Source: Propionivibrio dicarboxylicus (lineage in GTDB: Bacteria > Pseudomonadota > Gammaproteobacteria > Burkholderiales > Rhodocyclaceae). From it: DNA of 64,000 bases. Position 1 is the first letter of the stretch; every line of letters begins with the position of its first letter. The stretch lies in assembly GCF_900099695.1 (NCBI RefSeq), contig NZ_FNCY01000019.1, forward strand, positions 1-64,000, written 5' to 3'. Of the stretch, positions 1-64,000 are shown piece by piece. Both the position numbers and the translations under genes were made by a program. The notes beneath the pieces are model-generated. The model was given only the letters and a program-made list of their open reading frames with translations. It was not told the DNA's origin and made no database searches.

Positions 1-94
1 GCAGCACCACGTTCCCGAATACCAGCAATACCATCAGCCCGAATATGCAGATCAGCAGCCATTCGAGCGACTTCAGCAACAGCCTTGAAAACAT
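1..94 (-). CDS. TRAP transporter small permease, YiaM/DctQ-like (partial, 5' end only)
   Basis: Only the first 31 codons lie in the window; the gene runs off the left edge. The peptide begins MFSRLLLKSLEWLLICIFGL and continues as one hydrophobic helix, as in DctQ small permeases, which form the four-helix partner of the large permease DctM in the inner membrane. Context supports this: in E. coli the yiaK-yiaL genes are followed by TRAP genes yiaMNO, and here YiaL- and YiaK-like genes lie just upstream in the same direction. The gap to the dehydrogenase gene is 39 bp, and a GGGGAGTAAAGGG-like purine-rich site precedes the ATG. Family assignment rests on one helix plus context, so it is probable and not certain. 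Confidence 0.6.
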   Translation of the reverse strand, partial: MFSRLLLKSLEWLLICIFGLMVLLVFGNVVL

Positions 95-133
95 CCCTTT
101 ACTCCCCTTTTGCTTGCAAAGCGTCCGGCCGGA

Positions 134-1177
134 TCAGCCGAACGACAGTTGAACCTTCATCTGCGACGACCGGTCCCGGGCGATCGCAAACGCCTCGGCG
201 ATCCGTTCCATCGGCAGCGTCGTCGTGATCACCGGCCGCACATCGATCCGCTTTTCACGGATCAGCCGCGCCGCCACCGCGTATTCCGGGTGGAAGCGAT
301 GCGTGCCGACCAGACGGATTTCCTTGCCGACCAGCGCATTGATCGGAATGTCGGCACTGCCCGTGACACCGACCTGAACGATGGTGCCGCGCGGACGAAT
401 CACCGGAAACGCCTGTTTCAGCACGCCGCCCACGCCAGTACATTCGAATACTACGTCGAAATAGCCTTTGTCAGCGGAATATTCGGCCGAAAGACGATCG
501 GGTTCCTGCGCCGCGTTGATGGCGACATTGGCGCCCATCTGCAGCGCCGCCTTGAGCGGCGCTTCGGAAATATCCATGGCGACGATTTCCTGCGCGCCCG
601 CCACCCGTGCCGCGCCGATCAGCAAGGCGCCGATCGGTCCGGCCCCGGTCACCAGCACGCGTTTGCCGAGCAGGCTGCCGGCCTGCTTGACGGCATGCAC
701 CCCCACCGCGAGCGGTTCGGTACAGGCTGCCTCGCCGAGCGAAACCTCGTTGCCCATCGGTTCGCACTGGACGTCCTCGGCGACCAGTCGGTCGCGGAAT
801 CCGCCGTGCGTATGCGGCTTGCGCATGGCGCTGCCGAAGAACTGCATGTCGAGGCAATGCTGCGGTTCCCCAGCCAGGCAGAACTTGCAGCGCCCGCAGG
901 GACGGCTCGGGCTGACCGCAACGCGGTCGCCGGGACGCACACGCGTGACGCGCTCGCCGACCGCTTCCACCGTGCCCGCCACCTCGTGGCCCATGACGAT
1001 CGGTTCGGTCACACGGATCGTGCCGATGCCGCCTTCCCAGTAGTAGTGGATGTCCGACCCGCAAACGCCGCCCGCACCGATGCGGATCAACACCTGCGTC
1101 GGCCCGACCTCGCCGACCTCGCGGGTTTCAATGCGGACGTCTTCCTGCCCGTACAAGACACATGCGCGCGTTTCCAT
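134..1177 (-). CDS. idnD: Zinc-dependent alcohol dehydrogenase, L-idonate 5-dehydrogenase type
   Basis: 347-residue medium-chain dehydrogenase of normal family length. Visible features are the catalytic zinc ligands Cys39, His64-Glu65 (GHE) and Glu154, the structural zinc cysteines at 94, 97, 100 and 108, and the Rossmann glycine motif GAGPIG at 178-183. IdnD-type enzymes oxidise L-idonate to 5-keto-D-gluconate with NAD(P)+ in the cytoplasm. The gene sits 20 bp after the diketogulonate reductase gene in an operon for sugar acids and before a TRAP permease gene, which fits a sugar-acid substrate. A different polyol or aldonate (for example sorbitol or galactitol) cannot be excluded from sequence alone: the enzyme class is sure, the exact substrate is inferred. 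Confidence 0.75.
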   Translation of the reverse strand: METRACVLYGQEDVRIETREVGEVGPTQVLIRIGAGGVCGSDIHYYWEGGIGTIRVTEPIVMGHEVAGTVEAVGERVTRVRPGDRVAVSPSRPCGRCKFCLAGEPQHCLDMQFFGSAMRKPHTHGGFRDRLVAEDVQCEPMGNEVSLGEAACTEPLAVGVHAVKQAGSLLGKRVLVTGAGPIGALLIGAARVAGAQEIVAMDISEAPLKAALQMGANVAINAAQEPDRLSAEYSADKGYFDVVFECTGVGGVLKQAFPVIRPRGTIVQVGVTGSADIPINALVGKEIRLVGTHRFHPEYAVAARLIREKRIDVRPVITTTLPMERIAEAFAIARDRSSQMKVQLSFG

Positions 1178-1197
1178 GATTCGCTCCCGAAAACGGC

Positions 1198-2202
1198 TCA
1201 GAATGCCTGGATCTTGGCCCAGACGCCGTCATCGACGGGAATGCCGTTGGCAAGATTGGCAGCACGGATCGCCGCCGAATTCTCGCCCGGGAACAGCACG
1301 GGTTTGCCGGCATCGACCGGCACCGAGCCGTGCAGATTGTCGAGCGCTTCGTTGACCGCTGCGGCCAGATAATCGTCGCCGGCGATGCGCGTGGCATCGA
1401 TGGCGAGAAACATCTGCGACAGGCCGTACTCATCGGCGCCGAGCTTGCCGACCCCATGCGTCGAGCGTCCGCCCGAGAGCACGGCGGCGACGAGGTCGAG
1501 CACGATCGACATCGCCGAGCCCTTCCAGTAGCCGATCGGCAGCACGCGCCAGGTCTTGGAGATCTCGCGCGGATCGCAGGAGAGCTGGCCCTGTTCGTCA
1601 TAACCACCGGGGACCGGCAGCAATTCGCCGCGCGAGGCCTTGTTTTCCATCTGACCGTAGGAGAATTGCGCCATCGCGATGTCGACGACGACGTGCCCTT
1701 CGGCACGCGGCACCGCCATGACGAACGGGTTGTTGCCGATACGCCGGTCCTTGGCGCCCCAGGCGGGCATGTTCGGCTGGGTGTTGGTCCAGCAGATGCC
1801 GACGCAGCCGGCATCGGCCGCTTGCCAGCCGTAGGTACCGCCGCGCAGCCAGTGGTTGGTGTTGGCCAGCGCGACGCAGCCGATGCCGTGTTCGCGCGCC
1901 AGTTCGATGGCGCGATCCATGGAACGCTTGGCATTGACGTTGCCAAGACCGAGGTTGCCGTCCCAGCGCTCGAAGGCGCCCATGGCGGCGACGCAGGTGG
2001 GCTTGGCCTTGAGATCGATATAGCCCTTGTCGATGTACTCGACGACGCGGGGGAACCGATTGACGCCGTGGGAATAGACCCCGTCGCAGGTGGTTTCCGC
2101 CATCAAGCGCGCCGACAACTCGGCGCTTTCTGCATCGCAGCCCTTCTTGATCAGGACGCGCTGGAATTCGGCCTTCAATTCGTCAAACGTAATGCGTGGC
2201 AT
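1198..2202 (-). CDS. dlgD: Ldh family oxidoreductase, 2,3-diketo-L-gulonate reductase (YiaK/DlgD-like)
   Basis: 334 residues, close to E. coli YiaK (332). The family is the malate/L-lactate dehydrogenase type-2 fold, not the Rossmann type. The signature DGVYSHGVNRFP near residues 40-51 contains the catalytic His45 and a substrate-binding Arg49. The TNTQPNMPAWGA stretch near 140-151 and the GNNPFVMAVP stretch form the NAD(P)H site. YiaK reduces 2,3-diketo-L-gulonate to 3-keto-L-gulonate in the cytoplasm. The gene is third in an operon after a YiaL-like and a Gfo/Idh/MocA gene, matching the yiaK-yiaL association in enterobacteria but in reversed order. The related ureidoglycolate and sulfolactate dehydrogenases are less likely given the neighbours. 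Confidence 0.8.
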   Translation of the reverse strand: MPRITFDELKAEFQRVLIKKGCDAESAELSARLMAETTCDGVYSHGVNRFPRVVEYIDKGYIDLKAKPTCVAAMGAFERWDGNLGLGNVNAKRSMDRAIELAREHGIGCVALANTNHWLRGGTYGWQAADAGCVGICWTNTQPNMPAWGAKDRRIGNNPFVMAVPRAEGHVVVDIAMAQFSYGQMENKASRGELLPVPGGYDEQGQLSCDPREISKTWRVLPIGYWKGSAMSIVLDLVAAVLSGGRSTHGVGKLGADEYGLSQMFLAIDATRIAGDDYLAAAVNEALDNLHGSVPVDAGKPVLFPGENSAAIRAANLANGIPVDDGVWAKIQAF

Positions 2203-2269
2203 GTCTTGCTAACTCCTCTCGGTTCTTGCATTCAATTCGTTGCGGCGGGATCCGGCGGGTTCGCCAGGA

Positions 2270-3262
2270 TCAATAACCCTTTTGCGCGCGGTAGCCCTTG
2301 AGCACTTCGTCGGCCACCCAGGTCGAGCGCACGGCGCTCTCGACGTTGCCCGGACACGGCGCGACGCCATTGAGATCGTCGACGATGCTCTGAATGAAGG
2401 GTTGCTGGACGTGGGCCGGATTCGGGATATCCATGTCGACCGATTGGGTGTCGGTGACAAGCTTCAGCGGCTTGTCGGAGAAGAACTCGAAGGAGATCCG
2501 CCCCTTCGAGCCGACGATCTCGACGTAGTCCTCGTCGTTGCCGCAGACATAACACCACGAGCCGAAGCCCTGCACGCCGCTGGCATGGCGCCAGGTCGCC
2601 GTGACGGTGTCCTCGACGTCATAGAGTCCGGCCTGGTTGCTGGCGATGCCATGCACCTCTTCGATCGCGCCAAAGAGGAAGTCGAACAGGTCGAGTTCGT
2701 GGATGCCCATGTCAAGGAACTTGCCGCCCCCCGACACCGCGGGAATCAGCCGCCACGGCAGCGTCGCACGCGAGAGATCCTCGGGCGCCGGGCGCTGGTG
2801 CTGGACGGCGCGCACGGTGCGCACCTCGCCGATGACACCGGCATCGATCCACTGCTTGATCTGAAGAAAACGCGGCATGGCGCGACGATAGAAGGCGACG
2901 AACAGGCGCACACCACGCTGCTCGCAGACCTCGACGATCTCGCGGCACTCTTCGAAACGCATGGCCATGGGCTTTTCGACATACACATGCTTGCCGGCTT
3001 TGGCGACGTCGAGCGCGAGCGGCTTGTGCGACGACGGCGGCGTCGCCACATAGACGGCCTGCACCGCCGGATCGGCGAGCAGTTCGGCCGTCGTGTCATA
3101 GGCCTTGGCGACGCCATGGCGCTCGGCGAAGGAGCGCGTCATCGCCACATCGGCACTGGTCACGGCGACGAGCGCCGAATTGTTCGACTTGTAGAATCCC
3201 GGCCCGCTCTTGACCTCGGCGACCGCGCCGCAGCCGATCATCCCCCACTGGATCGTTGCCAT
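2270..3262 (-). CDS. Gfo/Idh/MocA family oxidoreductase
   Basis: About 330 residues. An N-terminal Rossmann fold opens with GMIGCGAVAE, followed by the family signature EKP (in YVEKPMA, near residue 98) whose lysine is catalytic, and a C-terminal GIHELDLFDF helix typical of the alpha/beta domain. These enzymes oxidise or reduce sugars, inositols or sugar acids with NAD(P). Two adjacent ATG codons overlap the YiaL-type stop codon (TGATGATG); the one at 3262 lies 7 bp after an AAGGAG site and is preferred, 3265 being the alternative. The gene is an addition compared with the E. coli yia operon and probably supplies another redox step for the imported sugar acid. Substrate unknown. Confidence 0.8.
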   Translation of the reverse strand: MATIQWGMIGCGAVAEVKSGPGFYKSNNSALVAVTSADVAMTRSFAERHGVAKAYDTTAELLADPAVQAVYVATPPSSHKPLALDVAKAGKHVYVEKPMAMRFEECREIVEVCEQRGVRLFVAFYRRAMPRFLQIKQWIDAGVIGEVRTVRAVQHQRPAPEDLSRATLPWRLIPAVSGGGKFLDMGIHELDLFDFLFGAIEEVHGIASNQAGLYDVEDTVTATWRHASGVQGFGSWCYVCGNDEDYVEIVGSKGRISFEFFSDKPLKLVTDTQSVDMDIPNPAHVQQPFIQSIVDDLNGVAPCPGNVESAVRSTWVADEVLKGYRAQKGY

Positions 3263-3264
3263 CA

Positions 3265-3744
3265 TCAAACTCCTTCGAGCAAAGACAGACGCACCTTGAC
3301 GACGACCTTGCGGATCGCCTCGGGCGCGTCGAACGCACAGCCCGGACGATGCACGTCGGTCGGCATGAAAACGGCGAAGCTGCCGGGCGTCATCGTCAGC
3401 GTCGATTCGTTTTCCATACCGCTATAGAACAGCAGGTCGCGCTGCGCAAGCAGGTCTTCGGCCACGGCGTTGTTACCGGTGTCGGCGGCGACGCCGATTT
3501 TTTCGCGTCCGCGTGCGAGAAACTGCACGTCGATGTACTGGCGGTGCACTTCGGCGCGCGTCTCGGCGAAAGGCTTGGTCGTCATGTCGATGACCTGGAC
3601 ATAGATGTCCTTGCCCTCGAGATCGTAGTTGCCCGCCGGAAGCGACAGGAAGTCGGTCTTGTGCAAATGTTCGACGGCAGTTTTGAGAGGACGGGGAAGC
3701 CAGCCAAAGGCCGACTCAAGATCATTGACGTGTCCGAATATCAT
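3265..3744 (-). CDS. YhcH/YjgK/YiaL family protein (beta-galactosidase subunit beta-like)
   Basis: 159 residues, the usual length of DUF386 cupin-like proteins. Conserved features include EVHRQYIDVQF near the middle, a glycine-rich GREKIGV strand, and the C-terminal FMPTDVHRPG motif with the metal-ligand-type histidine. Relatives include YiaL of the diketogulonate operon and NanQ (YhcH), a sialic acid anomerase; a role in anomerising or processing the imported sugar acid is inferred. A longer frame exists upstream, but the ATG at 3744 is preceded by AAGGAAAACGCG and starts the conserved MIFGHV sequence. It is the first gene of the minus-strand operon and is preceded by a long structured leader. 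Confidence 0.8.
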   Translation of the reverse strand: MIFGHVNDLESAFGWLPRPLKTAVEHLHKTDFLSLPAGNYDLEGKDIYVQVIDMTTKPFAETRAEVHRQYIDVQFLARGREKIGVAADTGNNAVAEDLLAQRDLLFYSGMENESTLTMTPGSFAVFMPTDVHRPGCAFDAPEAIRKVVVKVRLSLLEGV

Positions 3745-3778
3745 CGCGTTTTCCTTGAATAAAAACGTCCGCACCGGC

Positions 3779-3846
3779 ATGCGTTTCCGCATGTGCCGTC
3801 GCGCGACGGCGGCACCCTCGAGGAGGTGAGGCGCCGCCGTCGCGCG
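3779..3846 (-). promoter_or_regulatory. Structured 5' leader with competing hairpins
   Basis: Positions 3800-3813 and 3833-3846 form a perfect 14-bp inverted repeat with a 19-nt loop. The left arm is also part of a 16-nt perfect palindrome (GCCGTCGCGCGACGGC, 3795-3810), so two structures compete. Next to it, 3779-3792 forms a 5-bp hairpin whose minus-strand loop is GAAA (ATGCG-GAAA-CGCAT), a GNRA-type tetraloop. All of it lies in the predicted untranslated leader between the promoter (about 3983) and the ATG at 3744. An attenuation or mRNA-stability role is inferred; no known riboswitch class was recognised. Confidence 0.4.
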
Positions 3847-3978
3847 GCTTTCCCGGCACGAACAAAGCCTGCACTGATACGCCAATACCGTCGGATTTCC
3901 AGGCCCGGAAAATGCCACAGCGCATTCGCTGCCGCAGCGCACCACCGACCGGATCAAATTCTATCTTTCGGAATTGCG

Positions 3979-3993
3979 TTCTGCTTGTTAGAA
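3979..3993. promoter_or_regulatory. Candidate IclR-type operator
   Basis: TTCTGCTTGTTAGAA is an inverted repeat (TTCT-N7-AGAA) overlapping the -10 box of the minus-strand promoter. IclR regulators bind short imperfect palindromes, and the IclR gene diverges from here. The assignment is from position and symmetry only. Confidence 0.35.
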
Positions 3994-4018
3994 TATAAAA
4001 GCAGGTCGGCGCTGTCAA
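3990..4018 (-). promoter_or_regulatory. Sigma70 promoter of the YiaL-type operon
   Basis: On the minus strand TTGACA (4018-4013) is followed after exactly 17 bp by TATTCT (3995-3990), a near-consensus sigma70 promoter. Transcription would begin near 3983, giving a leader of about 240 nt before the first ATG at 3744. Confidence 0.65.
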
Positions 4019-4158
4019 GCCATTTTCGCGTCGCAGACCATTCCGGAACCCGATATCGCTGGCAACAAGAAACTGCCGACCGCTTTGATTTAGCGCCGGA
4101 ATACGGCAGGATTCCGGTTTCGACGACCATCGACCACACCACTCGCAGGAGCCCTCTG

Positions 4159-4944
4159 GTGGCAAATAACGACAACGAAAGCCCGTCGGGCACGCAGAGC
4201 CTGTTCCGCGGGCTGCAACTGATGGAAGAATTGAGCAACTATCCGAACGGCTGTCCGCTCGCCCGCCTGGCCGAGGAGACCGGACTGAGCAAGAGCACGG
4301 CCCATCGTCTGTTGCAGGGACTGCAGAGCGCCGGCTACGTCACGGCGGCGCCAACGCATGGCAGTTACCGCCTGACGACGAAGTGCGTCGCGGTCGGGCA
4401 AAAGGCACTATCCTCGCTGAACGTCATCCACGTCGCCGCGCGGCACGTGGAAGCGCTGAACCTCGATACCGGTGAAACCGTCAACCTGTCCTCGCTCGAG
4501 GACGGCCGGGCGATCATGATCTACAAGCTGGAAGCGAACCGCGGCATGATCCGCACCCGCGCCTATGTCGGACAGCATATATCGCTGTATTGCTCGGCGA
4601 TGGGCAAGCTGTTCCTGACCCATGCCTTCAAGGGCAAGATCGACGCCTACTGGGAATCGCATCGCGACGAGATTACCACGCTGACGCGCAACACGATCAC
4701 CGACCTTGCCGCCATGCACAAGGAAATCGCCGCGATCGAAAAGTGCGGCTATGCGGTCGACCGCGAGGAAAACGAGATGGGCATCTGCTGCGTCGCCGCA
4801 CCGATCTTCGACGTCATGGGCAATATGCCGTACTCGGTCTCGGTGTCCTTGACGACGGCCAAGCTGAAGGAACTCGGCGAAAAGGCCGTCGCCGCAAAAG
4901 TCATCGCGACGGCGCAAAAGATTTCACAGGAACTCGGCGGCTGA
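4159..4944 (+). CDS. IclR family transcriptional regulator (YiaJ-like)
   Basis: 261 residues from a GTG start with AGGAG 7 bp upstream (4147-4151), the usual IclR length. The N-terminal winged helix-turn-helix is seen in LARLAEETGLSKSTAHRLL near residues 33-51. The C-terminal effector domain carries family signatures such as YCSAMGKLFLTHA and the final GICCVAAPIFD segment. It diverges from the YiaL/YiaK-type operon, as YiaJ diverges from yiaK in E. coli, so it is likely the repressor of that operon with a sugar-acid effector; the effector is not known. It ends 36 bp from the convergent uxuA gene. Confidence 0.85.
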   Translation: MANNDNESPSGTQSLFRGLQLMEELSNYPNGCPLARLAEETGLSKSTAHRLLQGLQSAGYVTAAPTHGSYRLTTKCVAVGQKALSSLNVIHVAARHVEALNLDTGETVNLSSLEDGRAIMIYKLEANRGMIRTRAYVGQHISLYCSAMGKLFLTHAFKGKIDAYWESHRDEITTLTRNTITDLAAMHKEIAAIEKCGYAVDREENEMGICCVAAPIFDVMGNMPYSVSVSLTTAKLKELGEKAVAAKVIATAQKISQELGG

Positions 4945-4980
4945 CGCAGCGTTTGCGCCTGCCGCCGTTTTCCGAAGCGC

Positions 4981-6027
4981 TTAGGCGCGGCCGTACTTGC
5001 TGACGGCTTCCCACAAGCCGTTCAGATACACGGCACCGAGTGCGCGGTCGTAGAGGCCGTAGCCGGGCTTGCCGGTTTCTCCCCAGATCATGCGACCGTG
5101 GTCGGGACGCCAGTAACCGTCGAAGCCGGTGTCGTAGTAGGCCTTGACGATCGCCGCCATGTCGAGCGAGCCGTCGCAGGAACGGTGCGTCGATTCGTAG
5201 AAGCTGCCGTCGGCCTCGACCTTGACGTTGCGCAGGTGGCCGAAGTGGATGCGGCCCTTGGCGCCGAATTCGCGCACCATCGATTCGACGCTATTGCACA
5301 GGTCGGCGCCGAGCGAACCCGAGCACAGCGTGATGCCGTTCGACGGCGAATCGACGATACCGATGAGACGCGCATAATCGTCGCGGTTCTTCATGATGCG
5401 CGGCAGGCCGAAGATCGGCCGGGGCGGATCGTCCGGATGCATCGCCATCTTGACGCCGACTTCCTCGGCCACCGGGATGATCGCCTTGAGGAAATATTCC
5501 AGGTTGGCCCACAGTTTCTGCTCATCGACCGACTTGTATTCCTCGAGCAGCGCCTTGAGTTCCTCGGGCTTGTAGCTGGCGTCCCAGCCGGGCAGGGAAA
5601 TGCCCTTCTCGGGATCGATCTTGGCGACCTCGGCCGCGTCGAACGACAAGGTCGTCGAGCCGTCGGGCAGTTCCTTGGCCATCTCGGTCCGCGTCCAGTC
5701 GAAGACCGGCATGAAGTTGTAGCAGATCACCTTGACGCCGACCGCGGCGCAGTTGCGGATGTTCTGCTGGAAGTTGGCGATCAGGCGATCGCGGCTCGGC
5801 TTGCCGAGCTTGATGTCCTCGTGCGTCGGCACGCTCTCGACGACTTCGAACTTGAGCCCGGCGCGTTCGATGCGATCGCGCAGCGCCTGCAGCTTCTCGA
5901 CCGGCCACACTTCACCCACCGGCACATCGTAGATGGCCGAGACGATCCCGACCATGCCGGGGATCTGACGGATATTTTCCAGGGTGACGGGATCGGATTC
6001 CCCGTACCAGCGGAACGTCATTTTCAT
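4981..6027 (-). CDS. uxuA: Mannonate dehydratase
   Basis: 348 residues, matching the shorter bacterial UxuA form. The enzyme converts D-mannonate to 2-keto-3-deoxy-D-gluconate using a divalent metal, in glucuronate degradation. Family marks include the start [15 protein letters not shown], the [15 protein letters not shown] strand, MHPDDPP, the [11 protein letters not shown] loop, IHFGHLRN and the C-terminal [13 protein letters not shown], which include the metal-binding Cys and His residues. It follows uxuB by 45 bp on the same strand, so the two are probably cotranscribed from the promoter region at about 7.6 kb. Confidence 0.95.
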
Positions 6028-6072
6028 AGCTTCACCATTTCCAGAGTCGTGTTACAAAAAAGTTCAAACCGT

Positions 6073-7545
6073 TCAGGCGCCGATCGTCGCCGTCGCCACG
6101 TCGGGGTTCGCCGCCAATTCGGCAAACGCAGCCAGCAATTCCTTGCGGAAGACGGCGTTGCCCGGCAGATCCTGACCGAAGATTTTTTCCAGGCCGAGCA
6201 GGCTATCGACGATGCCGGCCGCATCGTTCGCCTGACGCGCGCGCTCGAGGACCGCCGCCGACATCGGGTCGCTCAGCACGCCGCCCGGCGTCTGCGCCAC
6301 CTTGAGGACAAAATGCATCCAGGCCGCGATCGCCGTGGCGATGGCCGGCGACGCCAGACCCAGCGCCATGCGTTCGCGCAGCGGGGCCAGCAGCCGTTGC
6401 GGCAACTTCTGCGAACCGTCCGAGGCGATCTGCGCCGTCTTGTGCTTGAGCGCCGGATTGCGGAAACGCCGCTTGAGCTGCTCGATGTAACTCGCCGGAT
6501 CGACGCCCTTCGGCGCCTTCAGCACATCGCGGTTCTCGCGCCACAGGCGGTCGAGCACGTCGCAGATCAGCGCGCTGTCCATCGCCTCGGCCACCGTCTC
6601 ACGGCCGGTCAGCTGGCCGAGATAGGAGAGCGTCGAGTGCGCGCCGTTGAGGCAGCGCAGCTTCATGCTTTCCCAGCGCTCGATCTCGTCGGAGAAGACC
6701 GCGCCGCCGATCGTCCAGTCCGGACGACCCATCGTGAATTTATCCTCGATGACCCATTGCACGAACTGCTCCGTCATCACCGGCCAGGCATCCTCGACGC
6801 CGAGCTTGGCGGCAATCTGCGCGCGGTCGGCGTCGGTCGTCGCCGGCGTGATGCGGTCGACCATCGTGCACGGAAAGCACACTTCGGCCTCGATCCAGGC
6901 GGCGAGGTCCGCGTCGAGCTGGCGCGCATAGGCGAGCACCGCGGCGCGGGCGAGCTTGCCGTTGTTCGGCAGGTTGTCGCAGCTCAGCACCGTAAACGGC
7001 AGGACGCCCGCGGCACGGCGTTGACGCAGCGATTCGGCGATCAGGCCGAGGATCGTCTTGGGATGCGAGGGATCGGCGAGATCGGCGGCGATCGCCGGAT
7101 TCTGCGGTTGCAACTGGCCGGTCGACATGTCGAGGTAATAGCCCTTCTCGGTCACCGTCAGGCTGACGATGCGCGTGCTCGCGTCGCTCATTTTCGCCAG
7201 CAGGCGGGCCTTCTCGCTGTCCTCGGCGCCGCCGACGACATCGACGATCGCACCGATCACGCTCAGGCGCTCCGAATCGGCACCGACTTCCGACAGCACA
7301 TAGAGATTGTCCTGCGGCGCCAGCGCATCGCGCATGCCGGAGGACTGCATACCGGCGCCGACGATGCCCCAGGCGAGGTCGCCCGACGCCAGCACGGCTT
7401 CGGTAAAGAAGGCCTGGTGCGCGCGGTGGAAGGCGCCGAGACCGAGATGGACGATCGACGCCGTCACCTGGCGACGATCATAGGTCGGGCGATTGACGCC
7501 AGCCGGCAAGCTCGACAGACTCGCTTCGCAAATTCTTGTAGCCAC
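6073..7545 (-). CDS. uxuB: Fructuronate reductase (mannitol dehydrogenase family)
   Basis: 490 residues from a GTG start at 7545 preceded by AGGAG and a 6-bp spacer; E. coli UxuB has 486. The NAD-binding start IVHLGLGAFHRAHQAFF, the VSLTVTEKGYY segment, PCTMVDRITP and the catalytic-region MKLRCLNGAHST are all present. The enzyme reduces D-fructuronate to D-mannonate, the substrate of the uxuA product encoded just downstream. The reading frame stays open for about 315 codons upstream across the divergent GntR gene, but that part is only the shadow of the regulator gene. Tagaturonate or mannitol dehydrogenases are relatives; pairing with uxuA favours fructuronate. Confidence 0.93.
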   Translation of the reverse strand: MATRICEASLSSLPAGVNRPTYDRRQVTASIVHLGLGAFHRAHQAFFTEAVLASGDLAWGIVGAGMQSSGMRDALAPQDNLYVLSEVGADSERLSVIGAIVDVVGGAEDSEKARLLAKMSDASTRIVSLTVTEKGYYLDMSTGQLQPQNPAIAADLADPSHPKTILGLIAESLRQRRAAGVLPFTVLSCDNLPNNGKLARAAVLAYARQLDADLAAWIEAEVCFPCTMVDRITPATTDADRAQIAAKLGVEDAWPVMTEQFVQWVIEDKFTMGRPDWTIGGAVFSDEIERWESMKLRCLNGAHSTLSYLGQLTGRETVAEAMDSALICDVLDRLWRENRDVLKAPKGVDPASYIEQLKRRFRNPALKHKTAQIASDGSQKLPQRLLAPLRERMALGLASPAIATAIAAWMHFVLKVAQTPGGVLSDPMSAAVLERARQANDAAGIVDSLLGLEKIFGQDLPGNAVFRKELLAAFAELAANPDVATATIGA

Positions 7546-7627
7546 ACTACTCTCCTCTTTTTCCGCTTTATCGATAGAATGCGCCTCGAAACGAAATTCG
7601 CGGCACCGCACCGAGAGACCACACATA

Positions 7628-7651
7628 ATACAAATGCTATACTTGTATAGC
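7628..7651. promoter_or_regulatory. Nested palindromic operator between uxuB and the GntR gene
   Basis: Two inverted repeats are nested: GCTATA-CTTG-TATAGC (7636-7651) and ATACAA-N9-TTGTAT (7628-7633 with 7643-7648). The site lies midway between the divergent uxuB and GntR genes, the place expected for a FCD-type GntR operator controlling both. Binding is inferred. Confidence 0.5.
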
Positions 7652-7707
7652 AGAAAGTGTATCATTGCCGTCGACGAATCACAAGACTCGGCCCCAGGGA
7701 ACTCCTC

Positions 7708-8412
7708 ATGAAGAATAGCCCAGAAGTCAAAATCCAAAATTTCCTGCCGCAGGAATCGCAATCGATCGGCAGCCAGCTGCATCGCCTGCTGCGCGCGGCG
7801 ATCATCGAAGGCGAACTGCTGCCGGGCCAGATCATTTCGGAAATCGAGATGAGCAAGCGATTTGACATCAGCCGGCAGCCGGTGCGCGAAGCCTTCATCA
7901 AGCTCGCCGAGGAACGACTCGTCGAAGTGCGTCCGCAGCGCGGCACCTTCGTGCGCAAGATCTCGGTCAAGGAAGTGCTGGATGCCCGCCATCTGCGCGA
8001 GATCATCGAGGTCTCGATCGTGCGTGAAGTCAGCGCGAAACATGACGCCGAACTCATCAACCGGCTGCGCCAGCTGATCACCCAGCAGAAAGAGACGGCG
8101 CCCGGCGATGCTCACGCTTTCCTCGAACTCGACGAGGAAATGCACCGCACGATCGCCCTGCATGCCGGCCGCGAATATGCCTGGCGCGTCACCGAAAGCA
8201 TCAAGGCACAGATGAATCGCGTCCGCTTCCTCTCCTTCGACTTCGCCCAATCGAAGTTCGAACTGGCCGGCGAACATGCTGCCATCGTCGATGCGATCGA
8301 AGCCGGCAACGCCGACCTGGCGGCCCAGCTGATGGAAAAGCATCTGCGCGGCATCCTGGCCACCTTGCCAAGAGTGGTTAGCCAATACCCGGACTACTTC
8401 ACCGACAACTAA
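7708..8412 (+). CDS. GntR family regulator, FadR/FCD subfamily (probable hexuronate regulator)
   Basis: 234 residues from the ATG at 7708, preceded by CAGGGA; an upstream ATG at 7657 would add 17 residues of unconvincing sequence and overlap the operator zone. The N-terminal winged helix contains MSKRFDISRQPVREAFIKL followed by RGTFVRKIS. The C-terminal FCD ligand domain has the metal-site type pattern FLELDEEMHRTI and a later EHAAIVDAIEAGN helix. It diverges from uxuB-uxuA, so it likely represses the uxu operon in response to an uronate-derived acid, a role like UxuR/ExuR. The effector is inferred from context only. Confidence 0.85.
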   Translation: MKNSPEVKIQNFLPQESQSIGSQLHRLLRAAIIEGELLPGQIISEIEMSKRFDISRQPVREAFIKLAEERLVEVRPQRGTFVRKISVKEVLDARHLREIIEVSIVREVSAKHDAELINRLRQLITQQKETAPGDAHAFLELDEEMHRTIALHAGREYAWRVTESIKAQMNRVRFLSFDFAQSKFELAGEHAAIVDAIEAGNADLAAQLMEKHLRGILATLPRVVSQYPDYFTDN

Positions 8413-8464
8413 GCGCCTGTTTCGGCTGGCATCGTGGGCCGCAAGCCCCGCCGAAACAGACTCC
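8413..8464. repeat. REP-like intergenic palindrome, copy A
   Basis: Immediately after the GntR stop codon. CTGTTTCGGC (8417-8426) and GCCGAAACAG (8450-8459) are perfect inverted arms around a loop containing GTGGGCCGC. The left half matches copy B at 11029-11086 in 23 of 30 positions, and the right arm is also alike, so this is a dispersed palindromic element and not a random hairpin. There is no T-tract, so a simple terminator is unlikely. Confidence 0.5.
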
Positions 8465-8497
8465 CAGGCATCCTCCTCCTGTCGAAACAACAATTTA

Positions 8498-8527
8498 TTG
8501 CACGGGCGCAGAACAGCGTCCTATAAT
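8498..8527 (+). promoter_or_regulatory. Sigma70 promoter of the aldose 1-epimerase gene
   Basis: TTGCAC at 8498-8503 and a perfect TATAAT at 8522-8527 are separated by 18 bp. The predicted start near 8534 leaves a leader of about 94 nt before the ATG at 8628. Confidence 0.65.
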
Positions 8528-8627
8528 CGCTTTGGTCAGGCCACCAAGCCAAACCAGACGGTACGACGTCCGCTCGAGCGTGGTTCTGAAGCCAAAGCAA
8601 TAATCACGACAAACCAGGAGGAGTCCA

Positions 8628-9845
8628 ATGAAAAAGGCAACAACCGCATTGACCCTGTGCGCGGCCAGCGCACTGCTGCTGGCACCCGCCGCCGTGTTCG
8701 CCGCCGGCAAGACTGCCGCACCCAAGGCGCCGGCATTCGTCGAACTGCGCGACGTCGACTTCCAAAAAGAAGTCGATGGCAAGCAAGTTGGCCTCTACAC
8801 GATCAAGAACAAGAAGGGCATGGTCGTCAAGGTCACCAACTACGGCGCCCGCGTCGAACAGATCCTGGTCCCCGACCGCAACGGCAAGCTCGGCGACGTC
8901 GCCCAGGGTTACGAGACGATCGACCAGGTCCTCGGCGGCCAGGGCTCGATGGGGGCCTTCATCGGACGCTATGCCAACCGGATCGCCAACGGCACGTTCT
9001 CGCTCGACGGCACCGAATACAAGCTCGCCATCAACGACTTGTCGACACCGCCCGCGGCACCGCGCCAGAACACGTTGCACGGCGGCAAGAAGGGCTCGCG
9101 CTTCGTCGTCTTCGACGCCAAGCAACTGTCCGAAAATGCCGTTCAGATGACGATCCTGTTCAAGGACGGCGAAGAAGGCTTCCCGGGCGACCTGCCGGTC
9201 AAGGTGGTCTACTCGGTGAGCGACGCCAACGAACTCGTCATCAGCTACGACGCCGTCGCCGCCAACAAGAAGACCGTCGCCAACTTCACCGGCCACACTT
9301 TCTTCAACCTCTCCGGCGATCTCGGTAGCTCGATCGAGGATCACATCCTGACGGTGCCGTCCGACAAGGTGCTCGAAGTGTCGGCCGCGTTGGTGCCGAA
9401 TGGCAACTTCCGCGACGTCACCGGCACGCCGATGGACTTCCGCAAGCCCAAGGCGCTCGGCAAGGACATCAAGGCCGACTACGACCTGCTCAAGGCCGGC
9501 AACGGTTACGACAACCACTATGTCATCAGCCTGAAGCAGCCGAGCGACCTCGGCCTCAATGCCAAGATAATGGACCCGAAATCGGGCCGCGTACTTGAAG
9601 TCTGGTCGACCGAACCCGGCGTCCAGGTTTACTCGGGTAACTTCCTCGAAGGCAAGCTGCCGCGCGATCTCGGCAAGGGCTCGACGGTGTACAACTTCCG
9701 CAGTGCCTTCTGTCTCGAACCCTCGCGCTTCCCGGATTCGGTCAACCACTCCGGTTTCCCGACCACCGAAATCAAGCCGGGTGAATGGTACAGCGGCAAG
9801 ATCGTCTACAAGTTCTCGGTCGACAAGGGTAAAGCCGCCAAGTAA
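8628..9845 (+). CDS. galM: Aldose 1-epimerase (mutarotase) with signal peptide
   Basis: 405 residues with a clear Sec signal peptide (MKKATTALTLC..., cleavage likely after AVFA near residue 25), so the mature enzyme is probably periplasmic. GalM family signatures are present: GRYANRI near residue 113, LHGG near 150, the FTGHTFFNLSG segment with a catalytic-type histidine, and LEPSRFPDSVNH near the C-terminus with the catalytic-type glutamate region. The enzyme interconverts alpha and beta anomers of aldoses. A strong AGGAGG-like site precedes the ATG, an own promoter lies upstream and a terminator downstream, so it is monocistronic. A periplasmic mutarotase next to uronate genes suggests anomer conversion before uptake. 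Confidence 0.9.
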   Translation: MKKATTALTLCAASALLLAPAAVFAAGKTAAPKAPAFVELRDVDFQKEVDGKQVGLYTIKNKKGMVVKVTNYGARVEQILVPDRNGKLGDVAQGYETIDQVLGGQGSMGAFIGRYANRIANGTFSLDGTEYKLAINDLSTPPAAPRQNTLHGGKKGSRFVVFDAKQLSENAVQMTILFKDGEEGFPGDLPVKVVYSVSDANELVISYDAVAANKKTVANFTGHTFFNLSGDLGSSIEDHILTVPSDKVLEVSAALVPNGNFRDVTGTPMDFRKPKALGKDIKADYDLLKAGNGYDNHYVISLKQPSDLGLNAKIMDPKSGRVLEVWSTEPGVQVYSGNFLEGKLPRDLGKGSTVYNFRSAFCLEPSRFPDSVNHSGFPTTEIKPGEWYSGKIVYKFSVDKGKAAK

Positions 9846-9871
9846 GACAAATCGATATTCCATGACGCTTG

Positions 9872-9903
9872 GCCTCGCCGGTTTTCCGGCGAGGCATTTT
9901 TTT
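9872..9903 (+). terminator. Intrinsic terminator of galM
   Basis: A perfect 10-bp stem (GCCTCGCCGG at 9872-9881, CCGGCGAGGC at 9886-9895) with a TTTT loop is followed by seven T residues (9897-9903), 27 bp after the galM stop codon. Confidence 0.9.
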
Positions 9904-9920
9904 GCATACAGGAAACCGCA

Positions 9921-10796
9921 CTATCGTTTGCGCTCGCACACGGCAAGATAGAGTCCGCTGCACACCAGGACGCCGATCCCGACAAGCGACCAGAAATCCG
10001 GGAAATCGCCGAACGCGAAAAAGCCGATCGCCGCAACCCAGATGAGTTGCGAATATCCAAAGGGTGCAAGCCGTGATGCCGGCGCAAGTTCGTACGCCCG
10101 GATCAGGACCAGATGCGCGATACCGCTGACCGCACCGACCCCCACCAATGCGGCGGCATGCAAGGGCGTTTGCGGCATCACCCAAACGCCGGGCAACAGC
10201 AAGGACGAAAGCATCGAACCCACCAATCCGGCATAGAAAATCGACGCATGCGGGCTGTCGATGCCGGCAAGGCGACGCGTCAATATCTGATACGACGCAT
10301 ACGAAACAGCATTGCCGACCGGCAGCAGGACTGCCCACGTGAAGACGTCGCTGCCAGGCCGGATGATCGTCAGTACGCCGGCGAAGCCGAAGAACACCGC
10401 AAGCCATCGCCCGGGATCGACGGTCTCGCGCAGAAACAGGACCGACATCAGCGTCACGAGAATCGGGGCCAGATAGGCGACGGCGGTCGCTTCGGCCAAA
10501 GGCATGTACTTCAGCGCGCTGACAAAGAATGCCGACGCCATCACCAGCGACAAGCCCCGCCCAAGCTGGATGAACGGATGATGCGTTTTGACCAGCGCGA
10601 ATCCAAGGCGCGGCCCAAGTGTCGCCACGATCAGGAGCAGATGAAACGTGAAGCGCGCCCAGACAATCAGGGGAATCGGATAGTAGCGCGTGAGATATTT
10701 CGTGACGAAATCGCAGACGGCGAGAATGGCCACGGCGCTCATGACCATGAGCACGCCGCGCGACACATCCGGAAGCCTCCCAGGCTCAACCCTCAT
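9921..10796 (-). CDS. EamA/DMT family transporter
   Basis: 291 residues from the ATG at 10796, preceded by GGAGGAACG; the frame upstream of this is not supported. The protein is almost entirely hydrophobic with about ten membrane helices in two EamA repeats, each with the usual conserved end (ALKYMPLAEATAVAYLAPI in the first, AYELAPASRLAPFGY in the second). Family members export or import small metabolites such as amino acids, nucleosides or sugars in the inner membrane. It is convergent with galM and separated by a terminator, with the intergenic zone 10797-11090 upstream. Substrate unknown. Confidence 0.88.
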   Translation of the reverse strand: MRVEPGRLPDVSRGVLMVMSAVAILAVCDFVTKYLTRYYPIPLIVWARFTFHLLLIVATLGPRLGFALVKTHHPFIQLGRGLSLVMASAFFVSALKYMPLAEATAVAYLAPILVTLMSVLFLRETVDPGRWLAVFFGFAGVLTIIRPGSDVFTWAVLLPVGNAVSYASYQILTRRLAGIDSPHASIFYAGLVGSMLSSLLLPGVWVMPQTPLHAAALVGVGAVSGIAHLVLIRAYELAPASRLAPFGYSQLIWVAAIGFFAFGDFPDFWSLVGIGVLVCSGLYLAVCERKR

Positions 10797-11090
10797 CGTT
10801 CCTCCAATTCTTGACTGCGAGCCAGCATCCCGCCCCAGGTCCGCCCTGTCAATAGGAAGCGGCCCGACACCCCGTGACGCAGAGGCCGCTTTCACCCGCC
10901 AATGCCATCGACAAATTTCATCGTCATCGCGTCGGAATCGTGACTGCCGCCAAGCTCGATCGAGAACGCGCTCGGCGCAGGCCATGACCTCATCGCCGAT
11001 CCCGTCTCCCGGCAATACCGCGATGTTTAGAGCCTATTTCGGTAGGGCTCGCGGGCCGCGCCGGCGGCCCTACCGAAATAGGCTCTTAAT
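10797..11090. other. Intergenic region with repeat element, no gene supported
   Basis: A 294-bp stretch between two minus-strand genes. Frames here are short or continue from the transporter gene without a ribosome-binding site. It contains the long palindrome at 11029-11086 and presumably the promoter of the transporter gene, which I could not identify confidently. Confidence 0.5.
11029..11086. repeat. REP-like intergenic palindrome, copy B
   Basis: A perfect 19-bp inverted repeat: arms 11029-11047 and 11068-11086 (core GAGCCTATTTCGGTAGGG and its complement) around a 20-nt GC-rich loop containing GCGGGCCGC. It is related to copy A at 8413-8464. It lies 5 bp from the GntR stop codon on the minus strand and might also act as a transcript 3' end, but no T-tract follows. 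Confidence 0.6.
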
Positions 11091-11795
11091 TCAGCCGCGA
11101 CACTCATCATGATGCTCCCGTGAAAAGCTTTCCAGCATGTCGAAACATGGCGCCGGCATACGGGCCAGGTAATCGACGATGTGGGCAAAATGTCCTTCGA
11201 GTGCTTCGCGCGCCGCCGCGCGGTCACGTGCGCGAATGGCCGTGACGATCCGCTCATGCTGCCCGGTCGACTCGGCCGGAATCGACGTGAGGGAAAGCAT
11301 CTTCAGTCGCGCGCGTTGCAACTGCGCCCAGAAGCGCCGGTGAATATCGACCAAGGCCTGGTTGCCGGACACAGCGACGAGTTGATTGTGAAATCCCTCG
11401 TCGACACGTATCCAGGCCCCGTAATCGGCCCGACCGTATGCCGAATCCATGGCCTCGTTCAGGCTGTCCAGCGCTGCCAATTCGTCGTCCGGCACCGAGC
11501 GCGCCGACGCCAGGTCCACCGCCAGCGACTCCAGGCGTGTGAATACCTGATAGGTTTCCTGGAGATCGATTCTGGATACCGGCAGGACATGAAATCCGTG
11601 CCGCGGCACCAGCTTGATGAGCCCGTCGCCCTGCAGCCGGTCGAGCGCCTGACGGACCGTGGTCCGGCTCAGCCCCAACTCCTCGACGACATCGCGTTCG
11701 AGCGCGTGAAAGCCCTCCCCCCATTTGCAGTACAGGATTCTGTCCTGGAGTTCATGGTACGCACGGTCAACAAGGCTGGGCTTTGGTGCGTTCAT
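11091..11795 (-). CDS. GntR family regulator, FCD subfamily (last gene of the tetrulose-type operon)
   Basis: 234 residues. The winged helix includes VVEELGLSRTTVRQALDRLQ and the basic turn KLVPRHGFHVLPVS; the FCD domain follows with VDEGFHNQLVAVSGN and a C-terminal EALEGHFAHIVDYL helix. It starts 9 bp after the SMP-30 gene on the same strand, so it seems to be the last gene of the operon, an arrangement suggesting feedback control. It resembles the GntR protein encoded at 20579-21277 at the other end of the locus (shared KLVPRHG/KVVPRHG, GFH/DFH and RARLKMLSL/RARLTMLSL), so the two may be paralogues reading related operators. Confidence 0.85.
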   Translation of the reverse strand: MNAPKPSLVDRAYHELQDRILYCKWGEGFHALERDVVEELGLSRTTVRQALDRLQGDGLIKLVPRHGFHVLPVSRIDLQETYQVFTRLESLAVDLASARSVPDDELAALDSLNEAMDSAYGRADYGAWIRVDEGFHNQLVAVSGNQALVDIHRRFWAQLQRARLKMLSLTSIPAESTGQHERIVTAIRARDRAAAREALEGHFAHIVDYLARMPAPCFDMLESFSREHHDECRG

Positions 11796-11804
11796 GCATG
11801 ACTT

Positions 11805-12809
11805 CTAGCGGTATTCCCAATGCACCGGCGGGTACCCGGCGACATCCTGCCGCAGGCACGCGATGCGGTCTCCAAGCAGGCAGCCCAGATGCAACGTGCG
11901 CAAACCGGCGCCACCGAAGGCGATGCTGGAGACATTTTTCAGGACGGTGTTGCCGGCGTTGTCGAGATGGGGGCGGCCAAGCGTGCCACTCCGGAATGCA
12001 TCCTCGACCCAATCGACATGGTCCGTATCGGCATCCTCGATCATCAGTTGCTGGCTGCCGTCGGGGAAGACCCGGATCACCCGGTTGCTGATGATGCTGG
12101 TGATCCAGACGCAACCGTCCTGGTCAAAGGCCAGCCCGTCCGGGAAGACGCCCGTGCCGAATTCGGTGACGACCTCACGCCGCCCCAGATCGCCATTGGG
12201 CAGAATCGCGTAACGCAGCAAGCGGCGCCCGAAGGTTTCATTGATGTACAGCGCATTTCCATCGGGAGAAACGTAGGCCTCGTTCGTGTAGCCCAGCGCA
12301 TCGGCGACGATCCGCGCGCCTTTGTCATCGACCAGGACGACGAAGCCATCGGCAACATCGCCGCGATACGCCGCGGCCCGAGGGACATGCCGCGTACTGA
12401 CGGTGATCCAGCGTCGTCCGACGCGATCGGTGAAGACGTAATTGGTCGGCGGCAAGGGATCGCCGTCGACACGGTCGAGAAAGACGCTGACGCCGCCGCC
12501 GCGGGTCAGCCGATAGACGCCCCCGGTGGTGTCGCCGAGATGGGCGATGAGAAAGGAGCCATCCTCTTCCAGGCTGATGCCATTCGGCCGCAATGCGCCG
12601 CCGTCGGGCAGGCGCCCGAGATAGGCACCCTGGCTTCCGTCCGGCAGGAGATGCGAAACGCCGCCGCGCCAATCGGAGGCAAACACATCGCCGCGCGCGG
12701 TGCAGAGGACGCATTCCGGACGATGCAGACCCCGGCCGACAAAATCGAACGCCGCCCCGTTGATCGCCGGCACCAGCGAAGACGAATTGGGGGACGCCGG
12801 CGAGTTCAT
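11805..12809 (-). CDS. SMP-30/gluconolactonase family lactonase
   Basis: 334 residues from the ATG at 12809, which overlaps the stop codon of the preceding isomerase gene (ATGA). The six-bladed propeller is visible as repeated strands; metal-ligand-type residues occur in RPECVLC (Glu), RPNGISLEEDG (Asn) and FPDGLAFDQDGCVWIT (Asp). Such enzymes hydrolyse aldonolactones in the cytoplasm. Within this operon the lactone could be that of a tetronate or pentonate; the pairing suggests that part of the substrate is oxidised or supplied as a lactone. The longer frame continuing upstream only shadows the isomerase gene. Confidence 0.85.
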   Translation of the reverse strand: MNSPASPNSSSLVPAINGAAFDFVGRGLHRPECVLCTARGDVFASDWRGGVSHLLPDGSQGAYLGRLPDGGALRPNGISLEEDGSFLIAHLGDTTGGVYRLTRGGGVSVFLDRVDGDPLPPTNYVFTDRVGRRWITVSTRHVPRAAAYRGDVADGFVVLVDDKGARIVADALGYTNEAYVSPDGNALYINETFGRRLLRYAILPNGDLGRREVVTEFGTGVFPDGLAFDQDGCVWITSIISNRVIRVFPDGSQQLMIEDADTDHVDWVEDAFRSGTLGRPHLDNAGNTVLKNVSSIAFGGAGLRTLHLGCLLGDRIACLRQDVAGYPPVHWEYR

Positions 12810-13270
12810 ATGATCGACCGATATTTCCGTTCGAGCGTCGTGATCGCCTCGACATTGCCGGCCGAAGGTCCCGCCGGATCGAAATGCGAGGCCAGCCAGA
12901 CGCTCACGATCGTTTTTGCCAACTCCGTCCCGACCACGCGCGCGCCCAGCGTCACGACATGCGCATCGTTGCTTTTCGCCGCGCGTTCGGCCGAAAAGCT
13001 GTCGTGCGTCTGGGCAGCCCGAATGCCGGGCACCTTGTTGGCCGACATCGCCATGCCGATGCCGGTGCCGCAACAGAGGATGCCGCGCTCGAATTCGCCA
13101 GCCAGAATCGCCCGGCAGACGCGCTCGGCGATCTCCGCATACCGCTCTTCGCGGCCATCGGGCGCCAGGCTCAGGTGTGTCACCGACATCCCCGGCAGTG
13201 CCGCCACATGCGCACACAGCACTTTGGCAAGTTCGATACCGACAGAGTCACCCGCAATCGCGATTTTCAA
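12806..13270 (-). CDS. derI: RpiB/LacAB family sugar-phosphate isomerase, DerI/EryI-like (erythrulose 4-phosphate isomerase)
   Basis: 154 residues, normal for RpiB. It has the catalytic cysteine loop GILCCGTGIGMAMSANK and the segment VPGIRAAQTHDSFSAERA. The usual RpiB start GCDHAG is replaced by AGDSVGIELAK. From what I recall of the family, this start and the C-terminal GPSAGNVEAI-type ending characterise the erythritol/threitol-pathway isomerases (EryI, DerI), which make D-erythrose 4-phosphate from D-erythrulose 4-phosphate, and not ribose isomerases. The DhaL- and DhaK-type genes upstream in the same operon fit an erythrulose kinase. Family certain; subfamily probable. Confidence 0.7.
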   Translation of the reverse strand: MKIAIAGDSVGIELAKVLCAHVAALPGMSVTHLSLAPDGREERYAEIAERVCRAILAGEFERGILCCGTGIGMAMSANKVPGIRAAQTHDSFSAERAAKSNDAHVVTLGARVVGTELAKTIVSVWLASHFDPAGPSAGNVEAITTLERKYRSII

Positions 13271-13334
13271 TTTCTCATCCTCATCGTCACAACAAGCCGA
13301 TCAAGCCCCTGAATCCGTCCTGACCGCCGCCGCG

Positions 13335-13985
13335 CTATGCCAAACGGGAAACGACGCCTTTGCCCAGTCCCTGCAGCAACAGGAAACAGGAGGTCGCCCC
13401 AGCATCCAGCACGCCGATGGAACGCTCGCCGAGGCGGGCGGCGCGGCCGATCCGGGCTTGCAGATCCTTGGTCGAGCGCCATCCGGCTTCGGCGGCCTCG
13501 AGCATCGCCGCAATGGCGGCCGGGAAATCGGCGCCACCGGCAATCGCCGCCTGATAGGCGTCGCGCGCCGGAATCAGCGTATCCATCAGCGTCTTGTCGC
13601 CGACCTTGGCGTTGCCGACGCTTTCGACCGCCTCGACGCCTTGCGCCAGCGCCTTCCCGAACAGCGCCGCGTCGAGCTGCGCATGCCCCGCCAGCGCTTC
13701 CGACAGCCCCATGAAGAAGCTGCCGTAAAGCGGCCCCATCGAGCCGCCGATGCCTTCAAGCAGCGTCATCGCCAGCGTGTCGAGCGCTTCCGCCAACCCC
13801 GGCAGTTCCGCTTTGGCGAGCAGCGCCTCCCGGCACTGCGAGAAGCCCTTGCTCATGTTGATGCCATGGTCGCCATCGCCAATCGCGCCGTCGATTTCCG
13901 ACAGATAGGCGCGGTTCTCGTTGATGATGTCGATCAGCGCCAGGACGATGGCGCCGGATGATTTCAGGTCGATGCCTTGATTCAT
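13335..13985 (-). CDS. dhaL: Dihydroxyacetone kinase-type subunit L (DAK2 domain)
   Basis: 216 residues, the size of DhaL. The nucleotide- and magnesium-binding aspartates are in IGDGDHGINM near residue 37; GGSMGPLYGSFF near 80, GDKTLMDTL and the late DAGATSCFLLL are DAK2 signatures. DhaL carries the ADP/ATP and transfers phosphate to the substrate held on DhaK, encoded 27 bp upstream. No DhaM phosphotransfer subunit is seen nearby, so a free-ATP kinase working as a split two-subunit enzyme is likely. With the DerI-like gene downstream, a ketotetrose (erythrulose) is a better substrate guess than dihydroxyacetone; apulose is another possibility. Confidence 0.88.
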   Translation of the reverse strand: MNQGIDLKSSGAIVLALIDIINENRAYLSEIDGAIGDGDHGINMSKGFSQCREALLAKAELPGLAEALDTLAMTLLEGIGGSMGPLYGSFFMGLSEALAGHAQLDAALFGKALAQGVEAVESVGNAKVGDKTLMDTLIPARDAYQAAIAGGADFPAAIAAMLEAAEAGWRSTKDLQARIGRAARLGERSIGVLDAGATSCFLLLQGLGKGVVSRLA

Positions 13986-14012
13986 GGTGTTCTCGTTCCC
14001 TATGCGAAAGTG

Positions 14013-15011
14013 CTATTTCCGGTTGAAGCCGATCGACGCGCACGGATGCGTGATGAGTTTCTCGAGTTCCTCGTCGAGCTGGAGCACGGAGAGCGTGACG
14101 CCCATCATTTCGAGCGAAGTGAAGAAATTGCCGACCAGCGGCACCGCCACCGTCACCCCCGCCTCGCTCAGGGCTTTTTCGACCCCCGAGTACAAGATGT
14201 ACTGCTCCATCAGGGGCGTCGCGCCGAGGCCGGAAATCAGCACCGCGACGCGGTCGCCGCGGCCAAAGGGCAAGTCCGGCAGCACCGTCCCGACCATGAT
14301 CTTCGCCATCTGCTCGGCGCTCACCGTATCGGCGACGTTCGTGCCGGGCTCGCCGTGGTGGCCGATGCCGACCTCCATCTTGCCGTCCTCGATATGAAAA
14401 TTGGCTTTCCCGGCCGCCGGAATCACGCAGGACGACAGGCCGATGCCGATGCTGCGCGTGCGGTCGATGGTCTTCTGCGCGACGGCGATGACCTCGTCGA
14501 GCGATCCGCCCAGCGCGGCGCAGGCGCCGGCTGTCTTCCACATCAGGATTTCACCGGCGACGCCGCGCCGCTTGGCTTCGTCGCCCTTGGGCGCGGACGG
14601 CACGTCGTCGTTGGCGACGACGGTCCTGACCGTCATACCGGCACGTTCGGCCATCTTGATCGCCATCTTGACGTTCATGTTGTCGCCGGCATAGTTGCCG
14701 TAGAGACAGGCGACGCCCTGGCCGCCGTCGGCCGCTTTCATCGCATCGAAGAAGCTCTTGGCCGTCGGTGACGAAAAGATCTCGCCAACGGCGACCGCGT
14801 CGACCAGGTTTTCGCCGACATAGCCGAGGAATGCCGGCTCGTGCCCCGATCCGCCGCCGGTAACGATGCCGACTTTTCCGGCCACCGGCGCGCAGCTGCG
14901 CTTGATGACGCGGGGATTATCGGGCGTGGCCTGCAGTTCCGGATGCGCGGCGACGATACCCTTGAGCATGTCCTCGACCACCAGGTCGGGATGATTGATG
15001 ACACGATTCAT
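14013..15011 (-). CDS. dhaK: Dihydroxyacetone kinase-type subunit K (DAK1 domain)
   Basis: 332 residues, full length for DhaK. GIVTGGGSGHEPAFLGYV near residues 48-65 is the substrate-binding loop. GIGHHGEPGT near 222 holds the histidine that binds the ketose covalently as a hemiaminal. CLYGNYAGDNMN and SGLGATPLMEQY are further family motifs. The protein presents a short ketose to the DhaL partner encoded just downstream. In tetritol pathways (DerK, LerK) the same fold phosphorylates erythrulose. Operon position between a TIM-barrel isomerase gene and dhaL-derI supports that reading. Confidence 0.88.
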   Translation of the reverse strand: MNRVINHPDLVVEDMLKGIVAAHPELQATPDNPRVIKRSCAPVAGKVGIVTGGGSGHEPAFLGYVGENLVDAVAVGEIFSSPTAKSFFDAMKAADGGQGVACLYGNYAGDNMNVKMAIKMAERAGMTVRTVVANDDVPSAPKGDEAKRRGVAGEILMWKTAGACAALGGSLDEVIAVAQKTIDRTRSIGIGLSSCVIPAAGKANFHIEDGKMEVGIGHHGEPGTNVADTVSAEQMAKIMVGTVLPDLPFGRGDRVAVLISGLGATPLMEQYILYSGVEKALSEAGVTVAVPLVGNFFTSLEMMGVTLSVLQLDEELEKLITHPCASIGFNRK

Positions 15012-15042
15012 GATCTCTCCTGAGAAATGCAGCTAAGCGCAA

Positions 15043-15900
15043 CTAAGACGCAGCGAGGTGTTGACGAACGAAGGCCAGCGAGGCCCGCACGGCCGATTCG
15101 ATCTCGGCGCGCGGCACCGGCTGCAGACGTCGCCGCGGCAACGCGTCAGCGCCGCGATGCAGGCGCAGCGGCAACTCGATCGACAGGTTGAGCGCCGTCG
15201 CCGCCAACGCGTCGAGGATGCGACCACAGCCGATGTCGCCCTCCCCGATCGGCGTGAAGAAATAGCCCTCCGGGCTTATCCGGATGTCCTTGATGTGGAC
15301 GTGGCCGCAATACGGCAGGGCGAGAATGGCGTCATCGGCCGGATTGACGCCGTCGAAGCCGTCTTCGGGCCGATGCGAGGCGGTGTTGGCGGCGTCATAG
15401 TTCAAGCGCACGCGCGGACTGCCGATGCGCTGGATCAGCTCGATGCCGTCTTGCGCCGTGCTGAGCAAATTGTCGCTACCGTCGCCGAGATTTTCCAGGC
15501 AGATCACCAGGTCCAAGCGTTCGGCATAAGGAATCAGCGTTTCGATGTTGCGAAAAAAACGGGCGCTGTCCGGGCGCGCCGAGGCATTGGTATTGATGAC
15601 CGTCGCCCCGACGCCGGCGACGAAATCCATGCGGCGGCTGAAAACCTCGACGGCGTCCGGACGCCCGAGATCGATGTGCGACGAAAAGGCGTAGCAATGC
15701 AGGCCGCTCGCTCTCATCCATTCGACATAACGACGCGCCTGCGCCGCGGTGAAGGCATCCTCGTCGAACGGCTCGGTGTAGCCGACGATGAAGGCGGGCT
15801 CGACATGGCTGACGCCACAGCTTGCCAGGCTGTCGAGCACCTCGGGAAAGGCATACCCGTCATACGGGGCGGCGGAAACGGAAAGGATTCGTTGCATCAT
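15043..15900 (-). CDS. TIM-barrel sugar (phosphate) isomerase/epimerase
   Basis: 285 residues from tandem ATGs at 15900, preceded by GAGGCGCG and 10 bp after the dctM stop. AP-endonuclease-2-like TIM barrel: metal-ligand-type residues appear in VICLENLGDG, VRLNYDAANT (Asp), HVHIKDIRIS (His, Asp) and the late SIELPLR (Glu). Such enzymes epimerise or isomerise ketoses and their phosphates. Next to the kinase genes it may do the L- to D-erythrulose phosphate step (LerI-like) or act before the kinase. A second TIM barrel of the same superfamily begins the operon. Exact reaction unknown. Confidence 0.75.
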   Translation of the reverse strand: MMQRILSVSAAPYDGYAFPEVLDSLASCGVSHVEPAFIVGYTEPFDEDAFTAAQARRYVEWMRASGLHCYAFSSHIDLGRPDAVEVFSRRMDFVAGVGATVINTNASARPDSARFFRNIETLIPYAERLDLVICLENLGDGSDNLLSTAQDGIELIQRIGSPRVRLNYDAANTASHRPEDGFDGVNPADDAILALPYCGHVHIKDIRISPEGYFFTPIGEGDIGCGRILDALAATALNLSIELPLRLHRGADALPRRRLQPVPRAEIESAVRASLAFVRQHLAAS

Positions 15901-15910
15901 CGCGCCTCGC

Positions 15911-17203
15911 CTAGCCCACACCGAAAAGCAGCCGCGGCAGGATCTTCGACAACCACGGCACATAGGAGGTCAGGAACAACACAGCGATATTCATCGCCAT
16001 CAGCGGCATGATGTGTTTCGACATCCCGCCGATGCTCGCCTTGGCGAGCTTGGCGGCGACAAACAGCGTCCCCCCGACGGGCGGCGTGTAGAGCGCGATC
16101 GAGAGATTCATCACCATGATGACGCCCATCAGCACCAGGTCGATCTGCATGGCCTGGGCCATCGGCAGGAACAGCGGCGCCGTCAGCAGCATCGCCGGCA
16201 GCGGTTCGATGAAGATTCCGAGCAGCAGCAGCACGATATTGAGCAAGAGCAGGAACTGCCAGGGCTGGCTCGCCACCGACTGGATCCATTCGGCCAGCTG
16301 CATCGCGACCATTTCCGCCGTCAGCAGCCAGGACAGCACGCCGGTCGCGCCGATCACCAGCAGCACCGAGGCGCTGGTCTGGAAAGCCTTGAGCGCGAGC
16401 GCCGGCAGATCGCGGAACTTGAGATCCTTGTAGAGGAACAGCGAAATGACAAGGCCATAGGCCACGGCCACCGCCGCGGCTTCGGTCGGGGTAAAGACGC
16501 CCGTCCAGATACCGCCGACGATGATCACCGGCATCAAGAGCGCCGGGCCGGCGTCCTTGGTCACGACCCAGATTTCCTTGAGCGAGGCGCGCTGCGATCC
16601 GTTGTCACAGCCCGTCTTCTTGCCGTAGCGTATGCAGACGATCGCCAGCGCCACCGCGCAGATCAGTCCCGGGATCACGCCGGACATCGACAGGATGCGC
16701 ATCGAAGCGCCGGAAATGAAGGCGAAGACCAGGAAGGGAATCGACAAGGGCATCAGCAGGGCGAGCGTTCCGGCCACCGACAGCAGCGCGGCGGTGAAGT
16801 CCGGGTGATAGCCCTTTTCCTTCATCGTCGGCGCAACGAGCGAGCCGATCGCCGCGGTATCAGCGATCGCCGACCCCGAAACGCCACCGAACATCAGGCA
16901 GGAAACGATGGTGACGACGCCCATGCCACCCGGCATCCAACCGAACAGGGCGCTGGCGAAAGCGACGATACGCTTGCCGACCCCGCCGCGGGAGAGCAAC
17001 TCACCGGCGAAGATGAAGAGCGGCACGGCGATCAGGATGAAGGGCTCGACGCCGGCGATCAGATTCAGCAACAAGGAATCCATCTGATACGGCAGGTCTT
17101 TGAAATAGACCATGCCTGCGGTCGTCGCGATCAGCGCATAAAAAAGCGGAATACCGGCGAGCGCGATGATGAAGAAGACGCCAAAAACCTGGATGGTCAG
17201 CAT
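15911..17203 (-). CDS. dctM: TRAP transporter large permease
   Basis: 430 residues with about twelve membrane helices, normal for DctM. Signature regions are LLIAVPLFIFAGELL-like near 60, FGGVSGSAIADTAAIGS, the FTPTEAAAVAVAYG loop near 235 and MNLSIALYTPPVGGTLF near the end. The start overlaps the dctQ stop by one base (TAATG), so the two permease genes are translationally coupled. It is the sodium-driven channel of the TRAP system and works with the DctQ and DctP proteins encoded just upstream, probably bringing in a C4-C6 sugar or sugar acid. Confidence 0.93.
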   Translation of the reverse strand: MLTIQVFGVFFIIALAGIPLFYALIATTAGMVYFKDLPYQMDSLLLNLIAGVEPFILIAVPLFIFAGELLSRGGVGKRIVAFASALFGWMPGGMGVVTIVSCLMFGGVSGSAIADTAAIGSLVAPTMKEKGYHPDFTAALLSVAGTLALLMPLSIPFLVFAFISGASMRILSMSGVIPGLICAVALAIVCIRYGKKTGCDNGSQRASLKEIWVVTKDAGPALLMPVIIVGGIWTGVFTPTEAAAVAVAYGLVISLFLYKDLKFRDLPALALKAFQTSASVLLVIGATGVLSWLLTAEMVAMQLAEWIQSVASQPWQFLLLLNIVLLLLGIFIEPLPAMLLTAPLFLPMAQAMQIDLVLMGVIMVMNLSIALYTPPVGGTLFVAAKLAKASIGGMSKHIMPLMAMNIAVLFLTSYVPWLSKILPRLLFGVG

Positions 17204-17739
17204 TATTCGTCCGCTCCATAACGCTCTTCGCGCGATATTCCGCAAAGAATCTGGTAAAGGTCATACAGCACGAAAACCATGCCGATCCCGCTGGCGATCG
17301 AGAGCGGCATGTATTGGACCGACATCGGAATGCCCAGTACCGTGAGGATGTTGCCCCAGTTGTTGTCGATGATGATGAGTCCGTTGCGGAGCAGAATCCA
17401 CAGCACGCCGAGCGCGAACAACTGGACGATGAAATCGGCATAGCGGCGCGGCCGCTCGCCGAGTTTGTCGATGAACTCGGTGATGGTCATGTGGCCGGCG
17501 CGCCGGATGATCGACGCGCCGCCGAGGAACGAGACCCAGACCATCATCAGTTCGCAGGCTTCCGTCGTCGCGGCAATGTCATGGCCGGCGGCATGCGCAC
17601 AGACATTGAAGAACACCAGGACGATCATCACCGCCGCCGCCAGGACCAGCAGCCAGTCGACCACCCGCGCCAGCAGGTGGATCGGCCATGCTTGCTGCGG
17701 CCCGCGCGGCAGAATTTCCTTAATCGCTACGTTTGACAC
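17203..17739 (-). CDS. dctQ: TRAP transporter small permease
   Basis: 178 residues from a GTG start at 17739, preceded by AGGGGAAC. Four hydrophobic helices are visible (LLVLAAAVMIVLVFFNV, CELMMVWVSFLGGASII, FIVQLFALGVLWILL, LSIASGIGMVFVLYDLY), with the conserved RRAGHMTI segment between helices two and three. It forms the membrane complex with DctM. The gene follows dctP after 89 bp that contain a strong hairpin. Confidence 0.88.
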   Translation of the reverse strand: MSNVAIKEILPRGPQQAWPIHLLARVVDWLLVLAAAVMIVLVFFNVCAHAAGHDIAATTEACELMMVWVSFLGGASIIRRAGHMTITEFIDKLGERPRRYADFIVQLFALGVLWILLRNGLIIIDNNWGNILTVLGIPMSVQYMPLSIASGIGMVFVLYDLYQILCGISREERYGADE

Positions 17740-17757
17740 ACCGTTCCCCTTTCTCCC

Positions 17758-17806
17758 GGGGGTGTTCACTATCAAGCCTTGATTGCGGTTGATTGTGAAC
17801 ACCCCC
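17758..17806 (-). promoter_or_regulatory. Intercistronic hairpin between dctP and dctQ
   Basis: A perfect 12-bp inverted repeat (GGGGGTGTTCAC at 17758-17769, GTGAACACCCCC at 17795-17806) encloses a loop that can fold further (ATCAA/TTGAT). No T-tract follows. Such structures after the binding-protein gene commonly protect its mRNA and give more DctP than permease; that role is inferred. Confidence 0.6.
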
Positions 17807-17828
17807 ATCACCCCAAGCACCCCGCGCT

Positions 17829-18836
17829 TTATTTCTTGACCGGCAGCGCTTTACGGATCGAAGCGGCTTCGGCAAGCACGGCGTCAACATCGGCGCCCCA
17901 CTTGGCCTTCGCCCGCTCGTAGGTCGGCTTGACGGCATCGCGGAACGGCGTCAGGTTCGGACTGTTGATCTTGGCCCCCTTCTTGGCCATTTCAGCCAAT
18001 TGCCCTTCCTCGTCTTCCTTGACCTTGGCGCGGTTCCAGTCGGCAGCTTCCTGAGCGGCGCGCGTAATCGCCTTCTGGTCTTCGGGCGACAGCTTCTGCC
18101 AGGTCTTTTCCGAAATCGCCAGGGGGATCGGGCTATAGACGTGTTTCGTCAGCGTCACGTGCGGCGCCACTTCGTAGAACTTGTTCGAATAGATCGTATC
18201 GACCGGATTTTCCTGACCGGCGACGACGCCCTGCTGAATGGCGAGATAGACCTCCGGCAGCGGCATGATCTGCACGCCGAAGCCGACGTCTTCAAGCAAC
18301 CAGCGCATCATTTCGTTCGGGAAGGTCCGCAGTTTCTTGCCCTTGGCATCGGCCGGCGAATTCAGCACGTCCTTGGTCGTCATGCTGCGGAAACCGGCTT
18401 CCCACGTCGCCAGGAAACGGAAACCCTTGGCCGGCGCCTTGTCGAACTGGGCCTTGAGCCAGGCCGACGTGTCGTAGAACTTCCAGCCCTGCTCATAGCT
18501 GTCGAAGAGGAAAGGCAGCATCGTCAGATTCAGTGAATCGAGATGGGGCGCGTAGGAACCGGTGGCGGAAACGGTGAAGTCGATCCCGCCGGCAACGAGC
18601 TGTTCGATGTTCTTCGGATCGTTGCCCAACTGGCTGCAGCAAAAGACATTCACCTTGTAGCGGTTGTTGGTGTACTCGGCGACCTTCTTGGCGAAGATCT
18701 GCGCGCCCGCCTGCCGGGCGCCTTGCTGCTGGTCGGTGTGGCTGAACTTCAGGACTGTCTGGGCGCCGGCACTGAATGCGACAGCGAACCCGGCAGCAAG
18801 AACGGAAATACGAAAAAGTTGCTTGATGGTGTTCAT
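17829..18836 (-). CDS. dctP: TRAP transporter substrate-binding protein
   Basis: 335 residues with a signal peptide (cleavage probably after FSAGA near 25), so periplasmic. DctP signatures include VLKFSHTDQQ at the mature start, the conserved-arginine segment GFRSMTTKD, GKKLRTFPNE, the PLPEVYLAIQQGVVAGQENP hinge motif (positions about 195-214) and TKHVYSPIPLAIS. The two adjacent cysteines in VFCCSQLG are unusual. The ligand is unknown; the operon suggests a tetrose-, tetronate- or similar-sized sugar. It is the second gene of the operon, 91 bp after the first. Confidence 0.92.
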   Translation of the reverse strand: MNTIKQLFRISVLAAGFAVAFSAGAQTVLKFSHTDQQQGARQAGAQIFAKKVAEYTNNRYKVNVFCCSQLGNDPKNIEQLVAGGIDFTVSATGSYAPHLDSLNLTMLPFLFDSYEQGWKFYDTSAWLKAQFDKAPAKGFRFLATWEAGFRSMTTKDVLNSPADAKGKKLRTFPNEMMRWLLEDVGFGVQIMPLPEVYLAIQQGVVAGQENPVDTIYSNKFYEVAPHVTLTKHVYSPIPLAISEKTWQKLSPEDQKAITRAAQEAADWNRAKVKEDEEGQLAEMAKKGAKINSPNLTPFRDAVKPTYERAKAKWGADVDAVLAEAASIRKALPVKK

Positions 18837-18927
18837 ACAACCTCCTTGGCCTCACATCGTTATTGGTCGAAACATCCCCGCACTGTTGAAAAGCATTTCC
18901 TGTTACCGATTACCGCTGTGATTCAAT

Positions 18928-19890
18928 TCACTGCACCCGATAGATCTCGCGCGTCACCAGCGACATCAATTCGTTGTAATTCTCCTCCGCCATCAGGCGG
19001 CGGTACTTCTTGGGATCGAGTTTATTGACGAGATTCCAGATCCCCAGACTCACTTCCGCGTGCCGCTCGAAGAAATCGATGATGTTGAATATCCGCGGCG
19101 AAGCATCGGTCGTGAAATACTTGTTGTAGCCGCATTCTTTCGCCCAGAACAGCAGTTCGACGTAATTCAGGAAATGGCGGCTGCCGCCGACCAGATCCCA
19201 ATCGGCTTTCGTGTCATTGTCATTGGTATGAATATAGGCGTCGAAACCGCTTTCGATCGTCGTTACCAACATCTGCGCCGGATTTTCCTGGCTCTGGATG
19301 GAATGGCCGAGATCGAGGGTGATACCGGTGTTCGGGTTGCCGACTTCCTTGAGCAGCAGCAAGGCCTTGGAGGTGCTGTCGAGTTGGCAGTGCACGCGCA
19401 CCTCGGAATACTTCGGCTCCAGGAAAAGCGGAATTTCCGGGAGATAATCCGCCGCCTCGCCGATCGTTTCGATCATGTACTTCCACGCCGTCTGGTAATC
19501 GATCTGGAACAGCATGTCGTAACCATCGGACAAGGGGCAGCACGTCACCAGCGGCGCTCCGACCGCCTTGGCGAAATCCTTGGCGCTCTTGATCATCGCC
19601 ACGGCATCCTCGCGAATCTGCTTCACCGGTCGCGACAGGCTGCCCGGCACGAACTGCGGATCTTTTTTCACATTGACGTTGATCGCGGCCCAGTGAAGCC
19701 CCAGATCGCTCATCATCTGATTGATCCCGGCCGGCGTTGTCGTTTCGTGCGGGAAGACCATCTCGACGCCGTCGAAGCCCTTCACCCGCTGCACCATCTG
19801 CAGCTTTTCCAGCGTCGTTTTCGGGCTGTTGTATTCGCAGAATCGATCTTGCGTCTTACCCATGAACGCGATGATGACACCTTGCTTCAT
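18928..19890 (-). CDS. TIM-barrel sugar isomerase/epimerase, first gene of the operon
   Basis: 320 residues from the ATG at 19890, which follows GGAGAGGCAG; the open frame upstream runs through the promoter and is not coding. AP-endonuclease-2-like fold: FDGVEMVFPHET, the metal-site type strands IPLFLEPKYSE (Glu), GITLDLGHSI (Asp, His) and DAYIHTNDND. It likely epimerises or isomerises the imported sugar before phosphorylation. A distant relation to L-rhamnose or apiose isomerases is possible, so apiose/apulose remains an alternative to erythrulose as the pathway sugar. It starts a nine-gene minus-strand operon ending with the GntR gene at 11091. Confidence 0.75.
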   Translation of the reverse strand: MKQGVIIAFMGKTQDRFCEYNSPKTTLEKLQMVQRVKGFDGVEMVFPHETTTPAGINQMMSDLGLHWAAINVNVKKDPQFVPGSLSRPVKQIREDAVAMIKSAKDFAKAVGAPLVTCCPLSDGYDMLFQIDYQTAWKYMIETIGEAADYLPEIPLFLEPKYSEVRVHCQLDSTSKALLLLKEVGNPNTGITLDLGHSIQSQENPAQMLVTTIESGFDAYIHTNDNDTKADWDLVGGSRHFLNYVELLFWAKECGYNKYFTTDASPRIFNIIDFFERHAEVSLGIWNLVNKLDPKKYRRLMAEENYNELMSLVTREIYRVQ

Positions 19891-19990
19891 CTGCCTCTCC
19901 TGTTCGAATGATTGATGCGACGCGGTCGATAGTGCCGCTGCATCTGACTGGAACCGCCCTTTTCTGCACGACGTGCGCAATGCGTTAATG

Positions 19991-20006
19991 CATACGTTAA
20001 AGTATG
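19991..20006. promoter_or_regulatory. Operator 1, CATAC-N6-GTATG
   Basis: Perfect inverted repeat CATACGTTAAAGTATG overlapping the predicted -10 box of the minus-strand operon. It shares the core ATAC-GTT-N3-GTAT with operator 2. Confidence 0.5.
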
Positions 20007-20022
20007 TATAATTATTTGTCAA
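19994..20022 (-). promoter_or_regulatory. Promoter of the tetrulose-type operon
   Basis: On the minus strand TTGACA (20022-20017) is followed after 17 bp by TAACGT (19999-19994). The -35 box is perfect, the -10 box weak. Operators 1 and 2 cover the -10 box and the site just upstream of -35, as expected for repression. Confidence 0.5.
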
Positions 20023-20025
20023 CGG

Positions 20026-20039
20026 ATACGTTGTTGTAT
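20026..20039. promoter_or_regulatory. Operator 2, ATAC-GTTGTT-GTAT
   Basis: ATACGTTGTTGTAT has the same core as operator 1, 34 bp away. The bases that follow (GTATTCGCTATCGT) recur with one change upstream of the GntR gene at 20462-20475. Confidence 0.5.
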
Positions 20040-20091
20040 TCGCTATCGTATGCAGGACGTCTTTCAACGCGCCATTTCAGAGGGACACCGA

Positions 20092-20445
20092 ATGATTTAT
20101 GTACTCGCCCGCGCCCGCGTCCGCCCCGGCTGCATGCCGCTCGCGCTCGACTGTTATCGGCAACTGGTTCCGCAGGTTCTGGCGGCGGAGCCGGGATGCC
20201 TCGCCTACGAACCGACCGCCGACCTCGACCAGGGTCTCGCCAATCAGGAGCACGCCCCGGACGAAATCCTGGTTGTCGAACAATGGCGATCGCTCGACGA
20301 TTTTCACCGCCATCTGCAGATGCCGCATTGCCTCGCCTTCCGGCAGCAGATCAAGCCCTACCTGAGCGCCGGCATCACCGTCCGCATCCTGCAAGGACGC
20401 CTGCTGCCCTGCCATTTCCCGGAGGAATCGCATGCCAGCGGATGA
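20092..20445 (+). CDS. Antibiotic biosynthesis monooxygenase (ABM) domain protein
   Basis: 117 residues from the ATG at 20092 with AGAGGG upstream. The single ABM-type ferredoxin-like fold is indicated by the start MIYVLARARVRPGC, the EPGCLAYEPT segment and VVEQWRSLDDFHRHLQMPH. Family members are small heme, quinol or unknown-substrate enzymes, and the related YgiN/LsrG branch acts on small carbonyl compounds. It diverges from the sugar operon and shares its operator zone, so it may handle a reactive intermediate or act as a mutarotase-like helper. Specific function unknown. Confidence 0.7.
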   Translation: MIYVLARARVRPGCMPLALDCYRQLVPQVLAAEPGCLAYEPTADLDQGLANQEHAPDEILVVEQWRSLDDFHRHLQMPHCLAFRQQIKPYLSAGITVRILQGRLLPCHFPEESHASG

Positions 20446-20450
20446 GGCCA

Positions 20451-20475
20451 GTATAATCAACGTATTCGTTATCGT
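20451..20475. promoter_or_regulatory. Operator 3 upstream of the GntR gene
   Basis: GTATAATCAACGTAT (20451-20465) reads ATACGTT-GATTATAC on the other strand, the same ATACGTT half-site as operators 1 and 2. GTATTCGTTATCGT (20462-20475) matches the stretch after operator 2 in 13 of 14 positions. Autoregulation by the GntR protein is inferred. Confidence 0.45.
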
Positions 20476-20578
20476 TCCCGGCGCCATGGCCATGGCATCG
20501 AAGCGCGAGGAATCACCCCGTCGGCACCGACCGGCACACGGCCACAGCGACCGACGCTGAACACTGGAAACCATCACC

Positions 20579-21277
20579 ATGACCAAGAAATCGACAAAAG
20601 CCGCCGACGCCAAGCCGCAGACTTTGGTTGATCATGTCTATCACGAGATCCTCAACCGGATCCTGTACAACATCTGGGGAACGGGCCACCAGGCCCTCGA
20701 ACAGGAGCTTGCCGAAGAGCTGGGCGTCAGCCGGACGCCGGTGCGCGAAGCACTGATCCGCCTGCAGCGCGATGGCCTGGTCAAGGTCGTGCCACGGCAC
20801 GGCATGCGCGTCTTGCCGATCTCGCTCAAGGACATCCAGGAGATCCATCAGATCCTGACCAGTCTCGAGGCGCTCGCCGTCGAACTCGCCGCCGCCCGCA
20901 ATTTGTCCGACAGCGACCTGAAACTGCTCGAAAAGACAACGCGACGCATGGAAATCGCGCACGCGAGCGGCGACATCAAGGCCTGGGCCGAAGCCGATGA
21001 GGATTTCCACTGCGCCCTGGTCAGCCTGTCCGGCAACCGCATCCTGACCGAAGTCGTCGACAACTTCTGGGGCCGTGCCCAACGCGCGCGACTGACCATG
21101 CTCTCGCTGCGCAAGAGCACCGAGGAATCGACCATCGAACACACACGCTTGCTCAAGGCCATCCGCGACGGCAACCCGAGCCTGGCCCGGGAAGCCCTGG
21201 AGCAGCACCGGAAACGCGGCATCGCCAATCTGGCGGAACTGATGGAACAGCACCGGAACATTCTCAAGCTGTCGTGA
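20579..21277 (+). CDS. GntR family regulator, FCD subfamily
   Basis: 232 residues. The winged helix shows LAEELGVSRTPVREALIRLQ and KVVPRHGMRVLPIS; the FCD domain shows ADEDFHCALVSLSGNRIL and the final REALEQHRKRGIANL helix. It diverges from the TRAP/isomerase/kinase operon with the ABM gene in between and has similar operator half-sites in front of both, so it is the best candidate for the main regulator of the locus. It is a paralogue-like match to the GntR protein encoded at 11091-11795. The stop codon lies inside the hairpin at 21271-21304. Confidence 0.87.
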   Translation: MTKKSTKAADAKPQTLVDHVYHEILNRILYNIWGTGHQALEQELAEELGVSRTPVREALIRLQRDGLVKVVPRHGMRVLPISLKDIQEIHQILTSLEALAVELAAARNLSDSDLKLLEKTTRRMEIAHASGDIKAWAEADEDFHCALVSLSGNRILTEVVDNFWGRAQRARLTMLSLRKSTEESTIEHTRLLKAIRDGNPSLAREALEQHRKRGIANLAELMEQHRNILKLS

Positions 21278-21304
21278 GACCCGCATCGGGCGAAGTCTCA
21301 CGAC
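21271..21304 (+). terminator. Hairpin at the end of the GntR gene (terminator-like, no T-tract)
   Basis: GTCGTGAGAC (21271-21280) and GTCTCACGAC (21295-21304) form a perfect 10-bp stem that begins within the last codons and stop codon of the gene. No T-run follows, so termination is possible but unproven. Confidence 0.4.
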
Positions 21305-21380
21305 TTCGCTCGAAAACCGCGGGGATTCTTAGCTGCCCAAGACATTGACATCAGCGCGAACGCGATTGCCGTCATTGGCG

Positions 21381-21405
21381 AAAAGCGCCCGCCGGCGGCG
21401 GGCGC
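21381..21405 (-). terminator. Intrinsic terminator of the giant hypothetical gene 1
   Basis: On the minus strand a perfect 9-bp GC stem (21405-21397 with 21393-21385) and a 3-nt loop are followed by TTTT (21384-21381), just downstream of the stop codon at 21413. Confidence 0.75.
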
Positions 21406-21412
21406 CGGGCGT

Positions 21413-24187
21413 TTACTGGTTGGCGCCCTCACGCATGCTCTGCGCGATCTCGTGCTCAATAAAATCGCGCAATACGTTCTCTTCGAGATAGTCGCTGATT
21501 GCTTTCTCCAGCTGAAAAAACAGGATCGGATCAGGTTCGACCAAGAGTTCCCTCAGGGCGAGGCGCAATCGACCCAGCAGTTTTTTCTGGTCACTGTTGA
21601 GCACTTCGGAGAGCGCTTTATCGCTCACCGAGAGCAAATTGCGCAACGCGACAAAGTCCCGGAAATCCTGATGCTCGTCGGTACTCCGGATGCGATCGGC
21701 CAGCTCGAGGATGGCACTGATCGCTTTTCCATGCGCCATGCTGGCCGAATCGAGATGCGCGAGCGCGTCAGTGAAGAGGTTCAGCGCATCGACCACCGGA
21801 AAGGTTTCAAGCATCGGGTAAATCGTGTCGAGCACCCGTGCCAGAGGTTTGCGGTCGCTGAGGAAGGCAAAGGCGTCATTCTGGATGAGCGCATAGATCG
21901 CGAATGCCGCCTCGCGCGACGGGTTTTCCTGGAACGCCTCAATCGCCTCGAACGTATCGAGGGCGGTCGTGACGATCTCCTGCATACCCGTGGCGGTAGC
22001 GAAAGCGATCAGATCCTTGCGCCGCGCCGCGTGGTGTTCGTCTTTCCACCGCTGCAAGTCGATGCCTGTCGGCTCCCGATACGACTTATCCGCCGGCCAC
22101 TGCGACGGCACCAGCGTTGCATCGCAGAGAACCGGCGTTGCAAGCTTCCTGGCGAACATGTCGCGACTTATCGTAATGTCGGCACTAATGCGGATCTGGC
22201 TCCGTTTGCTGTCCAGCGCAATGCTCTTGCCAGTCGCGTCAAAGGCCGATTTCAGCTGCGAAATGCAATAGTGATAGCTCAACCGGACAGAGTCTTCGGC
22301 GACGCTGATCAGGGTGACGGTCGCGGTGTTCTTCCAGGAGTTATCCACCTTCACGATCGGCGTGCCGTCCGATAATGACAGCACCTCTGCCGGGCCCTTG
22401 TCTGACTGACCGAAAAGCGTCTGCATGCAGGTATCGGCAAAGGCCTTGTCAAGGTCATTGAGACTGCATACGAAACGCTCAATCAGTTCATGCTTTGTGA
22501 GTTCAATCGGCCTCGCCAGGCCATGGCGATCGAGCAGTGGAGCAAGGGTGTCGAGCAGCGAAGTCATAACGTAGTCATACTGCCGGTCGCTATCGAGGCG
22601 CTTTAGCAAAGCCTTGTCGATGATAGCTCGGCCGCCAGGATCTTTGATCGTTATGACTGCGTCGCAAAGATCGTCGATGAAACTCACATGAAACGGACGA
22701 TTTTCCATGATGTCGTAATATGAACTTCGCTCTGATGCCAGTTTTGCCTTGAAGTAGAGCTGAAAATCCGGCCCCGCTTCGCCGGTGCGAGAGCGAAACT
22801 GACAGGTGACAATTTCGTAAGCCTCCTTCAACATCCGCTGGTCGGCGACGCTTACGTCATTTGGCATCGCTTGGCCCGAGCCGCTGTCCAATGCGTCGAG
22901 AACGACGCGCACCTCAGCCGGCGTCAGGCGGCCGAAGCCAACGGTCAGCAAGGTTGGGAGAAGTTGCTCGCCGTGAAAAGGCGATTCGATCTCGCTCAGC
23001 TCGGCGAATTGGATGGCGGTATCGCAAATCATTCCCAGCAGATCGAAGAGTCGCGTCGACACGGACGACAAATCCAGGCTTGAAAGCGAGACAATGGCCC
23101 CAAAACGTGGCCAGTCGATCGGTACGCCGTCGATTTGCGTCATCAGGAAGTCTTTCGTCCAGTCGCTGATCCCCGCATCTTGCGCGATCAAGGTCAATTG
23201 TTGCGCATGCTCGTCGGCTATTGTTCCAAGCAGTTCGACAGCGAAGGTATACGCTTCCCTGACCGCGAGGTCGACGGCATCGTCATCGCCCGGGGGGACT
23301 TCAGGCCTCTGGGCTTCCTCGATTTGGTGGATAAAAAGCGCTATAAAGCGCGAAGCGATGGCCTTGCTGGAATCGGCTGACACCGGGCTCGCGTTGCAGA
23401 GCTTGCTCAACAGTTGTTTCTCATGGGAATTTCTCGCGGTCGGGTCGAGCTTTTCGTAAAGGTACGCAGCGATAACGTAGCCCGGCCAGGACTGAAGAAC
23501 GACTTGTGCGTCAGTCTTTCTCATGCGGTCCAGGATGAGCGACAGTGCGGCTTCCGGTGCTCGTACATATTTCGTCAGCATGGCCTCGATCGCAAAATAG
23601 ACGGACAGCGCCCGAGCTTCCGCATCGTGAAAGTGACTGCGGGAGAGCGATTCTCGCCCATATTCCGGCGTGTTCTGGATCAGCGCGGCAGCGAGCTTCC
23701 TGACAAAGCTTGCGGCCTCGACGGACAAATTGCTCTTGGCAAAATTTGCCCACTCTACGTCCCTGAAATAGGTCGAAATCGCGCCATCGTTCTGCTGACG
23801 AACCCGGGCCTCCTTCGCTTCGGCCTGACCGATGATGGTCATGACCTGACGCGCGGTCAGTTGCGTGCCGCGGAGAAGGTCGGAGCGGAGGCAGTCGACG
23901 GCGATCGCTTCGCCAAAGGCTGCGGTCAGGTCTGCCATCAAACCGGTGAGAAATGCATTCGTCGGCAGCGGTTCCTGGCCCGGAGTCTGCGTCGCCGGGT
24001 TTCCGTGCGGGACTCTCTGCGTTGGCGAAGGCGGCCGGCTCAGCGCCCCCTGCAATTTTTCCCAGCCCGGCGGCGGATTAATCGGGCATTCCAGCATCAG
24101 CGAGTCGCCCGATCGTCTGACGACGATCTTATCCAGATCATCTTCGCCCAGTTCTTTCAGGACGCGCTTGTATTCATCGATTCGCAT
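21413..24187 (-). CDS. Large hypothetical protein, tandem paralogue 1
   Basis: 924 residues, function not recognised. The ATG at 24187 follows GAGAGGAG. No signal peptide, membrane helix or known catalytic motif is apparent; the sequence is acidic and largely helical. Residues 1-45 form a small conserved module (MRIDEYKRVLKELGEDD...), 46-76 a Pro-rich linker, 77-135 a second conserved stretch. The first 137 residues differ at only 16 positions from paralogue 2; beyond about residue 170 only scattered blocks match (for example SPFHGE.LL, RSGEAGP.FQL and the TPVLCDATLVPSQWP region). Local base composition is less GC-rich than in the flanking operons. A terminator follows. A role in conflict, signalling or surface biology would be guesswork. 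Confidence 0.8.
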   Translation of the reverse strand: MRIDEYKRVLKELGEDDLDKIVVRRSGDSLMLECPINPPPGWEKLQGALSRPPSPTQRVPHGNPATQTPGQEPLPTNAFLTGLMADLTAAFGEAIAVDCLRSDLLRGTQLTARQVMTIIGQAEAKEARVRQQNDGAISTYFRDVEWANFAKSNLSVEAASFVRKLAAALIQNTPEYGRESLSRSHFHDAEARALSVYFAIEAMLTKYVRAPEAALSLILDRMRKTDAQVVLQSWPGYVIAAYLYEKLDPTARNSHEKQLLSKLCNASPVSADSSKAIASRFIALFIHQIEEAQRPEVPPGDDDAVDLAVREAYTFAVELLGTIADEHAQQLTLIAQDAGISDWTKDFLMTQIDGVPIDWPRFGAIVSLSSLDLSSVSTRLFDLLGMICDTAIQFAELSEIESPFHGEQLLPTLLTVGFGRLTPAEVRVVLDALDSGSGQAMPNDVSVADQRMLKEAYEIVTCQFRSRTGEAGPDFQLYFKAKLASERSSYYDIMENRPFHVSFIDDLCDAVITIKDPGGRAIIDKALLKRLDSDRQYDYVMTSLLDTLAPLLDRHGLARPIELTKHELIERFVCSLNDLDKAFADTCMQTLFGQSDKGPAEVLSLSDGTPIVKVDNSWKNTATVTLISVAEDSVRLSYHYCISQLKSAFDATGKSIALDSKRSQIRISADITISRDMFARKLATPVLCDATLVPSQWPADKSYREPTGIDLQRWKDEHHAARRKDLIAFATATGMQEIVTTALDTFEAIEAFQENPSREAAFAIYALIQNDAFAFLSDRKPLARVLDTIYPMLETFPVVDALNLFTDALAHLDSASMAHGKAISAILELADRIRSTDEHQDFRDFVALRNLLSVSDKALSEVLNSDQKKLLGRLRLALRELLVEPDPILFFQLEKAISDYLEENVLRDFIEHEIAQSMREGANQ

Positions 24188-24486
24188 GTTTCACTCCTCT
24201 CAAGATTGTTTCATGGACGAGAAAATTCGAATGGCTCCCAAACGAACCGCTCAAGCGCGCCGTCCGGCGTTGGCGACGCGACGACGGACCCGCCCCTGGC
24301 GGCGTCGCGCTCGCGGAATGCTGGAAAGTCTGTTGACGCTCCGAGGCATCTTCTGCGCCGCTCCGAGCAACACCGCAGCAGGCAAAGCCCCGTCGGCGTG
24401 TCGGCCGGCGCTTCGTTGTTCGCGTTCTTCGCGGAAAGCACCACGCCGATGGTGGGCGCCGGCGCGAAGGGCTGCGGGTTCGAGTG
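24188..24486. other. Spacer between the tandem paralogues, upstream block shared with paralogue 2
   Basis: A 299-bp stretch without a supported gene. Short frames on both strands lack ribosome-binding sites. The segment around 24321-24395 aligns with 27374-27446, the corresponding place upstream of paralogue 2 (shared CTGGA.AG..TGTTGA, TC.TCTG.GC.GC and GCAAAG..CCG), so the duplicated unit included upstream DNA. Confidence 0.5.
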
Positions 24487-27285
24487 CTAATCCCCGGACC
24501 GTTCAATTTGGTAATTGATGAAGTCCGGCAATATCGTCCTGTCGAGGTATCTGATGATTGCGTCCTCCAAGGCGTCGAACATGGCCGGTTCGGGAGGGGC
24601 TATAAACACCTCCAACGCCGCCTTGAGTGCGGCGCCCAATGCCGGAGACACAAGGGAAAACGTGATGGAGAGATCCAGGTCAAAGAAAACCTGTTTGGTC
24701 AGAATGAAAAATTCGCTGCGATTTTTGTGACTCTTCGCATTCAAGATGCGGTTGGCCAGTTCAAAAAAATCGCTGATCGTAGCGTTGCTTTCGATGGCGA
24801 TCGGATCGAGTTTGGCAACAAGCGCCTCGGTCAAATCAAGCAGCGCCTGGACGATCGCATCGACAGCGAACTTGGGGTATATGCGTTCGAGCGTTTCTCC
24901 CACGGCGTCGGTGCCGATAAAGGTGAGTGCGTTGCTCTGGAGGAATTTTTCATAAATGCCATACGCATTTTCTCGTGACCGATTCTCCCGGAACTCCCGA
25001 ATGGCATTGAGTGCATCGAGCAAGGTGATGATCTCGGAGTTTTCGCTGGCTTTGGCGTAAGCGATCAGATCCGCATGCAAGTGCAGATATTCCGCACTCT
25101 GCCGATCAATTGTCCTCAGCTTTCCGCCAAAATCCTTGCCGATCGGTGCCGGATAGCCTTTGCTGCCTGGCCATTTGGGGAAGACCAGCGTCGCTTCGCA
25201 GCGAATCGGCTTGTCCATCTCGATGAAGTCTTGATCGGAAAGTATCGTGAAGTCGGCGTTGAAGCGAAGTTGACTGGATTGGCTGTTCACCCGATGGAGA
25301 TTGCCGTGCATGTCCGACACCGCGTCGAGCGTCGGCACGGTGTACTGACATGACATCAGTATCGGCCCGGCCGAGGTATCGATTAGCGAGATGGAGATCT
25401 CCGCCACCTCAGAGTGCGACACCGTCATAATCGGCTTGCCGCCCGGAAGAAAGATCGCTTCTTCAGACTTGCCGATCCCCGTGAGGTCATTTCCACCCGC
25501 GGGTCGACATATCGACGATTGACAGGCAAACGTAAAGGCGTCACGGATATCGTAAAACAGCGACAAGAACTTTCTGACAAACAGAGATTCGGCGTCCGTG
25601 ATTCTGTCAGCGCTGGTTCGGCGCTTGGATGATGGTCTCAGCAGGTTGAGCAGGGCGGTCTCCAGGTATCTGGACTGTCCATCCTCGTTGAGGCTTTGCA
25701 GATACTGCCAATCGACAATTTGTTTGTTATCCGTCCGATTCATCGCCTGGCAGGCGTTGCGCAACGTATCGAGACGGTGTTCGACGAGAGCACCTGAGCA
25801 GAGTCTGCCTTTTCCAAGTGCCTCCGCAAAAGCAAGCTGGAAGGTCGGTCCCGCCTCGCCGCTACGTTCTTTGAGGACGGCCGCAAGCATGTCATAGGCA
25901 TTCTCCTCGTCGGAATTTCGCGTCACGATCTGCCTGATCATCTTTACCCCGCTGGCATCCCCTTCTTCCAGTGCATCGACTAGAAGACGCGCCTCGGCGG
26001 GAGTGATGCTTTCGGCAAAAAATGACATCAGGGTTACAAGCAGTCGTTCGCCGTGAAACGGCGAATCGACCGTATCCTGTTCCGCGAATTTTCCGGCCAC
26101 ACCGAGGATGTCCAGGAGGAGCGAGCGGGTGGCTTCAGCGTAGTCCCGCCGAGCGATAATGGAATTGACATACGACGTGTCGAAATTGATCACTGCGTCA
26201 AATAGCCTGTCATCGGGTGGCATGCCGTCGAGGAGTGATTTCACGAATATTTTTTGCCAATCGGTCAGTGAAGAATGCCTATCGACAAGTAACAGTTGTT
26301 TTACGTGCTGCTCGATGATCTGATTGACGATTTCGGTAGCGGCGCCTTGCGCATCGATGATCTTCACAGAATTGTCGCGACAATCGGGAACGCCGGCGTC
26401 GGGGGCGAAAGATCGGGTTGTCCGAGCGATGAATAGCTCGGCAATATAAGATTTCATGTTGCCCAGGAAACGTTGGGAACAGGCAGAATTTGTATCGAAC
26501 GCATCCAGCGCGCTCGCCAAAATACCTTCTTCGGCCGGATCAAGATTCGAACTCAGCCAGGCGGCCATGGCGTATTCCGGCCAGAATCTTGCAAGAGCGT
26601 CCGAGCCCGCATTTCCCGCGTGTGCCGCAATGAGCGACAGGACCTTTCCCAGTATTTCGGGGATGCCATCCTCGATGTTAGCCACAAGAACGTCGTAGAC
26701 GGCCAGTGCCGCATCGACCGTGCTCACGACGTCATCATCGGAAAGGGGGTGTCGCGCATGTTCCGGTGAGCTCCGGATCATTCCGGCAGCGAGTTTCCTG
26801 ACAAAGGTATCGGCCTCGGCTGGCAAATAGTTCCTGGCGTAATTTACCCACACTACATCCCTGAAAAGATTCGTGATCGCGGCGTCGTTCTGTTGGCGAA
26901 TCATGGCCTCCTTCGCTTCGGCCTGACCGATGATGGTCATGACCTGACGCGCGGTCAGTTGCGTGCCGCGGAGAAGGTCGGGGCGGAGGCAGTCGCCGGC
27001 GATCGCTTCGCCAAAGGCTGCGGTCAGGTCTGCCATCAAACCGGTGAGAAAAGCATTCGTCGGCAGCGGATCCTGGCCGGAGATCTGCGTCGCCGGGCTT
27101 TCTTGCGGAACTCTCTGTGGCGGGCAAGGCGGCCGGCTCAGCGCCCCCTGCAATTTTTCCCAGCCCGGCGGCGGGTTAATCGGGCATTCCAGCATCAGCG
27201 TGTCGCCCGATCGTCTGACGACGACCTTATCCAGATCATCCTCGCCCAGTTCTTTCAGGATGCGCTTGTATTCATCGATTCGCAT
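24487..27285 (-). CDS. Large hypothetical protein, tandem paralogue 2
   Basis: 932 residues from the ATG at 27285, which has AAGGAAG 5 bp upstream and matches the start of paralogue 1; a TTG at 27300 is less likely. No signal peptide, membrane helix or recognised domain. The N-terminal 137 residues are about 88 percent identical to paralogue 1 without gaps, including the Pro-rich linker; the remainder is a diverged homologue over its whole length, ending in IRYLDRTILPDFINYQIE, which parallels ISDYLEENVLRDFIEHEI of paralogue 1. The body has noticeably lower GC than surrounding genes, suggesting transfer or relaxed selection. Function unknown; the pair is probably two forms of one system. Confidence 0.8.
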   Translation of the reverse strand: MRIDEYKRILKELGEDDLDKVVVRRSGDTLMLECPINPPPGWEKLQGALSRPPCPPQRVPQESPATQISGQDPLPTNAFLTGLMADLTAAFGEAIAGDCLRPDLLRGTQLTARQVMTIIGQAEAKEAMIRQQNDAAITNLFRDVVWVNYARNYLPAEADTFVRKLAAGMIRSSPEHARHPLSDDDVVSTVDAALAVYDVLVANIEDGIPEILGKVLSLIAAHAGNAGSDALARFWPEYAMAAWLSSNLDPAEEGILASALDAFDTNSACSQRFLGNMKSYIAELFIARTTRSFAPDAGVPDCRDNSVKIIDAQGAATEIVNQIIEQHVKQLLLVDRHSSLTDWQKIFVKSLLDGMPPDDRLFDAVINFDTSYVNSIIARRDYAEATRSLLLDILGVAGKFAEQDTVDSPFHGERLLVTLMSFFAESITPAEARLLVDALEEGDASGVKMIRQIVTRNSDEENAYDMLAAVLKERSGEAGPTFQLAFAEALGKGRLCSGALVEHRLDTLRNACQAMNRTDNKQIVDWQYLQSLNEDGQSRYLETALLNLLRPSSKRRTSADRITDAESLFVRKFLSLFYDIRDAFTFACQSSICRPAGGNDLTGIGKSEEAIFLPGGKPIMTVSHSEVAEISISLIDTSAGPILMSCQYTVPTLDAVSDMHGNLHRVNSQSSQLRFNADFTILSDQDFIEMDKPIRCEATLVFPKWPGSKGYPAPIGKDFGGKLRTIDRQSAEYLHLHADLIAYAKASENSEIITLLDALNAIREFRENRSRENAYGIYEKFLQSNALTFIGTDAVGETLERIYPKFAVDAIVQALLDLTEALVAKLDPIAIESNATISDFFELANRILNAKSHKNRSEFFILTKQVFFDLDLSITFSLVSPALGAALKAALEVFIAPPEPAMFDALEDAIIRYLDRTILPDFINYQIERSGD

Positions 27286-27677
27286 GTTGCTTCCTTGCAA
27301 GGATGCTTCGTGGTCAGAAGAACGGCGACGTCACGACAGGCGTGGCGTTGGTCTCAGCCGATGAAACGGCATACTGGACAGCTTGTTGATCGACGTTGCG
27401 TCGTCTGTGCTGCGCACTGAGTAACATCACCGCACGCAAAGTTCCGAAAGGACGGGACTCTTCGCCATCTCTGGCTTGGCAACAGGAAATCGACGCCCAA
27501 TGACGATGGACGAAAATCACATCGCCAGGACGCGAATCAAGGCGAGCGGGGTCGCCGGCCGAATGATCGGCGGGCAAAAAAAAAGCCGCAGGAACCCATG
27601 TCCGCGGCTTTCTTCCTTCGGCATCGACGCTGGCAAAGCGCCGACGTCATCGCATGCAACAGTCCTACCAGGCGCAA
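27286..27677. other. Region upstream of paralogue 2 and downstream of the TRAP operon
   Basis: A 392-bp stretch without a convincing gene. It contains the TRAP operon terminator (27576-27611) and a block at 27374-27446 related to the spacer upstream of paralogue 1. An open frame of 87 codons on the minus strand (27314-27577) has no ribosome-binding site and overlaps the terminator. The promoter of paralogue 2 should be here but I could not place it. Confidence 0.5.
27576..27611 (-). terminator. Intrinsic terminator of the second TRAP operon
   Basis: On the minus strand AAAGCCGC (27611-27604) pairs with GCGGCTTT (27589-27582) and runs into a T-tract of nine bases (27584-27576), about 70 bp after the dctQ stop codon. 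Confidence 0.88.
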
Positions 27678-28208
27678 CTAGTCCTCGTTGGCGAGCTCCT
27701 CGACCTGCAGATCGGGATTGACGATCCGAGCCAATTCGAAATACATGTTCTTGAGCGAATACAGGATCATGATGCTGCCGGTGATCGGCATGCAGGCATA
27801 TAACCACTTCTTCGACATCGCGAACGCCGTCGTCTGCTCCTCGGTCTTCATCAGCAATTCAAAGGCATACCAGAAGAAGATGGCGATGAAGACGAGCGAC
27901 GCCAGCTCGACAATCAGGCGATAAACGAAACGCGCACGCACGCTCGGCAGGTGCTTCGAGATCCAGTCGCCGATGCTGAAATGCCCGTGCACGACCCAGA
28001 CGGCGGCCGCGCCGTAGAAAATCAGGGCGCCGTACAGGAGCTCGAGGATCTCATCGAACCAGTGCATCGACATCACCGGCACGAACCGCACGACGATATT
28101 GAGCGTCAGGATGAAGGTAATCGCCGCGAACAACGCGATGCAGATCCATTCGAGAATCCAGACCAGCTTGCGATCGAAACCGGCCACCATGACAAAAAAG
28201 TTTTTCAT
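27678..28208 (-). CDS. dctQ: TRAP transporter small permease (second system)
   Basis: 176 residues with four membrane helices (ICIALFAAITFILTLNIVV, ILELLYGALIFYGAAAVWVV, LIVELASLVFIAIFFWYAF, WLYACMPITGSIMILYSL) and the conserved HGHFSIGDW segment between helices two and three. It is the last gene of a dctP-dctM-dctQ operon, 27 bp after dctM, which is unlike the common P-Q-M order and unlike the first TRAP system in this window. AGGGAAA precedes the ATG. Confidence 0.88.
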   Translation of the reverse strand: MKNFFVMVAGFDRKLVWILEWICIALFAAITFILTLNIVVRFVPVMSMHWFDEILELLYGALIFYGAAAVWVVHGHFSIGDWISKHLPSVRARFVYRLIVELASLVFIAIFFWYAFELLMKTEEQTTAFAMSKKWLYACMPITGSIMILYSLKNMYFELARIVNPDLQVEELANED

Positions 28209-28235
28209 GACATTTCCCTAGACATTGACGGCGGC

Positions 28236-29525
28236 TCAACCGGCGGCGCCCATCACATAATTCGGCAACCACAGCGCGATTTCCGGAACGAATGCGCAGA
28301 GGATCGTCACCGCCAGGATGGCGATCAGATACGGAAAACACTCGTAGGCGAGACTCCAGATTCCGACCTTGGCAAAACTCTCGACGGCGAACAGGCACAT
28401 TCCGACCGGCGGCGTCAGGTTTCCGATCATGATCAGCAGCGTCATGACGACCCCGAAGTTGACCATGTCGACGCCATACAGCGGGCAGAGCTTCATGAAA
28501 ATCGGCAGCGTGATCAGGAAGATCGCATTACCGTCGATAAAGCAACCCAGCACCAGGACGATGGCAATAACAATCCAGATGAACCCGGTGGCCGTCGTTC
28601 CGAAGGCTGCCAGCTGGGTAATCAATGCATCCGGAATCCGCTCGAAAATCGTAAACCAGCCAAAGAAATTGGCTGTGGCGATGATGAACATCAATCCGCA
28701 CGTCTGTTTCAACGACGTAAAGAGAATGGCCGGGATTTCCTTCCAGGTCAGGTCACGGTAGAGAAAGCCGAGCGCTAACGCATAGAGGCTGGCAATGACC
28801 GAGGCTTCTGTCGGTGTAAAAAAACCGGTGGTAATGCCACCGATGATGATGACCGGTGCCATCAACGGCAGGAACGCCGCCGTGAAGCTGTCCCAGATTT
28901 CGTGGAGATTCGCGCGCGGGTCCTTGGGCAGGTTGCGCGGTTTGGCCATCAACCAGATGGCAAGCATCATCGCCAACCCCATCACCGCACCGGGAATCGC
29001 GCCGGCAAGGAACAGGCGGCTGACCGAGACCGAGGTGATCGCGCCGTACAACACGAAGGGAATCGACGGCGGAATGACCGGGCCGATCGTCGAGGCGCCA
29101 GCAACGATCGCCGCCGAAATCGTCGGCTTGTAGCCGGCATCGACCATGGCGCGATGCTGGATCTGTCCGAGACCGGCCGCATCGGCAACCGCCGACCCCG
29201 ACATCCCGGAAAAAATCATTGACGAGACGACGCTTACTTGGCCCACTCCGCCGGGCACATGCCCGACCAGCGCACGCGCGAAACGGAACAGGCGCTGCGT
29301 CGTGCCGCCGCAATTCATCAGGTTGCCGGCGAGAATGAAGAAGGGGATCGCCAGCAGTGTAAACCCGGTCGTGCCGGAATACATCCGCTGCGGCAGCATG
29401 GCCAGAAAACTGGACTGCCCCTGCGCGACGAAGAAAACGACAGCGGTCAGCCCGATGGCGACAGCGATAGGAATATCGATCAGCAGCATCAGCAGCAGGA
29501 CGGCAAAAATCGAAAGTGTCAGCAT
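28236..29525 (-). CDS. dctM: TRAP transporter large permease (second system)
   Basis: 429 residues from the ATG at 29525, aligned with the usual MLTLSIF start; the ribosome-binding site is weak (CAGGG). About twelve membrane helices, with LLAIPFFILAGNLMNCGG, FSGMSGSAVADAAGLGQ, the FFTPTEASVIASLYAL loop and GNLTPPVGMCLF. It forms the sodium-coupled transport channel with DctQ. A terminator-like hairpin stands between dctP and this gene, and the weak start site also points to lower expression than dctP. Confidence 0.92.
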   Translation of the reverse strand: MLTLSIFAVLLLMLLIDIPIAVAIGLTAVVFFVAQGQSSFLAMLPQRMYSGTTGFTLLAIPFFILAGNLMNCGGTTQRLFRFARALVGHVPGGVGQVSVVSSMIFSGMSGSAVADAAGLGQIQHRAMVDAGYKPTISAAIVAGASTIGPVIPPSIPFVLYGAITSVSVSRLFLAGAIPGAVMGLAMMLAIWLMAKPRNLPKDPRANLHEIWDSFTAAFLPLMAPVIIIGGITTGFFTPTEASVIASLYALALGFLYRDLTWKEIPAILFTSLKQTCGLMFIIATANFFGWFTIFERIPDALITQLAAFGTTATGFIWIVIAIVLVLGCFIDGNAIFLITLPIFMKLCPLYGVDMVNFGVVMTLLIMIGNLTPPVGMCLFAVESFAKVGIWSLAYECFPYLIAILAVTILCAFVPEIALWLPNYVMGAAG

Positions 29526-29582
29526 GTGGAAAACCCTGAAACGGCGCTCTTCCGGCAAAAATTCAATGTCGGCAGCGCGTAC

Positions 29583-29616
29583 AAAAAAAGCGGGAGGCCA
29601 TCCCGGCCCTCCCGCT
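29583..29616 (-). terminator. Attenuator-like terminator between dctP and dctM
   Basis: On the minus strand a 9-bp stem (AGCGGGAGG at 29616-29608 with CCTCCCGCT at 29597-29589) is followed by a run of seven T residues (29589-29583). It comes 17 bp after the dctP stop codon and before dctM, so partial termination would set binding protein above permease. Confidence 0.75.
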
Positions 29617-29632
29617 TCCCAACGACCTCACA

Positions 29633-30610
29633 TTACTTCGCGCTCTTCTCGACGATGTCCATGAAGCGCTTGAAGTTATCGGCGCCGACACGCGCCTTGA
29701 CCTTGTCCCAGGCCGGACCCATCGCGGCCTTCCACGGACCGAGGTCCGGACGCGCAATGACGATGCCCTTGCTTGTCTCGAGATCCTTGAGCTGCGCCGC
29801 TTCGGCATCGCGCAAGGCCTTGCGTGCCGCCTTGGCGGCCGTGATCGACTCTTCGGTGACGATCTTCTGTTGCGCCGGCGTCAGCTTGTCCCAGCTCTTC
29901 TTGTTGACCACATGCACCATCGAGCTGTAGGTGTAGTTGAGGATCGACATGTACTTCTGCGTCTCGTAGAGCTTGAGGTCGTAGATCGTGCCGACCGGAT
30001 TTTCCTGGCCATCGACGACGCCCTGCTTCATCGCCATGACGAGCTCGGCGAAGGCGATCGTCACCGCATTACCGCCCGCGGCTTCGACGAAGGCCTGGTA
30101 GGCGAAGGCCGGCGGCGTGCGGATCTTCATGCCCTTGAGGTCGGCTGGCGTGTTGACCGGCTTCTTCGAGTTGGTCAGCTGACGGAAGCCCCATTCCCAG
30201 TCGGAAACGTGCACCAGGCCCTTCTTGAGCAGTTCCGGCTCGGCCCACTTCTTGAACTCGCCGTCGATGACCTTGTCGGCCATGGCGTAGTCCTTGAAGG
30301 CGAACGGCGTGCTGATGACGTCATAGAACGGCAGGTGCTTGGCCAACTGGTCCTGCCCCGACAAGCTCATATCCACGGCGCCGAGCATGACCTGCTCGAG
30401 CACTTCGGGTGGCGAACCGAGCGCATTGTTGCCGAACAGCGAAATTTTCACTTCGCCGTTGGTGCGCTGCTCGACGTTCTTCTTGAATTGCACCGCCGCG
30501 ATGCCGCAGGGATGCGTATCGGAGGCGAAATGCCCCAGCTTCAGTTCGACGGCGGCGAGCGCTGTGCTCGTGCCCCAGACCATGAGCATGGTCAACGCAA
30601 ATTTCTTCAT
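29633..30610 (-). CDS. dctP: TRAP transporter substrate-binding protein (second system)
   Basis: 325 residues from the ATG at 30610, preceded by GAAAGGGGAAAGCA. A signal peptide (MKKFALTMLMVWGTSTALA) sends it to the periplasm. Motifs are VELKLGHFASDTHP, the arginine segment GFRQLTNSKK, MKIRTPPAFAYQAF, FAELVMAMKQGVVDGQENP and YTYSSMVHVVNKK. No catabolic gene accompanies this operon, so the ligand cannot be inferred from context; a carboxylate such as a uronate or C4 acid is typical for the family. Confidence 0.92.
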   Translation of the reverse strand: MKKFALTMLMVWGTSTALAAVELKLGHFASDTHPCGIAAVQFKKNVEQRTNGEVKISLFGNNALGSPPEVLEQVMLGAVDMSLSGQDQLAKHLPFYDVISTPFAFKDYAMADKVIDGEFKKWAEPELLKKGLVHVSDWEWGFRQLTNSKKPVNTPADLKGMKIRTPPAFAYQAFVEAAGGNAVTIAFAELVMAMKQGVVDGQENPVGTIYDLKLYETQKYMSILNYTYSSMVHVVNKKSWDKLTPAQQKIVTEESITAAKAARKALRDAEAAQLKDLETSKGIVIARPDLGPWKAAMGPAWDKVKARVGADNFKRFMDIVEKSAK

Positions 30611-30688
30611 TGCTTTCCCCTTTCTTCGACCCGGTTTATTTGTATGGCAGAACCAAGCCCTGCCACGCTTGAAATCACTTATCGGGGG

Positions 30689-30727
30689 AGTATAGAAGCT
30701 GGCCAAACCCTGTCAAGTGGTCAGACC
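30689..30727 (-). promoter_or_regulatory. Sigma70 promoter and FCD-type operator of the second TRAP operon
   Basis: On the minus strand a perfect TTGACA (30716-30711) and TATACT (30694-30689) are 16 bp apart. Just upstream is GGTCTGACC (30727-30719), a palindrome of the GGT-N3-ACC form bound by FadR/PdhR-type GntR regulators. Start near 30682 gives a 70-nt leader. Which GntR protein binds is not known; three FCD regulators are encoded in the window. Confidence 0.6.
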
Positions 30728-30773
30728 GAAATTACCGCCGGAGAAATTCACCGGGAATGCGATTCGCAGAGAT

Positions 30774-32939
30774 TCACAGCCCTTCGGCGAGGGTCGCCCA
30801 GGAGGGATCGGGCCAGCGTGCGACCCAGCCCGGCACATCTTCCGCCGGCATCGGCCGGGCAATGCCGTAGCCCTGGAACTGATGACAGCCGAGACTGAGA
30901 AGCAGCCTGGCATGTTCGAGCGTTTCCACCCCTTCGGCGACGACCCGGCGATCGAAGGCACTGGCCAGTCCGATCACGCCGGAGACGATGGCGAGGTCGC
31001 CCTTGTCCTCCATCATGTTGCGGATGAAGGACTGGTCGATCTTCAGCGTATCGGCCGACAGCGCGCGCAAATAGGTGAGCGAGGAATAGCCGGTGCCGAA
31101 ATCGTCAAGCGAGAAGCCGACACCCAGCGCGCGGCAGGCGACGATGACCCGCTCGACATTTTCGATGTTGTCGAGGCGCGAACTTTCCAGCACCTCGATC
31201 TCGAGACTGCCGCGCGGCACCTCGGGATGCGCGGCGAGCAAGGCCTGCAAGCGCTCGATGAAATCGCCCTGGAGCAGGTGCTGTGCGGCGATATTGACGC
31301 TGATGCCCAATTCCAGCCCCAGCGCGTGCCAACGCGTGATCTGCGCCAACGCTTCGCCGATTACCCAGTCGCCGAGATCGACGGCGAAGGCGTCTTCTTC
31401 GATGGCCGGCAGGAATGCGCCGGGCGGCAGCAGGCCGCGCTCCGGGTGGCTCCAGCGGATCAGCGCTTCGACGCCGGTGATCGCGCGCGTTTCGAGGTCG
31501 ACCTTGGGCTGGTAATAAAGAACGAATTCCCGCCGCGACAAGGCGGCGCGCATCAGTTCGATGCTTTCGTACTGAGCCCGCACGCGGCGCTCGCCTTCGG
31601 CGTCGAAAAGCTCGTGCCGCCCCTTGCCGAGCTGCTTGGCACGCATCATCGACTGGTCGGCATGGCGCAGCAGCGTGTCGGCGTCGGCGCTGTCCTGCGG
31701 AAAGATCGTCACGCCGATGCTGGCGCTCAGGGTAATGACGGCGGTATCGGAGACGAAGGGCTCCGACAGCCGCGCGCTGACGTTCTCGAGGAAGGCCGTC
31801 AATTCCATATGGCTATTGATGCCGAGCACGAGCAGCACGAATTCGTCGCCGCCGACGCGCGCCAGCGTGTCGCCGCCGCGCAGGCAGCTTCTCAGGCATT
31901 CGGCCGTATTGATCAGCAGGTGGTCGCTGATTTCCTGGCCATGCGCCTCGTTAAGCGTTGCGAAGCCGTCGAGATCGATATAGCAGACGGCCATCCAGCA
32001 ACCCGTCTGCTTCGCCTGCGACACGCCCTGACGAATGCGCTCGGTCAGCAGCATGCGATTCGGCAAGCCGGTCAGCGCGTCGTAATGCAGCGAAAATTCC
32101 AGCTTCTGCCGATGTTCGCGCGCTTCCAGCCGCAGCTGTTCCTCGATCTTGCGGCGCTCTGTGATGTCCTGCAGCATCAGGATATGCGCCCGGCAACCCG
32201 GGTAGGCGACGCATTGGACGATGCCCTCGGTCTCGACCAGACAGCCGTCGGCATGCGAAAGACGCAGATGCCCGGTCAGCACCGCTTCCTCGGAATGTTC
32301 GGTCAGGTTTCGCGACAAGGCCCGCATCGCATCGCGCTGGCCGCGCTCGAACATGAAGCCGAGCGAACTGCCGACCCAGCGCTGGCGGGGATAGCCGAGC
32401 ATGCGGGTGCAGGCGCCATTGACCTCGACGATCTTCCAGGTGTCGGCGTCATAGACGATGACGGCGAGCGGACTGTCCTCGAACAGCACGCGGTAACGCG
32501 CCTCGCTCTCTTCGAGCGCCCGTGTGCGCTCGGCCACGCGGCGTTCGAGATCGCGCTTGATGCCGTTGAGTTCGAGATGGGTTCGCACCCGCACCAGCAC
32601 TTCTTCCGCCTGGAAGGGTTTGGTCACGTAATCGATGCCGCCGGCACCGAAGGCCATGACCTTGTCCTCGATGTCGTTCATCGCGCTGATGAAGATGACC
32701 GGGATGTCGCGGGTGGCTTCGTCGGACTTGAGCTGACGACAAACGTCGAAACCGCTCATCTCCGGCATCTTGACGTCGAGCAGGATGAGATCCGGCCGCC
32801 GCTTGGCGACCGCGCGCAAGGCGACCTCGCCCGACAGCGCCGCATGGACGCGGAAAGGTTCGCGCCTGAGGATATCGCTCAGCACCTGCAGGTTGATGGG
32901 ATTGTCATCAACCACGAGGATGTCGGCGCGATCATCCAT
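30774..32939 (-). CDS. Receiver-PAS-GGDEF-EAL response regulator (cyclic-di-GMP metabolism)
   Basis: 721 residues. Receiver domain 1-125 with phosphoacceptor Asp55 and acidic pair 11-12; short coiled coil; PAS about 145-262; GGDEF domain with intact active site GGDEF (363-367) and the inhibitory I-site RGGD (354-357) exactly five residues before it; EAL domain starting at EAL (491-493) with DDFGTGYSSL, KIDQSFI and AEGVET motifs intact. Both synthesis and breakdown of cyclic-di-GMP look possible, controlled by phosphorylation. The gene starts directly after the cheB stop codon (TGA-ATG), so it is the last gene of the minus-strand chemosensory operon and probably an output of it. Confidence 0.93.
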   Translation of the reverse strand: MDDRADILVVDDNPINLQVLSDILRREPFRVHAALSGEVALRAVAKRRPDLILLDVKMPEMSGFDVCRQLKSDEATRDIPVIFISAMNDIEDKVMAFGAGGIDYVTKPFQAEEVLVRVRTHLELNGIKRDLERRVAERTRALEESEARYRVLFEDSPLAVIVYDADTWKIVEVNGACTRMLGYPRQRWVGSSLGFMFERGQRDAMRALSRNLTEHSEEAVLTGHLRLSHADGCLVETEGIVQCVAYPGCRAHILMLQDITERRKIEEQLRLEAREHRQKLEFSLHYDALTGLPNRMLLTERIRQGVSQAKQTGCWMAVCYIDLDGFATLNEAHGQEISDHLLINTAECLRSCLRGGDTLARVGGDEFVLLVLGINSHMELTAFLENVSARLSEPFVSDTAVITLSASIGVTIFPQDSADADTLLRHADQSMMRAKQLGKGRHELFDAEGERRVRAQYESIELMRAALSRREFVLYYQPKVDLETRAITGVEALIRWSHPERGLLPPGAFLPAIEEDAFAVDLGDWVIGEALAQITRWHALGLELGISVNIAAQHLLQGDFIERLQALLAAHPEVPRGSLEIEVLESSRLDNIENVERVIVACRALGVGFSLDDFGTGYSSLTYLRALSADTLKIDQSFIRNMMEDKGDLAIVSGVIGLASAFDRRVVAEGVETLEHARLLLSLGCHQFQGYGIARPMPAEDVPGWVARWPDPSWATLAEGL

Positions 32940-34001
32940 TCAGAGCGCTCCCGGCCCCTTCATGATGGCACCGGCCAGCGAGGTCAGCGGCAGGCTGCGA
33001 TCGACGCCGCCATGCTTGACCGCCTCGCGCGGCATGCCATAGACGACGCAGCTGGCCTCGTCCTGCGCCAGCGTGTAGGCGCCGGCATCGTGCATTTCCT
33101 TCATCCCGCGCGCGCCGTCGTCGCCCATGCCGGTCATGATTACGCCCATGGCATTTTTTCCGGCATACTTCGCGACCGAACGAAAGAGCACATCGACCGA
33201 GGGCCGGAAGCGATTGACGAGCGGCCCGTCCTTGATCTCGACCTGGTATTGCGCGCCGCTGCGCACGAGCTGCATGTGCTTGCCGCCCGGCGCGATGAGC
33301 GCCTGCCCCGGCAGGACGCGCTGCCCGTGCTTGGCCTCGAAGACCGAGATCTCGCAGAGCTTGTCGAGACGCGCCGCGAACGACGCCGTATAGCGCTCCG
33401 GCATATGCTGGACGATGACGAGGCCAGGACAGACGCGCGGCAACTCGGTCAGCAGGACTTCGAGCGCGACGGTGCCGCCGGTCGAGGTGCCGACAGCGAC
33501 GATGCGTTCGGTCGTCTGCGCCATCGCCGTGGTAGCCGCCGGCCGCGCGTGTGGTTGCCGGCACAGTTGCGTGCCGCGGCGCACCGCGCCCATGTTGGCG
33601 CGCGCGGCCGACTTGACGGCAACGATCAGGTCGTCGGCGGCGTTCTGCAGGAAGCCCTCGACCCCCAGCGTCGGCTTGGTGATGATGCTGACGGCACCGG
33701 CGGCCAGCGCCTGCAAGGTCGTCTCGGCGCCTTCGGTGGTCAGCGACGAGCAGACCACCACCGGCGTCGGCCGCTCGGCCATGAGCTGGCCGAGAAAGGT
33801 GACGCCGTCCATGCGCGGCATTTCGATGTCGAGCGTGATGACGTCGGGCCAATCCCGACGCATCTTGTCGATGGCGAAGAGCGGGTCCGGCGCCGTCCCG
33901 ATGACCTTGATATCCGGATCGCGTTCCAGCACCGAAGTCATCACCTTGCGAACAACCGCTGAATCATCCACCACCATGACGCGGATTGGTGTACCCATCA
34001 T
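32940..34001 (-). CDS. cheB: Chemoreceptor glutamate methylesterase CheB (cluster A)
   Basis: 353 residues. N-terminal receiver with Asp58; linker about 135-160; C-terminal methylesterase with the catalytic triad seen as Ser173 (GTSTGG), His199 (VQHMPERYT) and Asp295 (GMGDDGARG). It demethylates or deamidates receptors when phosphorylated by CheA. Cluster A has no cheR of its own; the only cheR in the window is in the divergent cluster B, which also has a second cheB. It follows the MCP gene by about 100 bp and is coupled to the GGDEF-EAL gene. Confidence 0.95.
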
Positions 34002-34100
34002 TCACTCCGTTTGTCGATCTTGTTCAAAACCTTTTGATTCATGCTGCCAGACAAGCTTTTCTCGTCGATTGTTCCCGGCCTCGCAGCCCGCGCCACCGTT

Positions 34101-36023
34101 TCAATATTTGACGAAATCCTTCAATTCCACGGCTTGCGGCGTTTTCCCCGCGACGGGCGCTGCCCGTGGCGCGACGATCGCCGCATCGACGGCCGCCAGC
34201 CCGGCAAATCCTTCATAACCGGAGACCTTGAAACGCGCCATCAACTGCTTGAGACTTTCGGCCTGTGCATTCATTTCCTCGGCGGTTGCCGACAGCTCTT
34301 CCGAGGCCGCTGCATTCTGCTGCGTCACGCTGTTGAGTTGCGTCATCGCCTGGCTGATCTGGCCGGCGCCGGTCGTCTGTTCTTCCGATGCTGCCGTAAT
34401 TTCGCGCACCAGGTCGGCGGTCTTGCGGATCGACGGCAACATCGTCTCCAGCAGCTTCCCGGCCTGCTCGGCCTGATCGACGCTGCTCGCCGCCAGTTCG
34501 CCGATTTCCTGTGCCGCCACCTGCGAGCGCTCGGCCAGCTTGCGCACTTCCGCCGCCACCACCGCGAAGCCCTTGCCGTGCTCGCCCGCCCGCGCCGCTT
34601 CGATCGCCGCGTTCAGCGCCAGGAGATCGGTGCGATAAGCGATGTCGTCGATGATCGAGATACGTCCGGCGATCGATTTCATTGCCTCGACCGTCGATTT
34701 CACCGCTTCGCCACCCGACAGCGCGTCCTGCGAGGCCTGGTGCGCGATGCCGTCGGTCGCCTTGGCGTTGTCGGTATTCTGCGCGATCGACGCCGACATC
34801 TCCTCGACCGCCGCCGTCGTCTCCTCCAGGCTCGCCGCCTGTTGCGAGGTCGCTTGCGACAAGCCCTGCGAAGTCGCCGCCACTTGCGACGAGGCGCTCG
34901 TCAATTCGTTGGCCGAGATGCGGATTTCATCGACGATCTGGCGCAGGCGCAGCACCATGTTCTTCATCGCGCTCATCAGGCGCCCGGTCTCGTCGGACGA
35001 GGTCACCGCGATGTCCACCGTCAGGTCCCCTTCGGCGATCTGCAATGCCGCTTGCATCGCCGCCTGCACCGGCGCAATGACCTGCCGCCGCAGGAGAACG
35101 ACCAGCAGGGCGATCAGCAGGGCGCAGGACAGTACGCCAACCGCAGCAATCTCACCGATGCGCTCGCGGCTGATGTCGGCGACCTCGCGTTCGGGATACG
35201 CAGCGAGAATGCGGAAGCCCCAGGCCGGGAAATCCTCCTTGAGCACGTTCCAGCCCGTGCTGCCAACTTTGACCGTCTTGACGACGTTGTCATCGTCGAC
35301 ATGCCCCGAGCGGAAACGCACCTTGTCATGCTCGTCGACGATGGCGACGAAGCCGCTGGCCAGGAGCCGCGTGGCGCCGACGATATCCTTCAGCACCGCC
35401 ATGTCGACCTTGTAGCCGACATACCAGATGCCGATCGTCTGCCCCTGTGCGTCGCGGATCGGCTCGTAGCCGGTGATATAGGGAGTGCCCAGAATATCGA
35501 CCTTGCCGTAGAAGGCCTGCCCCTTGAGGATGGCGGCGATCGCCTTGCCGGCCGGATCGAGGACGGTGCCGATGGCGCGTTCTCCCTCGGTCTTCACGTT
35601 CGTCGACACGCGCACGAATTCGTCACCGTGACGGACGAACAGCGTCGCCGTTCCGCCCATCGCGCGGACGACGCCGTCGACCAGTTCGTAGTGGAGGTTC
35701 TGCGGCTTGCCGCCGAACATCAGGCCGGGCACCGTCTTGCCCTTGACCGCCACCGCCGGCCCCAGGGTCGCCGCGCCCAAAGCCCGGCTGCGTTCGATCA
35801 GGATGTTCATGGCCGCCCGCGTCTGCTGGTTCATCAGCGCATCGGTCACGCCCATCAAGTCATTGACGCCGCGCATCTGCTGCCGCGCCTGCGCCGCGAT
35901 CTCGCGGTCGATGCGCTGCGCCTCGCTCAAGGAAAAGACCGTGGCGCCGGCCGCCACCAGCAGCACGACCAGCACCGATACCGGCACGATGAAACGCAGC
36001 AGCAGACTGTTCCTGACCCTCAT
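34101..36023 (-). CDS. Methyl-accepting chemotaxis protein with periplasmic Cache-type domain
   Basis: 640 residues. Membrane helices about 12-32 and 290-312 enclose a periplasmic region of Cache_3/Cache_2 type ([12 protein letters not shown]-like strand at 133-143, [20 protein letters not shown]-like segment near 170-189 and YVGYKVDM). HAMP follows, then a signalling domain with the hairpin tip [24 protein letters not shown]. The C-terminus DFVKY fits the x-[FYWH]-x2-[FYWH] tether for CheR/CheB. The signalling part is nearly identical to that of the next two MCPs. AGGGGAA precedes the ATG. Confidence 0.93.
34230..34900 (-). repeat. Shared MCP signalling-domain DNA, copy 1
   Basis: This segment is highly similar at the DNA level to 36778-37440 and 38985-39660, with long identical runs through the signalling tip. 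It is coding DNA of three neighbouring MCP genes in the same direction, so unequal recombination between them would be possible. Confidence 0.7.
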
Positions 36024-36082
36024 GACCCGATTCCCCTTTTCACCATAGCCCCCTCAGGCGTATTACAAATGCATCGATCCCT

Positions 36083-36643
36083 TCAGGAATTCTGCGCATC
36101 GACGGCCTTGATCGCCGCCATCTCCTCGATCGACAGCGCCCGGCCGACGTCGAGAATGATGATGAACTTGCCATTGACCCGCGCCATGCCCTCGATGAAC
36201 TCGGTATTGACCCGGGTTCCGAAGCTCGGCGCCGGTTCGACGTTGGCGGCATCGATCTCCATTACCGCATTGACGCCATCGACCATCAGCCCGAGCACAT
36301 GCGTCGCGCCTTCGTGCTGCACCTCGACGATGACGATGCAGGTACGCTTGCCGACGCCGGTCGCTTCACGACCGAAGCGGATGGCGAGATCGATCACCGG
36401 CACCACCGAACCGCGCAGGTTGATGACGCCGCGCACCGACGGCGGCATCATCGGAACGCTGGTCGGCACGCTGTACTCGATGATTTCCCGAATGCGCAGG
36501 ATATCGATCGCGAACACCTCGTCGGACAGGCGGAACGCCAGGTACAACTGCTCGGCGGCAAAACCCTCGATGGCCAGTTTTCCACCCGGATTCGACGGCA
36601 CGGGGGACGACACCGCGCCCGCAACAGCAACATCCGTAGTCAT
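36083..36643 (-). CDS. cheW: Chemotaxis adaptor CheW (cluster A)
   Basis: 186 residues with a disordered N-terminus of about 30. The CheW fold shows YLAFRLSDEVFAIDILRIREIIEY, the signature MMPPSVRGVINLRGSVVPVIDL and CIVIVEVQ. It links receptors to CheA at the membrane array. It stands between two MCP genes, 9 bp before the cluster A MCP gene at 36653 ended upstream, with RBS GAGGAGATATC. It closely resembles the CheW encoded at 59885-60451 of cluster B, consistent with cluster duplication. Confidence 0.95.
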   Translation of the reverse strand: MTTDVAVAGAVSSPVPSNPGGKLAIEGFAAEQLYLAFRLSDEVFAIDILRIREIIEYSVPTSVPMMPPSVRGVINLRGSVVPVIDLAIRFGREATGVGKRTCIVIVEVQHEGATHVLGLMVDGVNAVMEIDAANVEPAPSFGTRVNTEFIEGMARVNGKFIIILDVGRALSIEEMAAIKAVDAQNS

Positions 36644-36652
36644 GATATCTCC

Positions 36653-38806
36653 TCAGAATTTGACGAAATCCTTCAACGCATCGGCCGTCGTCGGCGCGAC
36701 CCGGGCCGGCACTTTCTGCACCGCTTTCGCGACCGCCTTTCCGGCGGCCGGCACCTCCGACGCCACCGTGAATTGCGCCATCAGGTCCTTCAGGTTCTCG
36801 GCTTGCGCGTTCATTTCCTCGGCCGTCGCCGACAGTTCTTCCGAGGCCGAAGCGTTCTGCTGCGTCACGCTGTTGAGCTGCGCCATGGCGTGGCTGATCT
36901 GGTTCGTCCCGGTGCTCTGTTCTTCCGATGCCGCCGTAATTTCACGCACCAGGTCGGCAGTCTTGCGGATCGACGGCAGCATCGTCTCGAGCAGCTTCCC
37001 GGCCTGCTCGGCCGTGTCGACGCTGCTCGTCGCCAGCTCGCCGATTTCCTGCGCCGCCACCTGCGAACGCTCGGCCAGCTTGCGCACCTCCGCCGCCACT
37101 ACCGCGAAGCCCTTGCCGTGCTCGCCCGCCCGCGCCGCTTCGATCGCCGCGTTGAGCGCCAGGAGGTCGGTGCGATAGGCGATGTCGTCGATGATCGAGA
37201 TCTTTCCGGCGATCGACTTCATCGCCTCGACCGTCGACTTCACCGCTTCGCCACCCGACAGCGCGTCCTGCGACGCCTTGCGCGCGATCCCGTCGGTCGT
37301 CTTGGCGTTGTCGGTGTTCTGCGAGATCGACGCCGACATTTCCTCGATCGCCGATGTCGTTTCCTCCAGGCTCGCCGCCTGTTCCGACGTCGCCTGCGAC
37401 AAGGACTGCGAGGTCGCCGACACCTGCGACGAGGCGCTCGTCAGTTCGGTCGCCGACGCCCGCACCTGCGCGATGATCGACGACAGACGATCGACCGTGT
37501 TGTTCACGCTCGCCTGCAAGCCGCCGAAATCGCCCTGGTAATTGCCGCTCACGCGCCGCGTCAGATCGCCCTGCTCGACCGCCGCCATCACCTCGCGCAC
37601 TTCGTCGATCGGCGCCACCACCGCGTCCATCGTCGCGTTGATACCGTCGATGATCGCCCGGAATTCGCCCTGGTGCTTTGCCGCGTCGGCACGCACCGTG
37701 AGCTTGCCCTGCTGCGCCGAGGACGAAAGGATGTTGGCATCGTCGACCAGCGTCCTGACCGTCGCGCTCATGCCCTTGACCGCCGCCATCAACGTGCCGA
37801 ACTCGCCCCGATACTCGGTATCGGAACGTTGCGACAGATCGCCCTTCTCGACCGCGACCATGACGCGCTTGACCTCGTCGATCGGCCCGGCCACCGCCAC
37901 CATCGTGTTGTTGATCCCCTCGACGATGCTGCGGAACTCGCCCTGGTGCTTCGCCGCATCGGCCCGCGCATCGAGCTTGCCGGCCGCCGCCGCAGACGAC
38001 AGCACATTGGCATCGGCAATCATCGCCTGCACCGACGATTTCACCGTCATGACGGCGCGGAAGACATCGCCGGCCTCGTCCTTCGCCTGCGTATCGAGGC
38101 TGAAATCGAAGTCGCCTGCCGCCATCCTGCCCGATACCGTGACGACATCGGCGAGCGGCCTGGCGATCGAGCGCGAGATCATCCAGCCGAGGAAGGACAG
38201 GATCACCATCAGACCGAGCGAGATCGAGCCCATCATCAGTAGCGAGCGCTGGAACGCGGCATCGACGTCATCGATGTAGATACCGGTGCCGAGCACCAGA
38301 TTCCAGGGCTTGAACAGCGTTGCGTAGCCCAGCTTCGGCGTCACCCGCTGCGTATCGGGCTTGGGGAATTCATAAGCGACGTAGCCGCCGCCGACCATCG
38401 CCACGCCGATCAATTCCTTGAGCAGGAACTTGCCGTTCGAATCCTTCATGTCGAGCTTGTTCTTGCCCTCGAAATCGCGGTTCGGCGGCAGCAGGTAATA
38501 CACGCCTTGCGTATCGAAGCCGAACAGGTAGTTGCCGTTTTCGAAGCGCATGACGCGCAGGGTTTCGATCGCCGTCTCCCGCGCCTCTTTCTCCGGCATC
38601 TTCCCGGCAACGGCGAGTTGATGGTAATGCTCCATCACGCCGACGCCGACTTCGACCAGGCTCTTGATCCGCAGCTTGCGATCATCGAGCATGCTGTCGC
38701 GGATGGCAAAGAGCGACACCGCACAGACCAGTAGCAGGCCTAGCGCCGTCAGCACGCTCAGCACCTGTGTGCGCGTACTCACCCGGAACGATCTGAGCCA
38801 TTTCAC
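36653..38806 (-). CDS. Methyl-accepting chemotaxis protein with single Cache domain and poly-HAMP
   Basis: 717 residues. Helices about 14-34 and 188-211 flank a periplasmic sCache_2 domain ([22 protein letters not shown]-type core near 95-115, then VAYEFPKP and [12 protein letters not shown]). After a HAMP come repeated modules of the type KHQGEFR..I.GIN.TM.AV..PI.EV...M.AVE.GDL, i.e. a poly-HAMP array of about three units, then the signalling domain and the C-terminal tether DFVKF. sCache_2 sensors typically bind small organic acids. Its last 330 or so residues nearly equal those of the next MCP. Confidence 0.93.
36778..37690 (-). repeat. Shared MCP HAMP and signalling DNA, copy 2
   Basis: Near-identical to 38985-39905 over the last HAMP module and the whole signalling domain, and strongly similar to 34230-34900 over the signalling part. 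Confidence 0.7.
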
Positions 38807-38867
38807 GATAATTCTCCTTCCCTGTTCATGAGTTCTGCATCACTTCCCGGCGACCGTGTTCCCCTGC

Positions 38868-40787
38868 TCAGAACTTGACGAAGTCCTTCAATTCGTCGGC
38901 GGCCGGCATCGTTACTTTGGCGGGCGCCTTTTTCGGCGCCTTGGCCTGCTTGCTGGCGGCATGTTCGTCGGACGCCACCGTGAATTGCGCCATCAGGTCC
39001 TTCAGGTTCTCCGCTTGCGCGTTCATTTCCTCGGCCGTCGCCGACAGTTCTTCCGAGGACGAGGCGTTCTGCTGCGTCACGCTGTTGAGTTGCGCCATCG
39101 CGTTGCTGATCTGGCTTGTCCCGGCGCTCTGCTCTTCCGATGCCGCCGTAATTTCACGCACCAGGTCGGCGGTCTTGCGGATCGACGGCAACATCGTCTC
39201 GAGCAGGCTGCCCGCCTGTTCGGCCGTATCGACGCTGCTCGTCGCCAGTTCGCCGATTTCCTGCGCCGCGATCTGCGAGCGCTCGGCCAGCTTGCGCACT
39301 TCCGCCGCCACCACCGCGAAGCCCTTGCCGTGCTCGCCCGCCCGCGCCGCTTCGATCGCCGCGTTGAGCGCCAGGAGGTCGGTGCGATAGGCGATGTCGT
39401 CGATGATCGAGATACGTCCGGCGATCGACTTCATCGCCTCGACCGTCGACTTCACCGCTTCGCCACCCGACAGCGCGTCCTGCGAGGCCTTGCGCGCGAT
39501 GCCGTCGGTCGTCTTGGCGTTGTCGGTGTTCTGCGAGATCGACGCCGACATTTCCTCGATCGCCGCCGTCGTCTCTTCCAGGCTCGCCGCCTGTTCCGAG
39601 GTCGCCTGCGACAGCGCCTGCGAGGTCGCCGACACCTGCGACGAGGCGCTCGTCAGCTCGGTCGCCGAGGCCCGCACCTGCGCGATGATCGACGACAGAC
39701 GATCGACCGTGTTGTTCACGCTCGCCTGCAGACCGCCGAAATCGCCCTGGTAGTGGCCGCTCACCCGCCGCGTCAGGTCGCCCTGCTCGACCGCCGCCAT
39801 CACCTCGCGCACTTCGTTGATCGGCGCCACCACCGCGTCCATCGTCGCGTTGATGCCGTCGATGATCGCCCGGAATTCGCCCTGATGCTTCGCCGCATCC
39901 GCCCGCGCTTCCAGCGCTCCCTGCCGTGCCGAGGTCGACAGGGCATTGGCATCCTCTACCAAGGTGCCGATCGTCGCGCTCATCTTGCGCATGGCCGCCA
40001 TCAGGCTCGTCGTGTCGCCGTCCCTGATTTCGATGCGCCCCGACAGATCGCCGACGGCAATATGGTTGGCCACGTCGGCCGCCAGCGCCGGTTCACCGCC
40101 AAGCTGCCGCATCGTGCTGCGGAAGACGAACCAGCCGAGTGACAGGATGGCGATGACCGCGATGAACGCAACCGTGTTCATGATCATCGACATGCGCGCC
40201 ATTTGCGCCGAGCTGCTCGCGTAATATTCTTCACCGAGCTTGGCATTGATCTCGACCAGCTTGTCAATCGCCGCCTTGGTCGCACCGGCGCTTGGCCCGA
40301 CGCGCTTGGTGTGCCCCCGGATCTCATGGAAGATTTCGGTCACCTCGGCCTTGGACTTGGCCTTGCCGACGTTGGCGACCATGACGTTGAGTTCGTCGTT
40401 GAGCTTCTTCCACTCGTTGTAATCGACGACAAACTGTTTCCAGATCTTGTCTTCCTCGGGCGACATCGGCAACCCCTCGTACGCCTTGCGCCCCTTGTCC
40501 ATCTGGGCGTAAGCCGCCACCTTGCGTTCGACGAGCTTGGCCGCCTTGGCCGGCGCCTCGTCGTCGAACTCGAGCAGCGAGACTTCCCGGTTGACGACGC
40601 GCGCCTCCAGCTGCCCGCGGCTGATTTCCATCAGCCCGATCACCGAGGGAAGGAAGTTGAAGCCGAGTTGGCGGACGGCGTCGCTGCCGTCGCGCATGCC
40701 GATGATGCCGGAACCCGACGCAATGATGATCGCCAGCGTGGCAACCGCCGTCAGCGTGATCAGTTTGGCTTTGATGGTTGAGAACAT
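38868..40787 (-). CDS. Methyl-accepting chemotaxis protein with four-helix-bundle sensor
   Basis: 639 residues. Helices about 8-30 and 198-222 flank a periplasmic helical domain of the 4HB_MCP type (no Cache strands; long amphipathic helices such as [15 protein letters not shown]). A HAMP pair with [20 protein letters not shown] leads to the signalling domain and the C-terminal tether DFVKF. The HAMP-signalling half is almost identical to the preceding MCP (36653-38806) whereas the sensor is unrelated, pointing to sensor swapping on a common output. Confidence 0.93.
38985..39905 (-). repeat. Shared MCP HAMP and signalling DNA, copy 3
   Basis: Third copy; pairs with 36778-37690 nearly base for base over about 900 bp. 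Confidence 0.7.
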
Positions 40788-40853
40788 GTCAATCCCTCCG
40801 AGTACACCCCATGGTTAAATGCTGCGGTTTCCGCTATTCGTCTTGCATGCGCC

Positions 40854-43055
40854 TCAGGCCGCTACCGGCCGGGCCAGGCGCAAATAGGAACGCTCGATAT
40901 CGCTGCAGTGCCGGATCAGCGCCGGAATGTCGAGAATCATGCCGACATCGCCGTTGCCGATGATCGTCGACCCCGACACCGCCGGCACCTCCGCGAACAA
41001 GGGCCCGAGCGGCTTGATGACCGTCTGGCACTTGCCGTAGATGCGATCGACGACGAGCCCGGCGCGCCGACTGCCGAAACGCACGACGATGATGCGCGGA
41101 CGCGGATGCGCCGGGCCTTCCTCGCCGAAGACATCGCGCAGGCGGATGAAGGGCAGAGGCTCGCCGCGCTGCTCGAAGTAGGCTGAATCGCCGATGTCGG
41201 GCGGCAGTTCGATGCACTCGACGACCATGTCGAGCGGGATGATGAAGTGCGAACTGCCGACGCCGACATGGAAGCCATCGATGATCGCCAGCGTCAGCGG
41301 CAGGCACAGGCGCATCGTCGTGCTCTGGCCGGGCACCGACTCGATATCGAGCGTGCCGCGCAGCGCCTCGATGTTGCTGCGCACGACGTCCATGCCGACG
41401 CCCCGCCCCGACAGGTTGGTGATCTTTTCTGCCGTCGAGAATCCCGGCGCCAGGATCAGCCGATAGACATCCTGATCGGAGAGAATCGCCTCGGGCGAGA
41501 TCAATCCCTGCTCCACCGCCTTCTTGAAGATGCGCTCGCGGTCGAGCCCGCCGCCGTCGTCCTTGACTTCAATGTTGATGCTGCCGGACTCGTGGTAGGC
41601 GTTGAGTTCGACCGTGCCGACCTCGGGCTTGCCGCGGGCGCGGCGGACCTCGGCCGACTCGATGCCGTGATCCATCGAATTGCGCACCAGATGCATGAGC
41701 GGATCGCCGATCTTCTCGACCATCGACTTGTCGAGTTCGGCCTCGGCGCCGTGGATGCGCAGCTCGATCTGTTTGCCCAGTTCCTTCGAGACATCGCGGA
41801 CGACGCGCGGGAAGCGCGAGAACACCTCGCCGATCGCGACCATGCGCAGGCGCAGCGCCATGTCGCGAATATCCTCGACGAGCGAGAGCAGGAGATCGGC
41901 CGATTCGAGCAGGTCGGGCTTGTCGAGCCGGCCGATCTGGGCGTGCGTGCCAACGCCGGCGATGACCAGCTCGCCGACGCGGTCGATCAGCGCGTCGAGA
42001 CGTTCGGCCGGGACCTTGACGCTCTTCGACTCGACATTGCGCCGTTCCTCGGCGTGGATCTGCTTCTTGACGGCCGCCTCGACCACCGTCGGCGGCACGG
42101 CACCCTGTTCGACCAGGATTTCGCCGATACGCGCCGGCGTCTCGGCGCGCCGCTGCTCGGCCAGCGCCTGTTCGAGCTCCTTGGCGGTAACCGACCCGCA
42201 GGCCACGAGAATTTCGCCGATGCGCGAAACGTCGCCGTGCAGGGCCTCGATCTGGTTGAGGAATTCGGCGATGCGACTCTGCGGCGGCAGGATGAGAATC
42301 TGCGAATTGTCCTGGACGAACTCGAAGACACCCTCGATCTCGGCCTTGCTCGCCGAACTGATCAGCGACACCTCGAAGCCGAGATAACAGATCTCCGGAT
42401 CGGCGCCGTCGAAATCGGGCAACTGGTCGGTGATCGTCTCGATATGGGCGATCTTGCCGTACTGGTTGAGGTAATTGATGAAGGCCAGCGGGTCCATGCC
42501 ATCCTGCAACACGCCCTCGCCGAAACGCAGGGACAGGTGCCAGTGATCGGCGGCCATCACGGCGCTGCCGTCCTCGTCCCGCTCCGGTTCGGCCGCAGTC
42601 TCCTGCGCCGGCGCCGGCGTCGTCGCCACCGGGCCGCCGGGCGCCGGGCCGCCAGGTGCCTGGCCCAGCACGCCCTGCAATTCGACGATCAGGGCGTCGC
42701 TGCGCGCCACCGGCATCTCGCTGTGCTCGGCGACCGCCACGATCAGGTTCGAGATATGGTCCTGGCATTCGAGCAGCAAGGTGATCAGGGCGCTGTCGAA
42801 CTGCAGGCTGCCCTTGCGCAGGCGGTCGAGCACGTTCTCGACGACGTGGGTGAAGCGGACCACCTCGTCGAGTCCGAACAGGCCGCCCGAGCCCTTGATC
42901 GTATGGGCACAACGGAACAGCGCGTTGAGGTCTTCCTCGTCGCAGGCAGCCTCCTCGGCCCGCAGCAGGATCGCCTCCATCTGATCGAGCAGTTCCCGCG
43001 CCTCCTCCATGAAGGCGCCGAGCGCTTGCGACAGGTCAATGCTGGAATCCGCCAT
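40854..43055 (-). CDS. cheA: Chemotaxis histidine kinase CheA with tandem MshEN-like motif (cluster A)
   Basis: 733 residues from the ATG at 43055 (RBS GAGGAG). HPt domain with His51 (AHTIKGSGG); Ala/Pro linker 132-160; a P2-like domain 171-258; two 24-residue motifs at 278-301 and 309-332, each R-I-G-x2-L-V-x2-G with V at position 12 and Gln at the end, resembling the cyclic-di-GMP-binding MshEN motif; dimerisation helices; ATP-binding domain (HLVRNSMDHGIE, DDGGGLD, GRGVGMDVV); CheW-like C-terminus. It phosphorylates CheY, CheB and other receivers from this operon. The MshEN-like insert is unusual for CheA and is shared by the CheA of cluster B. Cyclic-di-GMP control of the kinase is inferred. 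Confidence 0.95.
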   Translation of the reverse strand: MADSSIDLSQALGAFMEEARELLDQMEAILLRAEEAACDEEDLNALFRCAHTIKGSGGLFGLDEVVRFTHVVENVLDRLRKGSLQFDSALITLLLECQDHISNLIVAVAEHSEMPVARSDALIVELQGVLGQAPGGPAPGGPVATTPAPAQETAAEPERDEDGSAVMAADHWHLSLRFGEGVLQDGMDPLAFINYLNQYGKIAHIETITDQLPDFDGADPEICYLGFEVSLISSASKAEIEGVFEFVQDNSQILILPPQSRIAEFLNQIEALHGDVSRIGEILVACGSVTAKELEQALAEQRRAETPARIGEILVEQGAVPPTVVEAAVKKQIHAEERRNVESKSVKVPAERLDALIDRVGELVIAGVGTHAQIGRLDKPDLLESADLLLSLVEDIRDMALRLRMVAIGEVFSRFPRVVRDVSKELGKQIELRIHGAEAELDKSMVEKIGDPLMHLVRNSMDHGIESAEVRRARGKPEVGTVELNAYHESGSINIEVKDDGGGLDRERIFKKAVEQGLISPEAILSDQDVYRLILAPGFSTAEKITNLSGRGVGMDVVRSNIEALRGTLDIESVPGQSTTMRLCLPLTLAIIDGFHVGVGSSHFIIPLDMVVECIELPPDIGDSAYFEQRGEPLPFIRLRDVFGEEGPAHPRPRIIVVRFGSRRAGLVVDRIYGKCQTVIKPLGPLFAEVPAVSGSTIIGNGDVGMILDIPALIRHCSDIERSYLRLARPVAA

Positions 43056-43065
43056 GGCGTTCTCC

Positions 43066-43380
43066 TCAGGATTCGACGGCAGCGAGGTACAGCGGATCGC
43101 CGAGCGCGCTGCCAAGATTGGCGAGATCGACAAGCCGCAGCACCGCCGGCGGATGATTGACGAACTGCACCGTCTTGCCCGGATAGCGCTTGGCAATCAA
43201 CATCAGTTGCAGCCCGGCCGTATCCATCTCGGTGACCCCGGTCAGATCGATTTCCAGTGCATCGACCGCGACCAGTTCGCTGGCCAGCGCCGTCTTGAGT
43301 TCGCCGACGGTATAGATCGTCAGTTCGCCCGTCAGCCTGGCCGACGACTGTGTCCCATCCCTCTGAAACTCGAGTCCCAT
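43066..43380 (-). CDS. STAS-domain protein (cluster A)
   Basis: 104 residues, one STAS domain. The loop that holds the phosphoserine or threonine in anti-sigma antagonists reads VTEMDTAGLQLM, with a possible Thr acceptor. It lies 7 bp after cheY and 10 bp before cheA, and a homologue occupies the same relative place before cheA in cluster B (54858-55163), so it is a constant part of this chemosensory type. Its partner is unknown; regulation of CheA or of a receiver is the likely role. Confidence 0.85.
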   Translation of the reverse strand: MGLEFQRDGTQSSARLTGELTIYTVGELKTALASELVAVDALEIDLTGVTEMDTAGLQLMLIAKRYPGKTVQFVNHPPAVLRLVDLANLGSALGDPLYLAAVES

Positions 43381-43387
43381 GATCGCC

Positions 43388-43753
43388 TCACATCAACAGT
43401 TTGGAGACCACCGCCAGCATCTGCTGCGGCTGGAAGGGCTTGACGACCCAGGCCTTGGCGCCGGCCTCCTGCCCGGCCTTCTTCTTTTCCTCGGCCCCTT
43501 CGGTCGTCAGCATGACCACCGGCACGAACTTGTAGGCCGGCAGTTTCTTCATTTCCCGGACGAAGGTGATGCCGTCCATATTCGGCATATTGACGTCGCT
43601 GATGACGAGATGAATCTTGCGTCCATCGAGCTTGGCCAGGGCATCCTTGCCATCGACGGCTTCGATCACGTCGTAGCTGTTGCCCTTCAGCGCCATGCTG
43701 ACGACCTGCCGCATCGAGGTCGAGTCATCGACAATCAGAATGGTCTTGTTCAT
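43388..43753 (-). CDS. cheY: CheY-type response regulator (cluster A)
   Basis: 121 residues, a single receiver. Acidic pair Asp9-Asp10, phosphoacceptor Asp53 (VISDVNMP), conserved Thr in MLTTEG and Lys in VVKPF. It takes phosphate from CheA and carries the signal to the motor or another target. Very like the CheY at 53169-53534 in layout (both have KLPAYKF before the Thr strand). It lies between the MCP-like/CheZ-like gene and the STAS gene. Confidence 0.95.
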   Translation of the reverse strand: MNKTILIVDDSTSMRQVVSMALKGNSYDVIEAVDGKDALAKLDGRKIHLVISDVNMPNMDGITFVREMKKLPAYKFVPVVMLTTEGAEEKKKAGQEAGAKAWVVKPFQPQQMLAVVSKLLM

Positions 43754-43784
43754 GCGTGTTCCCCCCTGCTAAAAATTCCATCAA

Positions 43785-44948
43785 TCAGAAGAATGTGACT
43801 TCGGACTCGGCGACTGCGCCATGCGCACCCGGATGGGCGTGGTCGTGCTGCTCGATCGTGGTGTACATGCGCTCGATCTCGGCAATCCACGCCGACACGT
43901 CGATCGGCACCGGAACACCGGCAGCGGACACGCTCGCTTCGTCGCGCTCGACCCGTTCCCGGAGCCGGTGAATACCGGAGACGACGGCATGAAGAATCTG
44001 GCTGACGCGATCCTGGAACTGCAGATGCACCATCACCGCCTCGATATGCTCGCGTACTTGCAGGCTACCGGCACTCATCCGTTCGGCATCCTCGCTGAGC
44101 TGACGGACCAGACCGCCGATGCGTTCGAGTACCGAGTGGATCGTCGTGCCGGAATCGTTCATCAGCGCGGTGTTCTGTGCCGACAAGTTCGACGCCGTGG
44201 TCAGCGCCGCCAGCGTCGCCTGGCTGACGGCATTGACCTTGACCTGGATTTCCTGCCCGAGCTTCCCGGACTGGCTCGACAGCTTGCGCACCTCATCGGC
44301 CACCACCGCGAACCCCCGCCCGGCCTCACCGGCGCGCGCCGCTTCGATGGCGGCGTTGAGCGCCAGCAGATTGGTCTGCTTGGCGATGTCGGCGACGCCT
44401 TCGGCCATGCGCTTGAGATCCTCATTGACGCCCGACAGCGCGTTGAACTGGTCGAACATCGGCTTTTGCGCCGCGAAGGCCTGCTCCAGACGTTCGAGCA
44501 TATGCACGAGTTCGCCGCGGGCGCCGTCGAGCACACCGACCACGCCCTGCTCGGACTCGGTCTGGTGCCGGTCGAGCATCTGGCGCAGTTCCGCCAGGAT
44601 CGCACCGAAGCCCTGCGTCAGTTCGCTACCGGCCGTTTCAGTCTGCAGGCGGGCGATATCGACGTGTTTGGCCCAGCGCACCATCGACGCTTCCGACGCC
44701 GCGTGCAAGCTGCTGACATACGGCAGCAGATCGGGAGCATCGCCCGGCGTGCCGGCCTCCGGCGCCGCCGCCTGCGTCGGGCGATGCTCCAGCACCGACA
44801 CCACGGCCATGGCGCCGACGAGCCCGGCGGCGAGCGCCAGGCCGAGCGTCAAGGACGCCTGGCTCCACACCAGCAGGCCGCCGCCTGCCACCGCGACGGC
44901 CATCGACCCCCAGCGCACCCGCTTCAACAGCGATTCAGGCTCGTTCAT
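43785..44948 (-). CDS. MCP-like signalling protein with CheZ-like QFQDxxxQ helix (cluster A)
   Basis: 387 residues. Two adjacent membrane helices (about 15-30 and 32-53) and no periplasmic sensor, then a coiled coil with a receptor hairpin tip ([19 protein letters not shown], about 190-208). At 310-317 it reads QFQDRVSQ, with Asp313 and Gln317 in the spacing Asp-x3-Gln of the CheZ phosphatase site (E. coli DFQDLTGQ). The C-terminus is VTFF. It may couple receptor-like assembly to CheY-P dephosphorylation; this is inferred. It overlaps the receiver gene upstream by ATGA. A parallel gene is at 53544-54845. Confidence 0.8.
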
Positions 44949-45382
44949 GTCGCCTCCCGTTCTTCGGCCGCACCGATCGTCGTCCGCGTCGCGCCGGCGG
45001 CTTCCTCGGCCGGCGCGAACAGGCGCAGCTGAAGCTCACCCAGCACCCCGAGAAAGGTATCGATATCGCGCGATTTATCGAAGAAATAATCGGCGCCCAG
45101 GTCCAGGCAACGGGCGCGATATTCGGCATCGCCGTAATTGGTGAGAACGATGATGATCACATCGGGCAGCCGCGCCTTGACGTAATCCAGAACTGACAGA
45201 CCGCTGCCGCCGCGCAAGCGCAGGTCCAGCACGACGACATCCGGACGCTGCTGATCGACGCGCAAACGGGCATCAAGCTCCGTATCGGCCTCAGCCACGA
45301 TCTCACAGCCCGGGATGGCGCGGATCATGCCACGCAGCCGCTCCCGGAGCAGTCTCGAATCCTCGACAAGTAAGAGTTTCAT
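44945..45382 (-). CDS. Single-receiver response regulator
   Basis: 145 residues from the ATG at 45382. Receiver with acidic residues 7-8 (VEDSR), phosphoacceptor Asp53 ([12 protein letters not shown]) and the switch Thr in IVLTNYG; the usual Lys is present in FFDKSRD. The last 25 residues are Ala/Glu-rich with no output domain. It is nearer to NarL/NtrC-type receivers than to CheY. It follows the LuxR/kinase pair across a 147-bp gap with a large hairpin and overlaps the MCP-like gene, so it may be an extra phosphate sink or a target of the cluster kinases. Confidence 0.85.
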
Positions 45383-45448
45383 GCTTGCACCCGCCAACAC
45401 CTTTCGACACGATGGGAGCAGTGTGCCGGGCGAGCGCACGCGACGAAA

Positions 45449-45489
45449 CCGGCCGGCGGCGACAGCGCCTGTCGGCCCCCGCCGGCCGG
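45449..45489 (-). promoter_or_regulatory. Very stable intercistronic hairpin
   Basis: A perfect 11-bp arm pair (CCGGCCGGCGG at 45449-45459 and its complement at 45479-45489) encloses an inner repeat (CGACAG/CTGTCG). It stands between the LuxR gene and the receiver gene. No T-tract; it may limit readthrough from the regulator pair into the che genes or shape mRNA processing. Confidence 0.45.
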
Positions 45490-45529
45490 CGTGTAGGAAT
45501 CGGACTACAGCACGGGAACCGGCCGGGGT

Positions 45530-46177
45530 TCAGCCTGGCGGCACATCCTCGAAGAGCGCGTGGCGGACACCGTAGCGCACCAGTTCGGCGACGCTGGTCA
45601 TGCCCATCTTCTGAAACAGGCGCGTCTTGTAGGTGCTCACCGTTTTCGGGCTCAGGTTGAGGCGCTGGGCGATCTCGACGACGCCGTCACCGGCCGCCAG
45701 CTGGCGAAAGATCTGGAACTCGCGGTCGGACAAGCTTTCGTGCGGCGCCCGGTCATCCTTGACGATGAGGCCGTAGGCCAGTTCGCCGGCCACTTCCGGG
45801 CTGATGAAATGGCCGCCGGCGGCGACCTTGCGGATGGCGCTGATCAATTGGGCCGAGGCGCTGTCCTTGCACAGATAGCCCGCCGCACCGGCGCGAATCG
45901 TGCGGATCGCATACTCGTCTTCCTTGTACATGCTGAGGATGAGGATCGGCAGTCGCGGCGCCTCGGCGCGAATCTGCCGGATCAGATCGACGCCGCTGCG
46001 TCCCGGCATCGACATGTCGAGCAGCAGGATGTCCCAGCCGCCTTCGCGCACCCGCGCCAGCGTCTCGAAACCGTCGCCCGCCTCGCCTTTCACCGCCATG
46101 TCGCGGCTGGCCGCGAGAATCTGCTTCAGCCCCTCGCGCACAAGCGTGTGGTCATCGGCAATCAGGATCCGGATCAT
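45530..46177 (-). CDS. NarL/LuxR family response regulator
   Basis: 215 residues. Receiver with Asp54 (LLLDMSMPG) and Lys in LCKDSAS; C-terminal LuxR-type helix-turn-helix at about 148-205 (LSDREFQIFRQLAAG... ISEIA-like VVEIAQRLNLSPKTVSTYKTR). It starts within the last four bases of the kinase gene (ATGA overlap), so the two form a two-component pair. It is a DNA-binding regulator that could control the nearby che promoters, possibly through the TACGTA-containing element at 47400; that link is inferred from proximity. Confidence 0.92.
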   Translation of the reverse strand: MIRILIADDHTLVREGLKQILAASRDMAVKGEAGDGFETLARVREGGWDILLLDMSMPGRSGVDLIRQIRAEAPRLPILILSMYKEDEYAIRTIRAGAAGYLCKDSASAQLISAIRKVAAGGHFISPEVAGELAYGLIVKDDRAPHESLSDREFQIFRQLAAGDGVVEIAQRLNLSPKTVSTYKTRLFQKMGMTSVAELVRYGVRHALFEDVPPG

Positions 46178-47271
46178 GCCGCCCCCCCGCCCGACCTCGG
46201 GAGACGCACCTCGATATGCGTGCCGCGTCCCGGCGCGCTGTCGATCGTCACCGTCCCGCGCAGCAGGCTGACGCGTTCGCGGATGCCGACGATGCCGAAC
46301 GACTGGCGCGTCTCGGTCGGTTCCGGCGGCAGCCCGCGCCCGTCATCGGCAATCGTCACGAGGAGATCGCCGTCGCGCTCGTCGAGCGCGACCATCGCGT
46401 GACTCGCCTCGGCATGGCGGGCGATATTGGTCAGCGCCTCCTGCACGATGCGGAAGATCGCCGTCGACATCGGCTCGTCGAGGCCGAAATCCTCACACGA
46501 CAGGGACAGATCGCAGAGGATCCCGAACTGCCGCGAGAAGCGCCGCGCATAGCTCGCCAACGCCGCCTCGAGGCCGAGATCGTCGAGCATGCCGGGCCGC
46601 AGGTCCTCGCAGATGCGCCGCACCGAATCGACCGTCGTGTTGAGCATCGTGTCGATCGTCGCCAGGCGTTCGGCGATCATCGGATCGCGCGTGGACAAAC
46701 TGGTCGTCAGCGCGTTGAAATCGATGCGCAGCGCCGTCAGGCTCTGGCCCAGTTCGTCGTGCAATTCGCGGGCGAAGCGGCGCCGGTCTTCCTCGCGCAC
46801 GCGCAACAGGAACTCCGACAGGCGGCGCAGATGCGCTTCGCTCGCCTCAAGTTCGCGCGTCCGCTGGGCGACCCGCTGTTCGAGATGGCGGCGAATGCGG
46901 AACAGATTGGCGTGGGCACGCGCCCGGCCAAGCACCTCGCCGACGAAAAATGGCTTGCCGACATAGTCCACACCGCCGGCATCGAACGCGGCAATGCGAT
47001 CGGCCTGACTGTCGGACGCACTGACAAAGATCACCGGTATGTCGCCGGTCTTTGGGTCGGCCTTGAGCCGCCGGCAGACCTCATAGCCGTCCATGACCGG
47101 CATATATACGTCGAGCATGATGAGATCGAGCGTTTCCCGCGCCACGATCTCCAGCGCGGCCGGACCGGATTGCGCGCTCCAGACCCGAAAGCCGTCCTGT
47201 TCCAGGATGGACTGCAGCAGGACAAGATTGTCGCTGTTGTCATCGACGATGAGAACGGCTGTCGAGTCCAT
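46174..47271 (-). CDS. Receiver-histidine kinase hybrid (NarX/DegS-type HisKA_3)
   Basis: 365 residues. N-terminal receiver with Asp54 (LIMLDVYMP) and KPF; linker coiled coil 125-155; HisKA_3 dimerisation domain with the phosphoryl His171 in RRFARELHDELGQ; HATPase domain with EALTNIARHAEA and ADDGRGLPP. No membrane segment, so it is cytoplasmic and takes its input through its receiver, perhaps from CheA. It pairs with the LuxR regulator just downstream. It is the first gene of the minus-strand chemosensory set, facing the plus-strand set across the 294-bp control region. Confidence 0.92.
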   Translation of the reverse strand: MDSTAVLIVDDNSDNLVLLQSILEQDGFRVWSAQSGPAALEIVARETLDLIMLDVYMPVMDGYEVCRRLKADPKTGDIPVIFVSASDSQADRIAAFDAGGVDYVGKPFFVGEVLGRARAHANLFRIRRHLEQRVAQRTRELEASEAHLRRLSEFLLRVREEDRRRFARELHDELGQSLTALRIDFNALTTSLSTRDPMIAERLATIDTMLNTTVDSVRRICEDLRPGMLDDLGLEAALASYARRFSRQFGILCDLSLSCEDFGLDEPMSTAIFRIVQEALTNIARHAEASHAMVALDERDGDLLVTIADDGRGLPPEPTETRQSFGIVGIRERVSLLRGTVTIDSAPGRGTHIEVRLPRSGGGAA

Positions 47272-47565
47272 CAGCCGCTCACCGCACGGGACCGGTTGGG
47301 AAAGGCCAGGGCAGCGGGCATCGAATCATCACGTCATCATTTAATCAAAACGCCTACTTTATGCAAGGAGCGTCAGGAGTCAACTGCTTTGGCGGGCCAA
47401 CTACGTAGTTTCCGCAAAAAGTTGCAGAAATTACGGATGCACAGGGAACGGCGACTCTGGGAGCATGTCGGGAGAGGATCAAAACGTGCGGGGAGGCACG
47501 GGTGCTCTGCGCATACGCGCGACACCGTCGCAACATCCTTTTTGCACGCATCGCTGGAGAATGAA
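47272..47565. other. Divergent control region between the two chemosensory gene sets
   Basis: A 294-bp stretch without a supported gene (frames here lack start sites). It contains the 44-bp element at 47400-47443 and the leader of the HPt gene. No convincing sigma70 or flagellar sigma28 promoter was found on either strand. Confidence 0.55.
47400..47443 (+). promoter_or_regulatory. 44-bp conserved che upstream element, copy 1
   Basis: Begins with the perfect palindrome ACTACGTAGT, then TTTCCGCAAA, a TTGC block and ends ACGGATGCACA. It matches 53017-53060 in 34 of 44 positions without gaps. Both copies lie about 110-125 bp before a plus-strand che gene, so it is probably a promoter or activator site. 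Confidence 0.6.
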
Positions 47566-47985
47566 ATGAACGAAGTCAAACAGGACGCCGCCGTCCGGCA
47601 GCAGGAGAGCGCCGGCACGACATCGACATCATCCGCGCTGGCATCGCTGCGCCGGATTCGTATCGACGAGGCGCTTGCCCGTTTCGGTGGCGACCAGGAA
47701 CGCTACATCCACTGGCTGATCGAATTCACCGAGCATGGCCCGAATGCCGCGGCGCAGATCCGGCAGGCAATCACCAACGGCACCATCGACGCCGCGACCA
47801 AGCTTGCCCACGCGCTCAAGGGCCGGACCGGCATGCTCGGCATGGGCGAATTGCACGCCATCTGCCAGACGCTCGAACTGGCCTTGCGCAGCGGCGACCC
47901 GCCCCTGATGTGGCTGGAAGAACTGGAAACCGCCGTCGACGAAATGCGCGCGCAGATCACGACGGCACTCGGACCGGGGCGCTGA
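47566..47985 (+). CDS. Histidine phosphotransfer (HPt) protein
   Basis: 139 residues from the ATG at 47566 with GGAGA 5 bp upstream. A disordered N-terminus of about 30 is followed by a helical HPt domain with the phosphoacceptor His82 in AHALKGRTGMLGM. It is a free phosphate shuttle and could connect the hybrid kinase encoded across the control region, or CheA, with the receiver proteins of this operon. It is the first gene of the plus-strand set. The long open frame upstream of it is only the shadow of the kinase gene. Confidence 0.88.
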   Translation: MNEVKQDAAVRQQESAGTTSTSSALASLRRIRIDEALARFGGDQERYIHWLIEFTEHGPNAAAQIRQAITNGTIDAATKLAHALKGRTGMLGMGELHAICQTLELALRSGDPPLMWLEELETAVDEMRAQITTALGPGR

Positions 47986-48021
47986 CCCGAACCGATCAAC
48001 GCAGAAGGCCTTCCCGACACT

Positions 48022-49149
48022 ATGCCCACATCCTTTTCCGTCTACGTCGTCGATGATGACCCAGTCGTGCTCGAGGTCATTGGTACCATCCTGAAGGACG
48101 ACTGCCGCATCAGCACCTTTACCAGCGTCGAAGACTGCCAGGTGAAGCTGGCCGACGAAAAGCCGGATCTCTTCCTGCTCGACGTCAATTTGCCCGGCCT
48201 CGACGGCTACACCTTCTGCCGCGCGCTCAAGGACGACTTCCCGACGCACCGGATCCCGGTCATCTTCGTCTCCTCGAAGGACACCATCGAGGAGCGCCTG
48301 CAGGGCTACGACGCCGGCGGCGAGGATTTCATCGTCAAGCCCTTCGCCCCCGAGGAACTGCGGCGCAAGGTCAAGGTGGCGCAAGCCCTGATCGCCGACC
48401 ACAAGGCGCTTGCCGGCCAGATCGAGGAAGCCGAGATGCTGTCCTCGCTGATCATGGCCAGCATGGATGAGACGGGCATCCTGCTCCAGTTCATGAGCAA
48501 GCTGATCGGCATGGAAAGCTGCGAGGAAATCGCCGGCGAACTGCTCGAACTGCTGCGCCGCTACCGGCTCGACGGCGTCGTCCAGACCCGCTTCGACGGT
48601 GTCACGGAAACACTCAGCAGCAGCGGCAAGAACATGCCGCTCGAAGTCTCGATCATCGAGCATGTGCGCGACCAGGGGCGCATTTTCGAATTCCGCCGCC
48701 GCAGCGTGCACAACTTCGAACGCGTCACCCTGATGATCAACAACCTGCCGATCGAGGATCCGGACTATTGCGGACGCCTGCGCGACCACCTTTCGGTCGC
48801 CGCCCAGGGCGCCGATTCGCGCCTCAAGGCCATGCAGGCAGAGCAAAGCAGCCGACGGGCACAAATAGCGCTGCTCGGCGCGCTCGACAGCATCGGCGAG
48901 AGCCTGCGCGAGTTGCAGGCGGCCGAGGACGTCAAGTCGACGACCAGTTCGTCCCTGATCGTCGAACTGCAGAAGACCTTGATCGACTCCTTCTACCGCC
49001 TCGGTCTGACCGACAACCAGGAAAAATTCCTGCAGGAACTCGTCGGCGAATTCATGGCGCGCATGGCGGCTCAACTCAACAGCGGGGTCGAGACGCGCGA
49101 AACGCTGCAGCGCCTGCTGGCGAAGCTGGGGGAACTGCGCGGTCAGTGA
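48022..49149 (+). CDS. Response regulator with unrecognised C-terminal output region
   Basis: 375 residues. Receiver 1-125 with Asp54 (FLLDVNLPG), switch Ser in FVSSKD and Lys in IVKPF. Residues 140-270 look like a degenerate GAF-type domain (SKLIGMESCEEIAGELLELL, then VTLMINNLPIEDPDYCGRLRDHL), and 275-375 is a long helical, coiled-coil-like tail. No DNA-binding, GGDEF, EAL or PP2C motif. Proteins of this layout occur beside chemosensory genes, but I do not know a defined function. It sits between the HPt and the cheD-cheR-cheD block, so it may be an HPt partner or an array scaffold. Confidence 0.8.
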   Translation: MPTSFSVYVVDDDPVVLEVIGTILKDDCRISTFTSVEDCQVKLADEKPDLFLLDVNLPGLDGYTFCRALKDDFPTHRIPVIFVSSKDTIEERLQGYDAGGEDFIVKPFAPEELRRKVKVAQALIADHKALAGQIEEAEMLSSLIMASMDETGILLQFMSKLIGMESCEEIAGELLELLRRYRLDGVVQTRFDGVTETLSSSGKNMPLEVSIIEHVRDQGRIFEFRRRSVHNFERVTLMINNLPIEDPDYCGRLRDHLSVAAQGADSRLKAMQAEQSSRRAQIALLGALDSIGESLRELQAAEDVKSTTSSSLIVELQKTLIDSFYRLGLTDNQEKFLQELVGEFMARMAAQLNSGVETRETLQRLLAKLGELRGQ

Positions 49150-49164
49150 CGCGTGGAGACGCGG

Positions 49165-49758
49165 ATGGACTACGCGAAAATGCCGGCCCGGGAAATCGAG
49201 CGCCTTGCGCGCAACGTGCATCCGGGCGCCTGGACCATCGATTCGTCGCAGCCGCTGGCGACGCTGCTCGGTTCCTGCGTCGCCGTCTGCCTCTACGATC
49301 CGCTGCTCCGGGTCGGCGGCATCAACCATTTCATGCTGCCCGACCTCGCCCGCAGCCGGCACGGCGACGTCGATAGCCTGCTGTCCGGCAACTTCGCCAT
49401 GGAAGCCTTGCTCAACGCCCTGCTCGGCAAGGGCGCCAAGAAGGTCCGGCTGCAGGCCAAGGCCTTCGGCGGCGGCACCATCATCGATACCGACGGCGGT
49501 TCGCTCAGCATCGGCATGCGCAACGCCAATTTCGCCAAGGAATGGCTCGAACGCGAGAGCATTCCGCTGACATCTTCTGATTTCCTCGGCCCCTGGTCGC
49601 GCAAGATCATTTTTCTTCCGACTACCGGCGACGCCTTCTGCAAGCGGATGGTAACCAACATGGCCACAGCCGAGGTCATTGCCCGCGAAGAAAAGGCCTA
49701 CGCGCAGACGCTGCTGCAGAAGCCTGCCGCCACCGACAAGAAGATCGAGCTATTCTGA
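49165..49758 (+). CDS. cheD: Chemoreceptor glutamine deamidase CheD, copy 1
   Basis: 197 residues from the ATG at 49165 (GGAG 6 bp upstream); a GTG at 49153 would add four residues. The catalytic pair is Cys38 in LATLLGSCVAVCLYD and His55 in GGINHFMLP; the Thr/Ser of KAFGGGT is present. CheD deamidates receptor glutamines and in some species stimulates CheC. The C-terminus ends IELF, like the MCP-like protein at 53544-54845. It is coupled to cheR by a TGATG overlap. A second CheD follows cheR. Confidence 0.93.
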   Translation: MDYAKMPAREIERLARNVHPGAWTIDSSQPLATLLGSCVAVCLYDPLLRVGGINHFMLPDLARSRHGDVDSLLSGNFAMEALLNALLGKGAKKVRLQAKAFGGGTIIDTDGGSLSIGMRNANFAKEWLERESIPLTSSDFLGPWSRKIIFLPTTGDAFCKRMVTNMATAEVIAREEKAYAQTLLQKPAATDKKIELF

Positions 49759-50567
49759 TGTCCGACGCCCCCATCACTGCCCAGGAATTCGCGCTGTTCC
49801 AGCGCCTTATCTACAAGATCGCCGGGATCAGCCTGAGCGATGCCAAGCGCGTGTTGCTCGTCGGCCGGCTGACGCGTCGTCTCAAGCACCACGGACTCGA
49901 GACCTTCAGCCAGTACTACCGCCTGCTGCAAAGCGGCGAGCAGCCGGAAGAACTGCAGACCATGGTGGACCTGCTCACCACCAACGAGACCTATTTCTTC
50001 CGCGAACCCAAGCACTTCGAGTTCCTGCGCGACGAGATCGTCGCCCGACGCAACAGCCCGACGACCTTCCGGGTCTGGAGCGCCGCCAGCTCGAGCGGCG
50101 AGGAAGCCTACTCGATCGCCATGACGCTGGCCGATTCGATGCAGGGCAAGAACTGGGAGATCGTCGGCTCCGACATCAGCACGCAAGTGCTGCGCCGGGC
50201 CGCCGCCGGCCACTACTCTCTGGCCCGCACCGAAGGTATCCCGAGCGAATTTCTCAAGCGCTATTGCCTGCGCGGCGTGCGCGCCAACGAAGGCACGCTG
50301 CTCATCGCCCCGGAACTCCGCCAGCGTGTCAGCTTCCACCAGATCAACCTGACGCTGCACGTCGACGCCGACATCGGCGAATTCGACGTCATATTCCTGC
50401 GCAATGTTATGATCTACTTCGATCCGGATACGAAGACGCGGGTCGTGCATAACCTGCTACCGCGGCTCAAGTCGGGCGGTTACCTGTTCATCGGCCATTC
50501 CGAAACACTCAACGGCATCACCGACCGGGTCCAGAGCGTCGAACCGACGATTTACCGAAAACCATGA
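49758..50567 (+). CDS. cheR: Chemoreceptor glutamate methyltransferase CheR
   Basis: 269 residues. N-terminal helical domain (FQRLIYKIAGISLSDAKRVLLVGRL), then the S-adenosylmethionine-binding fold with TTNETYFFREP, VWSAASSSGEEAYSIAM, GSDIST, and FDVIFLRNVMIYF. It methylates receptor glutamates; the MCPs of the window carry C-terminal tether peptides that could dock it. It is the only cheR seen and is held between two cheD genes by overlaps of one and four bases, which implies coupled translation. Confidence 0.95.
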   Translation: MSDAPITAQEFALFQRLIYKIAGISLSDAKRVLLVGRLTRRLKHHGLETFSQYYRLLQSGEQPEELQTMVDLLTTNETYFFREPKHFEFLRDEIVARRNSPTTFRVWSAASSSGEEAYSIAMTLADSMQGKNWEIVGSDISTQVLRRAAAGHYSLARTEGIPSEFLKRYCLRGVRANEGTLLIAPELRQRVSFHQINLTLHVDADIGEFDVIFLRNVMIYFDPDTKTRVVHNLLPRLKSGGYLFIGHSETLNGITDRVQSVEPTIYRKP

Positions 50568-51094
50568 AGACGATTCCCAACGCCGATTTCGAGACCGTCG
50601 TCCTGCACGCCGGCGATTTCTACTTCGGTGGCGGACGCACGCGCATCTCGACCCTGCTCGGCTCCTGCGTCTCGATCGCCTTGTGGCACCCGCGCCTGCG
50701 CATCGGCGGCATGTGCCACTACATGATGGAAGCGCGCCCGCGCCCCAGCGACGAAACGCTCGACGGCCGCTACGGCAGCGAAGCCTTCCTGATGTTCCTG
50801 CAGCACATCACCCGCACCGCCACGCAACCCGGCGACTACCAGGCCAAGCTCTTCGGCGGCGGCAACATGTTCAACGCAGAACGCGGCAAGAGCCCGGAAA
50901 TCGGCGCCCGCAACATCGAATGCGGCAAGCAGTTCCTCGCCGACCACAACATTCCGCTGATTTCCTCCCATGTCGGCGGCAGCGGCCGGCGCAAGCTCCA
51001 TTTCGACCTCTGGACCGGCGACGTCTGGCTGGCCTTCCCGGAAGGCGAAGGCGCCCACGTCCACACGCATCGAGGCAAGCGCGACCATGGCTGA
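50564..51094 (+). CDS. cheD: Chemoreceptor glutamine deamidase CheD, copy 2
   Basis: 176 residues starting in an ATGA overlap with cheR. Catalytic Cys35 ([15 protein letters not shown]) and His52 (GGMCHYMM) are intact, followed by KLFGGGNMF. It is clearly different from copy 1 (longer insertion [16 protein letters not shown], no IELF tail), so the copies are likely to have separate receptors or partners. It overlaps the cheB start by 8 bp. Confidence 0.93.
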
Positions 51095-52160
51095 ACGCAT
51101 CAAGGTCATGATCATCGACGACTCGGCCGTCGTCCGCCAGGTGGTGACCCAGGCACTCGCCGCCGACTCGGGCATCGAGGTCGTCGGCGCCGCGTCCGAC
51201 CCGGTCTTCGCAATGAGCCGGATGCAGACTGTCTGGCCCGACGTGATCATCCTCGACATCGAGATGCCGCGCATGGACGGCATCACCTTCCTCAAGAAGC
51301 TCATGGCCGAACGTCCGACGCCGACAATCATCTGCTCCTCGCTCGCCGAACGCGGCGCCAGCGCCACCTTTGCCGCGCTCGAAGCCGGCGCGGTCTCGGT
51401 CATCACCAAGCCGAAGCTCGGTCTCAAGAGCTTTCTCGAAGACTCGGCCAATGACATCGTCCAGGCCGTGCGCAGCGCCGCCCGCGCCAATCCGCGCGTT
51501 CTGAGCGCAGTGCGCAAACCGGTCGCGGTAGCGGCAGCGCCCTCCGAGCGCAACCTTGCGCTCGAGCGCACCACCGACCAGGTGATCGCCATCGGCACCT
51601 CGACCGGCGGCACCATCGCACTCGAATCGGTGCTCACCCAACTCCCCGCCACCACGCTCGGCATCGTCATCGTCCAGCACATGCCGGCGATGTTCACCGC
51701 GATGTTCTCCGAACGCCTCAACGACCTCTGCCAGATCGAAGTGCGCGAAGCCCGCCACGGCGACCGCGTCATCCCCGGCCGCGCCCTGATCGCCCCAGGC
51801 GGAAAGCATATGACGCTGCGTCGCAACGGCGCCCAATACGTCGTCGACGTCGCCGACGGGCCGCTCATCAACCGGCACAAGCCTTCGGTCGACGTGCTCT
51901 TCCGCTCGGTCGCCAAGATCGCCGGTGCCAATGCGCTTGGCATCATCATGACCGGCATGGGCGACGACGGCGCGCGCGGCATGCGCGAAATGCATGACGC
52001 CGGCGCACGCACCATCGCCCAGGACGAAGCCAGCTGCGTCGTCTTCGGCATGCCGAAGGAAGCGATCAAGCTCGGTGCCGTCGACCAGGTCATCCCGCTC
52101 GACCAGATCCCGGCCGCGATCATCGGCCACTCGGCCCGCCATCTCAAAGGAGACAGCTGA
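51087..52160 (+). CDS. cheB: Chemoreceptor glutamate methylesterase CheB (cluster B)
   Basis: 357 residues from the ATG at 51087; the frame is open further upstream inside cheD but without support. Receiver with Asp57, linker about 130-165, esterase domain with Ser172 (GTSTGG), the VQHMPAMFT histidine and GMGDDGARG aspartate. It resembles the cluster A CheB throughout. It is followed by the HDOD gene with a TGATG overlap. Confidence 0.95.
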
Positions 52161-52999
52161 TGGACGCCCCGTCTGCCCTGGAACGGATCGCTGCCGACGC
52201 GGCGCGCGGCGACATCGTCTTCCCGACCCACACCGACATCGCCTTGCGCGTACAGCGCCAGCTCGACGATCCCGACTGCAGCAGCGAATCGCTCGTCAAG
52301 CTGCTGGCAGCCGAACCGCTGCTCTCGGCGCGCGTGCTCTCGCTCGCCAACTCGACCGCCTACAATCCGGGCGGCCGCAGCATCGCCGACCTCAAGAACG
52401 CTATCGCGCGCATCGGTTACGCCGCCCTGCGCGCGCTGACCGCCTCGATCGTCGTCCGTCAGATGCAGGGCATGTCGGGCAATCCGGCGCACCGCGCCAT
52501 CGCCGCCCGCCTCTGGGAGCACACCACGCACGTCGCCTCGCTCGCCCGCCTGCTGGCCCGCCGCGTCACCCGGCAGAACCCGGACGCCGCCTTTTTTGCC
52601 GGCATCGTGCATGAAGTCGGCAGCTTCTACCTGATCTCGCGCGCCGCCGCCTACCCCGGCCTGCTCGAAGGCGACCACACGCTGGAAGCCTGGTGCGGCG
52701 ACGGCGAGGCGCTGGTCGGACGCGCCGTGCTCAAGGCGCTCGACGCGCCGGCATCGGTCGCCGACGCCATGGAGGTGCTCTGGGGCGGCTATCTCGCCAT
52801 GCCGCCGTCCTCGCTCGGCGACACCCTGCTGCTCGCCAACGAACTGGCGCCGGTCGAGTCGCCGCTCGACGCCCTTGAAAGCATGAGCCGCAAGGGGATG
52901 CCGGTCGAACTCGAACTCCTCATCAATGACGAAACACTAACGTCGATTCTGGCCGAATCGGCCGACGAAGTGCAGTCCCTGCGCCAGGCGCTGGCCTGA
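52160..52999 (+). CDS. HDOD-domain protein
   Basis: 279 residues, coupled to cheB by a one-base overlap and with AAAGGAG upstream. The HDOD fold is indicated by the start FPTHTDIALRVQRQL, the LLAAEPLLSARVLSLANSTAYN segment, RSIADLKNAIARIGYAALRAL and FFAGIVHEVGSFYL; the metal-binding HD pair of true HD hydrolases is reduced (HEVG). HDOD proteins are signalling scaffolds often beside chemotaxis and cyclic-di-GMP genes, and several affect flagellar genes. It is the last gene before the second copy of the 44-bp element. Confidence 0.88.
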   Translation: MDAPSALERIAADAARGDIVFPTHTDIALRVQRQLDDPDCSSESLVKLLAAEPLLSARVLSLANSTAYNPGGRSIADLKNAIARIGYAALRALTASIVVRQMQGMSGNPAHRAIAARLWEHTTHVASLARLLARRVTRQNPDAAFFAGIVHEVGSFYLISRAAAYPGLLEGDHTLEAWCGDGEALVGRAVLKALDAPASVADAMEVLWGGYLAMPPSSLGDTLLLANELAPVESPLDALESMSRKGMPVELELLINDETLTSILAESADEVQSLRQALA

Positions 53000-53016
53000 C
53001 GCAGGAGACCCGTAAT

Positions 53017-53060
53017 ACTACGTAGTTCCCGCAAATTCTTGCGGTTTCCACGGATGCACA
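53017..53060 (+). promoter_or_regulatory. 44-bp conserved che upstream element, copy 2
   Basis: Palindrome ACTACGTAGT followed by TCCCGCAAA, TTGCGG and ACGGATGCACA; 34 of 44 positions equal copy 1 at 47400-47443. It lies in the 169-bp gap between the HDOD gene and cheY, so the second half of the plus-strand set probably has its own promoter here. Confidence 0.6.
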
Positions 53061-53168
53061 AACCGATCGGCATTTGAGAGCATCTACCGGTCATGGCGAA
53101 ACCCGCAGACCACGCGATCTGCAACGACGGAGCCGCACCGCCGTCGGCAACATTGAAAAAGGAACAAC

Positions 53169-53534
53169 ATGCGCACAATCATGCTGGTGGATGACTCCGC
53201 CACCATTCTGCTGAGCATTTCGAGCATTCTGAGCAAAGCCGGCTATGGTGTCGAAAAGGCGGCCAACGCCGAACTGGCGCTGCAGAAATTCACCGCCGGC
53301 GTCAAGGTCGACCTGCTCATCACCGACCTCAACATGCCGGGAATGAACGGCATCGAACTGATCCGCGAGGTCCGTAAGCTACCGGCCTACAAGTTCATGC
53401 CGATCCTCTTCCTGACGACGGAATCGCAGCAGAGCCGCAAACTCGAAGCCAAGGAAGCCGGGGCTTCGGGCTGGATCGTCAAACCGGCGACCGCCGACGA
53501 GCTGCTCAACACCATCAAGCTGGTCCTCAAATAA
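53169..53534 (+). CDS. cheY: CheY-type response regulator (cluster B)
   Basis: 121 residues, one receiver: Asp8-Asp9, phosphoacceptor Asp53 (LITDLNMPG), Thr in FLTTES and Lys in IVKPAT. AAAAAGGAACAAC precedes the ATG. It starts the second transcription block of the plus-strand set and is followed by the MCP-like/CheZ-like gene after 9 bp, so the receiver and its likely phosphatase are side by side as in cluster A. Confidence 0.95.
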   Translation: MRTIMLVDDSATILLSISSILSKAGYGVEKAANAELALQKFTAGVKVDLLITDLNMPGMNGIELIREVRKLPAYKFMPILFLTTESQQSRKLEAKEAGASGWIVKPATADELLNTIKLVLK

Positions 53535-53543
53535 GGATGTGAG

Positions 53544-54845
53544 ATGACGCCGTTGGCGAGTTCGCCGCGCCGGCAGATTGCCGCCCGTACACTGGCGGTA
53601 CAGATTTCGGCGGCTGTTCTGGTCGCCGCGCTGGTCTATGCGCTGCACGGCTGGTTCCACGGCACCCTGGCCCCCTTGCTCGGCCTCGGGGCGCAGCTCA
53701 TCGACACGCTCGGCACGCTCGGCGTCGTGCTCTTCTTCATCGCGCTGCAGCGCGTCATCTCGACGCTATATTTCAACGACGCCTATTTCGGCTTGCGCGA
53801 GACGATCGAGGATCCGCGCCCGCGCTGCAACACCGATCGCCTGTGCGACCGCATGATCGTCCCAGAGCTGCGCGAGATCGCGCCGGTCAACAATCTGCTC
53901 ATCGACCAGCTGCACAACGTCGTTGCGCAGACCGAAAAAGCCGCCTTCGACATCACCGAACGCCTGCACGCCGTTGACGCCGTCATCGGCGAGCTGCAGA
54001 AGGTCGTCACCGCCGCCAGCGTCGAAACGATCGGTATCGCGCAGAGCTCGGAAAGCCGGTCGACGCAGAACCAGCAACTGATCGAGCGCCTGAAGAACTT
54101 CATCCACCAGCGTCTTGACGACACGCAGCGCGAAGCCGCCGAAAGCAAGGACGTCATCACCCGCACCGAATCGCTCAAGAAGCTCGTCGAGCTTGTCCGC
54201 GCCATTTCGGCGCAAACCAAGCTGCTCGCGCTCAACGCCGCCATCGAGGCGGCACGCGCCGGCGAAACCGGACGCGGCTTCGCCGTCGTCGCCGACGAGG
54301 TCCGCCAGTTGTCCGAAAACACCGATACCGCCGTCGACAAGATCAACGAAGGCATCGGCGCCGTCTCGACGATCATCGAAAGCCAGCACCGGACAAAGGT
54401 CAGCCACCAGCGCATCGACGAAGAGCAGAAGACGCTCGAAGCCTTCGCGCAACAGCTCGAATCGCTCGACCAGAACTACCGGCAGATGGTCGACAAGGAG
54501 CACGATGTCATCGCCCGCATCGCCGAGAGCGGCGAAGAGCTCGCGCAGATGTTCGTCAGCGCGCTGGCCAGCGTGCAATTCCAGGACGTCACCCGACAAC
54601 AGATCGAGCACGTCATCGAAGGGCTCAAGGCCGTCGGCACGCATACCGGCGCCGTCGCCGACGCCTGCGCGCCCGGTGCCTGCGACCGCCCGCCGAGCGA
54701 ACTGCCGTCGCTCAAGCAGCGGATGGACGCGCTGTATGCGAGCTACGTCATGGAAAACCAGCGTGACATTCACGACCGGGCGCTCGGCCGCGCCACACCG
54801 CGTCGTCAGGACGCTCCGGCAAATAGCCGGATCGAGTTGTTCTAG
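53544..54845 (+). CDS. MCP-like signalling protein with CheZ-like QFQDxxxQ helix (cluster B)
   Basis: 433 residues. Two membrane helices (about 17-36 and 55-75) with a short loop and no sensor domain; long coiled coil; receptor tip [21 protein letters not shown] at about 223-243. QFQDVTRQ at 345-352 carries Asp348 and Gln352 with CheZ active-site spacing. The C-terminus is IELF. It is the positional counterpart of 43785-44948. A combined receptor-scaffold and CheY-P phosphatase is proposed; a plain sensorless MCP is the alternative. Confidence 0.8.
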
Positions 54846-54857
54846 GAGACAAGCGCC

Positions 54858-55163
54858 ATGCCAATGACACAACGACTGAGCGTGACCGAAGAGATGACGA
54901 TCTACCATGCGCTCGACCAGAAAAACCTGCTGCTCGACGCGCTCCTGACCTGCGACGTGCTCGAACTCGATCTGCTGCAGGTCGGCGACATCGACACCGC
55001 CGGCCTGCAACTGCTCATCATGTTGAAGAAAGAGGCGCAGCGCACCGGCAAGCGCGTGGCGATCGTCGCGCACAGCCAGGCGGTGCAATCGGTCATCGAC
55101 TTCTGCAACCTGGCCGCCGAACTCGGCGACCCGCTGCTCATTCCGGCAGCGCAGGCGGCATAG
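54858..55163 (+). CDS. STAS-domain protein (cluster B)
   Basis: 101 residues, single STAS domain with the acceptor loop VGDIDTAGLQLLIML; Thr is the possible phosphoacceptor. AGGAGACAAGCGCC precedes the ATG. It lies between the MCP-like gene and cheA, and corresponds to 43066-43380 of cluster A (shared DTAGLQL and LGDPL near the end). Likely a partner of CheA or of a receiver; target unknown. Confidence 0.85.
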   Translation: MPMTQRLSVTEEMTIYHALDQKNLLLDALLTCDVLELDLLQVGDIDTAGLQLLIMLKKEAQRTGKRVAIVAHSQAVQSVIDFCNLAAELGDPLLIPAAQAA

Positions 55164-55187
55164 CGGAAAACGACTTCGGAGAACACC

Positions 55188-57422
55188 ATGGACGAACTGA
55201 CCAGCGTGTATGTGCAGGAAAGCCGGGAACAGCTGGCCGAGATGGAAGCCGGCCTGCTGCGGCTCGAGCAGACGCCCGACGACCGCGACACGATCAACGC
55301 CGTGTTCCGCGCCGCCCACACCATCAAGGGCGGCTCCGGCGTCATCGAATGCCACTTCATCGAGCACTTCACCCACCTCGTCGAGAATCTCCTCGACGCG
55401 CTGCGCAATGACGAAATCGAACTGTCGAGTGCCATCACGACGCTGCTGCTTGAATGCTGCGATCATATGGGACACCTGGTCGACACGCTCGCTGCCGGCA
55501 CCCCCGAGCCCGACCCGACCCTCTGCGCCGACGGCGAGGCACTGACCGGACGCCTGAAGGACATCATCGCCGCCGAACCGGGCCGGGGCGGCTCGTCGAG
55601 CCTGACCGTGACCGACGACACGGTCGAAGTCGAGAACCTCGGCAACGGCGTCGTCAATACCGACAGCTGGCACATCTCGGTGCGCTTCGGTCGCAACGTC
55701 ATGCGCGGCGGCATGGACCCGCTCTCCTTCCTGCGCTATCTCGGCAATCTCGGCGAGATCATCGGCACCGAAACCATCACCGACGCGATGCCGGCCGCCG
55801 CCGACATGGATCCGGAATCCTGCTACATGGGCTTCGAGATCCGCCTGCAGACGCGCGCCTCGAAATCCGAGATCGAACGCGTCTTCGATTTCGTCCGCGA
55901 CGACTGCGACCTGCGCATCCTGCCGCCGCAAAGCACGGTCACCGACTACATCCGCCTGATCAACGAACTGCCTGAAGACAACCTGCGGCTGGGCGAAATG
56001 CTGGTGCGCTGCGGCGCGCTGACGCAGGCCGAAGTCGACGCCGGTCTCAAGGCCCAGCATGCCGCCGAAGACACGCCGGCGGCCGAAGCGACGGCGCCGC
56101 CGCTCGGCGAGATCCTCGTCGAAAGCCGCATGGTGCACAAGGAAATCGTCGATGCCGCCGTCAATCGCCAGACGCAGATCGTCGACAAGAAAGCGCGCGA
56201 AGCCCAGCTTGTCCGCGTCCATGCCGACAAGCTCGACCAACTCATCGACCTCGTCGGCGAGCTCGTCATTGCCGGCGCCTCGGCCAACCTGCTGGCGCTC
56301 AAGAGCAACCAGTCGGACCTCGTCGAAGCCACTTCGATCCTCTCGCGCCTCGTCGAAAGCATCCGCGATTCGGCGCTGCAACTCCGCATGGTGCAGATCG
56401 GCGACACCTTCAACCGTTTCAATCGCGTCGTCCGCGACGTCTCGAAGGAACTCGGCAAGGAAATCGAACTGTCGATCAGCGGTGCCGACACCGAACTCGA
56501 CAAGACCGTCGTCGAGAAGATCGGCGACCCGCTCATGCACCTCGTGCGCAACTCGCTCGATCACGGCATCGAACCGGTCGCTGTCCGTCTCGAACGCGGC
56601 AAACGCGCCTGCGGCCGTGTCTCGCTCAACGCTTACCATGATTCCGGCATCATCGTCATCCAGGTCTCGGACGACGGCGGCGGACTCAACCGCGAGAAAA
56701 TCCGGGCCAAGGCGATCGAACGCGAGCTGATCCAGCCGGGCGACAACCTTGGCGACAAGGAAATCATCAACCTCATCTTCGAACCCGGCTTCTCGACCGT
56801 CGACAAGGTCTCGAATCTCTCCGGACGCGGCGTCGGCATGGACGTCGTGCGGCGCAACATCCTGGCGCTGCGCGGCACCGTCGATGTCGAATCGGTCGAA
56901 GGCCAGGGTTCGACCTTCACCATCCGGCTACCGCTGACGCTCGCCATCATCGACGGCTTCCTCGTCGGCATCGAAAAAGCCGCCTACGTCATCCCGCTCG
57001 ACTCGGTCGTCGAATGCATCGAACAGAAGAACCTGACCGGCGACCGCAACTTCCTCAACCTGCGCGGCGAGGCGCTGCCCTTCATACGCCTGCGCGATAT
57101 CTTTGAAATCCCGGGCGAGGCACCGGCCCGCGAAAGCATCGTCGTCGTCCAGTCCAACGGACGCCGTGCCGGCATCGTCGTCGATCACCTGATGGGCGAA
57201 TTCCAGACGGTGATCAAGCCGCTCGGGCGCATGTTCGCGCACCTGCGTGGCATCGGCGGCTCGACCATCCTGGGCAGCGGCGAGGTCGCCCTCATCCTCG
57301 ATGTCGGCGCCCTCGTCAATCTCGTCACCCGCGCCGAGGAAGAGCGTCTGCTGCCACACCGGCACACGCTCGCGCTCGCGTCCTCTTCCACCAATTCCAC
57401 TGCGATTCCATCGGGGAGATAA
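55188..57422 (+). CDS. cheA: Chemotaxis histidine kinase CheA with tandem MshEN-like motif (cluster B)
   Basis: 744 residues. HPt with His44 (AAHTIKGGSG); P2-like domain 160-247; MshEN-like motif at 267-290 (R-L-G-x2-L-V-x2-G ... Gln) and a second, degenerate one at 305-328 where the leading Arg and the second Gly are replaced by Pro and Arg; then dimerisation helices, ATPase domain (HLVRNSLDHGIE, DDGGGLN, GRGVGMDVV) and a CheW-like end. It is coupled to the MCP gene that follows by only 3 bp. The architecture equals that of the cluster A kinase, and the motif in its first copy fits the cyclic-di-GMP-binding consensus best. Confidence 0.95.
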   Translation: MDELTSVYVQESREQLAEMEAGLLRLEQTPDDRDTINAVFRAAHTIKGGSGVIECHFIEHFTHLVENLLDALRNDEIELSSAITTLLLECCDHMGHLVDTLAAGTPEPDPTLCADGEALTGRLKDIIAAEPGRGGSSSLTVTDDTVEVENLGNGVVNTDSWHISVRFGRNVMRGGMDPLSFLRYLGNLGEIIGTETITDAMPAAADMDPESCYMGFEIRLQTRASKSEIERVFDFVRDDCDLRILPPQSTVTDYIRLINELPEDNLRLGEMLVRCGALTQAEVDAGLKAQHAAEDTPAAEATAPPLGEILVESRMVHKEIVDAAVNRQTQIVDKKAREAQLVRVHADKLDQLIDLVGELVIAGASANLLALKSNQSDLVEATSILSRLVESIRDSALQLRMVQIGDTFNRFNRVVRDVSKELGKEIELSISGADTELDKTVVEKIGDPLMHLVRNSLDHGIEPVAVRLERGKRACGRVSLNAYHDSGIIVIQVSDDGGGLNREKIRAKAIERELIQPGDNLGDKEIINLIFEPGFSTVDKVSNLSGRGVGMDVVRRNILALRGTVDVESVEGQGSTFTIRLPLTLAIIDGFLVGIEKAAYVIPLDSVVECIEQKNLTGDRNFLNLRGEALPFIRLRDIFEIPGEAPARESIVVVQSNGRRAGIVVDHLMGEFQTVIKPLGRMFAHLRGIGGSTILGSGEVALILDVGALVNLVTRAEEERLLPHRHTLALASSSTNSTAIPSGR

Positions 57423-57425
57423 ACC

Positions 57426-59873
57426 ATGTTCAAGAATCTTAAAATCGGCCTCCGGCTCGGCCTTGGCTTCGGCGTCGTCCTGCTCCTGCTGGTCGTGCTG
57501 TCGAGTCTCTCGATCGAACGCATCAGTACCATCAACAAAGACACCGTCGACATCGTCGACGACCGCATGCCGAAGATCGAAATGTCGTCGGAAATTCGTG
57601 AAAACCTGCTGATCATGGCGCGTTCGATCCGCAGCCTGATCCTCTCCAATGACAAGGCCTTCGAAAAAGCGCAGGTCGACATCATCACGAAGGCGCGCCA
57701 GCGCAACACCGAACTGGTCGAGACGCTCAAGCCGATGCTCAATACCGAGAAGGGCAAGGCACTGCACGCCAAGATGGTCGACGCGCGCGCCAAATACGTC
57801 GCCATCCTCGACGTACTGCTGCCGATCGCCAACAGCAACTCACCGACCTATAACGCGGAAAAAGCCACGGCACTGCTCTTCGGCGACTACACCGTCGCCG
57901 CAGGCGTTTATCTCGATGTCACCAAGGAATTCGCCGATTTCCAGAAAGCCAACGCTGCCTCCGCCGGCAAGAACGCCATCGCCGACGCCAGCGCGGCCAA
58001 GACCACCATCATCACCATCGCCGCGATCGCGCTGCTGCTCGGCTTCGTCCTCGCCTGGTGGATCACGCGCAGCATCACCGCGCCGGTCAATGCCGTCAGC
58101 GACGCCGCCAAGAAGATGGCTGTCGGCGATTTCAAGTTCTCGCTCAACAACGACGCCAAGGATGAGGTCGGCGACGTCTCCCGCGCCGTTGCCTCGGTGC
58201 AGCAGGCCGTTCAAGCGATGAGTGCCGACGCGGCGTTGCTGTCTAATGCGGCGGTGGAAGGCAAGCTGGCCACCCGCGCCGACGCGACCAAGCACCAGGG
58301 CGACTTCCGCGCCATCGTCAAGGGCGTCAATGACACCCTCGACGCCGTCATCGGCCCCTTGAACGTCGCCGCCAAGTACGTCGATGACATCTCCAAGGGC
58401 GCCATCCCGGCCAAGATCACCGACACCTACAACGGCGATTTCAACACCATCAAGAACAATCTCAACACCTGTATCGACGCCGTCAACGCCCTCGTCGCCG
58501 ACGCCGCCATGCTCGCCAAGGCGGCGGTCGAAGGCAAGCTGGCCACCCGCGCCGACGCGACCAAGCACCAGGGCGACTTCCGTGCCATCGTCAAGGGCGT
58601 CAATGACACGCTCGACGCCGTCATCGGCCCCTTGAACGTCGCTGCCAAGTACGTCGATGACATCTCCAGGGGCGCCATCCCGGCCAAGATCACCGATACC
58701 TACAACGGCGATTTCAACACCATCAAGAACAACCTCAATACCTGTATCGACGCCGTCAACCAACTCGTCGCCGATGCCAACATGCTGTCCGATGCCGCGG
58801 TCGCCGGCCGTCTCGAAACCCGTGCCGATGCGACCAAGCACCAGGGCGACTTCCGCAAGGTCGTTCAGGGCGTCAACGACACGCTCGACGCCGTCGTCGG
58901 GCCGATCCAGGACGTCCAGCGCGTCATGGGTGCGATGGAACAGGGCGACATGACCCAGACCATCACGCGCAACTACCAGGGCGATTTCGACACGCTCAAG
59001 CGCGCCATCAACAACACCATCGCCAAGCTCTGCGAGACGATCACCCAGATCAACACCGCCGCCGACGCCCTCACCAACGCCGCCAGCCAGGTCTCCGCCA
59101 CCGCCCAGTCGCTGTCGCAATCATCCAGCGAACAGGCCGCCTCGGTCGAGGAAACCACCTCGTCGATGGAACAGATGACCGCCTCGATCTCGCAGAACAC
59201 CGAGAACGCCAAGGTCACCGACAACATGGCCTCGAAGTCGGCCAAGGAAGCCGCCGAGGGTGGCGAAGCCGTCTCCCGCACTGTCGATGACATGAAGAGC
59301 ATCGCCAGCAAGATCAGCATCATCGACGACATCGCCTACCAGACCAACCTGCTGGCGCTCAACGCCGCCATCGAGGCCGCCCGCGCCGGCGATCACGGCA
59401 AGGGCTTCGCCGTCGTCGCCGCCGAAGTGCGCAAGCTGGCCGAGCGCTCGCAGATCGCCGCCCAGGAAATCGGCGGCCTCGCCTCCTCTTCGGTCAAGCA
59501 GGCCGAACGCGCCGGTGCGCTGCTCACCGAAATGGTCCCGTCGATCCGCAAGACTTCCGACCTCGTCCAGGAAATCGCCTCGGCCAGCCAGGAGCAGTCG
59601 TCCGGTGTCGCCCAGATCAATGGCGCCATGGGGCAGCTCAACCAGACCACGCAACAGAACGCCTCGGCCTCCGAAGAACTCGCCGCCACCGCCGAAGAAC
59701 TCGGCGCCCAGGCCAACGAGCTGCAGCAGACCATGACCTTCTTCAAGCTCGACGACAACAACGCCAGCATCCGCTTCACCCGCCAGGCCGCTCCAGCACG
59801 CAGCCCGGCCAAGGCCGCGCCGTCGCGTGTCGCCGCCGTTTCCTTCAATGACGGCGACTTCGAGCGCTTCTGA
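57426..59873 (+). CDS. Methyl-accepting chemotaxis protein with internally duplicated HAMP-like modules
   Basis: 815 residues. Helices about 8-30 and 193-216 flank a periplasmic four-helix-bundle sensor ([19 protein letters not shown]). After the first HAMP comes a tandem of 91-residue modules, 268-358 and 359-449, almost identical, followed by a third diverged copy and another HAMP-like unit ([20 protein letters not shown]). The signalling domain has tip [24 protein letters not shown], and the C-terminus DFERF fits the CheR/CheB tether. It begins 3 bp after cheA, with its ribosome-binding site inside cheA. Confidence 0.94.
58227..58772 (+). repeat. Tandem 273-bp repeat inside the MCP gene
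   Basis: Two near-identical units, 58227-58499 and 58500-58772, each 91 codons, followed by a partial third from 58773 to about 58900. The period is in frame. Each unit carries [20 protein letters not shown] and [16 protein letters not shown]. Confidence 0.9.
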
Positions 59874-59884
59874 GGAAGGCCACC

Positions 59885-60451
59885 ATGGGACAGATCTCAA
59901 CCTCCTCTGCCGCCGCCCCCACCGGGGGCGCGCTTGCCGTCCATGACGCGCCGTCGCAGCAGTACCTCACCTTCTCGCTCGGCGGCGAGATGTTTGCCGT
60001 CGGCATCCTCAACGTCAAGGAAATCATCGAATACGGCCATCTCACCGAGATTCCGATGATGCCCACCTTCATCCGCGGCGTCATCAACCTGCGCGGCAGC
60101 GTCGTCCCCGTCATCGACCTCTCCGCCCGCTTTGGCGGAAAGAGCACCGAAGTCTCCCGGCGCACCTGCATCGTCATCGTCGAAGTCGCCGACGACGACA
60201 CCCGCCACGACATCGGCATCATAGTCGACGCCGTCTCCGAAGTCCTCGACATCCCCGCCAGCGAAATCGAACCCCCGCCTTCCTTCGGTGCCAGAATCCG
60301 CGCCGACTTCATCTTCGGCATGGGCAAGATCGCCGGCAAGTTCGTCATCATCCTCAACATCGGCAAAGTCCTCTCCGTCGATGAAATCGCCATGCTCACC
60401 AGCACCGAGGGGCTCTCGGCCGACAGCGCCGCGGGCACACCCCTCGGCTAG
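59885..60451 (+). CDS. cheW: Chemotaxis adaptor CheW (cluster B)
   Basis: 188 residues with a flexible N-terminus of about 25. YLTFSLGGEMFAVGILNVKEIIEY and MMPTFIRGVINLRGSVVPVIDL are CheW signatures; the C-terminal FGARIRADFIFGMGKIAGKFVIIL matches the cluster A CheW closely. GAGGAAGGCCACC precedes the ATG, 11 bp after the MCP gene. It joins the cluster B CheA to receptors. Confidence 0.95.
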   Translation: MGQISTSSAAAPTGGALAVHDAPSQQYLTFSLGGEMFAVGILNVKEIIEYGHLTEIPMMPTFIRGVINLRGSVVPVIDLSARFGGKSTEVSRRTCIVIVEVADDDTRHDIGIIVDAVSEVLDIPASEIEPPPSFGARIRADFIFGMGKIAGKFVIILNIGKVLSVDEIAMLTSTEGLSADSAAGTPLG

Positions 60452-60495
60452 CCGGTCGACGCAGCCTACTTCCCACGGAAACAGCGGAGACGATC

Positions 60496-60684
60496 ATGAA
60501 GCGCGATTTCCTCAAACGCTCCCCCCCGGCCGCCCCGATCGTCGGCGCAGCGAAAATCGTCGATGACGATGTACTCGCTGCAGACGACGCCGGCGCAGTT
60601 CCCCGCCTGGTCGCGGCAACGCAGCGCTGCAGCCACTGGTCGCCGGTCATCCCGCCGCAATCGCCGACATCGAGACACCACTGA
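60496..60684 (+). CDS. Small hypothetical protein (doubtful)
   Basis: 62 codons with a good ribosome-binding site (CGGAGACGATC before the ATG) in the 275-bp gap between cheW and the HD-GYP gene. The peptide is Ala/Pro-rich with no recognised motif, and two cysteine- or histidine-bearing residues near the end. The site and position favour translation; the lack of any family leaves it uncertain. The rest of the gap shows nothing clear. Confidence 0.3.
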   Translation: MKRDFLKRSPPAAPIVGAAKIVDDDVLAADDAGAVPRLVAATQRCSHWSPVIPPQSPTSRHH

Positions 60685-60726
60685 GTTCGCCTCAGCCTCG
60701 CGCCCATCTTCCGCACCATCGTCATC

Positions 60727-61899
60727 ATGAACGCTCCCACTGCCGTGTCATCCACTCCGGCGCCCGCCGCCAGACCGGCCGCGTCTTCGCAAGCATTCCG
60801 GCGCAGGGTCACCGACAACGAGGTCGTGCTGATCGTCGATGACTCGCCCGAGAACCTCGGCGTTCTCGGTGATTTGTTGCAGAATGCGGGCTACCGCGTC
60901 AAGGTCGCCAACTCGGGACGTGCCGCGCTGCATTTCGCCGACAAGCCGCCGATACCGTCCTTGATCCTGCTCGACATCATGATGCCGGACATCGACGGCC
61001 ACGAGGTGCTGCGCCAACTGCGCAGCCAGCAAAGCACCCGCGACATCCCGGTCATCTTTCTCACCGCCAAGGACACCGGCGAAGACGAGGAGTGGGCCTT
61101 CTCGGCCGGCGTCTCCGATTACATCGTCAAGCCCTTCCGCCCGGCCATCATCCTCGCCCGCGTCCGCAGCCAGCTCCTTGTCCGTCAGGCCCGGCACTGG
61201 CTGGTCGGCCAGAACCAGGCGCTCGAAGCCGAAGTCGAGCGCCGCATGCGCGAGAACCAGGAAATCCAGAACGTCAGCATCCGCGCGCTGGCGCACCTCG
61301 CCGAGACCCGCGACTATGAAACCGGCAAGCACATTCAGCGCACGCAGGAATACGTCCGCTTGCTCGCCACGCATCTCGTCGCGCACCCGCGCTTCACCAG
61401 CACGCTGACGCCGAGTTACATCGACACGCTGGTGCGCTCCGCCCCGCTCCATGATATCGGCAAGGTCGGCATCCCCGACCATATCCTGCTCAAGCCGGGC
61501 CGGCTGACCGATGCCGAGCGCGAGGTCATGAAGACGCATACGACGCTCGGCAGCAACGCCATCAGCGCCGCCGAACAGGAAGCGTCGACCGACGTCGCTT
61601 TCCTCGTCCAGGCCAAGGAAATCGCACGCTGGCATCACGAGCGCTGGGACGGCACCGGATATCCCGACGGACTCTCCGGCGAAGGTATCCCGATCTCGGC
61701 GCGACTGATGGCCCTGGCCGATGTCTTCGACGCCCTGATCTCACGACGCGTTTACAAGGCGGCCTTCGACTTCTCCAGCGTCCGTGACATCATCATCGCC
61801 GAACAGGGCAAACTGTTCGACCCCGACGTCGCACAGGTCTTCCTCGATCACTGGGAGGAATTCGAAGCCATCGCCCTGCATTACGGGCTCGATCGCTAA
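60727..61899 (+). CDS. Receiver-HD-GYP response regulator (cyclic-di-GMP phosphodiesterase)
   Basis: 390 residues. Flexible N-terminus of about 30; receiver with Asp83 (LLDIMMPDIDG) and IVKPF; coiled-coil linker; HD-GYP domain with His242-Asp243 (LHDIGKVGIPD) and HHERWDGTGYPDGL (GYP at 311-313), so the catalytic and metal residues are intact. It should hydrolyse cyclic-di-GMP under control of phosphorylation, probably by the cluster B CheA. It mirrors the GGDEF-EAL protein that ends cluster A. Confidence 0.93.
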   Translation: MNAPTAVSSTPAPAARPAASSQAFRRRVTDNEVVLIVDDSPENLGVLGDLLQNAGYRVKVANSGRAALHFADKPPIPSLILLDIMMPDIDGHEVLRQLRSQQSTRDIPVIFLTAKDTGEDEEWAFSAGVSDYIVKPFRPAIILARVRSQLLVRQARHWLVGQNQALEAEVERRMRENQEIQNVSIRALAHLAETRDYETGKHIQRTQEYVRLLATHLVAHPRFTSTLTPSYIDTLVRSAPLHDIGKVGIPDHILLKPGRLTDAEREVMKTHTTLGSNAISAAEQEASTDVAFLVQAKEIARWHHERWDGTGYPDGLSGEGIPISARLMALADVFDALISRRVYKAAFDFSSVRDIIIAEQGKLFDPDVAQVFLDHWEEFEAIALHYGLDR

Positions 61900-61913
61900 A
61901 CGGCAGGCCGATC

Positions 61914-64000
61914 ATGATCAATGCCACCGTCAATCGCTTGTTCGCCGTGCTCAGGCAACGACGGTCCCTGGTCATCGTTTTCGCGTACCTGCTGCTCGCC
62001 GCGCTCATCCTGGTCGCCGAAGAATTATCGACGGGCAATTTGCCGGGCGGAGCCAGCCCGCTGTTCACGACCGGCATGCACCTTTTCTTGATTCTCGCAT
62101 CGGCCGCATTCATCCTCATTGCGCTGTCGACCGAACCGACACCGGCACGCCAGGAATCCCCGTCGCTGATCGCGCCGTACAAGACGCGCTATCTGACGCT
62201 TTTCTTCCTCGTCCTGCTGCTGATCGTCCCCGGCCTCGCCGGCATCTTCATGATCACCGAGACGCGCAAGGTCGAACACAGTGCCTTCGATGCCCTATCG
62301 ACGGTTGCCCAGCTGAAAAGCGACCAGGTCGAAAACTGGCTGAGCGAGCGGCAGACCGATGCCGAGATTTTCGCCCGCGGCAGCGCGCTTTCGCGCCTCG
62401 TCGAACGCATCAAGGCGGACGCACGCAACGAGGCCACAGAATTCATCGCCAACCGCATCCGCGCCATTCGCACGACCAAGAGCCATTACCGGTCGATCAC
62501 GCTGTTCAACGAAAAAGGCAGCCTCATCCTCAACGATGGCGACACCATCCGGCCGACCGAACCGATCCAGGCGCTGTTGCAAAAAGCGCGCACGCGCGGC
62601 GCCGTCGTGCGCAGCGAGCTGATGACGACACCGGACGGCGCCACCGTCATGTATTTCGTTGCGCCCCTCCGCCACAGCGACGACGCCGGCAGGACGACGC
62701 TGTCGGGCTTCATCGTTTTCTGCATCGATGTCCAGGCCGACATTTTCTCGGAACTCGCGCAATGGCCGACACCGGATCGCAGCGGCGAGATCCTGCTGCT
62801 GCAGAAACGCGCCGGCCAGGCCATCCTGCTGAACACGCTACGTGACGGCAAGATGCCGCCGCAAGGCGCAGAAATCGCGCTATCGACGCCGAAAGCCGTC
62901 GCGGCGATGGCTTTTGCCGATAACGCCAATGGCATGCTCATCGGCGACAACTATCTGGGCAAGAAGGTCCTCGCCTCATTCCGCCCGGTGCGCGACACCG
63001 CCTGGGTCGTGCTCGCCAGCGTCGAACACGACGAGGTCATGACACCGGTACGGCACGCCGCCGCCTGGGTTCTGTCGATCGCCATCGTCGCGACGTTGAT
63101 CACCATGGGCGTGCTGGCGCTGCTCTGGCGACAACGTGAAAACGCCCACCAGCTCTATCTCGCCAGCGAAAGAAACAAAGCCGACCAACTGCTCCAGCGC
63201 TTCTTCGACCTGCCCTTCGTCGGCATGGCGATCTTCTCGCCGACGATGCATCGCTTCGTCCGGGTCAACGAACGCGCCTGCCAGATCGCCGGCTACGACA
63301 ACGAGGAACTCGTGCAACGCACCTGGTTCGACGTCGTCCATCCCGAAGACATACCGGCGGTGCGCGAGAAAGTGCGAGCCATCTTCACCAACACTGCCGA
63401 TGTCGCCACGCTCGAGCACCGTGCCGTGCGCAAGGATGGCACGATCATCTTCATCAACTTCGACCTCCGCGCCGTCCGCTCGCCCGAAGGCGCGATCGAG
63501 TACCTCATCGGCACCGCCGAAGACATCACCCAGCGCAAGCATGATGAACTGGCACTGCGCATCGCCAACGCCAAGCTCAAGAAAAACCAGGAAGAACTCG
63601 AGGCGCAGAACGCCTCGCTGCGCCAGGCCAAGGCGGCACTCGAGGAATCGCGCAGCCGCTACGTGAGCCTCTACGAATTCGCCCCGGCCGCCTATCTGAC
63701 CCTGTCGCTCGACGGCGACATCCAGCGCATCAATCACACCGGCATCGCCCTGCTGGCGGTATCGCGCGAACGCATCTCCGGCGCCAATTTCGCCGAATTC
63801 ATCGATCGCGACGACCTTCCGCTGTGGGAGGAATTCGTCGACGCCGTGACACAGTACAGGGAAGCGCACGGTTTCGAGTTCAGGCTCGCCACGTCGGACG
63901 TCGAAAATATCCACACGCTCCGCGCTGAAGGCGCCATGCAGATGCTGCCCGGCGAGCCGACGGCGATACGCATGACGCTGACCGACATCAGCGAGCAGAA
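61914..64000 (+). CDS. Membrane-bound PAS sensor protein (partial, 3' end missing)
   Basis: About 695 codons are visible and the frame is open at the window edge. Start ATG at 61914, 14 bp after the HD-GYP gene. Hydrophobic helices near 17-37, 47-67 and 98-118 are followed by an extracytoplasmic Cache-like region (VAQLKSDQVENWLSERQTD, then SITLFNEKGSLIL) and another helix near 383-406. PAS 1 spans about 425-545 with its PAC end (EYLIGTAEDITQRK), then a coiled coil and PAS 2 from about 580. The output (histidine kinase or GGDEF/EAL) lies outside the window. Confidence 0.85.
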   Translation, partial: MINATVNRLFAVLRQRRSLVIVFAYLLLAALILVAEELSTGNLPGGASPLFTTGMHLFLILASAAFILIALSTEPTPARQESPSLIAPYKTRYLTLFFLVLLLIVPGLAGIFMITETRKVEHSAFDALSTVAQLKSDQVENWLSERQTDAEIFARGSALSRLVERIKADARNEATEFIANRIRAIRTTKSHYRSITLFNEKGSLILNDGDTIRPTEPIQALLQKARTRGAVVRSELMTTPDGATVMYFVAPLRHSDDAGRTTLSGFIVFCIDVQADIFSELAQWPTPDRSGEILLLQKRAGQAILLNTLRDGKMPPQGAEIALSTPKAVAAMAFADNANGMLIGDNYLGKKVLASFRPVRDTAWVVLASVEHDEVMTPVRHAAAWVLSIAIVATLITMGVLALLWRQRENAHQLYLASERNKADQLLQRFFDLPFVGMAIFSPTMHRFVRVNERACQIAGYDNEELVQRTWFDVVHPEDIPAVREKVRAIFTNTADVATLEHRAVRKDGTIIFINFDLRAVRSPEGAIEYLIGTAEDITQRKHDELALRIANAKLKKNQEELEAQNASLRQAKAALEESRSRYVSLYEFAPAAYLTLSLDGDIQRINHTGIALLAVSRERISGANFAEFIDRDDLPLWEEFVDAVTQYREAHGFEFRLATSDVENIHTLRAEGAMQMLPGEPTAIRMTLTDISEQ

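Follow-up and report, generated by a model that had tools for sequence, protein, structure and literature searches.

A candidate cyclic-di-GMP-binding MshEN-type module between P2 and P3 of two CheA kinases in Propionivibrio dicarboxylicus

Two chemotaxis clusters with complete CheA kinases

We analysed the first 64,000 nucleotides of contig NZ_FNCY01000019.1 of Propionivibrio dicarboxylicus (assembly GCF_900099695.1; hereafter the window). Two chemotaxis clusters lie in it, A on the minus strand and B on the plus strand, and each encodes one CheA kinase, named here CheA-A and CheA-B. Cluster A runs in the order CheA, MCP, MCP, CheW, MCP, CheB, REC-PAS-GGDEF-EAL, and cluster B ends with CheA, MCP, CheW and then REC-HD-GYP. 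The features are:

30774..32939, minus strand: REC-PAS-GGDEF-EAL protein at the distal end of cluster A, gap 0 after CheB
32940..34001, minus strand: CheB of cluster A
34101..40787, minus strand: cluster A stretch of MCPs and CheW, made up of the next four genes
34101-36023, minus strand: MCP
36083-36643, minus strand: CheW
36653-38806, minus strand: MCP
38868-40787, minus strand: MCP
40854..43055, minus strand: CheA-A, 733 aa, with Hpt, P2 (no Pfam hit), MshEN-like module, P3, HATPase and CheW-like domains
42060..42131, minus strand: CheA-A MshEN motif II (aa 309-332), within the NF053729 match
42153..42224, minus strand: CheA-A MshEN motif I (aa 278-301); NF053729 match 42060-42224
43388..47271, minus strand: genes upstream of CheA-A, made up of the next five
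43388-43753, minus strand: CheY-like REC protein
43785-44948, minus strand: MCP with no sensor domain hit
44945-45439, minus strand: REC protein
45530-46177, minus strand: REC-LuxR protein
46174-47271, minus strand: REC-HisKA_3 kinase
48022..55163, plus strand: genes upstream of CheA-B, namely REC protein, CheD, CheR, CheB, HDOD, CheY-like REC, MCP (no sensor domain hit) and STAS
55188..57422, plus strand: CheA-B, 744 aa, domain order as in CheA-A
55986..56057, plus strand: CheA-B MshEN motif I (aa 267-290)
56100..56171, plus strand: CheA-B motif II (aa 305-328)
57426..60451, plus strand: MCP with HAMP repeats, and CheW, of cluster B
60727..61899, plus strand: REC-HD-GYP protein, gap of 275 bases after the cluster B CheW

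Both kinases are complete, with Hpt, H-kinase_dim, HATPase_c and CheW domains all over the Pfam cut-off, and they are 51% identical to each other. Five places in this genome match H-kinase_dim, and our own model of the module matches only CheA-A and CheA-B among them.

Several neighbouring genes deserve mention in their own right. Upstream of cluster A, the genes of the REC-LuxR regulator and the REC-HisKA_3 kinase (45530-47271) overlap by 4 bases. In the receiver protein upstream of CheD in cluster B (48022-49149), the C-terminal part of about 255 residues has no Pfam match, and HDOD (52160-52999) and STAS (54858-55163) proteins are encoded within the same cluster. The MCP at 57426-59873 contains several HAMP_2 repeats (308 bits, three stretches).

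Tandem motifs in CheA-A and CheA-B

The preliminary description placed tandem 24-residue motifs of the MshEN type in both CheAs, and we located them at exactly those residues. In CheA-A, motif I is RIGEILVACGSVTAKELEQALAEQ (aa 278-301) and motif II is RIGEILVEQGAVPPTVVEAAVKKQ (aa 309-332), separated by 7 residues as against 5 in MshE; residues are numbered from the ATG (MADSS), and the listed open reading frame begins 47 codons upstream, at a TTG. Each copy has R1, I2, G3, aliphatic residues at 17 and 21 (Val17 and Val21 in motif II) and Q24, so that CheA-A carries two copies of the form R/K/L at position 1, aliphatic at 2, G3, aliphatic at 17 and 21, and Q24. Judged by sequence, the Ile2 found in both CheA-A motifs and the two valines of motif II are conservative changes. 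Motif I of CheA-B, RLGEMLVRCGALTQAEVDAGLKAQ (aa 267-290), has R1, L2, G3, G10, V17, L21 and Q24. Fourteen residues further on, motif II, PLGEILVESRMVHKEIVDAAVNRQ (aa 305-328), deviates by Pro1 and Arg10 and retains Gln24, leaving CheA-B without a second intact motif.

In MshE, c-di-GMP is contacted through positions 1, 2, 3, 17, 21 and 24 of each motif and through the residue after Gly3 (PMC5013675). A strict form of the motif, in which we allowed any residue at position 11, gave no match in 20,000 shuffles of CheA-A or of CheA-B. The strict motif published by Wang et al. (Leu2, aliphatic 11) is fitted by neither CheA; their relaxed form fits only motif II in CheA-A and only motif I in CheA-B, and it matched 26 times for CheA-A and 22 times for CheA-B in 20,000 shuffles each.

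Profiles and predicted fold

Profile searches identify the module in CheA-A. NF053729, an NCBIfam model of MshE-related c-di-GMP domains, matches CheA-A with 45.1 bits against a cut-off of 38, whereas CheA-B stays below it with 26.2 bits. The same model matches all 56 members of family alignment A3 (window's two included; E<=0.01). The Pfam MshEN model PF05157 matches neither CheA-A nor CheA-B, but this silence says little because at three other loci in this genome PF05157 starts beside the motifs while NF053729 covers them; PF05157 was accordingly rejected as a detector. A profile of the CheA family compared with PDB sequences gave 14 matches at E<=10, all of them MshE, PilB or PilF. The best is Thermus PilF (E 1.7e-18), and the top-scoring stretch is its GSPII-C domain.

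The predicted structure of CheA-A agrees. An AlphaFold2 model of residues 264-346 (pLDDT 87.7) displays a lead helix followed by four helices at the MshEN places, forming the four-helix bundle known from MshE residues 7-65. Among 57 Foldseek matches of this model the first 7 are MshEN-type domains, led by 5htl_A, c-di-GMP-bound MshE (prob 1.00, 1.2 Å over 57 columns, 32% identity); its E value is only 0.14 because the domain is short. PilF GSPII-B is also among the best matches, and PilB-PilZ structures appear as well. VIA-align gave Z 9.3 for MshE and for PilF GSPII-B, and 7.1 for the last MshEN-type row; the highest-scoring unrelated row reached 4.5. Since helical bundles with Z below about 13 may share only a common arrangement, these values are ambiguous by themselves, and the fold argument rests on the gap in Z together with the sequence.

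For CheA-B we modelled residues 152-413 (pLDDT 89.2). The model contains a ferredoxin-like P2 and then, at the places that correspond to MshEN, four module helices of high confidence, the last of them 23 residues long. After a gap of five residues the first helix of the P3 hairpin begins. The listed fold matches of this P2-MshEN-P3 model cover P2 and the P3 hairpin and not the module, which the search did not reach because P2 filled the match list. The P3 hairpin matches PDB chain 3ja6_C (1.1 Å, 40% identity), which we take to be CheA; the entry title mentions a kinase conformational switch.

The identification of the segment as MshEN-like thus stands by profile for CheA-A and for the family as a whole and by predicted fold for CheA-A, while CheA-B scores below the profile cut-off. 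A predicted fold unlike MshEN, named in the preliminary description as grounds for refutation, did not emerge for CheA-A; the CheA-B search returned P2 and P3 only. On the model, the fold assignment for CheA-A is sound, and CheA-B probably has the same fold.

A separate observation concerns TIGR03029, the EpsG tyrosine kinase model, which matches 17 of the 56 CheA MshEN segments in alignment A3 and hints at an MshEN-like segment in EpsG kinases.

Conservation of the module among CheAs

A search of CheA families for the insert, proposed in the preliminary description, located the module between P2 and P3 in 96 CheA loci with both motifs, the window's two included. Similarity to the window segment was the basis for collecting these loci, which are therefore not a measure of how frequent the module is. 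Within the class, a match extending from the module into P3 is present in 22 of 274 genomes (manual count of the list, this genome included).

We grouped the 96 loci into 53 clusters and counted residues at the motif positions. Motif I is strongly conserved, with G3 in 53 clusters, L17 in 50, L21 in 52, Q24 in 52 and R1 in 40. Motif II retains G3 in 52, V17 in 50 and Q24 in all 53, along with K23 in 44, A19 in 46 and A20 in 52. Position 1 of motif II is less uniform, with Arg in 14/53 and Pro in 18/53 (Lys in 29/32 control MshENs), and position 21 is Ala or Val in 24/53 (Val in CheA-A). The spacer ranges from 2 to 23 residues in the CheAs and is 5 in 32/32 control pairs. Contact positions are less variable than other positions outside the core (mean entropy 0.77 vs 1.86, permutation p 0.0011). 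Clusters with G3, Q24, R/K/L at position 1 of each motif and aliphatic residues at 17 and 21 number 17 of 53, CheA-A among them; when Pro is also allowed at motif II position 1 the count is 29 of 53, and CheA-B is included. Gly10 was considered as a requirement and rejected, since Gly occupies motif I position 10 in only 11/32 control MshENs.

Two CheAs (loci L029 and L032) match part of the module only and are possible half-site forms.

Family sample. 119 loci were taken. 16 gave no CheA by pattern (half of them, 8, had been taken for MshEN in other proteins encoded by this genome; at the other 8 the pattern missed a CheA), and 7 of the remaining 103 CheAs lack one or both motifs. Locus L031 was excluded from alignments A3 and A4.

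Control sample. 32 MshENs of other proteins. 30 pairs came from top NF053729 loci (30/30 gave a pair); being the top-scoring matches of 185 genomes, they lean canonical. The remaining 2 came from 8 loci of the genome studied here (one protein twice).

Proposed function and alternatives

From motifs, profiles and fold we infer that both CheAs are members of a subfamily in which a four-helix bundle of MshEN_N type lies between P2 and the dimerisation hairpin of P3, and that c-di-GMP bound there would alter the kinase; we regard this overall reading as evenly poised. Its parts differ in strength. Binding of c-di-GMP by CheA-A is likely on sequence and model: the bundle would hold one c-di-GMP, half of it per motif, with roughly micromolar or better affinity, and the messenger should be present because the genome has 56 GGDEF places. 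The bundle lacks an MshEN_C partner, which is no objection since c-di-GMP binding at 0.35 uM is reported for MshEN_N by itself (PMC5013675). Binding with an effect on CheA output has about an even chance. In the CheA-B model the module ends five residues before P3, so a bound nucleotide would make the joint between P2 and P3 stiffer or change its orientation, and a change at this joint would alter autophosphorylation or phosphotransfer; we infer this effect and its sign rather than read them from the data. In CheA-B the second half-site would be weaker or altered, and binding by this kinase is conceivable but somewhat doubtful.

A division of labour, in which CheA-A binds c-di-GMP and CheA-B is blind to the messenger, is compatible with the main reading and falls a little short of an even chance. 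The kinase-core tree bears on it directly. CheA-A belongs to a 12-member clade (support 1.0) that keeps R1 (10/12) and G10 (9/12) in motif II, with spacers of 6-12 residues. CheA-B belongs to a 21-member clade (support 0.998) in which motif II has R1 in 1/21, Pro, Gln, Ser or His at position 1 in 20/21, G10 in 1/21 and A21 in 9/21, with spacers of 10-23 residues; the low NF053729 score of CheA-B points the same way. The altered motif II of CheA-B is thus a property of the clade and not the decay of one gene, an explanation ruled out because 20 of the 21 members lack Gly10. Against blindness of CheA-B to c-di-GMP, G3 and Q24 are retained in both motifs by 21/21 members of its clade, as by 12/12 of the CheA-A clade, Pro1 occurs in GSPII-C, which binds c-di-GMP, and residues other than Gly at position 10 are common in control MshENs. 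Members of both clades reside together in one Rhodocyclus genome (L041, L290) and one Accumulibacter genome (L042; L295, L296), so the CheA-A/CheA-B pair looks like an old duplication.

It is also possible, though unlikely, that the module is an MshEN-derived interaction or spacing element that needs no nucleotide and serves to rigidify the P2-P3 joint or to dock a partner. Docking has an analogy in Xanthomonas citri, where the N-terminal domain of PilB docks PilZ, and the fold search also matched PilB-PilZ structures. The spacer and motif II position 1 vary widely, and motif II K23, A19 and A20 are conserved though they are not among the MshE contacts named in the available part of the source (PMC5013675). 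Furthermore, a distant group of the same phylum (L166-L209) keeps a shortened module in 30 of 43 CheA loci readable by pattern (the other 13 did not fit the pattern, and three of these have no module). Of these 30 CheAs, 27 have motif I truncated, with neither Q24 nor spacer, and 3 retain Q24, with one residue between the motifs, yet motif II Q24 is retained in 30/30; conservation is therefore no proof of binding. In this group motif II Q24 has a role beyond c-di-GMP, and the shortened module, by its sequence, should not bind the messenger. Several observations speak against a nucleotide-free element as a general explanation: the contact positions of motif I are kept across the 53 clusters, exposed positions that make no contact vary freely, and, in the rows read, loss of motif I Q24 is confined to spacers of 2 residues or fewer. 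Three CheAs (L175, L176, L177) have the same P2 and P3 joined by an ordinary linker that lacks the module, and are natural deletions or forms that precede the insertion.

The best Foldseek E value of 0.14 and the silent Pfam model would fit a helical repeat that resembles MshEN by chance or through low complexity, but this reading is exceedingly improbable given 0/20,000 shuffles per protein with the strict form, the profile E of 1.7e-18 to PilF, 14/14 PDB matches of MshEN type and the drop in VIA Z from 7.1 to 4.5 at the first unrelated row.

Relation to known systems

Like MshEN_N of MshE (PDB 5htl), the module has tandem 24-residue motifs, a four-helix bundle and most contact residues. Unlike MshE, its host is CheA and not an ATPase, MshEN_C is absent, the spacer is 7 or 14 and not 5, and CheA-A has Ile2 in both motifs. 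The residues between MshEN motifs are described as non-conserved (PMC5013675), and the motif I-II spacer of PilF GSPII-C is 7; we thus treat a spacer of 5 as a property of MshE and not as defining.

Thermus PilF provides the closest precedent for the deviations. The first motif position has been extended to R/K/L (PMC11731258). GSPII-B, with Lys and Leu at position 1, binds c-di-GMP at 6 nM, and GSPII-C binds it at about 0.3-0.5 uM (PMC11731258). In its sequence GSPII-C has the spacer of 7 seen in CheA-A and the motif II Pro1 seen in CheA-B. However, PilF is a traffic ATPase, and its GSPII-C domain contains a third motif and extends further at the C-terminal end, so the pair that binds may not be the 7-spaced one. 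Exchange of the two motif glutamines for Glu abolished binding in GSPII-B (PMC11731258). GSPII-A provides a caution of another kind, as a near-consensus domain, even with the consensus restored, can fail to bind c-di-GMP. The spacers and the degenerate second copy, which the preliminary description itself gave as grounds for caution, weigh less than it supposed, given that GSPII-C binds with a spacer of 7 and motif II Pro1 and that 21/32 controls have a residue other than Gly at position 10.

The architecture itself has been named before. Wang et al. (2016) list CheA among MshEN-associated proteins (PMC5013675), the same architecture as in the proteins described here and possibly the same subfamily; the available part of that text gives no position, binding or kinase test. 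Among the matches listed from open-licence full texts, none is a functional test of c-di-GMP on an MshEN-bearing CheA. The preliminary description presented c-di-GMP gating of CheA as a new control point: in the architecture it was anticipated in 2016, in function it has no counterpart in those open-licence papers. The 2016 mention makes the module a good lead and not a new kind of system. The place of the module, the clade split, the spacer range, the shortened form and the linked enzymes are absent from the literature examined.

Direct control of histidine kinases by c-di-GMP has precedent in CckA (PMC7288161). There c-di-GMP acts at the CA domain and not via an MshEN module. A hybrid kinase controlled by c-di-GMP, which we take to be ShkA, works through its Rec1-Rec2 linker, likewise without such a module.

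If CheA reads c-di-GMP, the switch between swimming towards a signal and settling could sit inside the receptor-kinase array and not at the flagellar motor or in adaptors such as MapZ. The family is sizeable, with 96 loci among those examined, and the prediction is a precise one, down to six contact positions in each motif and two glutamines. CheAs with, without and with a shortened module serve as comparators, making a one-line suggestion of 2016 testable.

Linked c-di-GMP enzymes

Each cluster of the window encodes a c-di-GMP enzyme linked to a receiver. The REC-PAS-GGDEF-EAL protein of cluster A has both GGDEF and EAL signature motifs, and the REC-HD-GYP protein of cluster B has the HD and HHE..GYP motifs. 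One may imagine a closed loop, in which CheA would sense c-di-GMP via MshEN and phosphorylate the receiver of the co-encoded enzyme, each array thus both setting and sensing the c-di-GMP pool, and the two arrays, differing in their second half-sites, would respond at different thresholds; we consider this improbable, and support for it outside the window is mixed.

Across the class there was no enrichment: a c-di-GMP enzyme lies within about 10 kb of 4/20 module-bearing CheAs and 3/17 other CheAs. Among closer relatives, taken with no control set, 37 of 59 loci have such an enzyme (80 loci; the rest were too short or gave no CheA). In 23 genomes of close relatives an enzyme is near 16/31 module-bearing and 5/43 other CheAs (Fisher p 2e-4), a comparison tilted towards the module side by a few retained controls whose flanks are short (the shortest 5 kb). 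Removal of ChpA-like kinases leaves 1/32 controls with a c-di-GMP enzyme. Collapsed to lineages, the counts are 10/18 vs 5/18 (p 0.18), or vs 1/17 without ChpA-like kinases (p 0.003).

Neighbourhood samples. Class-wide: 20 + 20 loci, less 3 controls shorter than 12 kb. Among the controls, L247 contains in addition a second CheA, whose match to the module is weak, and L241 comes from the genome studied here. Close relatives: 60 of 85 places, chosen by eye, were used; 4 had no CheA and 5 were duplicates.

Receiver-linked EAL or HD-GYP proteins, the kind found in the window, accompany 8/31 module-bearing and 0/43 other CheAs of the close relatives, or 4/18 vs 0/18 by lineage (p 0.10). REC-EAL proteins are encoded downstream of CheA at one Duganella locus and two Rubrivivax loci.
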